From Clostridia bacterium (lineage in GTDB: Bacteria; Bacillota; Clostridia; UBA1381; UBA9506), in NCBI GenBank assembly GCA_017507525.1, contig JAFWAT010000002.1, positions 1 through 42,319 of the forward strand: 42,319 nucleotides of DNA. The letters are read 5' to 3'. Shown piece after piece: positions 1 to 42,319 of this stretch. Every line of letters starts with the position of its first letter. The stretch's first letter is position 1. A program made the position numbers and the translations under genes. The notes beneath the pieces were generated by a model, which worked only from the letters and a program-made list of their open reading frames with translations, was not told where the DNA came from and searched no databases.

Positions 1-44
1 ACCGCTTAGGAGGCGGTCGCTCTATCCGACTGAGCTACGGGGAC
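1..44 (-). tRNA. tRNA-Arg (anticodon CCU), 5' part only
   Basis: Read on the minus strand this is the 5' half of a tRNA: a 7-nt acceptor strand GTCCCCG, a D-arm with GCTC/GAGC stem around AGTCGGATA, and an anticodon stem ACCGC/GCGGT closing the loop CTCCTAA. The middle of the loop is CCT, which reads AGG (Arg). The variable loop, T-arm and 3' acceptor strand lie beyond the window edge, so the gene is cut by the window and not shown to be broken. Confidence 0.92.
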
Positions 45-94
45 AAAATAAGCTGTTTTTTAATTATATCATGTTTTTGATGCTTTGTAAAGGT

Positions 95-844
95 TTATGC
101 CTCGAACATTGTACGTTTGTAAAGATTTCTGAGGCGCTCTAAAACCTTCTTTTCCATACGGGAAATATTCATTTGCGAGGTTTCCATGAGTTCTGCGATT
201 TTTGATTGAGACAGTTCATCATAATAGCGATACTGAACAAATCGACGCTCCCGCTCAGGCAAGGAATTTAAAAAGGTTTCGACAAAATCCTTGTTTTCAA
301 TCATTAAAAATTTATCATCTTCAACACCGATACAATCACCTAAGATAACATCCTGTTCGTCTAAGGGCTGCTCCAGCGAGTAAACATCCTGGGTATCGCC
401 CCAGTACATGGCCTGGGCCAGCTGCTCGGTGCTTAAATTAAGCTCTTCAGCAAGCTCGTGGTATTCAAGGATTCTGCCGGTTTTCACAAGCTCTTCATTT
501 CTGATTTTATTTGCCTTTGAAAAAATTTCATACACACGTCTGGGAACGCGAATGCAGTTTCCCTTATCCCGGAACAAACGCTTGATTTCTCCTAAAACCG
601 TCGGAGTGGCAAAGGTGGAAAAACGTGTGCCGCGGTTTGGGTCAAAACGTTTAATGGCATTGACAAGACCCACGCAGGCAGATTGATAGATATCGTCAAA
701 CTCCAGCCCTTTACCGTTAAAGCGGCGGGCTAAAATTTCCGGAATATAAGTATATACATATGTAATCTCGTTTAGTAGAACGTTATCTTTCGTCTCCAAA
801 TAACGGAGAAATAGTTCACGTTCCTTTGTCATTGATATTTCCAT
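95..844 (-). CDS. RNA polymerase sigma factor, sigma-B/F/G subfamily
   Basis: A 249-residue sigma-70-family protein. Region 2 is clear: a DDIYQSACVGLVNAIKRFD stretch near residues 50-68 is the core-binding helix and RFSTFATPTVLGEIKRLFRD is the -10 recognition part. Region 3 follows (about 100-150), and region 4 near the C-terminus contains LSQSKIAELMETSQMNISRM, a helix-turn-helix for -35 recognition. Length and the VLGEIKRLFRD motif fit the sporulation/stress group (SigB, SigF, SigG) rather than the vegetative factor. There is no anti-sigma factor or spoIIA gene next to it, so which member it is cannot be settled. The start is set by GGAGG seven bases before the ATG. It follows a minus-strand gene from which it is separated by a terminator, so it probably has its own promoter. 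Confidence 0.9.
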   Translation of the reverse strand: MEISMTKERELFLRYLETKDNVLLNEITYVYTYIPEILARRFNGKGLEFDDIYQSACVGLVNAIKRFDPNRGTRFSTFATPTVLGEIKRLFRDKGNCIRVPRRVYEIFSKANKIRNEELVKTGRILEYHELAEELNLSTEQLAQAMYWGDTQDVYSLEQPLDEQDVILGDCIGVEDDKFLMIENKDFVETFLNSLPERERRFVQYRYYDELSQSKIAELMETSQMNISRMEKKVLERLRNLYKRTMFEA

Positions 845-867
845 GTTACTGCCTCCGTGAGGATGAT

Positions 868-897
868 AAAAAACCGGCGTAAAACCTGCTACGCCGG
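868..897 (-). terminator. Intrinsic terminator after the 956-1585 gene
   Basis: The stem CCGGCGTA / TACGCCGG (874-897) has 8 perfect pairs and an 8-nt loop. On the minus strand it is followed by six T (868-873). It ends the membrane-protein transcript before the sigma-factor gene. Confidence 0.85.
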
Positions 898-955
898 ATG
901 TGTTTTTACTTAGTAGGAAATTACAACCGACAGGTTGTGATGACGGAAAGCTTTT

Positions 956-1585
956 TTATGATTGCTTCATTAATTCGGTAATCACTTTAACAGCGTTGTC
1001 ATATTCAGCAACCTGCACAGGGTCGTTTTCTTCCCCGGGGCGGCGGAATAAAACCAAGGCGTACAGGTCATCACTTAGAAATTTCATGTCAGATAAAACC
1101 TTGCTTCCGGTCAAGTGCAGTGCAATGGGCGTATCGCCGCGATAGAGCACACGGTCACCGTACGTAGAGAGGTCCATCAACTCATTTAAGGGGCAGAACG
1201 CATCTTTTTTAATCAACCTGTCGTAGTTAACCCGGTCGACAATAAACAAGGTTGCACCTTTGTTTGCAAGCTGCGCTTCTAAAGACTGCTGCGTGGCTTC
1301 TGCGTTGTCTTCTGACAGAGATTTACTTAAAAACAGACGTTCAATGGTGATGATGGCATCGCCGCTATCATCAATATCGGCAATCACGCCGGGCAGTGCC
1401 TTGTTAAAATTAATATTTCCATCACTTAAAGAATCAGCAGAAACAAGAGAAATTTTCAGGTCTGAAGGGACTTGTTTGGTTAATTCTCCTACCAGCAATA
1501 TTCCCGCTAAAACCACAATGGTCACAACGATAACTGTGGCTTTGTGATAATACCAGAAATTTTCTAATTTAGCCTTAAATGACAT
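956..1585 (-). CDS. Membrane-anchored protein of unknown function
   Basis: The chosen start gives 209 residues. A longer frame runs upstream to 1693, but GAGGTGG sits just before the ATG at 1585 and a good promoter lies inside the extension, so the shorter form is preferred. The N-terminus (MSFKAKLENFWYYHKATVI) is short and basic and is followed by one hydrophobic segment at about residues 17-34. The rest is a soluble, probably extracytoplasmic domain with no cysteines typical of lipoproteins and no motif I recognise. It is transcribed towards the sigma-factor gene, but a terminator separates them. I cannot assign a function. Confidence 0.75.
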   Translation of the reverse strand: MSFKAKLENFWYYHKATVIVVTIVVLAGILLVGELTKQVPSDLKISLVSADSLSDGNINFNKALPGVIADIDDSGDAIITIERLFLSKSLSEDNAEATQQSLEAQLANKGATLFIVDRVNYDRLIKKDAFCPLNELMDLSTYGDRVLYRGDTPIALHLTGSKVLSDMKFLSDDLYALVLFRRPGEENDPVQVAEYDNAVKVITELMKQS

Positions 1586-1622
1586 AGTTAGCCACCTCAA
1601 AATAAAACTCTTATAAATTAAT

Positions 1623-1651
1623 ATTATACTACAGTTTTGGGGGTTCGTCAA
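1623..1651 (-). promoter_or_regulatory. Sigma-A-type promoter for the 956-1585 gene
   Basis: On the minus strand TTGACG (1651-1646) and TATAAT (1628-1623) are separated by exactly 17 bp, with the gene start about 38 bp downstream of the -10. It lies back to back with the activator sites of the GH1 gene. Confidence 0.75.
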
Positions 1652-1688
1652 GAGATAGGGTGAGGTCATATTTTCTGGCGTTAAAAAA

Positions 1689-1753
1689 TCCAAGGATTTG
1701 ACATAAAATCCTAAGAATATGACCTAGATTTGGTACTTTAATTTTAGTATAAT
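1689..1753 (+). promoter_or_regulatory. Activator site pair and -10 of the GH1 gene
   Basis: Two motif copies occur, TCCAAGGATTTGACA at 1689-1703 and a weaker CCTAAGAATATGACC at 1710-1724; their GAC cores are 21 bp apart. TATAAT follows at 1748-1753, 38 bp after the start of the second copy, with no good -35 at the proper place. The same arrangement is found at 8971-9035 and 18129-18193. Overlap of the second site with the edge of the -35 region suggests activation. The binding protein is inferred, with the regulator at 14947 as candidate. Confidence 0.7.
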
Positions 1754-1788
1754 TAATATAATTTTATAATGATTTTAGAGGTGTTTGT

Positions 1789-3138
1789 ATGAATTTTACA
1801 TTTCCAAAGGATTTCCTTTTTGGCGCAGCCTGCTCTGCCTGCCAGATTGAATCTGGCTGTCATGAAGGCGGTAAGGGCAAGGATGTTCATGAACATTTTT
1901 ATCCCATCTATCCTGACAAGTTTTTTGGTGCTGACCCCAATGAGTCTGCTGATTTTTACCATAAGTATCCTGAAGATATTCAGAAAATGAAAGAGTTGGG
2001 GCTCAAGTGCTTCCGCTTTTCTATTTCTTGGTCGCGCATATATCCCAACGGTCCGGAAGAAGTTTGTCAGGCAGGGCTTGACTATTATTCCGACATGCTT
2101 GACAAATTAAAAGAGGCAGGCATTGTTACGTTCTTTGACCTGTTCCATTGCGATCTGCCCTATTGGGTAATAGAAAAAGGCGGCATCTTAGAACCTGCTT
2201 TTATTGATTGGTTTTCAAGCTATGCCGAAACATGTTTCCGTGCCTTGGGTGACAAGGTTGATTATTGGTGCACTGTTAACGAACCCAGTATCAACATCAT
2301 GGCGTCTTATGCTTATGGCAGCAATGCACCGTTTTTAAAGGATATGAATCTGGCAATTAAAGCTTGCCATAACATGATTTTAGCACACTATAAATGTTTG
2401 CACATTTATAAGTCCTTAGGTCTTAATGGCAAAATCGGTGCGGTCATTCATATGCAGCCTGTATACTCCCTGTCTATGGATCCTAAGGATCAGGCGGCGG
2501 CAGAACGCGACCAGGCATTTTACACCGGCTGGTGGCTTGACCCCATGCTGAAGGGGCATTATCCTGAAATTTTAATGGATTATCCCTACCTGACAGAAAA
2601 GCTGCCTGAAGGTTTTGCAGAAGAACTGAAAGAGAACTTCATTGAAAATGACTATATAGCGATTAATTACTACAGTCCGGGCTTTGTGGAATATGAGGAC
2701 AATGGAGAACTGGATTATAAAATTATTGTCAATGAAGAACTCCCCAAGGATGGCTATGGCTTCACCAGTTATCCTCAGGGTCTTTATGATACCATGCTGT
2801 ATTTAAAAGATACATACCCGGGTAAGGATATTATCATTACCGAAAACGGCATCGGCATCAAAAAGTGGGGCAATTATGATGAAGAGCTTGTTGATGATTA
2901 CCGTGTTAACTATATGCGTGAACATCTTCGTTCCCTCTCTCGTGCCATTAAAGCCGGTGCGCCGGTTATCGGATATCTCCATTGGTCCATTATGGATACC
3001 AATGAAATTTATGCGGGCGGATACAACTTTATGTTTGGTTTAAATCAGGTGCGTTACGACACGCCGGAGAAAACACGTATTCCCCGAAAGAGCTGGTATT
3101 ACTACCAACAGGTCATTAAAGAGTCTACTGTCAATTAG
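1789..3138 (+). CDS. Glycoside hydrolase family 1 beta-glycosidase
   Basis: A 449-residue cytoplasmic enzyme with no signal peptide; the length is normal for GH1 (TIM barrel). The N-terminal FLFGAACSACQIESG matches the family start (F.WG.A...YQ.EG). The acid/base glutamate is in TVNEPS (E165) and the nucleophile in ITENGIG (E352). The family would retain beta-glucosides, galactosides or their 6-phosphates, so it hydrolyses a beta-linked sugar, but the exact substrate is open. The usual H-W-D-L-P motif reads HCDLP and the aglycone/glycone region reads MDTNEIYAGGY where D-N-F-E-W is common, so this is a divergent member. It stands alone as a single-gene unit with a terminator behind it and is preceded by the 21-bp-spaced site pair. 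RBS GAGGTG lies nine bases before the ATG. Confidence 0.93.
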   Translation: MNFTFPKDFLFGAACSACQIESGCHEGGKGKDVHEHFYPIYPDKFFGADPNESADFYHKYPEDIQKMKELGLKCFRFSISWSRIYPNGPEEVCQAGLDYYSDMLDKLKEAGIVTFFDLFHCDLPYWVIEKGGILEPAFIDWFSSYAETCFRALGDKVDYWCTVNEPSINIMASYAYGSNAPFLKDMNLAIKACHNMILAHYKCLHIYKSLGLNGKIGAVIHMQPVYSLSMDPKDQAAAERDQAFYTGWWLDPMLKGHYPEILMDYPYLTEKLPEGFAEELKENFIENDYIAINYYSPGFVEYEDNGELDYKIIVNEELPKDGYGFTSYPQGLYDTMLYLKDTYPGKDIIITENGIGIKKWGNYDEELVDDYRVNYMREHLRSLSRAIKAGAPVIGYLHWSIMDTNEIYAGGYNFMFGLNQVRYDTPEKTRIPRKSWYYYQQVIKESTVN

Positions 3139-3213
3139 TCATCACGAAGTGATGTAGCAAACGCTTTTGGATGGTTTATGGACTCTTTCTACATTAAGCT
3201 TTTGTTTCATTCA

Positions 3214-3260
3214 GGCTGCGATGCATCGCTTTTTGGCGTAATGTGTCGCAGTCTTTTTTT
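3214..3260 (+). terminator. Intrinsic terminator after the GH1 gene
   Basis: A long hairpin pairs GGCTGCGATGCAT with AATGTGTCGCAGTC, using a few G-U pairs, and is followed by seven T. The rest of 3139-3404 holds only the leader of the next operon; I see no clear -35/-10 pair, though TATATT at 3347 is possible. Confidence 0.8.
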
Positions 3261-3404
3261 GCAAGTCGCGCAATAGCAGACCATACCAAAACTAAATATG
3301 CAAAAAAATAGACCAAAATGCTAAAGAAATTTTAAATGGACAATGATATATTGAAACAAAAGATATAGGCATATTCTTACATGGAATACGTATAGGAGGT
3401 TACT

Positions 3405-4499
3405 ATGAATCACTACGATTATCAGGAGCTGTGCTCCAATTTTGAGTACCAGGGAGAGTATATTGGTGCACGTCGTTACGGCGAAGGGCATATTAATGAT
3501 ACTTTTTTGGTTGAAACAACTGGGAAACGTTATATTTTGCAGCGGGTTAACACCCTTGTGTTTAAAGAGCCGGAAAAATTAATTGAAAACGTGGTTGCTG
3601 TAACAGAATATCTGCATAACAGAATTATTTCCAACTTCGGTGACCCCTATCGCGAAACCTTGACATTGATTCCTACCAAGGACGGACAGTGGTTTTATAA
3701 AACAGAGCAGGGCGATGTTTTCAGAATGTATCTTTTTGTTGGCAATGCCCGCAGTTATCAGACCATTGAAAATCCGGAGATGTTTTATAAAGTTGCGAAG
3801 TCTTTTGGCCGTTTTCAGAACCTTTTGAAAGCGTTTCCGGCAGATAAACTGCATGAAACCATTCCGAATTTCCATAATACCGTAGACCGCTACAGATTAT
3901 TTAAAGAGGCAATTGCTGCAGATAAAGCAGGGCGGCGGACTGAGGTTTTGGAGGAAATTGATTTTCTTTTAAAGCGGGAAGAGGAAGCGTCTTTAGTGCT
4001 TGATGCCATTGCAAGTGGAGAAATTCCCTTGCGTGTTACGCACAACGATACCAAGCTCAATAACGTTATGATTGACGATGAGACGGGCGAGGGCGTTTGT
4101 GTCATTGATTTAGATACAGTTATGCCCGGCTCTATGCTCTATGATTTTGGTGATTCCATCCGCTTTGGTGCCAGCACAGCGGCAGAGGATGAAACTGACC
4201 TTTCCAAGGTAGAAATGGATTTAGGGCTCTTTGAGCAGTATACCCGTGGGTATATTGAAGAGTTAAAGGAAAGCATTACCCCGAAGGAAGTTGAACTTCT
4301 GGCGTTTTCTGCAAAGCTTATGACCTTAGAGTGCGGTATGCGCTTTTTGACAGATTATTTAGATGGTGACTGCTACTTCCGTATTCATAGAGAAAAGCAT
4401 AATTTAGACCGTGCGAGAACCCAACTGAAGCTGGTTGCCGATATGGAAAAGAAGATGGACAAAATGAACGAAATTGTGTTACAATATTATGAGCAGTAA
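3405..4499 (+). CDS. nahK: N-acetylhexosamine 1-kinase-like phosphotransferase
   Basis: A 364-residue APH/choline-kinase-fold protein. The stretch VTHNDTKLNN (H213, N214, D215) is the catalytic loop. VIDLDTVMPGSML with D235/D237 is the metal-binding segment, followed by DFGDSIRFGAST. This run, the N-terminal GEGHINDTFLV and the C-terminal ECGMRFLTDYLDGD follow from memory the Bifidobacterium NahK (LnpB) sequence closely, far more than antibiotic or choline kinases. NahK makes GlcNAc-1-P or GalNAc-1-P with ATP in the galacto-N-biose/lacto-N-biose pathway. It heads an operon with the ROK kinase (16-bp gap) and NagA. No GNB phosphorylase, uridylyltransferase or epimerase is in the window. RBS AGGAGG precedes the ATG. 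Confidence 0.85.
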   Translation: MNHYDYQELCSNFEYQGEYIGARRYGEGHINDTFLVETTGKRYILQRVNTLVFKEPEKLIENVVAVTEYLHNRIISNFGDPYRETLTLIPTKDGQWFYKTEQGDVFRMYLFVGNARSYQTIENPEMFYKVAKSFGRFQNLLKAFPADKLHETIPNFHNTVDRYRLFKEAIAADKAGRRTEVLEEIDFLLKREEEASLVLDAIASGEIPLRVTHNDTKLNNVMIDDETGEGVCVIDLDTVMPGSMLYDFGDSIRFGASTAAEDETDLSKVEMDLGLFEQYTRGYIEELKESITPKEVELLAFSAKLMTLECGMRFLTDYLDGDCYFRIHREKHNLDRARTQLKLVADMEKKMDKMNEIVLQYYEQ

Positions 4500-4515
4500 A
4501 ATTGGAGGATAAACA

Positions 4516-5424
4516 ATGGACAAGAGCAAAACAATAACTGCAAAGCTAGGCATTGATGTGGGCGGCACAGATGTTAAATTTGCTGTGATTGACAACAATG
4601 CGATTGTATACCGCTCTAAAATTCCTGCCAATAAGGAATCTGTTGATGCAATTTTAAATGAGATTTGCGATGAATGCAAGAAAATTGCCAAAGAGTACCC
4701 ATACAGCAGTGTGGGTGTTGGGGTTCCCGGTATTGTTTATGACGGCCTTTTGACAACGATTAATTTACCTTTTAAGAACACGCCTGTTGCCAAGGAAATG
4801 GAAGCCCGTATCGGTATGCCGGTGGCAGTAGACAATGATGCAAACTGCGCAGCCTTAGGTGAAGTATTGGGTGGCGGTGGCAAGATATACAGAAACGCGG
4901 TGCTGATAACATTGGGTACCGGTGTTGGCGGTGGCGTAATTGCTAATGGTGAAATTTTGCGGGGCAGAGGCTGTGCCGGAGAACTGGGGCATATTATTAT
5001 CCAGTCAGAAAACGGACGCAAGTGCACCTGCGGTCAAACAGGCTGCTTAGAGCAATACGCATCCGCAAAGGCGCTGGTTAGACAGGCAACAGAAGCTGCA
5101 GGTGAGCATCCTGACAGTATGCTTGCACAGCTATACAGAGAAAATGGAGAATTAAACGGCAAACTGTTTTTCGATGCTTTACATAAAAATTGCCCGGTTG
5201 CAGAAGCTGTGTTTGACAAGTATCTTGACTGGCTCTGTGTTGGCATTAAAAGCTTTCAAATGATTTTTGACCCTGAGGTTATTCTTCTTGCCGGAGGCAT
5301 TACGAAGCAAGGCGACAATTTCTTAAAGCCCCTTAAGGCAAAACTGGGTGAGGGTATTAATGTGAAGATTGCAACACTGCAAAATGATGCCGGTGTCTTT
5401 GGTGCAGCCAATTTATCAATGTAA
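4516..5424 (+). CDS. ROK-family sugar kinase
   Basis: A 302-residue protein of normal length for bacterial ROK kinases. LGIDVGGTD (about 11-19) is the ATP phosphate-binding loop and ITLGTGVGGG the second. The sugar/zinc segment is GELGHIIIQ followed by CTCGQTGCLEQYAS (C170, C172, C177), which carries the ROK zinc cysteines. ROK kinases phosphorylate glucose, GlcNAc or ManNAc at C6. Because it lies between nahK and nagA in one operon (14 bp before nagA), a GlcNAc or ManNAc 6-kinase is likely, but glucokinase activity cannot be excluded. RBS GGAGG sits eight bases before the ATG. Confidence 0.9.
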   Translation: MDKSKTITAKLGIDVGGTDVKFAVIDNNAIVYRSKIPANKESVDAILNEICDECKKIAKEYPYSSVGVGVPGIVYDGLLTTINLPFKNTPVAKEMEARIGMPVAVDNDANCAALGEVLGGGGKIYRNAVLITLGTGVGGGVIANGEILRGRGCAGELGHIIIQSENGRKCTCGQTGCLEQYASAKALVRQATEAAGEHPDSMLAQLYRENGELNGKLFFDALHKNCPVAEAVFDKYLDWLCVGIKSFQMIFDPEVILLAGGITKQGDNFLKPLKAKLGEGINVKIATLQNDAGVFGAANLSM

Positions 5425-5437
5425 ATGAGGGATTTGT

Positions 5438-6499
5438 ATGATTTACAAAAATGCCAATGTTAATGGTAGACTCGTTGATATTCAGACGGAAAACGGAACG
5501 ATTGTAGCCGTGGGCAAGATTTCCGGTGAGGGTGTGGATATGAAAGGCTATAAGGTCTATCCCGGTCTGTTTGACATTCACTCACATGGCTGTGTGGGGT
5601 GTGACACCATGGATGGTAACCACCTGACTGAAATGTCTGAATATCTGGCAAAAAACGGAACAACCTCCTGGCTTCCTACCACGATGACTGTAGCAATGGA
5701 GGATATCAAGAAGGTTGTTAATGCAGATATTTCAAATGTTACCGGTGCGAATGTAGTAGGTTTTCATGCGGAAGGTCCTTATGTATCTCAAAAATATAAG
5801 GGCGCACAGAATGAAGCCTATATCATAGACCCTGATATTGACACATTCAGTCAGCTTAAAAACATTAAACTCATTACTCTGGCACCGGAGCTTCCCGGGG
5901 CTATGGAGTTTGTTAAACAATGCACTTGCCCTGTTTCTCTGGGACATACAGACGCTTCTTATGATTGTGCCGCCGAGGCCATTGAAAACGGTGCTGTTTG
6001 CATCACGCATACCTTTAACGCCATGGCACCCCTGCATCACAGAGAGCCCGGTTCCATCGGGGCGGCGATTGATAAGAATATTTATGTTCAGGTCATTGCT
6101 GATGGGATTCATTTGCATCCTGTTATGGTGCGGATGCTATACCGTTTGTTTGGTGCAGAACGCATGATTTTAATCAGTGACTCCATGTGTGCTACCGGCG
6201 TCAGTGATGGCGTGTATATGTTTGGCGGTCAGCCCATCAACGTTAAAAATTCAGTTGCCAGAACCCATTCAGGTGCCATTGCAGGCAGCACGTCCACACT
6301 CTTTACCTGCGTAAAAAAAGCAATTGAATTTGGCATTCCTGAGGCAGATGCCTTTCACATGGCATCCGGGACACCGGCGGCTATGCTAGGCGTAAAGAAA
6401 GGAAAAATAGAAGCAGGCTATGATGCAGAGTTCATAGCGGTTGATGAAAAAATGAATCTTGCCATGTGTGTGGTCAGAGGTGAAATGGTTTCGTTATAA
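5438..6499 (+). CDS. nagA: N-acetylglucosamine-6-phosphate deacetylase
   Basis: A 353-residue amidohydrolase, slightly short for NagA (about 380). The pattern fits the family: FDIHSHG (H48, H50), HAEGPYVS with the metal-ligand E112, SLGHTDASYD (H170), THTFNAMAPLHHR (H191) and LISDSM with the catalytic aspartate. It removes acetate from GlcNAc-6-P to give GlcN-6-P in the cytoplasm. It is the last gene of the nahK-ROK-nagA operon and ends six bases from the end of the opposite-strand AraC gene; I see no terminator between them. No nagB (deaminase) is in the window, so the next step would be encoded elsewhere. Confidence 0.93.
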   Translation: MIYKNANVNGRLVDIQTENGTIVAVGKISGEGVDMKGYKVYPGLFDIHSHGCVGCDTMDGNHLTEMSEYLAKNGTTSWLPTTMTVAMEDIKKVVNADISNVTGANVVGFHAEGPYVSQKYKGAQNEAYIIDPDIDTFSQLKNIKLITLAPELPGAMEFVKQCTCPVSLGHTDASYDCAAEAIENGAVCITHTFNAMAPLHHREPGSIGAAIDKNIYVQVIADGIHLHPVMVRMLYRLFGAERMILISDSMCATGVSDGVYMFGGQPINVKNSVARTHSGAIAGSTSTLFTCVKKAIEFGIPEADAFHMASGTPAAMLGVKKGKIEAGYDAEFIAVDEKMNLAMCVVRGEMVSL

Positions 6500-6505
6500 A
6501 CGATT

Positions 6506-7414
6506 TTATAATTCTAAAAACGAGTCTTGCTCCGTGGTTTCAAACTCAACCTTAACTGAGCGGCCGTATTCGGTGGGGGACATTCCTGTCAACTGTTTAA
6601 AACGCCGTGAAAACAGGTGCACAGTATCAAACCCCAGATGTGTTGAAATCTGGGATATGTTGTGCCCGCCCTCACGAATCATAGATTTGGCAATATCAAT
6701 TTTCATTTTGGCGAAGTGAGTCATAATCCCTTCGCCAATTTTTTCTTTAAATAAATTTTTCAGCGTGGTAGGGCTGACGTTTAAGGACTCGGCAATTTGA
6801 GTAAACGTCAGTTTTTCGCAAATGTGCTCCTGCAGAAAGCTCAGAACATTACTTAAAAGATCCTGCTCCATACCGCGCTTTAAGGTGGTACTGTTTCGCC
6901 TGATGCCGCCGTAGTTGCGGTAGAGAGAAATGAGCAAGTGCTCCAGCGACAGCGCAAGGACTTGCTCAGAACCAAAAAGAGCCTCCTCGCGACGCGTTAA
7001 TTCCTTTAAAAAGGTGTTTTCTAGGGGAGAAGAAAAGCTATGTATAGATTCTCGCACAATGGTTGCAAGCAAATGCTTTTCAATGTCTGAAAGAGGCAGA
7101 ATGCGCTTTTTGAAGAATTTGATGGCAGGGGACTTACAGCTGAAGGTAATGACAACCAGATTGGGCGCAACAACACCGTTAGCACGCAGATTGTGGTACT
7201 CATTCGGTTGGTGGAAAGCAGCATGACCTTGCGTTAAAATCCGCTTTTCTTTATCCATATCAATTTCAATTTCGCCTTTGTCTACATAGACAAACTCCCA
7301 GAAGTCATGGGTTTCACCTTTGAAAGAGTAATCCTTTTCATACTCAAAATAGTGAACGGTGAAAATTTCATTTATGGTAAAAACGCGTTTTAGTCTGGTT
7401 GGTTTAAACTCCAT
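6506..7414 (-). CDS. AraC-family transcriptional regulator with N-terminal sensor domain
   Basis: With the start at 7414 (GGAGGGGG just upstream) the protein has 302 residues; the frame reaches 7501 but the extension overlaps the promoter region of the neighbour. The N-terminus has a cupin-like arm (HDFWEFVYVDKGEIEIDM). The C-terminal 100 residues carry two helix-turn-helices: LTFTQIAESLNVSPTTLKNLF and HNISQISTHLGFDTVHLFSR, followed by the typical GMSPTEYGR. It is divergent from the GntP-type permease at 7553, so it probably controls that gene and perhaps itself, using a sugar or sugar acid bound to the cupin. Confidence 0.9.
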   Translation of the reverse strand: MEFKPTRLKRVFTINEIFTVHYFEYEKDYSFKGETHDFWEFVYVDKGEIEIDMDKEKRILTQGHAAFHQPNEYHNLRANGVVAPNLVVITFSCKSPAIKFFKKRILPLSDIEKHLLATIVRESIHSFSSPLENTFLKELTRREEALFGSEQVLALSLEHLLISLYRNYGGIRRNSTTLKRGMEQDLLSNVLSFLQEHICEKLTFTQIAESLNVSPTTLKNLFKEKIGEGIMTHFAKMKIDIAKSMIREGGHNISQISTHLGFDTVHLFSRRFKQLTGMSPTEYGRSVKVEFETTEQDSFLEL

Positions 7415-7486
7415 ATGGCCCCCTCCTTTGTGTTCTAGTATACCATGGGAGAGGTCTTTGTGTAAAGTCTTTTTGGGCAAAGGCAT

Positions 7487-7515
7487 TTGACATATCATCA
7501 AAAATGTGATATATT
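7487..7515 (+). promoter_or_regulatory. Consensus promoter of the GntP-type permease with palindrome in spacer
   Basis: TTGACA (7487-7492) and TATATT (7510-7515) are 17 bp apart. The spacer holds an inverted repeat, ATATCA (7492-7497) and TGATAT (7507-7512), which overlaps both hexamers. A repressor bound there would block RNA polymerase. Confidence 0.7.
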
Positions 7516-7552
7516 TTTAGTAAATTAGTAAATTATGTATAGGGGGAATACT

Positions 7553-8899
7553 ATGTCAACCATTTCGCTAATAGGCATTATCTTAGGTCTTATTGCTTTA
7601 ATTTATCTGGCATACCGGGGGCATTCCATTGTTTGGGTTGCGCCGGTGTGTGCGGCTATTGTTGCTGTTTTAGGTGGGCTGAACGTTTTAGATACCTATT
7701 TGGGAGATTACATTAAAGGAACGGCGGAATATATTATTTCTTGGTTTCCGGCTTTCTTTTTAGGTGCCGTATACGGAAAACTGATGGATATGACAGGCTC
7801 CGCCCGGTCACTGGCAAACAAGCTGGTTTCCCTGATTGGTCCTAAATTTGCAGTGCTGGCGGTGGTTCTGCCCTGCCTGTTAATGACCTTTGGGGGCATT
7901 TCGCTGTTTGTGGTGGTCTTTGTTATTTATCCCATGGGATATGCGATTTACCGTGAAGCAGACCTGCCCAGAACCCTGCTTCCCGGCGCCATTGCCTTTG
8001 GTGCCTTCGGCATTACCATGACGGCGATTCCGGGTACACCGCAGATACAGAACATTATTCCTACTCAATATTATGGTACGACGGCGACCGCAGCGCCTTG
8101 GATGGGTTTAATTGCGGCGTTATTGATTGCTGTGCCGGGGTATTTATACTTAGAGTGGCGTTGCAGAAGTGCCCGCAAAAAAGGTCTGCACTTTGAGGAA
8201 GACCCCAAGTATATAGACAACACTGCAGATGCTGCAACATTACCTGGATGGCACTGGCTCAGCGGCCTTGTGCCTTTGATTGTGGTTGTGCTTATGCTCA
8301 ATGTTCTGCCTGGCGTTTTAGAACGGGCAAATATTGTAAAGTGGTCAGCTAACCAGTCTATTGTTGTGGCTCTGATTGCCGGTATTTTGGTGACCTGCTT
8401 GATGAATATTCGGCAGTTTAAGGTTTTGCTTCCGGCTGTTAACAAAGGCGCTGACGGCTCGCTGACAGCGATTATGAACACGGCCTGCGCGGTTGGCTTT
8501 GGCTCAGTTGTAAAGGCAGTTCCTGGCTTTGCGTTGCTTAAAAATGCCATGCTTAATATGCCCGGCTCCATTTTATTTTCTGAGGCGATTGCCGTTAACG
8601 TATTGGCCGGTGCAACGGGCTCTGCCTCAGGTGGTATGTCCATTGCATTAGAGGCACTGTCTGCGCAGTATCTTGAAAAAGCTGCCGCTATTGGCCTAAA
8701 CCCTGAATATTTGCACCGCGTTGCCTCTCTGGCTTCCGGCGGTTTAGATACATTGCCCCATAACGGTGCGGTGTTGACGCTGCTTGCAGTATCAAACTGC
8801 ACCCATAAGGAATCCTACATAGACATTTGTGTAACGTCTTGTATTATTCCCGTTGTGGTGTCTGTACTGCTGTCTTTAGTTTGGGGACTTTTTATATAA
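7553..8899 (+). CDS. GntP-family permease (gluconate/organic-acid type)
   Basis: The start is taken at 7553 because AGGGGG lies seven bases before this ATG; the frame opens at 7535. The 448-residue protein is almost wholly hydrophobic with about 11-12 membrane segments. The FGAFGITMTAIPGTPQIQNIIP stretch, a glycine/proline-rich loop, and the C-terminal ATGSASGGMSIAL and GGLDTLPHNGAVL are typical of GntP/CitMHS-like transporters for gluconate, other sugar acids or small organic acids. It probably imports a substrate with protons. It forms a single-gene unit, divergent from the AraC regulator and closed by a terminator. Confidence 0.83.
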   Translation: MSTISLIGIILGLIALIYLAYRGHSIVWVAPVCAAIVAVLGGLNVLDTYLGDYIKGTAEYIISWFPAFFLGAVYGKLMDMTGSARSLANKLVSLIGPKFAVLAVVLPCLLMTFGGISLFVVVFVIYPMGYAIYREADLPRTLLPGAIAFGAFGITMTAIPGTPQIQNIIPTQYYGTTATAAPWMGLIAALLIAVPGYLYLEWRCRSARKKGLHFEEDPKYIDNTADAATLPGWHWLSGLVPLIVVVLMLNVLPGVLERANIVKWSANQSIVVALIAGILVTCLMNIRQFKVLLPAVNKGADGSLTAIMNTACAVGFGSVVKAVPGFALLKNAMLNMPGSILFSEAIAVNVLAGATGSASGGMSIALEALSAQYLEKAAAIGLNPEYLHRVASLASGGLDTLPHNGAVLTLLAVSNCTHKESYIDICVTSCIIPVVVSVLLSLVWGLFI

Positions 8900-8912
8900 C
8901 CTTTATATCATG

Positions 8913-8952
8913 AAAATCGCCTGCGGCAACCATTGATGCGGTAGGCGATTTT
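8913..8952 (+). terminator. Intrinsic terminator after the permease
   Basis: AAAATCGCCT (8913-8922) pairs perfectly with AGGCGATTTT (8943-8952), with extra inner pairs around CGGCA/TGATGCGG. It has A- and T-rich flanks and may work in both directions. Confidence 0.78.
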
Positions 8953-8970
8953 ATGCGTATAGTGCTATTT

Positions 8971-9035
8971 TCTTAGAATTAGACATAAAAATCTTAGGAT
9001 TAGACATAGACAAAAAAAAGCTTGTTTGCTACAAT
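8971..9035 (+). promoter_or_regulatory. Activator site pair and -10 of the cytoplasmic glycosidase gene
   Basis: TCTTAGAATTAGACA (8971-8985) and TCTTAGGATTAGACA (8992-9006) form a direct repeat with a 21-bp period and differ at one base. TACAAT (9030-9035) begins 38 bp after the second copy, as in the other two promoters with this motif. No -35 hexamer is seen. Confidence 0.78.
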
Positions 9036-9067
9036 GAGTGTAACAAACAAAAAAGGGGGAACCTGTT

Positions 9068-11131
9068 TTGGAACAAAGTAAAAAACAAGTATTAAAACCA
9101 TGGCGCCCGATTGAGATAGAAGAATATGGTACGAGGGATACAGTCAAGGTTTGGGGCAGAGAATATACCGCTGACGGTTCTGCTTTAATGACATCTCTTA
9201 TATCACAGGGTGAAGAAATGCTGGCAGCACCCATGCGTCTTGTTGCCTTTGAAAACGGAGAAGAGGTTATCTGGGAGCATCAGAGTAATCATATGGTATC
9301 GGCAGATGATGCTGAGGCGGTTATCTGCGGTATTCAGAAAAGCGGCTCCTTTGTGTTTAACACCATTATGCGTGTTGAATATGACGGTCTTGTGAGTGTG
9401 ACCTTGAAAGTTGTTCCGGCAGGCGCTACCTCTAATGAAGTTTTTGGCTATACACAAAGCAAGAAAAGAGGCTTTGAATTAAATAAATTGTGGGTTGAAA
9501 TCCCCTTAAAGCGTGAGTATGCAAAAATGTATCAGGTCTCAGGTGCAACAGCTGTTAACTTTGAAAGTGATGATGTTACGGCAGACGTTGTTGTAAGAAG
9601 CAGCGGCAAGCTGGCGGCTTCTATGTGCACCTCTTTCTCACCTTTAATCACTTTAACAGAGGGAAACCTGGGTCTTTCTTATTTCTGCGAAAGTGCTGAA
9701 TATTGGCAGCCTGAGGCTGAGAATAAAGCCATTGAACTGGTTGTGGAAGATGACGTTGTTACCTTGCGTTTGCATTTGTTAGACAGCCACCCGGCAAGTT
9801 GGGTACCTCGTGGTCAAGCACCGATACAGAACAGCTATTTCCCGCTGACGTATCAGTTCGGCTTTAATGTAACCCCCATTAAGCCCTATCCCGAAAATCC
9901 CCATAAGAGAAAGATTCTGCACTTAAATGGCTATAAAAAAGAAATGCCTTATGACGAGTATCTTGCTACGCCCTCTGAGGAGTTTGGTGGCAAGAGCGGT
10001 TATGACAGAATGAAAGAACTGGGCGTTACAACCGTGATTGTACACGAAACCTGGAATACAACCCAGAACTTCTGGGAAATCCCCCTTCACCGTCAGCAGG
10101 TGGTTAAGAATATCATTAAAGAATGTCATGCCCGCGGCATTGAATTTGTTCCTTACTTCGGTTATGAAATCTCTACCCTTGGTAGCTATTGGGACAAGGA
10201 AACCGTTAATGATGTTATCCGCGTACCTGAAGACGATGAGGGATGGTTCGGTTGGTACCGTCAACCCTTCCAGAGAGACTATATTGTTTGTTATCGCTCT
10301 AAATGGCGGGATGAGATGATTGCCGGCATGCAGCGTTTGGTGGATGAATATGACATTGACGGTGCATACATGGATTTGGGTTTGTCTCCCTGTCAGAACG
10401 AACAGCACGGCTGTGGTTTCCGCGACCATGAGGGTAAGCTGCATTATACATATCCCATCTACGGAATCCGTGAACTGATGCGCGGCTTATATTCTATTTT
10501 TGAACCCCGTGGCGGCATGGTAAACTCCCATCAGGGTGCTAGTTATAATTTCCCCTGCCGTTCCTTTATTCATGAAACCTACACCGGTGAGGAAATTGTT
10601 TGGTATATTAAGGATGAGGGCGCCGATAAAATTCCCATGGATTACTTCAACTTCACCTTAAACGGCAGAAATGCCGGCAACCCGGTGAACTATGTTGTCA
10701 TTGAGTATCCGCACTGGAACTTTAAGGATTCCTTCACCGTAACTCTGTTAAACGCAGCACTGCCCAGACCGAAGAACTTTAAACAGCTGGAGCTGATTGC
10801 GCCTGTATGGAAGGCAATTGATACTTTCCCGGTTGAACATTCTACATGGCATCATTATCTTGATAACGATGCGGCAGTTAAGTGCTCAGAGGAGGATATC
10901 AAGACAAGTTTCTATGAATATGTAGATATCCGTGGTAAAAAGATGATTTTGGCGTTTATCACCAATCCTACCAGACATGAGCATGAAAATGTCAGCCTCT
11001 CTTTTGCAGAACTGGGTGCAATGACAGCTTATGACGCTTTGGCTGGAAAGGATGTTGTAGTTTCCGGTAATACGGTAACACTTTCCTTTAACACCTTTGA
11101 TTCTTATATTTTAGTCTTAAACGAAATTTAA
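9068..11131 (+). CDS. Glycoside hydrolase, GH123/DUF6067-like
   Basis: A 687-residue protein starting with TTG, supported by GGGGGA nine bases upstream. No signal peptide is seen, so it acts in the cytoplasm. A beta-rich N-terminal domain (about 1-275) is followed by a likely TIM barrel (about 280-600) starting at RKILHLNGYKKE. Barrel strands carry GVTTVIVHETWN, GIEFVPYFGYEIS, and DIDGAYMDLGLSPC with D431 and D436 on a strand end, then MVNSHQGASYNF and FIHETYTGEE. A small beta domain closes the protein. The layout resembles the GH123-like/DUF6067 group, one family of which removes beta-GalNAc, but I could not place the catalytic pair. It is alone in its unit, controlled by the shared activator sites. 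Substrate unknown. Confidence 0.65.
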   Translation: MEQSKKQVLKPWRPIEIEEYGTRDTVKVWGREYTADGSALMTSLISQGEEMLAAPMRLVAFENGEEVIWEHQSNHMVSADDAEAVICGIQKSGSFVFNTIMRVEYDGLVSVTLKVVPAGATSNEVFGYTQSKKRGFELNKLWVEIPLKREYAKMYQVSGATAVNFESDDVTADVVVRSSGKLAASMCTSFSPLITLTEGNLGLSYFCESAEYWQPEAENKAIELVVEDDVVTLRLHLLDSHPASWVPRGQAPIQNSYFPLTYQFGFNVTPIKPYPENPHKRKILHLNGYKKEMPYDEYLATPSEEFGGKSGYDRMKELGVTTVIVHETWNTTQNFWEIPLHRQQVVKNIIKECHARGIEFVPYFGYEISTLGSYWDKETVNDVIRVPEDDEGWFGWYRQPFQRDYIVCYRSKWRDEMIAGMQRLVDEYDIDGAYMDLGLSPCQNEQHGCGFRDHEGKLHYTYPIYGIRELMRGLYSIFEPRGGMVNSHQGASYNFPCRSFIHETYTGEEIVWYIKDEGADKIPMDYFNFTLNGRNAGNPVNYVVIEYPHWNFKDSFTVTLLNAALPRPKNFKQLELIAPVWKAIDTFPVEHSTWHHYLDNDAAVKCSEEDIKTSFYEYVDIRGKKMILAFITNPTRHEHENVSLSFAELGAMTAYDALAGKDVVVSGNTVTLSFNTFDSYILVLNEI

Positions 11132-11142
11132 AAGCTTGCGTA

Positions 11143-11183
11143 AAAGCGGCATCGTTAGGCGTTGCGTCTAACGATGCCGCTTT
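11143..11183 (+). terminator. Intrinsic terminator after the glycosidase
   Basis: AAAGCGGCATCGTTAG and CTAACGATGCCGCTTT form a perfect 16-bp stem with a 9-nt loop. It starts 11 bases after the stop codon of the gene at 9068. Confidence 0.9.
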
Positions 11184-11202
11184 GCTATTGGAGGAATTTA
11201 TT

Positions 11203-11297
11203 ATGAAAAAATTGGAGAAGCTGTTGAACTGCTTAATGAATACAACAAAGCATTAGAAGAACTCGTTAAAGAACACGGCTCAGAAATTGAGTATTAA
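11203..11297 (+). pseudogene. Possible remnant of a small gene with an A-tract frameshift
   Basis: GGAGG stands seven bases before the ATG at 11203. The first codons run into a run of six A; adding one A would join M-K-K to IGEAVELLNEYNKALEELVK plus ten more residues and a stop, giving a 31-residue acidic helical peptide. As written, the ATG frame stops after 17 codons. It may be a decayed 3' end of a longer gene, a sequence error, or chance. Confidence 0.3.
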
Positions 11298-11310
11298 TAG
11301 AGAGATCGTT

Positions 11311-11412
11311 TGTGGGTTGGTACAATTATACTTTTAGTTTTCTCGGTTATGCCCGGAACAATCAGCACTAACAATTATGGCGATGATCCGAAAGATACAT
11401 GTGTTGGATAAC
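11311..11412 (+). other. Small hydrophobic reading frame, doubtful
   Basis: The frame starting TTG TGG GTT encodes WVGTIILLVFSVMPG followed by a short polar tail of 18 residues, 33 residues in all, resembling a single membrane helix. There is only a weak GAGAG upstream and no neighbour to support it. It could be part of a decayed gene. Confidence 0.2.
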
Positions 11413-11445
11413 TGATCATTTTTGTAATTGTGTAAAGCCTTTACA

Positions 11446-11485
11446 AACCCTTTGAGATATCAAAATGGTATTTCAAGGGTTTTTT
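11446..11485 (+). terminator. Intrinsic terminator in the intergenic region
   Basis: AACCCTTTGAGATA pairs with TATTTCAAGGGTT, with one bulge and one G-U, followed by six T. It implies that something was transcribed across 11190-11440. Confidence 0.75.
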
Positions 11486-11553
11486 ATCATTATTTCAAAG
11501 ACTTAAATAAAATTATTTGTTTAAAAAAATGTCTTGAATTTCCCGTTTTCAAA

Positions 11554-11582
11554 TTGACTATTTTTAGGTTTTGTGATACAAT
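11554..11582 (+). promoter_or_regulatory. Promoter in the intergenic region
   Basis: TTGACT (11554-11559) and TACAAT (11577-11582) are separated by 17 bp. Transcription would begin near 11589 and run through repeat copy A into the hairpin at 11713-11739, giving a short RNA of about 150 nt or a leader for the deacetylase gene. Confidence 0.55.
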
Positions 11583-11647
11583 CTCAATATGTATGACACT
11601 TTGTACACAATGTTGAAGCTATATTTTTTCTCCTAACTTGACATATG

Positions 11648-11715
11648 TTATTGCTAAAAAAGATTGGCATCTAGATTGTACAGCTTTTATAAAGCTTGAA
11701 ATGCAAGGGATAAAA
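11648..11715 (+). repeat. Intergenic repeat, copy A
   Basis: This roughly 65-bp stretch, starting TTGCTAAAAAAGATTGGCAT and ending near AAGGGATAAAAAGC, is about 80% identical by eye to copy B (42110-42176). A more decayed copy C lies near 39960-40018. In A and B a central CTTTATAAAG-like palindrome follows TTGGCATCTAGATT, and each copy is followed at once by a terminator-like hairpin and then a gene. It could be a mobile-element remnant or a structured RNA element. Confidence 0.65.
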
Positions 11716-11752
11716 AGCCTTCCTCTTGAGGGGAAGCCTTTAAAAATAATAA
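11713..11752 (+). terminator. Terminator-like hairpin after repeat copy A
   Basis: GCCTTCCTC pairs with GGGGAAGCC (one mismatch, one G-U) over a TTGA loop. The downstream side is TTTAAAAATAATAAAAATTTTT, rather than a clean T run, so termination strength is uncertain. Confidence 0.5.
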
Positions 11753-11860
11753 AAATTTTTCTCTTACTTGACAAAACCATAACGAGAATAATGTCGAATT
11801 TTGTTTAAGAAGCTCATAATATAATGATTATTAAAAAGGATTGAAGGGAAGAACGTTCAA

Positions 11861-12685
11861 ATGAAAATGAAATTAAAAGACGGAAAGTCAAAAGTTCTTA
11901 CACTCAGTTATGACGATGGTGTTGTGCAAGACATCAGGCTGATTGAGATCATGAACAAATACGGATTGAAAGGCACTTTTAATATTAATTCCGGCAAGTA
12001 TTTACCTGAAGATGCTGTTCGGGATAGATTTTATGGAAGAATGAAGCTGTCAGAAGCAAAAGAACTGTATATTAACTCCGGGCATGAGGTTGCAATTCAT
12101 GCTCTTACGCATCCTTTTCTTGAACAGCTAGATTCATGTGAGATTATATATGAGATTACAGAGGATAGAAAGAATATAGAAAACCAGTATGGAGTAATCG
12201 CAAAGGGTATGGCGTATCCTTTCGGCACATATAACGATCGTGTGGTAGATATTTTAGAAAAATGTCAGATTGCATATGCCAGAACAACTAAAGCTACATA
12301 TCAATTTGGATTTCCGGAAAATTGGTTGTTGCTTCATCCTACCTGCCATCATGATTACGAAAACCTTGAAGAGTTAATAAAAAACTTTGTTGAGACAACG
12401 AATCGGTGGGGAAATGCAGAAATGTTCTACCTATGGGGGCATAGCTACGAATTTGACAAAAACGATAATTGGGATGTTATTGAAAAATTTGCTGAATATG
12501 CCGGAGGCCATGACCACATTTGGTATGCCACAAATATTGAGATATACAATTATGTTAAAGCATATGAAAGATTGCAAACGAGCTTTGACAAGAAGATTAT
12601 ACACAACCCATCAAGCGTGGATGTTTGGGTTGAAATTAAAGGTGAGATATATTGCGTAAAATCCGGAGATACCTTAAGATTATAA
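11861..12685 (+). CDS. Polysaccharide deacetylase-like (NodB/CE4) protein
   Basis: A 274-residue protein with the CE4 fold. LSYDDG (D18, D19) is the motif TFDDG, HALTH (H80, H84) gives the two metal-binding histidines, and GMAYPFGTYNDRVVDIL matches the third motif. Near the C-terminus YLWGHSYEFD fits the histidine motif. CE4 enzymes remove N- or O-acetyl groups from chitin, peptidoglycan or xylan-like glycans. No signal peptide is seen, so it may act in the cytoplasm on imported oligosaccharides. It stands alone behind the repeat-containing leader. TATAAT at 11820 is a possible -10. AAGGGAAG lies nine bases before the start; a second ATG two codons later is possible. Confidence 0.85.
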   Translation: MKMKLKDGKSKVLTLSYDDGVVQDIRLIEIMNKYGLKGTFNINSGKYLPEDAVRDRFYGRMKLSEAKELYINSGHEVAIHALTHPFLEQLDSCEIIYEITEDRKNIENQYGVIAKGMAYPFGTYNDRVVDILEKCQIAYARTTKATYQFGFPENWLLLHPTCHHDYENLEELIKNFVETTNRWGNAEMFYLWGHSYEFDKNDNWDVIEKFAEYAGGHDHIWYATNIEIYNYVKAYERLQTSFDKKIIHNPSSVDVWVEIKGEIYCVKSGDTLRL

Positions 12686-12690
12686 AAAAC

Positions 12691-12720
12691 TTGCTTGTTT
12701 AGGCTGATTTATGATACAAT
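12691..12720 (+). promoter_or_regulatory. Probable promoter of the DUF5107 operon
   Basis: TTGCTT (12691-12696) and TACAAT (12715-12720) are 18 bp apart. The leader of about 160 nt before the start codon holds a hairpin AAGCTGGC/GCCGGCTT (about 12821-12848) with no T run, so its role is unclear. Confidence 0.5.
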
Positions 12721-12884
12721 GAATATAAAGAAAAGGGAAGCAAGGCGACAAGCATTTCACATTAGAATTTAATTTGTTTGTGAAACAATATACAGAAGAA
12801 ACCGCCTGTGAGGGCGTTTGTAAGCTGGCTGATTCTGTTCGCCGGCTTGCGGATATGTTTAAAAAAACAAGAAGGAGATTTACT

Positions 12885-14912
12885 ATGACGAAATTAACTT
12901 TTGAGGACTACGAAATTTTATCCGCAGATTTAGGAGAGGAAAACATGCTGCCGGATATCAAAAATGTTGACTATCTCAAGAGAGCAAAATATGCACTGTC
13001 TGAAAAAATTCCGCCGGAAGATGGCAAATACTTTAATCAAGGCCATATTAAAACCATTTTGCCTTACACCGTGCAGGATAATTATAATCGTGACAGAAAG
13101 ATACGTAAATTTCATGCAGCAATTTTAGAAAATGACAAGTTGAAAGCTGTTTTTCTGCCGGAATTGGGCGGCAGACTCTGGTCATTGTATCATAAGGGTC
13201 TTAAAAAAGAGCTTTTATATGTAAATTCTGTTTTTCAGCCGGCAAACCTTGCCATTCGTAACGCCTGGTTTTCCGGCGGGATAGAATGGAACGTTGGTAT
13301 GCGCGGTCACACGCCGCTGACCTGTTCACAGATGTATGCCTGCAGGATGGAAGATGAAAAGGGCAACCCCTGCCTGAGAATGTACGAATTTGAGCGAATT
13401 CGCGGTCTTGCCTACAGCATTGATTTTATGCTTCCTGAGAATTCAGAAATTTTATATGTAAAAACCACGGTAGAAAACACCAATGATGATGCAAGATATA
13501 TGTATTGGTGGTCTAACATTGCGGTTCCAGAAGAAGAAGGCGTTAGAATTTTAGCACCTTGTGACAGCAGCTATGTCACGCTTTATAACGATGAAAAAGG
13601 ACATTATCTGGATTTAGAGCCAATGCCCTTTAGTGACCGTTCCGGTGAAACGCTGGACATATCCTATCCTGAAAATTCCTTCCGTTCTCTAGACTTTTTC
13701 TATAAAACCCGTAACAATCACAGAAAATGGGAGGCAACCTTCGGAAAAGACGGTACTGGCCTTGGGCAGTTTTCCACTCCGGAACTGATTGGCAGAAAGC
13801 TTTTTGTCTGGGGTCAAGGTAAGGGTGGCAGAAACTGGTGTAAATGGCTGTCAGATAAGTATGAGCCTTATATTGAGATTCAAGCAGGGCTTTTAAGCAC
13901 CCAGTTAGAACATATACCTATGCCGGCGAAAACCACCTGGTCATGGGTAGAAGGCTACTTTGCAGCAGTTTGCGATCCCGAAACGGTTCACGGGGAATAT
14001 CAGTCGGCGGTTAGTGCTTTTGAAGATTATCTCGAAAGCTTTGCACCGTCTGATGATGAAATGCGTGCTTTGTTTGACAATGTAAAGCCTGTCAGCATGG
14101 AGCAGATGGGTTCTGCTTGGGGTTATGTTGAGAACTGTCTCCGTGAAAAAGCAGGAAAAGCCGGTGTGAGCCCAAGATTAGAATTTCCGGCGGAAGCGAT
14201 TACGGACGGAGAAAAGCTGTGGCTTGATTTTCTTACAACCGGTTATATGAGTGATTATGACCTGACGGAACCGCCAAAATCCTTCCATGTTGACCCCTTG
14301 TGGCTTCCGATGTTTGAAAAGCAAATTGCTGACGGCAAGGCAAATGCCTATATGTATTTGCAGTACGGCGTTGCTTTATATGCCAACGACATGGTTACAG
14401 AGGCATATCAAGCATTTGAAAAGTCAATAGAACTTACACCCAATGCCTGGGCATACAGAAACCTTTCCATGATTGAAAATAATGTGTATGAAAACAAGGA
14501 AAAGGGTTTGTATTACATAGAGAAGGCTATGGCGCTGAATGCAACGTACCGTGGTCTGGTTGTGAACTGCGGTCAGGTTATGCTGGGCGTCGAGGCATAT
14601 GAAAAATGGCTTGCAATCTATGATAACCTTACAGATGCGCTAAAGGCAGACGGCAGACTCATGATCTATCGCGTTATAGCGCTGATGGAGGTAGGCCGTT
14701 ATGAAGAGGCTTCTGCGGTTTTACATAACTCCTTTGAAATTTATGACGTACGCGAGGGTGAAGTTTCCATTACTAAAGTATGGGAAGATTTACATAGACG
14801 GATGATTGTGAAGGAAACCGGTATTACAGATGCAGACGAATTAAACCGGTTGTATAAAGAACGGTATCCGCTCCCGCAGGAACTTAACTTTAGTCAGAAA
14901 GAAGATCAGTAA
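12885..14912 (+). CDS. DUF5107 domain protein with C-terminal TPR repeats
   Basis: The start at 12885 is supported by AAGGAG seven bases upstream; a frame opening at TTG 12774 lacks an RBS. The 675-residue protein begins with a beta-sandwich domain of the DUF5107 type (about 60-330). Markers are KAVFLPELGGRLWSLYHKG, a galactose-mutarotase-like entry, then WFSGGIEWNVGMRGHTPLT and MYWWSNIAV. The C-terminal part (about 480-640) holds TPR-like helices such as MVTEAYQAFEKSIELTPNAW and EEASAVLHNSFEIYD. There is no signal peptide. Proteins of this type are common in gut Clostridia glycan loci, but I know of no proven activity. It is the first gene of an operon with a YesN/YesM-type pair (34 bp gap), so a role in sensing or handling the same sugar is likely. 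Confidence 0.82.
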   Translation: MTKLTFEDYEILSADLGEENMLPDIKNVDYLKRAKYALSEKIPPEDGKYFNQGHIKTILPYTVQDNYNRDRKIRKFHAAILENDKLKAVFLPELGGRLWSLYHKGLKKELLYVNSVFQPANLAIRNAWFSGGIEWNVGMRGHTPLTCSQMYACRMEDEKGNPCLRMYEFERIRGLAYSIDFMLPENSEILYVKTTVENTNDDARYMYWWSNIAVPEEEGVRILAPCDSSYVTLYNDEKGHYLDLEPMPFSDRSGETLDISYPENSFRSLDFFYKTRNNHRKWEATFGKDGTGLGQFSTPELIGRKLFVWGQGKGGRNWCKWLSDKYEPYIEIQAGLLSTQLEHIPMPAKTTWSWVEGYFAAVCDPETVHGEYQSAVSAFEDYLESFAPSDDEMRALFDNVKPVSMEQMGSAWGYVENCLREKAGKAGVSPRLEFPAEAITDGEKLWLDFLTTGYMSDYDLTEPPKSFHVDPLWLPMFEKQIADGKANAYMYLQYGVALYANDMVTEAYQAFEKSIELTPNAWAYRNLSMIENNVYENKEKGLYYIEKAMALNATYRGLVVNCGQVMLGVEAYEKWLAIYDNLTDALKADGRLMIYRVIALMEVGRYEEASAVLHNSFEIYDVREGEVSITKVWEDLHRRMIVKETGITDADELNRLYKERYPLPQELNFSQKEDQ

Positions 14913-14946
14913 TATTTATCGGTGAAAGCCGAAAGGGGGGATTGTT

Positions 14947-16419
14947 ATGTATAAAGCGTTAATTATTGATGATGAGATAGAAGCTATTGAAAGTGTGTAC
15001 AGCGCCTTTGACTGGAACAGTCTGCATGTAACGGAAGTTGTTAAAATCAGTAATCCCCACGGGCTCGTAGAGCGCATGGTTTCAGAATCTCCTGAAATTG
15101 TTTTTATCGATATTGAAATGGGTGTTGTTTCCGGGCTCGATGTGATTGAAGCTTGCAGCAAGCTGCTTCCTGAAACACGCTTTGTCATCATTAGCGGACA
15201 TGACAATTTTGAATACGCAAGAACCTCTATACGGTTGGATGTTGTGTATTATCTGCTGAAGCCCTTTACTGAATATGAGGTGGATATTGCAACGGAAAAG
15301 CTGATGAATGATTTAAACGTAAGATTTGGCGGCGAAACAGGTGTGCAGCTCAATGATATTAACAGCTTTTTATCCAATAAGCAGCAATTTCAGGATTTTA
15401 TGCTAGAAAGCGGCATTATTTTTCCCCAAAGCTATCGCTTTATTGTTGCGTGCATGGAGAAGGTGGATCTTGAATCTTTAAGCCTTTGTCTGCAGGATCA
15501 GCTCATTAAGCGATATAAAATCGGCAGCAAAAAATATTTGCTGGTGGTGGAAGAACCATTAAGTGAAAACAGCATGATTCTGCTTGAAAATTTAAGCTGC
15601 ATCAGTAATATGACCTTAGGCATCAGTGATATCATCAGTACACCGGGGGAAACATATGCCTGCTTTAAACAGGCGAATATGCTTGCTTACGGAACTTTTA
15701 TTCACGAACGGTTTGGCATTTATAAAACAGAACGGGACGGAGAAGATGTTTTCAATAACCTGATGGATATGCTGGAGGCACATTTTGAAGCAGAAAATTT
15801 TGACGCTCTGCAGGAAATGCTGACGGTGCTGCCGAAGCAATCAAGAGATAAAAAGTTTAACATGGAGCAAATTGTCTTTTTCCATAACTCATTTATTATT
15901 CGGTTAAACACAGTATTGCGGCAGAGAAATAAAAAAGATTTTCTCTATATTTTGTCCTTTGAAGAACTGCTCAATGAGTATTCTGACCTTCAAAGCATGT
16001 GCGATACGCTCAAAGAGGCACTGTGCGCTGTGAACGACAGTAACCCCGAGTCTGCCGATGAAAAACCAAAGATTAACTCCGTCGAAGTGGTTGAGCAGGT
16101 GAAGCAGTATCTGAAGGTTAACTATGTTCAGAAAATCAGAATCAAAGATTTAAGCACCATGTTCTATATCAGTGAGGCGTATTTAAGTGATATATTTAAA
16201 ACCTTGACCCACAAAACTATTATTGAATATCTGGCAGATGTACGTATTGAAGCGGCTAAGGAATCACTGAAAAACACACGAATGAACATCTCAAACATTG
16301 CAGAATCTGTCGGTTACGGTGACTACTGTTACTTTAATAAGATTTTCAAAAAGTACGTAGGTGTGACGCCGTATCAGTACCGAAAAAAATATGCAGGGAA
16401 TGTTGAAAATGAAGATTAA
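14947..16419 (+). CDS. YesN-like response regulator (REC + AraC-type DNA-binding)
   Basis: A 490-residue protein. The receiver domain (1-120) has DDE at about residues 9-11 and the phosphorylated aspartate D55 in IVFIDIEMG, with the lysine in LLKPF at about residue 105. A middle region of roughly 250 residues has no clear motif. The C-terminal AraC/XylS domain (about 383-485) carries RIKDLSTMFYISEAYLSDIF and MNISNIAESVGYGDYCYFNK followed by GVTPYQYRKKY. It is co-transcribed with the sensor kinase, which overlaps its 3' end by 11 bases. Regulators of this kind are typically paired with LplABC-like sugar importers, and the importer follows at 18233. I infer that it binds the paired sites at 1689, 8971 and 18129. 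AAAGGGGGG precedes the ATG. Confidence 0.92.
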   Translation: MYKALIIDDEIEAIESVYSAFDWNSLHVTEVVKISNPHGLVERMVSESPEIVFIDIEMGVVSGLDVIEACSKLLPETRFVIISGHDNFEYARTSIRLDVVYYLLKPFTEYEVDIATEKLMNDLNVRFGGETGVQLNDINSFLSNKQQFQDFMLESGIIFPQSYRFIVACMEKVDLESLSLCLQDQLIKRYKIGSKKYLLVVEEPLSENSMILLENLSCISNMTLGISDIISTPGETYACFKQANMLAYGTFIHERFGIYKTERDGEDVFNNLMDMLEAHFEAENFDALQEMLTVLPKQSRDKKFNMEQIVFFHNSFIIRLNTVLRQRNKKDFLYILSFEELLNEYSDLQSMCDTLKEALCAVNDSNPESADEKPKINSVEVVEQVKQYLKVNYVQKIRIKDLSTMFYISEAYLSDIFKTLTHKTIIEYLADVRIEAAKESLKNTRMNISNIAESVGYGDYCYFNKIFKKYVGVTPYQYRKKYAGNVENED

Positions 16420-18112
16420 AACCTGGTTTGTCTGGATTATTGTCGGAACAGTCAGTTTGTTTTTCCTCGTTCAGGTTTGCTTTTATTTTATGTTCCGGAA
16501 TTGGAATAACAGCATGAGGGATTCGCTGATAGAGACAACCGCCAACCAGTCGGCATCCCAGATTGCAGAGCAGTACAACAGTGTGGAGGATGTATCTGTC
16601 AATATTATGACGGATGCATATGTGCAGGACTATCTGTTTAATGCAGAGACGCATACCTATGAAAATTATAATCATATTACCAACAATATTACATCTATTA
16701 TTTTTGCCAACAAAGGCATACAATACGTTGCGATTTTAAATGAAAGTAATATTATTTTGAATGTGTCTCAGGCAGGAAACATGCTGGAACATCTTTCGTT
16801 GCTTGAACAGGTGAAACAAGATATTGCTCAAAGTGAGTGGCAGGGCGCTTTTGTGAAAGCCTATCAACACAGCGAAAAAAATTGCTTTGCCTATGTTGAC
16901 TGCATTCGTTCGTTAACCTTTGACAACGCCCGGCATCGCCCTCGCTACATTGTTATTTTGTTTGAGGTCAGTGAACTGGAAAGCGCGTTGGAGCCTGTTT
17001 TTGACCAAAACAAATTTACGCTGAGAATTTTGGATCATCATGACAGAATTTTACGATCCGGCAGCAGCAACGAATTCGGTCAGATTTTTACACCGGCAGA
17101 CCACGCGCCCGACTCTTGGTATAAAATTGTTACCATGGACCAGCCGGAATGGAAGCTGTGCTTTTCAATTCCAAAAGTATATTTCGGCTCCAGCCAGAGC
17201 TCGTTTTTAGTCTTTATGCTGCTGGTAGTGGTTCTGAATGGTTTATTGTTGATTTTTATGATTAAAATTCTGATTCAAAATATCTCTGAATCCATTTCAG
17301 ATATTGAAAAGGAAATCGGAATTATTTATGGCGGCAAATGGGAGCACCGAATCAGGTGTAAGAAAGAAAACGAAATCGGCAGTATTGCCCAAAACTTTAA
17401 CACGCTTTTAGATAAATATGAAGAGATGATGCGTAAAAACAGTGCAATGGAGGAGGAAATACACACCGCAAGGCTCTTGCAGCTGCAGGCGCAGATAGAC
17501 CAGCTGCAGGAGAAAATATCCCCCCACTTTTTGTATAACTCCATGGAGTATATAAAAGGCGTTGCCCAGGAGCACGGTGTGGAAAAAATTGCGGATATCA
17601 CCAGCGTTTTATCACAAAACTTCCGCTATAACATGGATGCCGCCAGGGAGGTTTCAGTTAAAGAAGACCTGTTTTATGCCCTGTCTTATTTCAATGTTGT
17701 CAACTCAAGGCGAAAGCATCCCATTCGCTTGAATCTGAACCTTTCCAAAGATATTATGGAACGACGGATTATTAAGATGGTCTTCCAGCCGATTTTGGAG
17801 AATACATTAAAACACGGTGATCTGGATGAAAACGGTGTTGTTGATTTTTCGGGCAGAATCCGTGACGATGGCTTTACGGAAATTTCGGTCAAGGATAACG
17901 GACGAGGGATTCCGGATGAAACCTATGAAAAGCTGCAAGCATCTTTGCGGGACGATGTGAATTATGTTAAAGACGAAAAAGGTGACCATCAGGGAATCTT
18001 AAATGTGCATACAAGACTTAAGCTGACCTATGGTGACGGGTGTGGCATCAGTATCAAGAGCAAATTTGGTGAATGTACAGAGATTATTATAACATTTAAA
18101 CAAAAAAATTAG
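16409..18112 (+). CDS. YesM-like sensor histidine kinase
   Basis: The start at 16409 is chosen because CAGGGAA is eight bases before this ATG; two earlier ATGs in frame at 16391 and 16400 are possible. The 567-residue protein has a membrane segment at about 5-27, an extracellular Cache-like sensor region to about 265, a second segment (about 268-292), a HAMP linker (IGIIYGGKWEHRIRCKKENE) and a coiled linker. The phosphorylated histidine is H373 in SPHFLYNSMEYIKG (HPK8-type H box), and DNGRGIPDE starts the ATP-binding G box. It would phosphorylate the response regulator encoded just before it. Likely ligand: an extracellular sugar, directly or through the binding protein at 20120. Confidence 0.9.
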   Translation: MKIKTWFVWIIVGTVSLFFLVQVCFYFMFRNWNNSMRDSLIETTANQSASQIAEQYNSVEDVSVNIMTDAYVQDYLFNAETHTYENYNHITNNITSIIFANKGIQYVAILNESNIILNVSQAGNMLEHLSLLEQVKQDIAQSEWQGAFVKAYQHSEKNCFAYVDCIRSLTFDNARHRPRYIVILFEVSELESALEPVFDQNKFTLRILDHHDRILRSGSSNEFGQIFTPADHAPDSWYKIVTMDQPEWKLCFSIPKVYFGSSQSSFLVFMLLVVVLNGLLLIFMIKILIQNISESISDIEKEIGIIYGGKWEHRIRCKKENEIGSIAQNFNTLLDKYEEMMRKNSAMEEEIHTARLLQLQAQIDQLQEKISPHFLYNSMEYIKGVAQEHGVEKIADITSVLSQNFRYNMDAAREVSVKEDLFYALSYFNVVNSRRKHPIRLNLNLSKDIMERRIIKMVFQPILENTLKHGDLDENGVVDFSGRIRDDGFTEISVKDNGRGIPDETYEKLQASLRDDVNYVKDEKGDHQGILNVHTRLKLTYGDGCGISIKSKFGECTEIIITFKQKN

Positions 18113-18128
18113 ACATTTTTAACGAAAA

Positions 18129-18193
18129 TCCTAGGATTAGACAAAAATATCCTAGGATTTTCCCTATATTATTTTACAAAAATTTTATATAAT
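18129..18193 (+). promoter_or_regulatory. Activator site pair and -10 of the ABC importer operon
   Basis: TCCTAGGATTAGACA (18129-18143) and TCCTAGGATTTTCCC (18150-18164) are a direct repeat with a 21-bp period. TATAAT (18188-18193) starts 38 bp after the second copy. Each copy has a palindromic core (AATCCTAGGATT at 18127-18138). No good -35 is present. The pair begins 16 bp after the kinase stop codon. Confidence 0.8.
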
Positions 18194-18232
18194 TAATATA
18201 AATAAAAAAACTAAGTAGAGGTGGATGTTACT

Positions 18233-19192
18233 TTGAAAGCAAAACTAGAACAACAAACACTACACACACCAAAACGAAAGCTTGGAAAAGAGCTTTGGCG
18301 GTCAAGATATTTATACCTTTTGCTGCTTCCCAGCATTGCAATGGTTGCTGTCTTTAATTACGCTCCGTTGTACGGCTTGACTTTGGCGTTTAAAAAGTTT
18401 AATGCCGGTCTCGGTATTATGGGCAGCCCATGGGTCGGTCTTGATGTTTTCAAAAAGGTTGTAACGGATTCGTATTTCTGGTATGTATTCTGGAATACAA
18501 TTAAAATCAGCCTGCTGTATATCACGTTCACGTTCCCCATGCCGATTCTGGTTGCGTTGTTCTTCAATGAACTGCGCAGCAGTAAGTTGCAGAAAACCTT
18601 GCAGACGGTTTACACCTTCCCGCACTTTCTGTCATGGATCATTCTTTCCGGTATCTTTATTAACTTCTTAGATATCAATGGTCCCTTCAATGCGGTTTTA
18701 AGTGCACTTGGGATGGAGAAGGTTTTGTTCCTCGGCGAAAAGGAATTGTTCATTCCCATTTTGCTTATCACGTCAATCTGGAAGGGAGCAGGCTGGGGCA
18801 GTATCGTGTATTTAGCTGCCATTGCCGGTATTGACGCAGAGCTTTACGAGGCTGCAGAGCTTGACGGCGCAAACCGCTGGCAGAAAATGTTCTACATTAC
18901 CGTTCCCAGCATTGCTACGACCATTTGTATGCTGTTGGTATTGCAGATCGGTCAATTGATTAACAGCCACTTTGACCAGATCTTTAACATGTCGAATCCG
19001 GTTGTTGCCGAGGTTGCCGATACCATTGGCGTGTATACATACAGAATTACCTTCCAGTCCAGTGCTTCAGACTTTTCTTTCACAACGGCGGTTGGTCTGT
19101 TTACATCGGTTATTAACTTTATGCTGCTGACCATTGCCAATGTATTTTCTAAGAAGGTACAGGGCGTAGGCGTTCTGGAAGGAGGTAAATAA
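18233..19192 (+). CDS. ABC sugar importer permease, LplB-like
   Basis: A TTG at 18233, eight bases after AGAGGTGG, is the preferred start; a GTG at 18221 overlaps the RBS. The 319-residue protein has about six membrane segments, beginning YLYLLLLPSIAMVAVF, and the MalF/BPD_transp_1 signature EAAELDGANRWQKMFYITVP, where the ATPase docks. The FNYAPLYGLTLAFKKF opening is typical of the LplB subgroup. It pairs with the permease that starts two bases after its stop codon. No ATPase gene is in the operon, so a shared ATPase (such as an MsmX-like one) must be encoded elsewhere. Confidence 0.92.
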   Translation: MKAKLEQQTLHTPKRKLGKELWRSRYLYLLLLPSIAMVAVFNYAPLYGLTLAFKKFNAGLGIMGSPWVGLDVFKKVVTDSYFWYVFWNTIKISLLYITFTFPMPILVALFFNELRSSKLQKTLQTVYTFPHFLSWIILSGIFINFLDINGPFNAVLSALGMEKVLFLGEKELFIPILLITSIWKGAGWGSIVYLAAIAGIDAELYEAAELDGANRWQKMFYITVPSIATTICMLLVLQIGQLINSHFDQIFNMSNPVVAEVADTIGVYTYRITFQSSASDFSFTTAVGLFTSVINFMLLTIANVFSKKVQGVGVLEGGK

Positions 19193-19193
19193 A

Positions 19194-20066
19194 ATGAAAA
19201 AAAGAATTACAATCGGCGACATTATCATTGCGGCAGTGATGATTGCCTGGGGTTTCACAATTTTTTACCCCTTTTATAACACGGTGCTCACTTCCTTTAT
19301 GACAGAAGCTGAGTTTTTGAAAAACCCGTTTTCCTTTTATGTTAAAGACATTACCTTTGATGCATATAAGGAAATCTTATCCAATAACAAGATTCCCAGA
19401 GGCTTCTTAAATTCGCTTATCATTGTTGCAGGATATACACCTTTGAGCGTAATCTTGGTATCCACTGCAGGATATGCTATGAGCCGAAAGAAGTTCCCCT
19501 TAAGAAACATCATCAACAACTACTTCGTTATGCCCATGTATTTCAGCGGCGGTATCATTCCCCTTTACCTCTTGGTAAAAAATTTGGGCATGTTAAACAG
19601 CCTGTGGCCTATCATTTTATTGGATGCTATGAATTTGTATAATATGATTCTGGTTAAGAACTATTTTTATGGTATACCGGACTCTTTGGAAGAATCCGCC
19701 AGAATTGACGGTGCTAATGACATCAGAATCTGCTTCCAGATTTATATGCCGCTGGCAAAACCGATTCTTGCAACCATCCTGCTGTTCTGCGTGGTGAATA
19801 AATGGAATGAATGGTATAACCCCCTTCTGTTTATCACAAATACCAAGCAGTGGCCTCTACAGCTGGTGCTTCGTGAAATCATCGGTGAAGCGGCAGAACG
19901 TTTGGAGACCGGTGGTATTTCTGAGGAACTGTTAGGTCTCGAAACCTTCTCCCAGAGCATTAAAATGGCAACGGTTGTTGTTACGATGGTTCCTATTATG
20001 TGCGTTTATCCCTTCCTGCAGAAGTACTTTATTAAAGGTATTATGATTGGTGCTGTCAAGGGCTGA
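19194..20066 (+). CDS. ABC sugar importer permease, LplC/YtcP-like
   Basis: A 290-residue, six-segment permease of the MalG type. The EAA loop is EESARIDGANDIRICFQIYMPLAKP, and the KNYFYGIPDSLEESARIDG context is typical of LplC/YtcP proteins. AGGAGG lies eight bases before the ATG, inside the end of the preceding gene. It forms a heterodimer with the preceding permease and receives solute from the lipoprotein encoded next. Confidence 0.93.
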   Translation: MKKRITIGDIIIAAVMIAWGFTIFYPFYNTVLTSFMTEAEFLKNPFSFYVKDITFDAYKEILSNNKIPRGFLNSLIIVAGYTPLSVILVSTAGYAMSRKKFPLRNIINNYFVMPMYFSGGIIPLYLLVKNLGMLNSLWPIILLDAMNLYNMILVKNYFYGIPDSLEESARIDGANDIRICFQIYMPLAKPILATILLFCVVNKWNEWYNPLLFITNTKQWPLQLVLREIIGEAAERLETGGISEELLGLETFSQSIKMATVVVTMVPIMCVYPFLQKYFIKGIMIGAVKG

Positions 20067-20119
20067 TCTGTAATATATTAATAATAAGAAAAAATTAAAA
20101 TTTCAAGGAGGATTCTGTT

Positions 20120-21703
20120 ATGAAAGCAAAAAAAGTTTTGGCGTTCTTACTGGCAGCCATCCTGACAATAGGCGTACTTGCCGGCTGTGGTGGCAAAAGT
20201 AAGGATGTCAGCGAAGACGGTAAATATCTTTATCGTGTAACAATGGTTAACCCGAAGGATAATTTGACAGAAGACGTAGTTTACCAGCAAATTTCAGATA
20301 AGTTTAACGTCGAATTTGAGCCTCTGGGTGTTTCCTATGAAAACTGGTCAGAAAAGAACCGTATCTGGCTGTCTTCCGGTGATATGCCTGATGCCATGAA
20401 GTGGGCATTTAACTACGAGGATTATATTACATACTCAGAGCAGGGTGTTGTAAAAGCTCTGCCGGATAATTTTGAAAAGAAATATACCAACCTGGCAGCT
20501 ATTATGCAAGGCAACAAAACGTTGGACAAATTAAAAGAGTCTAACGACGGCAAGGTTTATGCGTTCATTCCTGGTTACGGCTTTGGTACCAAAGCTTATG
20601 AAGAAGGCTTTGACGTAAACGTTGATATGTATGCTTTCGTTTACAGAAAAGACTGGGCTAAGCAACTGGGAATTGAATTTTCTCCTGTTATGCCCTATGA
20701 AGACTTGATGGAAGCTGCGAAAAAGTTTAAAGAAGCTGACCTGGGCGGTGTTGGCAAGGACAACACAGTTGGTATTGCTGTGCACTACACCGAAGCTCCC
20801 AACATTTTTGTAACCGCTTACAACAGTGGGTATAACAAGTTCTATAAAGATGCAAACGGTTCTTATGTTTACGGTATGCTCCAGGATGATACCAAAGCCG
20901 GCGTTTTGGAATATGCAAAGGCTTACAAAGAAGGTATTCTGCATCCCAACTTCTTTGCACATCAGATGGACAATGTTAAGAGCTTGTTTGTAACCGGTAA
21001 AGCTGGTCTTTACTACGAAAACTGGAGCGGTAACGCCGCATTTACAAACCTCAAAAAGGTATTTGCAGAAGCAAACCCCGGCGTGGATCCTGAAGAAGCT
21101 TTAGGTCTTTGCTGGTTCACCTCTCCCGATGGTAAGATTCATGGCCGCGAAAACGCAGACTTCTGGGAATGTACTTACTATAGCCCGGCTATGAGTGACG
21201 AAAAGTTTGAAACACTGTTGACTGTTATGGAATACCTGGCAGGTCATGATGGCGCTATGCTGAGAACCTACGGTATTGAAGGCGTTGACTACAAGATGGA
21301 AAATGATACCGTTACCCGTCTGATTGAGCCTAATAACGACGGTGGCTACAAGATGTCTAACAAATACCCCGGCATCAGCATCTTCTCCGCACTTACAACT
21401 ACCAAATTCAAAGACCTGAAATATGCATCTAAGGACGGCTTGAACATGAACAGCATGAAGGCTTTGAATGAGTTAGGCCTTGCTAAGCTTGGTGGCGAAA
21501 ATGCACTGTATATGCTTGACATGGATGTGCAGTTCTATTCCTCTGATACATATGCTCAATTCGGCGCACAGGTTTTGACCCACAACATTCTCTTAGACGT
21601 TGTTATGGCTGAAAACCCCGAAGCTGAATGGACCAGCCAGCTTGCAGCAATTGAAGCAGATGTGAAAGCAATCGAAAAAGAACTGAATGAAAATATTAAA
21701 TAA
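20120..21703 (+). CDS. Extracellular solute-binding lipoprotein, LplA-like
   Basis: A 527-residue lipoprotein: basic start MKAKKV, hydrophobic core and the lipobox LAGC with C23 as the lipid-attached residue. The length and the paired-lobe layout fit the LplA/YtcQ family of sugar-binding proteins that work with LplB/LplC permeases. It is anchored outside the membrane and would deliver oligosaccharides to the permeases encoded just upstream. AAGGAGG lies eight bases before the ATG, 53 bases after the second permease. A terminator follows. Ligand unknown; large cavity families of this type often bind di- to oligosaccharides. Confidence 0.93.
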   Translation: MKAKKVLAFLLAAILTIGVLAGCGGKSKDVSEDGKYLYRVTMVNPKDNLTEDVVYQQISDKFNVEFEPLGVSYENWSEKNRIWLSSGDMPDAMKWAFNYEDYITYSEQGVVKALPDNFEKKYTNLAAIMQGNKTLDKLKESNDGKVYAFIPGYGFGTKAYEEGFDVNVDMYAFVYRKDWAKQLGIEFSPVMPYEDLMEAAKKFKEADLGGVGKDNTVGIAVHYTEAPNIFVTAYNSGYNKFYKDANGSYVYGMLQDDTKAGVLEYAKAYKEGILHPNFFAHQMDNVKSLFVTGKAGLYYENWSGNAAFTNLKKVFAEANPGVDPEEALGLCWFTSPDGKIHGRENADFWECTYYSPAMSDEKFETLLTVMEYLAGHDGAMLRTYGIEGVDYKMENDTVTRLIEPNNDGGYKMSNKYPGISIFSALTTTKFKDLKYASKDGLNMNSMKALNELGLAKLGGENALYMLDMDVQFYSSDTYAQFGAQVLTHNILLDVVMAENPEAEWTSQLAAIEADVKAIEKELNENIK

Positions 21704-21726
21704 GTCATATAGGTAATGTAAAGTGT

Positions 21727-21776
21727 CCCTCTCCCTCAAGATGTGGATACCCCACTTTTTGGGGAGAGGGCTTTTA
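21727..21776 (+). terminator. Intrinsic terminator of the ABC operon
   Basis: CCCTCTCC pairs with GGAGAGGG, and an inner GTGG/CCAC helix extends it; CTTTTA follows. It begins 24 bases after the stop codon of the binding protein. Confidence 0.8.
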
Positions 21777-21997
21777 TGCTGTTCATAGTGTGTGAGATTA
21801 ACGCCAGAACCGTTGACCACACAACTACTTTGACGAATGAGGCAGATAGTTTAGAACGAAAAGCCCTGGTTCCTCATGGGGATTTACGGTATGACTACTT
21901 TGATATGAAGGGTGAAGACGGCAAACATAGCGTAGAAACAACACACAAGCTTGTAGGAAAAGGGGTCAAAGGATTAAACGAATTTTATCCCCTTTAA
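21777..21997 (+). other. Short reading frame of doubtful status
   Basis: From ATG 21777 the frame gives 73 residues with no motif I recognise, including a charged stretch ERKALVPHGDLRYDYFDMKG. An earlier ATG lies inside the terminator. No RBS is visible. With the broken gene that follows, it may be a fragment of decayed coding DNA. Confidence 0.25.
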
Positions 21998-22362
21998 TTC
22001 CTATCTGCTTGATGTTTGCGATTCTGGTTTTGCCGGCATCCGCAAATTTGGTGAGTCCAATTACATATGATGGTGAACGCATCTAACTTTCCACCACACT
22101 GGATGCGTCTGCAGGCACACCTGTTACCGTCGTTGTTGGAAAGCCGGGCACAACTCTGGCGCTTTTTAATGTAGCTGCTACCCCAGCTGCGCAGAATAAC
22201 TTGGTTGAGTAAATTGGAATCCACACAACAAATGATGCAACCAATTTTTCTGCAACTGTTGAAATGTGTCCGGAGTTGGGCACCGGTGTGTGGTATACAG
22301 TTCCTGGCTTGAACTGCCAATTATGCTTTGAAGGGTTACAGAATGGTTTGGATATTTTAGGC
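21973..22362 (+). pseudogene. Decayed secreted-protein gene
   Basis: One frame reads IKRILSPLIPICLMFAILVL then PASA, a clear signal peptide with its cleavage site, followed by a beta-rich segment with LSTTLDASAGTPVTVVVGKP and GTGVWYTVPGLN. The start codon position holds ATT (21973) after AAAAGGGG, and stops TAA occur at 22084 and 22210. So a start mutation and two stops have silenced the N-terminal part of a secreted protein. The frame shows no clear end; the rest appears deleted. It lies directly upstream of the intact secreted glycosidase and may be a paralogue of it. Confidence 0.6.
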
Positions 22363-22435
22363 ATTAAAATGTCAAAACGATTTTGTAAAGATGACATAAA
22401 TTTTCATTATACTAGAAAAAGGATTGGTGTTTGTA

Positions 22436-25400
22436 ATGTTTAAATGCAAAAAAATATTATCTATTATCTTGGCGTTTGCTCTTATCTTGAGCACTTTGCC
22501 GGCTTTTGCACTAACTGCCGGTACGGCTGAGACTGATGGTTTTGAATCTGCAACCTTGGGGCCAGTTGACCTTGCAAGCGGATATACCGATAGCTCTGTA
22601 TGGGCAATAACGGACACCAACACTCAGAAGGTAACATATTTTACTGGCACACTGACCGATGACCGCATTACACTAACGGTGAAAAAAGAAAGCGCAGATT
22701 CTGCCAATCAGGTTATGGAGTTGACTCAGCTTGCCACGGGGAGTTGCTCAGGTGTCACAACGAAGTACACGAAATTTTCTGACGGCTTTGACGCAGTCTA
22801 TACCACCTTTAAATTTAAAATCCCGGCAGAAAATGGCACAGGGCAGTGGTTTATTACTGCCGGTGCTACTGGAAATAGTTATTACACTGACCAAGGCCTG
22901 ATTGGCATCAGAAGTGGGAATAAAATTTATAAGTCTGACAGTGACAGTTCTAAATCTGCGATGGGCTATGTTGACTCAACCAGCGGTAAGACCTATCAGC
23001 GTGATACCTGGTATACGGTATTGGTAAAAACAACGAAAACCGGTGCTGAGGCTTATGTATACGGCGATAACGGCATTTTGCAGCAGAACACGATTACAGG
23101 TAATTTTAAAGGTTCCCGTGTAGGTGTGATGTACCGCACCAATGACTATCTTGTGCCTGCGAATGGCTTTACCATTCAGTTAGATGATGCTAAACTTTTG
23201 GGCGTTCAGGAAGCAACCGACAGCGTAAGGCTTACAGGCAGCAGCGTTTCAGAGGGCCAGACGGAGGTTGACCGTAAGCCCGTTATTGACCTGACCTTTG
23301 ACCGCCCCATGGCAGAATATACGTCAGGTATCACTTGCAGCGACAGTTCCAAGGCATTTACAGTAAAAAATATCAGCGATAACACTCTGCGAGTGGCATT
23401 TACTGATATGTTGGACTTTTCAACTACATATACCTTAAACTTCTCCGGTGTAAAAGATATGCTGGGGCATACCCCCGACGGAACGACAAGTCTATCTTTT
23501 ACTACGGTGTATCTGCCGCTAAGTATTTATGGCGCTGATACGGCACTTTTAAAATCCGGTAGTACATTAGAGGGAAGCGATTTGACCTTTTCTGTGAAAA
23601 ATCATACCGGAGCGGATCTGCCGGCGGCGCTGATGCTGGCACTCTACCAAAAAACTGGCAATGGCGAACGGCTTCTTGCTGTGCAGCAGCAGAATGTGAT
23701 CGTGGCGCCAGATGCAGAGACGCTTACCTTTGCACTTTCAGGCAAGTATCATGATGTTTCAAAGGTCCGCCTGATGGCGTTTAGCGATATGGATTCGTTA
23801 CAGCCGATAGCGGAAACCTGCGAGGTTGTTATCTCGGAGGATGTTCCGGTATATAACGTAGACCGATTTGAGAAAAAACTGCTCTTTAAGCAGGATTTTG
23901 AGGGTGGTACATTACCTTCCAATGTAACGGCATCTGCTTCTTATGACGCCGAAAGAATTGATGACACTGTAGGCTACGGTGGCGAGGGTTCTGCCTACAA
24001 GGTAGATGGTAGTGAAGCCAAAGGTGAAAGTGCCGGTCAGACGAATTTATGGTATAAAATTTCTGGGCTTAATATTCCGGCGGGATCTGGCTTTTTAATG
24101 TCTGCAATGTTTAAGACCGAGGGCTTAACAGGCACTATTGCCCAAGGTGGCGGAGACGCATATGCTGAAGGTTGCCGTACCTCTCTGCGCATCTCCGGTG
24201 TGGATGAGAATGGCAATAGAAAATCAGAGAATATTTATATGATTGACGAGACAATTAACGGCACTAAGGACTGGACAGAATCTATGCAGTATTTTGTCAG
24301 CGATTTTACCGTCAACACGGTTACTGTTACTTGTTATTTGTATTATGAGTTGGATGCGGGCCAAGTCGTCGGCGGTATTAATAGAGGTACGGCTTGGTAT
24401 GATGATATTTGTCTGTATCAGGTAGGCTATGACCCCTTCTTAGAGGCAATTTTGGAGCAACCGACATATAAAGGCTTTGTCTATGGCGATGGGGGAGAAA
24501 ATGATATCATTGTTACCTCTAGCGTGAAGGATTACGGTAATGTGTATGACCTTTCTAATTGTGTTGTGCAGGCAAAAATTGTCGATGCCCTTGGCAGCAC
24601 CATTGCAAGCCAAGAGATTCAGGATATTCCTGATGAAATTAAAATTACCTTTTCTTCCGGAATCCTAGCCATGAATCAGGACTACTACCTGCAACTTTTA
24701 TTGGTGGATCAATCATCCGGTAAGCAGCATGGCTTCCGTGAATGGACAATCAGAAAACGCCCCGAGGACTGGAGACCCAATAATTATTTTGATGAATACG
24801 GCAGATTTGTTATTGACGGTGAGCCAACCTTCTTGATGGGGATTTACGGCATGAATGATTTACGTGGCGCCATTGACGATATGACAGGCACACCCATTAA
24901 TGTTTTGATGCCTTATGGTTACGCATGGCTGCCCCTTTCTGTTGACAGTGAGGGTAACGCGGTGGCAAATGCTGACCAGACAATTTTAGATTATGCAGAA
25001 GAAAAAGGCGTTAAACTGGTTGCATCCCTTAAAAACTACTATTTCTCCAAGGTGCAGTCTACCGGTTTGTTCAGAAACGTCATTCGTGAGCCACACCATG
25101 CCCGTCAGGTTTTTGAAGGCTTTACAGAAGCGTTGGATCATCCCGCTGTTTTGGGTTATTACATGGCAGATGAACTGTCTGCTGAACGCTACGGTGCCGA
25201 GGTGGAATGGGCTAGTAAAATTCTTTCTGACTTAGATCCGGACGGCTTTACCATTAACGTATTTTCTCCGGAAGCGGAATCACGCAGCCAGATTCGATTT
25301 GCGGATACCTCTAATACCTATTCTTATCCCATCGGTACTACAGTTAAGAATTTATCCAGTGTGACAAACAACGTTTCAGATGTTTTAAATCATGTTCCTG

Positions 25401-25894
25401 CAGGAAACAGACCTTTCATTGCGGTGCTGCAGTCTGCGGGTATAACAGAAGCTGGCAAAACAGACCCCACCAAAGATGAAATGAGAAATATGGCGTGGCA
25501 GGCAGTTTGCGCTGGTATGCAGGGTATTATCTGGTATAACCATTTTGATATGGTTAAGGACACGGATGAGTTTGAGGGTTCTTGGGCAAATCTTGTGACT
25601 GTTTGCGAGGAGCTGGAGGCATACTATCCGGTGATTCTTTCAACCGAGAAAGCACCGGAAATCACAGCAGAAGCCGGCGATTGGTTTACTTCCATTGCAA
25701 AGCGCTATAACGGCAAGGATTATCTCTTTACAACCAACACAACAAGAAGCGAACATACAGCTCGGATTCATGTGGGAAATGCCACAACTGTTAAAGCGGT
25801 TTACGGCAACACAACTTATACGCCGGATGCCGATGGCTATATTTCCGTTACCTATCCTTCCATTGGTGTTGAAATATTTGAAATTGAGAGGTAG
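22436..25894 (+). CDS. Large secreted multidomain glycosidase-like protein
   Basis: The start is put at ATG 22436; TTG 22424 and GTG 22427 are in frame, and AAAAGGA lies 12 bases upstream. The 1152-residue protein has a signal peptide (ILSIILAFALILSTLPAFA). A concanavalin-like beta domain (about 30-260) is followed by an Ig-like SbsA-type segment (KPVIDLTFDRPMAEYTSG, about 280-360). After a carbohydrate-binding-module-like stretch (LLFKQDFEGGTLPSN, about 480), a catalytic TIM-barrel-like domain begins near residue 788 at GRFVIDGEPTFLMGIYG. D912/E913 in GYYMADELS are the likely acid/base on strand 4; the nucleophile is not assigned. No C-terminal anchor is seen. The fold resembles clan A families (GH2, GH5, GH42), but the family is not certain. 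It has its own leader with a TATACT -10 (22408) and lacks the shared activator sites. Confidence 0.7.
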   Translation: MFKCKKILSIILAFALILSTLPAFALTAGTAETDGFESATLGPVDLASGYTDSSVWAITDTNTQKVTYFTGTLTDDRITLTVKKESADSANQVMELTQLATGSCSGVTTKYTKFSDGFDAVYTTFKFKIPAENGTGQWFITAGATGNSYYTDQGLIGIRSGNKIYKSDSDSSKSAMGYVDSTSGKTYQRDTWYTVLVKTTKTGAEAYVYGDNGILQQNTITGNFKGSRVGVMYRTNDYLVPANGFTIQLDDAKLLGVQEATDSVRLTGSSVSEGQTEVDRKPVIDLTFDRPMAEYTSGITCSDSSKAFTVKNISDNTLRVAFTDMLDFSTTYTLNFSGVKDMLGHTPDGTTSLSFTTVYLPLSIYGADTALLKSGSTLEGSDLTFSVKNHTGADLPAALMLALYQKTGNGERLLAVQQQNVIVAPDAETLTFALSGKYHDVSKVRLMAFSDMDSLQPIAETCEVVISEDVPVYNVDRFEKKLLFKQDFEGGTLPSNVTASASYDAERIDDTVGYGGEGSAYKVDGSEAKGESAGQTNLWYKISGLNIPAGSGFLMSAMFKTEGLTGTIAQGGGDAYAEGCRTSLRISGVDENGNRKSENIYMIDETINGTKDWTESMQYFVSDFTVNTVTVTCYLYYELDAGQVVGGINRGTAWYDDICLYQVGYDPFLEAILEQPTYKGFVYGDGGENDIIVTSSVKDYGNVYDLSNCVVQAKIVDALGSTIASQEIQDIPDEIKITFSSGILAMNQDYYLQLLLVDQSSGKQHGFREWTIRKRPEDWRPNNYFDEYGRFVIDGEPTFLMGIYGMNDLRGAIDDMTGTPINVLMPYGYAWLPLSVDSEGNAVANADQTILDYAEEKGVKLVASLKNYYFSKVQSTGLFRNVIREPHHARQVFEGFTEALDHPAVLGYYMADELSAERYGAEVEWASKILSDLDPDGFTINVFSPEAESRSQIRFADTSNTYSYPIGTTVKNLSSVTNNVSDVLNHVPAGNRPFIAVLQSAGITEAGKTDPTKDEMRNMAWQAVCAGMQGIIWYNHFDMVKDTDEFEGSWANLVTVCEELEAYYPVILSTEKAPEITAEAGDWFTSIAKRYNGKDYLFTTNTTRSEHTARIHVGNATTVKAVYGNTTYTPDADGYISVTYPSIGVEIFEIER

Positions 25895-25949
25895 TATTAA
25901 AGCAAAATGGAATGAAGCATATTGATACTCAAGAAAATTAGAAATTTTT

Positions 25950-26000
25950 CACCTGCTTCCGTTTATAGTTTATATAAATGGAAGTAGGTGATTTTGTTTT
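25950..26000 (+). terminator. Intrinsic terminator after the secreted glycosidase
   Basis: CACCTGCTTCC pairs with GGAAGTAGGTG with one G-U, and ATTTTGTTTT follows. The loop is A/T-rich and about 20 nt long. Confidence 0.75.
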
Positions 26001-26010
26001 GTATAAGTGG

Positions 26011-26057
26011 AGTCAACAGCTATTTAGAATTTTTTCTAAATAGCTGTTGACTTTTTA
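26011..26057 (+). promoter_or_regulatory. Upstream SdpR-type operator, also a terminator-like hairpin, holding the -35
   Basis: AGTCAACAGCTATTTAGAA (26011-26029) and its exact complement (26034-26052) form a perfect 19-bp inverted repeat around TTTT. Four T follow the stem beyond its final T. The right arm ends in TTGACT (26047-26052), which pairs at 17 bp with TAAAAT (26070-26075) to form the promoter of the next gene. The core ATTTAGAA-N4-TTCTAAAT is shared with the second operator. Confidence 0.8.
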
Positions 26058-26069
26058 TTGACGGTATGA

Positions 26070-26099
26070 TAAAATCTATTTAGAAATATTTCTAAATAG
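26070..26099 (+). promoter_or_regulatory. -10 hexamer and downstream SdpR-type operator
   Basis: TAAAAT (26070-26075) is followed at once by a perfect 24-bp palindrome whose half is CTATTTAGAAAT (26076-26099). It lies over the transcription start and is well placed for autorepression by the ArsR-type protein encoded next. Confidence 0.82.
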
Positions 26100-26113
26100 G
26101 GAGATGAAGCATT

Positions 26114-26383
26114 GTGGGAATGAATGAAACATTAAAAGCCATATCCGACCCCGTCAGGCGGGATATACTGGGTATGCTCAAAGGTGGCAGGAAGTCTGCC
26201 GGAGAGATTGCAGAGCATTTTAACTTGACAGGTGCAACAGTTTCGTATCATCTGGCAAAATTGAAAAGTGCGGATTTAATTGCAGAAGAAAAGTATAAGA
26301 ATTTTATTTATTATGAGTTAAACACTTCAGTCTTTGAAGAGGTTTTAACTTGGATTTATGCATTGGGAGGAAATAAATTATGA
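26114..26383 (+). CDS. sdpR: ArsR-family repressor, SdpR-like
   Basis: An 89-residue winged-helix protein. ISDPVRRDILGMLKGGRKSAGEIAEHFNLTGATVSYHLAKL is the ArsR helix-turn-helix region, SdpR style; no metal-binding cysteine motif is seen. It starts with GTG, ten bases after GGAG; an ATG two codons later has a worse RBS distance. Its stop overlaps the start of the SdpI-like gene (ATGA), so the two are translationally coupled. In Bacillus, SdpR represses the sdpRI operon until SdpI binds toxin and captures it at the membrane. Confidence 0.9.
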   Translation: MGMNETLKAISDPVRRDILGMLKGGRKSAGEIAEHFNLTGATVSYHLAKLKSADLIAEEKYKNFIYYELNTSVFEEVLTWIYALGGNKL

Positions 26384-26991
26384 AATTTATGAAGTGGAGA
26401 AGTCTTGTTATATCCTGCATGGTGTGCCTTTTGCCCATTCTTTTGGGTCTGGCTTTGTGGAACCGGCTGCCCGATACCATGGCAATTCATTTTAATCTCA
26501 ATAACGAGCCTGACGGCTTTGCGTCAAAGGGCTTTACGGTTTTTGGCTTGCCTTTTTTAATGGCACTCATACAAATTTTTTGCTGTATTGTCAACGACAT
26601 CAATGCAAATAAGCATGGTGAGAGAAAGAAGTTTACAAGGGTAACAAAGAGCATTATTCCAGTCATGACGGTAATATTGCAGACTGTAACCTTAGGTTAT
26701 GGTCTTGGTTGGGATTTGGATATTAGAAAGGTTGCTGCGCTGATTGTGGGTTCTGTCTTTCTTGCCATCGGCAATTATCTGCCGAAATTTGACTATATAA
26801 AAAACTACGATTTAAATACTGAAAGAGCAAGAAAGATTAATCGGTTTATTGGCTTTGCGTCAGTTATTATGGGGATATTATTTTTAATCAGCATTTTCCT
26901 TCCGCCGTTTTTCACAGTTTTGTGCTTGATTCTTATGATTCCGTATGCGCTCCTTTGCGTGATCTACGGCATTAAGGTGTGCAGGCAGTAG
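26380..26991 (+). CDS. sdpI: SdpI-family membrane immunity/signal protein
   Basis: A 203-residue protein with about six membrane segments. LPDTMAIHFNLNNEPDGFASK matches the DUF1648 motif (P-I-H-F/W-N...G) of SdpI-type proteins, and YLPKFDYIKNYDL plus W/N-rich loops fits the SdpI C-terminal domain. In Bacillus it protects against the SdpC cannibalism toxin and relays its presence to SdpR. There is no sdpABC toxin operon in the window, so here it may act against toxins from others. Four-base overlap with sdpR. Confidence 0.88.
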   Translation: MKFMKWRSLVISCMVCLLPILLGLALWNRLPDTMAIHFNLNNEPDGFASKGFTVFGLPFLMALIQIFCCIVNDINANKHGERKKFTRVTKSIIPVMTVILQTVTLGYGLGWDLDIRKVAALIVGSVFLAIGNYLPKFDYIKNYDLNTERARKINRFIGFASVIMGILFLISIFLPPFFTVLCLILMIPYALLCVIYGIKVCRQ

Positions 26992-26994
26992 GTT

Positions 26995-27165
26995 GATTTT
27001 ATCGCAGGACAGATAGCAGCCACAGCGAAAAATGAGGAAAATATAGTATATGGTATTGCATCAATTTAAGGCAATTTATTCGGGAATTTTTATGAAGAAC
27101 TGCCGAAAACCTGCCCGGATTTGAAAGAGAGAAGAAAACGCTTGAAGGAGGTACAGCTATCATGA
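26995..27165 (+). pseudogene. 3' remnant of a decayed gene
   Basis: One frame reads DFIAGQIAATAKNEENIVYG then a TAA at 27067, and continues in the same frame as GNLFGNFYEELPKTCPDLKE and a basic tail ending in QLS. Its final stop TGA (27163-27165) overlaps the ATG of the next gene as ATGA, the usual sign of a former operon. The tail looks coding but has no upstream part and an internal stop, so I read it as the end of a deleted gene. I do not recognise the family. Confidence 0.5.
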
Positions 27166-27476
27166 AAAAATGCAAAATTACTGTGAAGAAAATGGCACGG
27201 TATGACGATTTGATTGAAAAATATGAAAACCCTATAGAGCACGCCTGTGATCTAAAGGAAGGGCAGGTTTTTGTTGCAAACGGTTGGCAAAAGCCTGCGG
27301 GCTTGTGCGACAGCGCCTGGGAGAGTATGTCTGCCTTTGTCATGGCACTGTCTCACGGAGGAGAAAATCTTTATGATGGTTGGATGAAAAATAAAACATC
27401 CGCCATGATTTCCTGTAATGACGGTTTCAGACCCGTGAGCTTCTACATTGAAGCGCTGGAAGAGGATGCTGAGTAA
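27162..27476 (+). CDS. TIGR04076-family protein
   Basis: A 104-residue soluble protein. It starts MKKCKITVKKMARYDDLIEKY and has the C-rich/aromatic pattern GLCDSAWESMSAFVMALSHGG, then ISCNDGFRPVSFYIE. This order, known from memory as the TIGR04076 family, is found in many anaerobes; its function is unknown. AAGGAGG is ten bases upstream. The ATG overlaps the stop of a decayed gene, so its former operon partner has been lost. A bidirectional terminator follows. Confidence 0.75.
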   Translation: MKKCKITVKKMARYDDLIEKYENPIEHACDLKEGQVFVANGWQKPAGLCDSAWESMSAFVMALSHGGENLYDGWMKNKTSAMISCNDGFRPVSFYIEALEEDAE

Positions 27477-27548
27477 CAGGAAAAAGGGTGGTCGTTTTGC
27501 GTTATTTCAAATAAAACATTAAAACATGTTAATAATATGGGACATTGA

Positions 27549-27582
27549 AAAGGCACTATCTGTAAAAGATAGTGCCTTTTTG
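27549..27582. terminator. Bidirectional intrinsic terminator between the TIGR04076 gene and lysS
   Basis: AAAAGGCACTATCT and AGATAGTGCCTTTT form a perfect 14-bp stem with a 5-nt loop, with A and T runs on opposite sides. It can end both the plus-strand gene and the minus-strand lysS transcript. Confidence 0.9.
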
Positions 27583-27636
27583 TACTATATCGTTTGCTTT
27601 CAAATAAATTTTTAAATAAATAATTTCTTCGCAAGC

Positions 27637-29121
27637 TTACTTGTCGGCAAGCGTCTTCATTGTGGGGAAGAGCAGAACATCACGGATGGCAGCAGAGTCT
27701 GTCAGCAGCATACACATGCGGTCGATACCGAAGCCGATGCCGCCGGTGGGGGGCATGCCGATTTCCAGTGCATTCATAAAGTCTTCATCTGTGGTGTTTG
27801 CTTCTTCATCGCCCTGTGCCAAGAGTTCTTCCTGTGCACGGAAGCGTTCACGCTGGTCGATGGGGTCGTTAAGCTCAGAGTAGGCATTTGCCATTTCCCA
27901 ACCATTCATAAAGAACTCAAAGCGCTCAACATATTCCGGGTTCTCCGGTTTTTTCTTTGTCAGCGGAGAGATTTCGATGGGGTGGTCCATAACAAACGTG
28001 GGCTGTAAGAGATGCTCTTCAGCAAATTCTTCAAAGAACAGGCAGAGGATATCTCCCTTTTTGTGGCGGTCTTCATATTGAACATGATGTTCTTTTGCAA
28101 CGGCGCGGGCTTCTTCTAATGTATGAATCTGGTCAAAATCAACGCCGGCATATTTCTTAACAGCCTCAACCATAGTGATTCTTTCAAAAGGCTTGCCTAA
28201 ATCCATTTCAATGCCGTTGTAAACAATTTTGGTAGTGCCAAGCACTTCTTGTGCTACGTGACGATATAGGTTTTCAGTCAGGTCCATCATACCGTGATAA
28301 TCTGTGTATGCCTGATAAAGCTCCATTAAGGTAAACTCAGGATTGTGGCGCGTGTCTAAGCCTTCGTTACGGAACACACGACCGATTTCGTAAACCTTTT
28401 CAAGACCGCCGACAATCAGGCGTTTCAAGTAAAGCTCTAAGGAAATACGCAGTTTAAAATCTTCACTCAGTGCGTTAAAATGCGTTTCAAAGGGACGGGC
28501 AGCAGCACCGCCGGCATTGGCTACCAGCATAGGGGTTTCAACCTCTAAAAAGCCCTGACCGTTTAAGTAATTACGAATGCTTGCAATGATTTTAGAACGC
28601 TTGATAAAGGTGTCCTTTACCTCGGTGTTCATAATCAGGTCCACATACCGCTGGCGATAGCGGATATCTGTATCGGTTAAGCCGTGGAATTTCTCTGGCA
28701 GAGGCTGTAGAGATTTAGAAAGCAGGGTGTAGCTTTCAACCTTAACGGAAATTTCGCCGGTTTTGGTGGTGAACACCTCGCCGGTTGCGCCTAAAATATC
28801 ACCGATATCTAATTTTTTGAAAGCATCATATTCTTCACCCAGTAAATCCATTTTGACAAAAAGCTGGATTCTGCCGTCAATATCCTGCAGGTCACAGAAC
28901 ATAACTTTACCCATGCCGCGCTTTGACATCAGTCTGCCGGCAACAGTCACCTTGTTACCCTCTAAGGCACTGTAATTGTCTTTTACTTCAATGGTGGTGT
29001 GGGTTCTGTCAAACTTGACCTCACGGAAAGGATCACGGCCGGATTCTTGTAAATCTTTTAATTTATCACGGCGCACCTGTAAAATCTCATTTAAGTCCGT
29101 TTCGTGTGTTTGCTGTTGCAT
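27637..29121 (-). CDS. lysS: Lysyl-tRNA synthetase, class II
   Basis: A 494-residue enzyme of normal length. An N-terminal OB-fold anticodon-binding domain (about 55-165, [20 protein letters not shown]) precedes the class II core. Motif 2 is [21 protein letters not shown] and motif 3 is [16 protein letters not shown] near the C-terminus. It joins lysine to tRNA-Lys with ATP. GGGAGG lies eight bases before the ATG. It is monocistronic here, convergent with the TIGR04076 gene and divergent from murA. Confidence 0.97.
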
Positions 29122-29176
29122 GAAAAACCTCCCGGGAATTTATCTTTATATTTTTTTTACGAATATACATAAATAC

Positions 29177-29205
29177 ATTATACTACAAAAAAATGGTTTT
29201 GTAAA
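29177..29205 (-). promoter_or_regulatory. lysS promoter
   Basis: On the minus strand TTTACA (29205-29200) and TATAAT (29182-29177) are 17 bp apart. The leader before lysS is about 50 nt, too short for a T-box. Confidence 0.7.
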
Positions 29206-29254
29206 ACCTTATTTAAAAATTTTTACAAAATCTTCTCAAAGCGCACAAAAACTA

Positions 29255-29282
29255 TTGATTTTTTTGCATAAGATGGTATAAT
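29255..29282 (+). promoter_or_regulatory. murA promoter
   Basis: TTGATT (29255-29260) and TATAAT (29277-29282) are separated by 16 bp, about 46 bases before the murA start. Confidence 0.7.
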
Positions 29283-29327
29283 TAATGTGTATACCTTTCG
29301 ATTTAAAACATTAAGGGGATGTAAAAT

Positions 29328-30584
29328 TTGGAGAAAATGGTGGTAAAAGGGGGCAAACCGCTTTGCGGCGAAGTGACCGTCAGCGGAGCGAAAAATGCCG
29401 CCGTTGCGATTATACCGGCTGCTATTTTGGTAAACGGTGTTTGTACCATTGAAAATGTACCAAACATTAAAGATGTTCAGGTTATTGTAGAAATTCTAAG
29501 ATATATGGGTGCAGAAGTCACATATTTGGATGAGTACACTCTGCGGATTGATAGTCAAAGTATCAGAAGGGATACCGAGCCCCATGAACTGATGCGGAAA
29601 ATGCGCGCTTCGTATTACCTGATTGGTGCGCTTTTGGGTCGCTTTTGTAAGGCTCGTGTTACCATGCCCGGCGGGTGCGATTTTGGCACGAGACCGATTG
29701 ATCAGCACATTAAAGGCTTTGAAGCACTGGGTGCATCAGTCCGGCAGGACAGTGATATTATTGTGGCAGAAGCGCAGAAGCTCATCGGTGCCAGCATTTA
29801 TTTAGATACGGTAAGTGTTGATGCAACCATTAACGTTATTTTGGCTGCTGTTTTGGCAGAGGGCACAACCACCATTGAAAATGTGGCAAAAGAGCCCCAC
29901 ATTGTAGACCTTGCAAACTTTTTAAATGCCATGGGAGCCAACATCAAAGGCGCCGGTACGGATGTGATTCGTGTGCAAGGCGTTAGCCAGCTGCGTGGCG
30001 GAACATATTCTATTATACCTGACCAGATTGAGGCAGGCACCTTTATGGTAGCTGCTGCTGCAACCGGCGGTAATGTGCTTGTTAAAAACATTATTCCCAA
30101 ACACATGGAATCTGTGAGCGCAAAGCTGTCAGAAATAGGCGCAATGGTAACAGAATATGATGACAGCATTCGCGTTGAGGGCAGCAAGGTTATTCAGGGC
30201 GTGAAAATTAAAACGTTACCGTATCCCGGCTTTCCAACAGATATGCAGCCACAGATTGTAGCGCTTTTGTCAGTAGCTAAAGGCAGTAGCATTGTTACTG
30301 AGGGCGTTTGGGACAGCCGCTTTCAATATGTGGGTGAGCTTGTCAGAATGGGCGCCAATATACACGTAGAAGGAAAAACCGCATTTATTACCGGGGTTGA
30401 CCATTTAGAGGGAGCGCCGGTTCGTGCAACGGATTTACGCGGCGGTGCCGGTGTGATTATTGCCGGTCTGATGGCAGAAGGCGTAACGGAAATTACCGAT
30501 TTGAAGCACGTTGATCGCGGTTATGAAAAGATTGAAGAAAAATTTAAGGCGCTGGGAGCAGATATCTGTCGTGTGTCTGAATAA
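29328..30584 (+). CDS. murA: UDP-N-acetylglucosamine 1-carboxyvinyltransferase
   Basis: A 418-residue enzyme of normal length. It starts with TTG after AGGGGAT; this start keeps the family-typical [20 protein letters not shown] opening. The active-site cysteine, C117, lies in [24 protein letters not shown], so fosfomycin sensitivity is expected. It adds enolpyruvate from PEP to UDP-GlcNAc, the first committed step of peptidoglycan synthesis, in the cytoplasm. Many Firmicutes have two copies (murAA/murAB); which this is cannot be decided. It is followed 82 bp later by the oxidoreductase gamma subunit. Confidence 0.96.
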
Positions 30585-30666
30585 ATAAATCATCTCCGGT
30601 TTGTTTGTCTGCAGCAGAGCGGAGAAGTGCAAGAGTATTTGTGGACAGAAAGGTTATGGAGTTAAA

Positions 30667-31203
30667 ATGAAGAATTGTAAGATTATGTTAGCAGGATTTG
30701 GCGGTCAGGGCATTTTGTTTGCCGGTAAGGTTTTAGCATATGCCGGTCTTAAGGCTGAGAGAGAGGTTTCATGGCTTCCGTCTTACGGTCCTGAAATGCG
30801 TGGCGGTACGGCTAACTGCAGCGTGGTTATTTCTGATAAGCCTGTTGGCTCGCCGATTATTCCGAATCCGGATGTTTTGGTTGCAATGAACCGCCCTTCA
30901 TTGGATAAATTCGAAGAAACGCTTCCGAAGGATGGCGTTGTTATTTTAGACAGCTCTATGGTAGACCGTAAGGTTGCAAGAGATGATGTGAAGGTTTTTG
31001 AGATTCCTGCAAGAGAGCTTTGTTTAGAAGCCGGTCTTGGTAACCTTGCCAACATGGTTATTGTGGGTAAGCTGATTAAAGAAACCGGGCTCTATACAAT
31101 GGACGAAATTAAGGCAGGTTTAGAGAAGAGCATTCCGCCTTCAAAGGCAGCTTTAATGGAAAAGAATGTAAAGGCCATTGAGCTTGGTTACCAATATGCA
31201 TAA
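30667..31203 (+). CDS. 2-oxoacid:ferredoxin oxidoreductase, gamma subunit
   Basis: The ATG at 30667 has GGAG just upstream and gives 178 residues; the longer frame from 30601 has no support. IMLAGFGGQGILFAGKVLAYAG is the nucleotide-like binding loop of the gamma domain (POR/KOR), and SWLPSYGPEMRGGTANCSVVISD is also family-typical. In the KorABCD/VorABCD complex it works with the alpha, beta and delta chains to oxidise 2-oxoacids to acyl-CoA, passing electrons to ferredoxin. No partner genes are next to it, so they must be elsewhere or it has a different role. Confidence 0.9.
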   Translation: MKNCKIMLAGFGGQGILFAGKVLAYAGLKAEREVSWLPSYGPEMRGGTANCSVVISDKPVGSPIIPNPDVLVAMNRPSLDKFEETLPKDGVVILDSSMVDRKVARDDVKVFEIPARELCLEAGLGNLANMVIVGKLIKETGLYTMDEIKAGLEKSIPPSKAALMEKNVKAIELGYQYA

Positions 31204-32005
31204 AGACGGATTTTCCTATGACGGGCATCGGGTAATCACCTGCGATGCACTGACAGAAACAGGGCTTGTCAGACATGGATTTTCAACGAAAAAAGAGGGA
31301 ACAAGTCCGGGGAAATATGCGTCTTTGAACTTGGGCATTCACACAAGTGATGACCCGCAATTGGTTCGACAAAATTTTACATTATTCTGTCGCGATGCGG
31401 CAGTTGACTTGCAGCATTTGATTCTTGCCAAGCAGGTGCACAGCACGGTGGTGCTTCCGGTTACGGCAAAAGATGCCGGAAAGGGTTTGTTTTTGCCGAG
31501 AGATTTTTCTGAGGCGGATGGGTTTGTGACGAACGAACCAGGCATTTGTTTGGCTACATTTTATGCTGATTGTACACCAATTTTGCTTTTAGACCCCGTT
31601 TGCCGGGTGATTGGCTCTGTTCACTCAGGATGGCGTGGTACGCTGGGGCAGATTGTCTGCCGGGCTGTTAGCTTAATGCAAAGTCGTTACGGCTCAAAAA
31701 GCGAGGATATTTTAGTTGCTACGGGCCCCTCTATTAAGCAGTGTCATTTTGAGGTTGGCAAAGATGTGTATGAACTGTTTACGAAGCAGTTTGGCGCAGT
31801 GGCAGAGCAAAATACGGTGCAAAAAGGCGAAAAATATTATATTGATACAGATGCGATAAATGTTCACTCGCTTATTTCTATGGGCGTTTTGCGCCGGCAT
31901 ATTCATCTGCATACGGCTTGTACATATTGCGGAAAAGAAACCTTTTTTTCTTATCGGCGCGATGGGGAGACGGGGCGGATGTGTGCGATGATTGAATTGA
32001 TTTAA
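31196..32005 (+). CDS. pgeF: Purine nucleoside phosphorylase / laccase-domain protein (YfiH/PgeF)
   Basis: The preferred ATG at 31196 overlaps the end of the preceding gene by 8 bases (ATGCATAA); a TTG at 31178 is possible. The 269-residue protein has the family pattern: RHGFSTKKEG..SLNLG near the start, AKQVHSTVV and FYADCTPILLLDP with metal-binding H and C, then VHSGWRGTLGQI. The family is known as LACC1/YlmD/PgeF: multifunctional purine phosphorylase and deaminase, or peptidoglycan-edit factor in enteric bacteria. It is usually near cell-wall or division genes, as here with murA and walRK. Confidence 0.9.
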   Translation: MHKDGFSYDGHRVITCDALTETGLVRHGFSTKKEGTSPGKYASLNLGIHTSDDPQLVRQNFTLFCRDAAVDLQHLILAKQVHSTVVLPVTAKDAGKGLFLPRDFSEADGFVTNEPGICLATFYADCTPILLLDPVCRVIGSVHSGWRGTLGQIVCRAVSLMQSRYGSKSEDILVATGPSIKQCHFEVGKDVYELFTKQFGAVAEQNTVQKGEKYYIDTDAINVHSLISMGVLRRHIHLHTACTYCGKETFFSYRRDGETGRMCAMIELI

Positions 32006-32023
32006 ACAGAAGAGGTGAAGAAA

Positions 32024-32725
32024 ATGGAACGTGTTGTTCTGGTTGTGGATGATGAAAAACCGATTCTTGATATTTTAAAGTTTAATTTGCAAAAAGAGGG
32101 ATTTCATGTCTTGGGTGCAAGCGATGGAGAAGAAGGCTTAAACCTTGCATTGACAAAGAATCCGGATTTGATTTTACTCGATATTATGCTCCCAAAAATG
32201 GATGGCTTTGATGTTTGCAAGCGTATCCGTGAAAAGTCTAACGTGCCCATTATTATGATTACGGCACGGGAAGAGGAAGTTGATAAGGTTCTGGGACTGG
32301 AGCTGGGTGCTGATGACTATATTACAAAGCCTTTTAGTGTTCGAGAACTTTTAGCCCGTGTCAAGGCCAATATGCGCCGCTTTGCAGGCGATACGAAGGA
32401 AGAAGCGTCAGCTGATATTATTGTTGCAGCACCGGAGCTGGTTATCGATACGACCAAGTATGAGGCAATTAAAAACGGTACGACCTTAGACTTAACATTG
32501 CGAGAATATGAACTCTTAAAGTTTTTGGTTACGCAGCCGAACCGCATCTTTTCCCGCGAGGCGCTCCTATCCAGCGTTTGGGGATATGAATTTTACGGTG
32601 ATGTGCGTACTGTTGACGTAACAGTGCGTCGCCTGCGTGAAAAAATTGAAGATGATTCCAGCAATCCCCGGTATATTTTGACCAAGCGGGGCGTTGGATA
32701 TTATTTTGATAAAGCGTCAGAGTAA
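32024..32725 (+). CDS. walR: OmpR-type response regulator, WalR-like
   Basis: The ATG at 32024 follows AGAGGTG and keeps the usual start MERVVLVVDDEKPI; a GTG at 32015 is possible. The 233 residues have a receiver domain with D53 (LILLDIMLP) and K in ITKPFSVREL, and a C-terminal winged helix with FYGDVRTVDVTVRRLREKIE and the last loop RGVGYYF. This is the WalR/PhoP class. The kinase and yycH/yycI-like genes that follow favour WalR, the essential regulator of cell-wall hydrolases. It is 19 bp upstream of the kinase gene. Confidence 0.85.
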   Translation: MERVVLVVDDEKPILDILKFNLQKEGFHVLGASDGEEGLNLALTKNPDLILLDIMLPKMDGFDVCKRIREKSNVPIIMITAREEEVDKVLGLELGADDYITKPFSVRELLARVKANMRRFAGDTKEEASADIIVAAPELVIDTTKYEAIKNGTTLDLTLREYELLKFLVTQPNRIFSREALLSSVWGYEFYGDVRTVDVTVRRLREKIEDDSSNPRYILTKRGVGYYFDKASE

Positions 32726-32744
32726 AGAATAAAGGGGTAACGGT

Positions 32745-34517
32745 ATGTTTAAGGGTCTGCAGTGGAAAATGGTGACAATTTTTGTCCTGCTGGTGTTAGC
32801 GATTATGACAATAGCCGGCACGTTTTTGATCCTTTCTGTTACAGAATCTTATCATCAGATGTTTGCCGAAGAAATGAATTTAATTTTTACGGATTCGTTT
32901 ATTGAGCAATTGGAAACGGGCATAGCTCAGGATGAGACCTATGTTAAAAATGTTTTAAGCGCTTTTACGGCGCGGATGGGTATTGACTCATACCGTGATT
33001 ATTATATTCTTTCGGCGCAGGATGCATCGGTGATTGATACATCTGCTGATGTGACGGAAAGCATTTCCATGCAGTCTGCCAATCTGATTACGGCTCTATC
33101 CGGCGAGGTAGGAAGGCAAGTCAGTCCGCAGTCTTCTATTATGGATTATGCTGTGCCTGTCCGCGGCGGAGCCGGTTCTTATATCATTTATATTTGTGAT
33201 ACCAAAGAAGAACTAACGGTTATTATTCAGCGAATTTTCAGCATCATTGTTCAGGCAATTTTGATGGGAATAGCGGTCTCATTTGTTATGGGCTATTTTC
33301 TTTCCCGAACCATCACAACGCCGATTTCTAACCTGACAAAGAAAGCAAAGCGCCTGGCAGAGGGTGAATTTGAATCCAGAATTGATGTAAAGTCAGATGA
33401 CGAAATTGGCACATTAACCGAAACCTTTAATGATATGTCTGTCAAGCTGCAGGGCGCTATGCTTGAGATGTCAACAGAAAAAAACAAGGTTGAAGCCATG
33501 CTTTTAAACATGACAGACGGCGTCATGGCGTTTGATACGGATGGCAGTGCCATTCATATTAATCCGACAGCACGAAAAATGTTTGGTATTTCGAGTGAGA
33601 GCGTAATAGAGTTTGACAGTTTCTTTAATGAAGAGCTTCATGCGGATATTCATCTGGGTGATATGCTGTATTTGGAAAATATTCGTTTTGCAGAGCGTGA
33701 CCTTGTTCTCAAGGATATTTCTCTAAAAGCAAATTTTGTGGTATTTGAGGATGAGCTTGATAACACCAGTGGTGTTTTGGTGGTGCTGCATGACGTTACA
33801 AAGCAGCAGAAGCTGGAAAGCTCTCGTCGAGAATTTGTGGCGAATGTATCCCATGAGCTCAGAACCCCCTTAACAACGATTAAGTCATATGCAGAAACCC
33901 TGCTTGATATGCTGGATAATGCAGATGTTCCGGTTACCTTTATTCACACGATTTTAAATGAAACAGATCGTATGACCCGCTTGGTGAAAGACCTTTTGGT
34001 GCTCTCAAGCCTTGAGCAGCCGGACCAGCTCAATAAAGCTGAGTTTTCTATGCAAATGCTGGTTTCTGATGTGGTCGATACGCTGGAGCTTGTGGCAAAG
34101 GACCAGGGTCACAGATTGTCACTGAAAATCACAGAACCCTTTGATGGCTTGTTTTACGGTGACCGTGACAGACTGGAGCAGCTTTTGTATAATATTATCT
34201 CCAACTCCATTAAATACACACCCAACGGCGGAAAAATTGAAGTTTTTGCCGGGCAGACATTTAACAAGGTTACAATTAAGGTGAAAGATACCGGCATTGG
34301 TATTCCTGAAAAAGATTTAGGGCGCTTGTTTGAGCGTTTTTACCGTGTTGATAAAGCACGCAGCCGTGAAAAGGGCGGAACCGGTCTGGGTCTTGCCATT
34401 TCAAAGGGCATTGTGGATAACCATGGCGGTACAATTTCGATTAAGAGTGAGGTTAACCGAGGCACGGAAGTCACAATTATGTTGCCTGTTTTACCGCCGG
34501 AACCGGTAGAAGTATGA
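32745..34517 (+). CDS. walK: Sensor histidine kinase, WalK-like
   Basis: A 590-residue protein. It has a membrane segment at about 8-30, an extracellular domain (to about 165), a second segment (about 168-190) and a HAMP linker (LAEGEFESRIDVKSDDEIGTL). A PAS domain (about 240-350) precedes the kinase core. H370 lies in ANVSHELRTPLTT, and the ATP-binding domain has NIISNSIKYTPNGG, DTGIGIPE and GTGLGLAI. This TM-sensor-TM-HAMP-PAS-kinase order is the same as in Bacillus WalK. AAGGGG lies nine bases before the ATG. No terminator is visible directly after the gene; the next gene has its own promoter. Confidence 0.85.
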   Translation: MFKGLQWKMVTIFVLLVLAIMTIAGTFLILSVTESYHQMFAEEMNLIFTDSFIEQLETGIAQDETYVKNVLSAFTARMGIDSYRDYYILSAQDASVIDTSADVTESISMQSANLITALSGEVGRQVSPQSSIMDYAVPVRGGAGSYIIYICDTKEELTVIIQRIFSIIVQAILMGIAVSFVMGYFLSRTITTPISNLTKKAKRLAEGEFESRIDVKSDDEIGTLTETFNDMSVKLQGAMLEMSTEKNKVEAMLLNMTDGVMAFDTDGSAIHINPTARKMFGISSESVIEFDSFFNEELHADIHLGDMLYLENIRFAERDLVLKDISLKANFVVFEDELDNTSGVLVVLHDVTKQQKLESSRREFVANVSHELRTPLTTIKSYAETLLDMLDNADVPVTFIHTILNETDRMTRLVKDLLVLSSLEQPDQLNKAEFSMQMLVSDVVDTLELVAKDQGHRLSLKITEPFDGLFYGDRDRLEQLLYNIISNSIKYTPNGGKIEVFAGQTFNKVTIKVKDTGIGIPEKDLGRLFERFYRVDKARSREKGGTGLGLAISKGIVDNHGGTISIKSEVNRGTEVTIMLPVLPPEPVEV

Positions 34518-34569
34518 TAAAAATGTAAATGTAACATAATGTTTATGTAATGGTTTTGTAAAAAACACG

Positions 34570-34578
34570 TGTTATAAT
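34570..34578 (+). promoter_or_regulatory. Extended -10 promoter before the small secreted protein
   Basis: TGTTATAAT is an extended -10 (TG-N-TATAAT), with no good -35. The leader is about 105 nt and contains a hairpin CTTTGC-CCCC/GGGG-GCAAAG at about 34619-34646. Confidence 0.5.
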
Positions 34579-34687
34579 ATAAATACGAAGTATTTTATGA
34601 TGGCGTAAAATATTGTTTGCTTTGCTCCCCGGCTTAGGGGGCAAAGAAAATGAGATAGGTTTATGATTGCTTAGGAGGTGTACCGGA

Positions 34688-35158
34688 ATGTTGAAACGAA
34701 TGCTCAAAATCAGTTCAGCGATTTTGACGCTTGTGATTTTGATGAGTGTATGTTTAAGTGCCTATGCATCGCCCGATGTTCTGCCGGGAACGGTTTCGTC
34801 TACTGCAGATGGGTATGTTACGCTTTTGGCACCGGAACAGTTGACCACATCAACAACCAATAAAAGCTTGCCGATTTCGGCACTGGCACCGCAAGGAACT
34901 GCGGTTACTGTATATCGTTATAACTATTCCACCGGAAATTATCACAAGATTGTGACAGGGGGCATTCCCCTGGAATCTTATGTAGGTGCGACATCCTTGT
35001 TTGCCGGTCGCGTAGAGCTAACATCCGGCTTGAATAAGTTTTTGATTCGTGGCGCCTGGGATGACAATACCTATACAGTGGTTAAGTTTGAAGTCAATGC
35101 GCTGAATGAAGGGTTTATGGATCGCATTAAAGGTGTTATCAACGTCATTTTCGGCTAA
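34688..35158 (+). CDS. Small secreted protein of unknown function
   Basis: The ATG at 34688 has AGGAGG seven bases upstream and gives 156 residues; a longer frame opens at 34667 over the RBS. The N-terminus is a signal peptide (basic start, ILTLVILMSVCLSAYAS, cleavage likely after AYA). The mature part is beta-rich, with repeated short strands such as GTVSSTADGYVTLLAPEQ and FAGRVELTSGLNKFLIRGAW, and ends in a helix GFMDRIKGVINVIFG. I see no catalytic motif and no anchor. It has its own promoter and terminator between the walRK and yycHI blocks, so it could be a WalRK-linked cell-surface protein, but that is inference. Confidence 0.65.
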   Translation: MLKRMLKISSAILTLVILMSVCLSAYASPDVLPGTVSSTADGYVTLLAPEQLTTSTTNKSLPISALAPQGTAVTVYRYNYSTGNYHKIVTGGIPLESYVGATSLFAGRVELTSGLNKFLIRGAWDDNTYTVVKFEVNALNEGFMDRIKGVINVIFG

Positions 35159-35173
35159 ATAACTGAATTTTAA

Positions 35174-35236
35174 TGGGGCGTCCCGGTGGTTTTGATTCCA
35201 ATAGGTTCAAAACGGTGGGTGCCCTATTTTCTTTTT
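35174..35236 (+). terminator. Intrinsic terminator after the small secreted protein
   Basis: GTTTTGA/TCAAAAC forms the top of the stem and GGGC/GCCC the base, with an imperfect middle, followed by TATTTTCTTTTT. It separates the small gene from the yycH-like operon. Confidence 0.6.
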
Positions 35237-35266
35237 ATATGAAAATTCTGCTGAAGGAGGAGCGTT

Positions 35267-36742
35267 ATGGTTAAAAAAATACTGAAGAATGCTTTGCTGA
35301 TAGGCTCAGTATTACTTGCTGTTATTTTAGTTTCTCAAATTTGGTTCAGCAGCTATTTTCTGCCGGATGGATATGGTTTTTTTGTTTCCAGCTTTCACAG
35401 GCGCATTATTACGCCGGTTATGGATTTCTTCAAACAGGATGGGGGAAGCACATTTTCTCAGAATCTGCAAAATCTCTACAAGCCGGAAAGGATTGTGGTC
35501 AATGTTTCCGGTGAACGCTGTGCTTATGTTGAAGGGCAGGAGAGTTATGCAGAAGCCTATGCTTTATCGAATGATATTTTAAACAGAATGCTGACGGGGG
35601 CGTATAAAGTTAAATCAAAAACCACAATTGATATGGATGCATACACGTCGGCACTCAAAGGCAAGTCTATTTATGTGGATTATGGGAAAAACTGCGATTA
35701 TCGGTTGTTTTCTTTTAGCATCAGCGGAAAGTCCCAATCCCGTTTTTCCGATGATTTGAGCGCTGTCAGCGGACATGTGATCAGCTTGCAGGACAGCATC
35801 ATGAATGATATTTCTCTTTATATTATTGACCAAAAAAGCAGCAATATTTTTCGATATGTTATTGAAGCAAATAATAAGGATGAGGTCAATCAAAAAATGG
35901 AAGAGCTGCGGGCGCAGACGCCGTCTGCCGGTTCTTTATCGTATTCCTTTGAATTGAATTTTCATAAAGAACAGGAGAATGCTGCTTCTAAAATTTTGTT
36001 TGAGCCTATGATATTGATGGACTTAGCACCGGCGCAGGTCAGCCGGTTTGAAAGCCACCGTCTGGATGAATTTGTACAGGGCATCAGCGAAGATATGATT
36101 AATACAATTCTAAGAACCTTTTCTATTAACACGCGCAGCATGTGGCATTATACAGACCTGACCAATGCACGGGTTTTTGTAGAAAATAATGCCACCCTTA
36201 CCCTGTCTCCTGATGGATTGATTGAGTATCAAACCGTTGGAAACGGAAGAGGCTTGGATATTTCTGATAACAAGAACGCTTATGATATCTACGCAGCTAC
36301 CGACAATGCCATGGACTTTGTCACACGTCTGTGCAGCCATATGCCACCGGAAATTTTTGAAAATTTAAGAATCCGGACAGACATGGTAGATGATGCAGAT
36401 AAGCAGGGCGTATACCACATTTACTTTGACTATTGTGTTGATGGCATTCCAATTCGGCATAAAACAGAAACAGGATATGCTCATACGATTGAGATGGAAA
36501 TCAATAACGGTTATTTAAAATCTTACCGGCAGTATATCAGAACCTATGAAAAAACCAATCAGGAAAAGATTACGGCACTTCCTGTGTTGAGCGCGGCAGA
36601 CCTTTTGGTTGACGCATTGTATAAAGAGCCGGAGCCCCTTAGGGTTCAAAGAATTAATCTTTGTTATGTGGAAGATGAAGCAGGGGTATTGACGCCAACC
36701 TGGAATGCATTGATTGGCGGGCAGGAACATATTGTGCAGTAA
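35267..36742 (+). CDS. YycH (WalH)-like regulator of the WalK kinase
   Basis: A 491-residue protein with one N-terminal membrane segment (LLIGSVLLAVILVSQIWF) and a long extracytoplasmic part, the topology and size of YycH. The stretch PERIVVNVSGERCAYVEG resembles the YycH start of the surface domain. The region DSIMNDISLYIIDQ, and its place between walK and a YycI-like gene, support the call more than direct sequence identity does. In Bacillus, YycH and YycI bind WalK in the membrane and change its activity. AAGGAGG lies seven bases before the ATG; the YycI gene starts 13 bases after the stop. Confidence 0.75.
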   Translation: MVKKILKNALLIGSVLLAVILVSQIWFSSYFLPDGYGFFVSSFHRRIITPVMDFFKQDGGSTFSQNLQNLYKPERIVVNVSGERCAYVEGQESYAEAYALSNDILNRMLTGAYKVKSKTTIDMDAYTSALKGKSIYVDYGKNCDYRLFSFSISGKSQSRFSDDLSAVSGHVISLQDSIMNDISLYIIDQKSSNIFRYVIEANNKDEVNQKMEELRAQTPSAGSLSYSFELNFHKEQENAASKILFEPMILMDLAPAQVSRFESHRLDEFVQGISEDMINTILRTFSINTRSMWHYTDLTNARVFVENNATLTLSPDGLIEYQTVGNGRGLDISDNKNAYDIYAATDNAMDFVTRLCSHMPPEIFENLRIRTDMVDDADKQGVYHIYFDYCVDGIPIRHKTETGYAHTIEMEINNGYLKSYRQYIRTYEKTNQEKITALPVLSAADLLVDALYKEPEPLRVQRINLCYVEDEAGVLTPTWNALIGGQEHIVQ

Positions 36743-36755
36743 TATGAGGTGACTT

Positions 36756-37610
36756 ATGAACTGGGGACGTGCAAAAACAATTTTAATTATCATGTTTTTG
36801 GCTACAGATATTTTTTTGCTGGTTATTTTAATGCGAACCAATATAGAGACTCTTAAAATCCCGCAAAAGACCATTCAAGAAACAGTGAAAATCATGTCTG
36901 AAAACCGGGTTTCCATTAAGCCTGAGCAAATTCCGGCAAAGAGAGTCAAAAATCAGAATATGATTATGCGAAACTTTTTTTACGAACCTACAGCAGCAAA
37001 AAAAATACTGGGAAACGAGGTAACGCTAGCCTTAAGCAATCCGGAGCAATATGAATTTCAATATGAAAATTCCTTCGGTTCTCTTTATATTCAGGGGAAT
37101 GGTTTTCGCTTCCAAAATAAAAAAGTGCCTGTGGTTTATTCGGCAAGCCAACTGCCGCAGGCGGAGGCTGTCTCAAACCGGATAGTCAGTGCATTAGATG
37201 GACTCGGCTTTACAAAGGGAACGACTTTGCTTTATAATATATGGGAGCAGGACGGCATTTACCATTGTGATGTCATGCCGGTGTTTGAGAATGTAAAAAT
37301 TTACGGCATCTCCATGCATATTACAGCCGACTGCGAGGATATTTTAACCATTGAAGGCCATTGGTTTGAACCGATAGAGCCAGAAAAAAATGAACCGGAA
37401 TTGCTTTTGGATGTTACAGCGGTTCTGACGACCATGGCACTTGAAAGCAAAGAATCATTAGTTGAGATTACAGATATTAGTCATGGATATTATGCGTCAA
37501 ATGAGTTTTTAAACAGCCGTGAGATTGCAGCTGTCCCGATTTATGTGATAACAGACCGCACAGGTCATGCACATATATATGATGCACGTACAGGTACAAA
37601 AGTGGAATAG
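36756..37610 (+). CDS. YycI (WalI)-like regulator of the WalK kinase
   Basis: A 284-residue protein that begins MNWGRAKTILIIMFLATDIF. This matches the conserved YycI start (M-D/N-W-..-K-T-I-.-I-.-F-.-.-.-D-.-F-L), a basic residue and a single N-terminal helix. The rest is an extracytoplasmic domain in the YycH/YycI style. GAGGTG lies seven bases before the ATG. It overlaps no gene but is 10 bases ahead of obgE. Its partner is the YycH-like protein and, by inference, the WalK-like kinase. Confidence 0.8.
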   Translation: MNWGRAKTILIIMFLATDIFLLVILMRTNIETLKIPQKTIQETVKIMSENRVSIKPEQIPAKRVKNQNMIMRNFFYEPTAAKKILGNEVTLALSNPEQYEFQYENSFGSLYIQGNGFRFQNKKVPVVYSASQLPQAEAVSNRIVSALDGLGFTKGTTLLYNIWEQDGIYHCDVMPVFENVKIYGISMHITADCEDILTIEGHWFEPIEPEKNEPELLLDVTAVLTTMALESKESLVEITDISHGYYASNEFLNSREIAAVPIYVITDRTGHAHIYDARTGTKVE

Positions 37611-37620
37611 GAGAGATAGT

Positions 37621-38889
37621 ATGTTAGTTGATGTAGCAGAAATTCAGATTCAATCAGGTAACGGCGGAAACGGGCTCGTTTCTTTTCGCCGTGAGAAATA
37701 TGTGGCAGCCGGCGGACCGGACGGTGGTGACGGCGGCAAAGGCGGCGACGTGGTGTTTGTGGCAGATTCGCGCCTGCTGACCTTAATGGACTTTCGGTAT
37801 AAAAAAGAATATAAAGCCCAAAACGGCGGCGATGGCATGGGTGCTAAATGTACCGGCAGAAGCGGCGAGGATATGGTCATTCACGTGCCGGTAGGAACCT
37901 TGATTAAAGACGCAGAGACAGACCGTGCCATTGCGGACTTAAATCAGGACGGTGACCGCTTTGTTGCTGCCCGTGGTGGTAACGGTGGCTGGGGCAACAT
38001 CCACTTTGCAACGCCCACACGCCAAGTGCCTAAATTCGCTAAACCCGGGCAGCGTGGTATTAAAAGAAAAATTAAACTGGAGCTTAAGCTACTAGCGGAT
38101 GTGGGTCTGGTTGGTTTTCCCAATGTGGGTAAATCCACCCTTTTGTCTGTTGTCAGCAGTGCCCGTCCTAAAATTGCGAACTATCATTTCACGACCTTGG
38201 AGCCTAATTTAGGCGTTATTTCGGTTGAGGAATCCAAAAGCTTTGTTATGGCAGATATCCCCGGTATTATTGAGGGTGCCAGTCAGGGTGTGGGTCTGGG
38301 GCATGACTTTTTAAAGCATGTTGAAAGAACACGGCTTTTGCTTCATCTTGTAGATGTATCCGGCATTGAGGGGCGAAACCCTATTGAGGATTTTGACACC
38401 ATTTGCGAAGAAATGCGACTGTATAATCCTGAGCTTGCAGAAAAACCCCAGATTGTTGTTGCAAATAAGACAGATATCATTACAAATCCTGAAGCATATG
38501 AAGCCTTTAAAAAGGAAATGGAAGACAGAGATTTACTCATGTTTGAGATTTCTGCCGTGGCACACAAGGGTACCCGTGAACTGATGGCATTTGTTTATGG
38601 CTGTTTGCAGGAATTACCCGTTCCTGAGCAAACTGTTTTTGAAGATGTGGTTGAAACAGAAGAGCGGGACGACAGCATTACCATCATTCGGGATGGCGAT
38701 GTATTCTGCGTTGAGGGCAGACGTGCCGACTACATTGTAGCGCATACGAATTTCTCTGATTATGAGTCCTTGCAATTCTTCCAGCGGTCTTTACGTGATG
38801 CAGGTATTATCGATGAACTGGAAAAGGCAGGGATTTCAGAGGGCGAAACCGTGCGCATCGGTGAACTCGAATTTGAGTATGTAAAGTGA
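37621..38889 (+). CDS. obgE: Obg GTPase (ribosome assembly)
   Basis: The ATG at 37621 has AGGAGA just upstream and gives 422 residues; the longer frame from 37567 overlaps yycI. The glycine-rich Obg fold fills residues 1-155 (GGNGGW, AGGPDGGDGGKGGD). The GTPase domain has G1 GFPNVGKST (about 167), G3 DIPG and NKTD, and a C-terminal OCT domain (about 345-422) is present as in low-G+C bacteria. It is an essential GTPase that binds the 50S ribosome subunit. It overlaps ispE's upstream GTGAGG, which starts eight bases after its stop. Confidence 0.97.
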   Translation: MLVDVAEIQIQSGNGGNGLVSFRREKYVAAGGPDGGDGGKGGDVVFVADSRLLTLMDFRYKKEYKAQNGGDGMGAKCTGRSGEDMVIHVPVGTLIKDAETDRAIADLNQDGDRFVAARGGNGGWGNIHFATPTRQVPKFAKPGQRGIKRKIKLELKLLADVGLVGFPNVGKSTLLSVVSSARPKIANYHFTTLEPNLGVISVEESKSFVMADIPGIIEGASQGVGLGHDFLKHVERTRLLLHLVDVSGIEGRNPIEDFDTICEEMRLYNPELAEKPQIVVANKTDIITNPEAYEAFKKEMEDRDLLMFEISAVAHKGTRELMAFVYGCLQELPVPEQTVFEDVVETEERDDSITIIRDGDVFCVEGRRADYIVAHTNFSDYESLQFFQRSLRDAGIIDELEKAGISEGETVRIGELEFEYVK

Positions 38890-38897
38890 GGCTTTTC

Positions 38898-39752
38898 ATG
38901 AAAGAATTAACCATGCTTGCCAGAGCAAAAATCAATCTGTCGCTGGATGTTGTGGGAAAACGCAGTGATGGCTACCATGACATTGAAAGCATTATGCAAA
39001 TGGTGGATTTTGGGGACGAAATTACGGTTGTGCATACAGATACACCGGGTATCATAGTCGAGTCAAACATCCCCGGCTTGCCGACGGATGACGGTAACAT
39101 TGCGTATCGCGCAGCAAAACTCATGCAGGAGCATTTTAATCTTTCCGGCGGATTTACAATCCGACTTAAGAAAAAAATTCCGGTGGCGGCAGGTCTTGCC
39201 GGTGGGAGCACCAATGCGGCTGCGGTCATGCACTTAATAAACCGTTTGTGTGATTTGGGGCTTTCTTTTGAAGAGCTTGCCGAATTGGGCGTTACCTTAG
39301 GCGCAGATGTGCCGTTTTGTTTGTATGGAAAACCGGCACTGTGCGAGGGCATTGGTGAAAAATTAACACCGGTTGAGGGGCTTTTTGGTTGCTATGTTGT
39401 ATTGGTGAATCCCGGTGTTGGCGTCAGCACGGCGATGATTTACAAGGCGTTAGATGGTGAGAATCCGCCCAAAGGCGGCAATGTTGGGGCTTTAATAGAG
39501 AAGCTTTCCGAAGGAAATCTGCCGGCAGCATTTAAAGAAATGAAAAATGTGATGGAGCCGGTAGCAATGGAGCATTGCCCGGCTATCGGCAAGCTGCTTG
39601 CAAAACTTAAAGATGCCGGTGCAGACCATGTGATGATGAGTGGCAGCGGCGCCACCTGCTTTGGCGTTTTTACCAAGGAGCCGAAGCTTTCTGAATTGGA
39701 AAAACTGTTTGGCAAAGACCTTGTGGCAATTGCAAAGCCGATTAATATGTAG
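38898..39752 (+). CDS. ispE: 4-diphosphocytidyl-2-C-methyl-D-erythritol kinase
   Basis: The ATG at 38898 is chosen because GTGAGG lies six bases before it; a GTG at 38886 is possible. The 284-residue GHMP kinase has LARAKINLSLDVVGKRSDGYHDI near the start (K and D/H active residues), the ATP loop PVAAGLAGGSTNAAA (about 96-110), and MSGSGATCFGVF near the end. It phosphorylates CDP-methylerythritol in the non-mevalonate isoprenoid pathway. It ends the yycH-yycI-obgE-ispE cluster; a strong terminator follows. Confidence 0.96.
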   Translation: MKELTMLARAKINLSLDVVGKRSDGYHDIESIMQMVDFGDEITVVHTDTPGIIVESNIPGLPTDDGNIAYRAAKLMQEHFNLSGGFTIRLKKKIPVAAGLAGGSTNAAAVMHLINRLCDLGLSFEELAELGVTLGADVPFCLYGKPALCEGIGEKLTPVEGLFGCYVVLVNPGVGVSTAMIYKALDGENPPKGGNVGALIEKLSEGNLPAAFKEMKNVMEPVAMEHCPAIGKLLAKLKDAGADHVMMSGSGATCFGVFTKEPKLSELEKLFGKDLVAIAKPINM

Positions 39753-40155
39753 TCAATGAGGATAGCAATATTTTCAAAAAGACAATCTGTTTAAAGATTG
39801 TCTTTTGTGTTTTGTTGTGGTATAATTGATGCATATGGAATTTTATTTCTTAAAATTCCTAAGAGCTAACGCTCTTTTGTGCTCTTCCGAGCACTGCATC
39901 AATTGACGGCGTCGTAAAAATGCCCTTGCAAGCAAGCATTTTTACTCCTGGTAAAATGATTTCTTGGCATCTAATTTATACACGAATTTTATCATTGGTA
40001 TATACTAAATTTTTGTCTTGCAGAAAGCATATCGCAATTTTGTAAGGGTGGGGCGCTCCTTACGCATCCCGGGCGATTCTTAAATCGTCCCTGCAAAAAA
40101 TGTGTGCGCTGGGAATGTTGACAAGTAATAATTTACATAAGAAAAGGAGAAAACA
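39753..40155. repeat. 403-bp repeat-rich intergenic region
   Basis: After the terminator at 39775 it holds a perfect hairpin GTAAAAATGC/GCATTTTTAC (about 39934-39965 region), then a decayed repeat copy C starting TTGGCATCTAATTTATAC (about 39962-40018). It also has GGGCGATT/AATCGTCCC (about 40069-40091), like common short hairpin repeats in gut Firmicutes. No gene or clear promoter is seen; AAAAGGAGA lies just before the next start. Confidence 0.55.
39775..39808 (+). terminator. Intrinsic terminator after ispE
   Basis: AAAAGACAATCT pairs with AGATTGTCTTTT as a perfect 12-bp stem with a 5-nt loop, with a T-rich end. Confidence 0.88.
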
Positions 40156-41909
40156 ATGGATATTTTTACAGTTTTAAGCTTAATAGGTGGTCTGGTGCTG
40201 TTTCTTTATGGTATGGACCTTATGGGAGATGCCCTCAAAAAGCTTGCAGGTGGAAAACTTGAAACCATACTGGCGCGTCTTACTTCTACAAGATGGAAGG
40301 GATTTTTGCTAGGCCTTGTTGTAACTGCAGTTATTCAGTCGTCATCGGCAACGACGGTTATGCTTGTTGGCTTTGTTAACTCAGGTATTATGAAGCTTGG
40401 GCAAACCATCAGCATCATAATGGGGGCCAACATAGGCACAACTATTACAGCTTGGCTTTTAAGTATGCAGACATTCAGGGGACTGCAACGCTCATAAAGC
40501 TGCTTAAACCTGAATCTTTCACGCCCGTTCTTGCCCTGATAGGTTTGCTTATGAGAATGATGGCAAAAAACGATAAAAGAAGAAACACAGGTACCATTCT
40601 TATTGGCTTTGCTGTACTGATGTTTGGTATGGATGCAATGAGCGGTGCTGTTGAAGGCCTGCGAGATAATGAAACCTTCACAAATCTTCTTACTATGTTC
40701 TCAAACCCAATAATGGGTATTCTGATTGGTTTTGTATTTACGGCAGTTATACAGTCGTCGTCTGCATCTGTTGGTGTACTTCAGGCGTTGTCACTTTCGT
40801 GTATAATTCCATATTCTACAGCTATTCCTGTAATCCTCGGTCAGAATATAGGAACAACGGTAACTCCGATTATCTCTGCAATAAGCGGAAACACCGACTC
40901 CAAACGAGTGGCAATAACCTGTCTGTACATAAAAATGATTGGAGTTATTGTGGTTGTAGGCATATTTTATGCCCTAAACTCCTTTATTGGATTTGATTTT
41001 ATGATGAAGAGTGTCGGTGCTCTTGATATTGCAATTATTCACACACTGTTCAATATTATTTCTACAGTTATTCTAATTCCGTTCTGCAACGTAATTGAAA
41101 AGCTTGCAATAAAAACTATTAGAGGGAAAAACGAGAAAGAAGAAACGGATGCCTTTGCAATGCTTGATGACAGATTTCTTGCAATGCCTTCTTTTGCGGT
41201 TGGAAAATGTAAAGAACTTGTATGTGATATGGCGAACCTTGCGAGGGAAGCCCTGAAAAAGGCCACAGAACTTCTTGAAAATTATAATGATGAAAAATTT
41301 GAAGAAGTTAACATGCTAGAGACGAGTATCGACAAGTATGAGGATAAGACCAGCACTTATCTTGTGAGGATAACGAAAAATCAGATGTCTTCTAAAGACA
41401 GCAAGGTTGTGACCGAGCTTTTGCACTGTATAGGAGACATTGAGCGAATTTCCGATCACGCCCTAAACATTGCTGAGGCGGCAAAGGAAATCTATGATAA
41501 AAAAGTTGAATTCTCCAATAAAGCAAAAGAAGATATTGCAATTATCAGCAGGGCGACTCAGGAAATTCTTGACCTTGCAATTGATGCCCTTATCAACGAT
41601 GATATTGAAATTGCAAAGACAGTTGAACCTCTTGAACAGGTTATTGACAGACTTAAAAGAAAAATTAAAAACGGACATATTTCAAGGCTACGCCAGGGCG
41701 ATTGCACAATGGAGCTCGGCTTTATTCTGTCGGACCTTCTGACAAACTATGAAAGAATTTCGGACCACTGTTCAAATATTGCCGTTTGCTTTATTGAAAT
41801 GGCAAACGATGAGTTTGAAGTCCACGAATATTTAAGCGGTATTAAATCTGGCGAAGAAGAGTTTGATGAAATGTACAAAGCGTACAAACAGAAATATTAT
41901 ATTGAATAA
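40156..41909 (+). pseudogene. Na/Pi cotransporter-PhoU fusion, broken by a -1 frameshift
   Basis: Two consecutive frames encode one protein. The first (40156-40497) gives residues 1-113 with MGDALKKLAGGKLE, AVIQSSSATTVMLVGF and GANIGTTITAWLL. The second (useful from about 40467) continues with ADIQGTATLIKLLKPESFTP, a second QSSSA repeat (AVIQSSSASVGVLQ), GQNIGTTVTPI and C-terminal PhoU helices (SDHALNIAEA). The two read as a Na/Pi type II-like transporter of about 585 residues. A missing G in ATG(G)CAGAC near 40467 would join them. This is a real mutation or a sequence error; there is no slippery site to suggest programmed shifting. Confidence 0.85.
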
Positions 41910-42109
41910 TATCCGTCTGTAAGTTTTGCACTGTAATCTCATATATTTATGCATAAGATAAAACTGACTCATGAAAAGTTATTTGAAATATTAGAAAATA
42001 GACGAGGAAACAGTTAGGTGTTATTTGATGTATAGAATATAATCAGTGACGGTATATAATCTATAATAGACTGTGCAAGAGAAATTTTTTTCTGAAAACG
42101 TGAACTATC

Positions 42110-42176
42110 GCTAAAAAGATTGGCATCTAGATTATCCAGTCTTTATAAAGTTTGATATACAAGGGACAAAAAAGCT
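42110..42176 (+). repeat. Intergenic repeat, copy B
   Basis: It starts CGCTAAAAAGATTGGCATCT and ends near AAGGGACAAAAAAGC. It matches copy A (11648-11715) at about 80% by eye, including the palindrome CTTTATAAAG. Like copy A it sits before a hairpin and a gene start. Confidence 0.7.
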
Positions 42177-42192
42177 TTTTAATCGTTTGAAC

Positions 42193-42228
42193 TTATCGGC
42201 GGTTTTCAAAACCGCCGATAAAACTTTT
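42193..42228 (+). terminator. Intrinsic terminator-like hairpin before the last gene
   Basis: TTATCGGCGGTTTT (42193-42206) and AAAACCGCCGATAA (42208-42221) form a perfect 14-bp inverted repeat; its outer part makes a strong stem. AACTTTTG follows, so the T run is short. Confidence 0.7.
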
Positions 42229-42260
42229 GTATTGAATAATATACAAAGAGGAGGATTTTA

Positions 42261-42319
42261 ATGAACAAGCAAAATCTTATTATGAATATATTTTTTGTAA
42301 TAGTGCTTATTATAGGTTG
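42261..42319 (+). CDS. Start of a membrane protein, cut by the window end
   Basis: GAGGAGG lies eight bases before ATG 42261. The 19 complete codons read MNKQNLIMNIFFVIVLIIG, a short polar start and then a membrane helix or signal anchor. Too little is visible for a family. Confidence 0.6.
   Translation, partial: MNKQNLIMNIFFVIVLIIG

Follow-up and report, generated by a model that had tools for sequence, protein, structure and literature searches.

Three pairs of a 15-bp element were found in the window, the whole stretch of 42,319 nucleotides analysed here, each at a fixed distance from the -10 box of a promoter. These pairs are very probably bound as operators by the YesN-type response regulator whose gene lies at 14947-16419; it would use them in the class-II geometry of AraC and XylS to activate a regulon. 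Control of one regulon by an AraC-family response regulator, as the initial annotation had proposed, is supported by a fourth pair in the same genome, by seven promoters in four other species and by a shared regulator-kinase-importer module. Gut Clostridia have many YesN/YesM systems located beside LplABC-type importers, and to our knowledge the binding sites of these systems are mostly undefined. The predicted site in five species, with its geometry and a partial sequence rule, provides a basis for regulon prediction and for the design of a simple binding test.

Paired elements and promoter boxes in the window

The paired sites and the promoter boxes that accompany them are as follows.

1689-1724, forward strand: paired site 1 (TCCAAGGATTTGACA, 6 bp, CCTAAGAATATGACC), 5' of the GH1 gene
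1748-1753, forward strand: -10 box TATAAT of site 1, with a start-to-start distance of 38 bp from the proximal copy; TAGATT (3/6) at the -35 position
8971-9006, forward strand: paired site 2 (TCTTAGAATTAGACA, 6 bp, TCTTAGGATTAGACA)
9007-9012, forward strand: -35 box TAGACA of site 2 (5/6), with a 17-bp spacer to TACAAT
9030-9035, forward strand: -10 box TACAAT of site 2, of the TG-extended type, with a start-to-start distance of 38 bp from the proximal copy
18129-18164, forward strand: paired site 3 (TCCTAGGATTAGACA, 6 bp, TCCTAGGATTTTCCC), 5' of lplB
18188-18193, forward strand: -10 box TATAAT of site 3, with a start-to-start distance of 38 bp from the proximal copy; TATATT (2/6) at the -35 position

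The pairs begin at 1689/1710, 8971/8992 and 18129/18150, exactly where the initial annotation had placed them, and the proximal copies (1710, 8992 and 18150) all start exactly 38 bp before a -10 box that agrees with TATAAT in at least five of six positions. The period is 21 bp for every pair, in the case of the copy at 1710 when it is aligned on its TGAC tail, whereas the TCCTAA head of this copy (CCTAAGAATATGACC) lies at 1709, a distance of 20 bp. The GACA tail that had been assigned to the core is absent from the copy at 18150 (GGATTTTCCC), and the same deviant form is kept in the sister species G005. The three promoters had also been described as having no good -35 box, which is correct for the pairs at 1689 and 18129 and does not apply to the pair at 8971.

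The three pairs are not a chance occurrence. When matrices were trained on the other two promoters, each held-out pair ranked among the top three of all window positions on both strands, the pairs scoring 24.4, 31.4 and 29.2 bits against 17.5, 19.6 and 14.4 bits respectively for the next-best place. A lone partial copy (ATTAGACA, 18108-18119) is found at the lplB promoter, 28 bp 5' of the corresponding stretch in the distal copy; it does not keep the register of the pair, its position is not conserved, and it was rejected as a third site.

Regulator, predicted target genes and neighbours

The features involved in the proposed regulon are listed below.

1789-3138, forward strand: GH1 enzyme of the beta-glucosidase type, predicted target of site 1 (Pfam PF00232, E=8.3e-121; beta-glucosidases in NCBIfam and PDB)
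9068-11131, forward strand: GH123_N/GHL6-like protein, predicted target of site 2 (Pfam GH123_N, E=2.9e-12)
11449-11479, forward strand: terminator-like hairpin with TTTTTT after it, separating the GH123-like gene from the genes downstream
14947-16419, forward strand: YesN-type response regulator, the proposed activator (Pfam Response_reg 5-111, HTH_18 402-480)
16391-18112, forward strand: YesM-type sensor histidine kinase (Pfam His_kinase, HATPase_c)
18221-19192, forward strand: LplB-type ABC permease, predicted target of site 3, the sole strong LplB homologue in the genome
19194-20066, forward strand: LplC-type ABC permease, whose orthologues adjoin the regulator in loci L123 and L048
20120-21703, forward strand: oligosaccharide-binding lipoprotein of the importer, with PDB relatives that include the binding proteins AlgQ1/AlgQ2
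22424-25894, forward strand: large exported protein, itself lacking a paired site; its paralogue on contig C2 (L020:6048-9707) shares 39% identity with it over 1008 aa

The regulator is of the YesN type, having an N-terminal receiver domain and a C-terminal AraC double HTH. Six HTH_18 proteins were found in the genome, only one of which, the protein encoded at 14947, lies in an open frame of more than 400 aa and carries a receiver domain; no second AraC-type response regulator was seen there. The YesM-type kinase adjoins it, an arrangement that is kept in G005, G008, G004 and the goat rectum MAG RGIG3010.

A further terminator-like hairpin was located by eye at about 21726-21770, between the importer and the 22424 gene. 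The terminator-like hairpins suggest that the sites in the window drive short transcription units (GH1; GH123-like; lplBCA) and not the cluster in its entirety. Since they also separate the regulator gene from site 2, this gene probably lies outside the site-2 transcript and autoregulation is not evident in the window. No Rfam families were found in the window or in contig C2. A PDB relative was not found for the exported protein at 22424-25894, and the conserved C-terminal part that it shares with its paralogue on C2 shows no clear Pfam family.

Genes for an N-acetylhexosamine 1-kinase-like protein, a ROK kinase and a NagA-like protein occur in a row at 3405-6499, with no paired site. These neighbours suggest glycans of an amino-sugar type as candidates; further pointers to the candidate substrates are the beta-glucosidase-type GH1 enzyme and the importer binding protein related to AlgQ-type oligosaccharide binders.

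Genome-wide occurrence and the fourth pair

The genome (1.36 Mb in 76 contigs) was covered by pattern searches, which could overlook weak sites with a larger number of mismatches. The degenerate paired pattern gave four matches compared to none for the reversed control, whereas the single 15-bp element, allowing up to three mismatches, was no more common than its control (19 matches each). The partner at 21 bp was present only for the five matches with two or fewer mismatches and for none of the matches with three.

Searching with the 15-bp element yielded one further occurrence with at most one mismatch, at position 5643 of contig C2. It has a partner (AACAAGAATTAGACA) 21 bp on and a TATAAT box at exactly 38 bp, and neither feature was used in finding it. 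This pair is located 5' of the gene for a 1219-aa exported protein with SLH domains, the paralogue of the 22424 protein in the window. The regulon had been proposed to consist of the GH1 enzyme, the GH123-like enzyme and the LplABC-type importer; these remain and the surface protein on C2 is added, making it wider than first claimed. On the 5' side of the C2 site (L020, 491-5046) there are genes for an AraC protein, an amidohydrolase, an FGGY kinase, a UPF0047 protein and a TIM-like protein in one divergent block, which is possibly a sugar catabolic operon.

Sister species and survey of the order

In a survey of 95 genomes from the order, the pattern together with a -10 box was found four times in the genome of the window, twice in the sister species G005 and once in G025. 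The G025 match was counted as chance, as it lies inside an open frame of 743 codons. A close orthologue of the regulator (76% identical) occurs only in the same two species as the motif, although co-occurrence alone cannot single out the response regulator as these are sister species.

One of the G005 pairs lies before the lplB orthologue, which is not on the contig of the regulator; this pair is identical to site 3 at 34/36 positions. The other lies about 110 bp 5' of the regulator gene and reads into it; this promoter can be aligned with site 2 of the window through the -10 box (30/36 and 22/29). Site 2 therefore looks like a former promoter of the regulator that would now drive the GH123-like gene. 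Following these orthologous-looking promoters (8971-9067 in the window; L039, contig C26 of G005), the GH123-like gene is found in the window and the regulator gene in G005, suggesting that genes have been inserted or lost between promoter and regulator.

Diverged pairs in other lineages

The initial annotation had advised looking for the motif before LplB homologues beside YesN/YesM genes, and it was found there in a diverged form in G008, G004 and RGIG3010. The regulators of G008 and G004 are about 34% identical to that of the window and are accompanied by kinase and importer genes. Pairs of the ATGCGTAATTTTACA/AAGCAGAATTATACA type are located before lplB in both genomes, 21 bp apart and with a -10 offset of 38, and a variant (GTGCATAATTTTACA) with an offset of 37 adjoins the regulator and precedes a GH2 gene in G008. 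No such pairs were found in other genomes of their genus. In RGIG3010, where the regulator is 32% identical, the pair TTGCAGTATTTTCAA/TTGCACCATTTTGCA occurs between the regulator and lplB, with TATCAT at 38 bp; it occurs once in that genome, and the sequence is identical in G219, which belongs to another family. Related SLH proteins adjoin lplBCA in RGIG3010 (L048:3211-6216).

Taken over eleven promoters in five species, the direct repeats are always 21 bp apart, about two helical turns, and the proximal repeat starts 38 bp before the -10 box in nine and 37 bp in two. If the -10 box is numbered -12 to -7, the distal copy extends from about -71 to -57 and the proximal copy from about -50 to -36, and the -35 hexamer adjoins the proximal copy. 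The -35 box is poor (1-4 of 6) while the -10 box is good in most of the promoters compared, a combination that fits with activation.

Positions 8-9 of the site are AT in all 22 copies and C14 is present in 21 of them. In the distant lineages the 5' half of the site has diverged and the ATT(N3)CA half is conserved. When the DNA-binding domains of the regulators are aligned, the first recognition helix proves to have diverged, whereas the second (YFNK-FKK) hardly varies; second helices of the YFNK type are common in the family. The parallel between the first HTH and the 5' half, and between the second HTH and the 3' half, is based on three lineages and is suggestive only.

In a ranking of 56 lplB upstream regions, which left out the genome of the window and G005, the combination of 21-bp spacing and 38-bp offset was second of 288 by mean and first by strong cases, a signal that comes largely from the G008/G004 and RGIG3010/G219 sites, that is, from two near-duplicate pairs. 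When spacing alone was scored over all lplB promoters without the -10 box, 21 bp did not stand out (mean of 2.23 vs 2.86 at 22 bp), and the layout is therefore not universal for LplB genes. It is possible, although we consider it somewhat doubtful, that YesN-type regulators of LplABC importers have a general operator layout, with 15-bp repeats 21 bp apart, 38 bp to the -10 box, a fixed 3' half (ATT...CA) contacted by the near-constant second HTH and a 5' half that varies among lineages, contacted by the diverged first HTH. If this were true, the operators of a large and poorly characterised family would become predictable from sequence.

Proposed mechanism and alternative readings

In the proposed mechanism, the kinase encoded at 16391-18112 would phosphorylate the regulator on a sugar signal. 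Two regulator monomers would then occupy one face of the DNA in head-to-tail orientation, the double-HTH domain of each covering one 15-bp element, and the proximal monomer, abutting the -35 position, would recruit RNA polymerase to promoters that for the most part have a good -10 and a poor -35 box. Activation of this kind would be class II, the type known from AraC I1-I2 and XylS. The predicted targets are the GH1 enzyme, the GH123-like protein, the single LplABC-type importer and the SLH surface protein on contig C2, and in G005 the regulator gene itself may also be a target.

The pairs could instead be operators of another AraC-family protein, either the cupin-AraC protein encoded at 6506-7501 or the AraC protein on C2 (491-1414). 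Both have close orthologues only in the genome of the window and in G005, as does the motif; the 6506-type gene in G005 is divergent from the regulator gene across the site, and the C2 gene shares a contig with the fourth site. However, G008 and G004 have homologous pairs with the 21/38 geometry adjoining the response regulator. Neither genome shows the C2-type AraC at E<=1e-30, and their best matches of the 6506 type, at 30-35% identity, lie on other contigs. At least one pair directly adjoins the response regulator or the kinase in all five genomes, which also argues against another AraC protein, and we regard this alternative as unlikely.

Repression or dual control, where the unphosphorylated regulator or another factor would occlude the -35 region, is less likely still. 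In its favour, the proximal copy abuts the -35 position, and a fair -35 box (TAGACA, 5/6) is present in two promoters, which could work without an activator. Against this, the poor -35 and good -10 boxes of most promoters are the usual picture of activator dependence, and the geometry equals that of the characterised activators XylS (PMC5481539) and MtlR (PMC4514859).

Recent descent from a duplicated or mobile segment can hardly account for the shared sequence: all copies have a common layout and the lplB pair deviates alike in both sister species, but apart from the pair and the -10 box no similarity between the three promoters in the window is apparent by eye, the orthologous promoters are identical at 30/36 and 34/36 positions in the pair vs 21/45 and 14/45 downstream of the -10 box, and the geometry persists in lineages where the sequence has changed.

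Comparison with known systems

Binding of the YesN-type regulator to the pairs would be an ordinary kind of gene switch, as the principle of class-II activation by AraC-type proteins has long been known. The initial annotation knew of no description of the motif and none was found by us in the open literature searched, which is not proof of absence. In sequence, the solved structures most closely related to the DNA-binding domain are those of AraC-type response regulators (PDB entries 6swi, 3oou and 3lsg).

The XylS operator at Pm has a period of 21 bp and overlaps the -35 box. The candidate sites resemble it in their paired 15-bp direct repeats and class-II layout, whereas XylS is a one-component benzoate sensor and its boxes (TGCA/GGTA) are unlike the elements in the window. 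At Pm, two monomers with two recognition helices each bind two 15-bp direct repeats, the proximal site first (PMC5481539). MtlR binds PmtlE at two 15-bp blocks, -72 to -58 and -50 to -36, located 5' of the -35 box (PMC4514859). These positions are close to those deduced here, although the MtlR period is 22 bp and MtlR is a one-component mannitol regulator of Pseudomonas.

No clear repeat was reported for the pneumococcal YesN (PMC11034029). In the XydS/R system of Clostridium cellulolyticum, XydR binds upstream of its targets with no assignable consensus site (PMC3572039). This system also combines a regulator having a receiver and an AraC-type HTH with a paired sensor kinase, and it controls glycan genes. 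XydR differs in showing no autoregulation, whereas the predicted site in G005 precedes the regulator gene, and unlike in XydR, the site predicted here is defined by its sequence.
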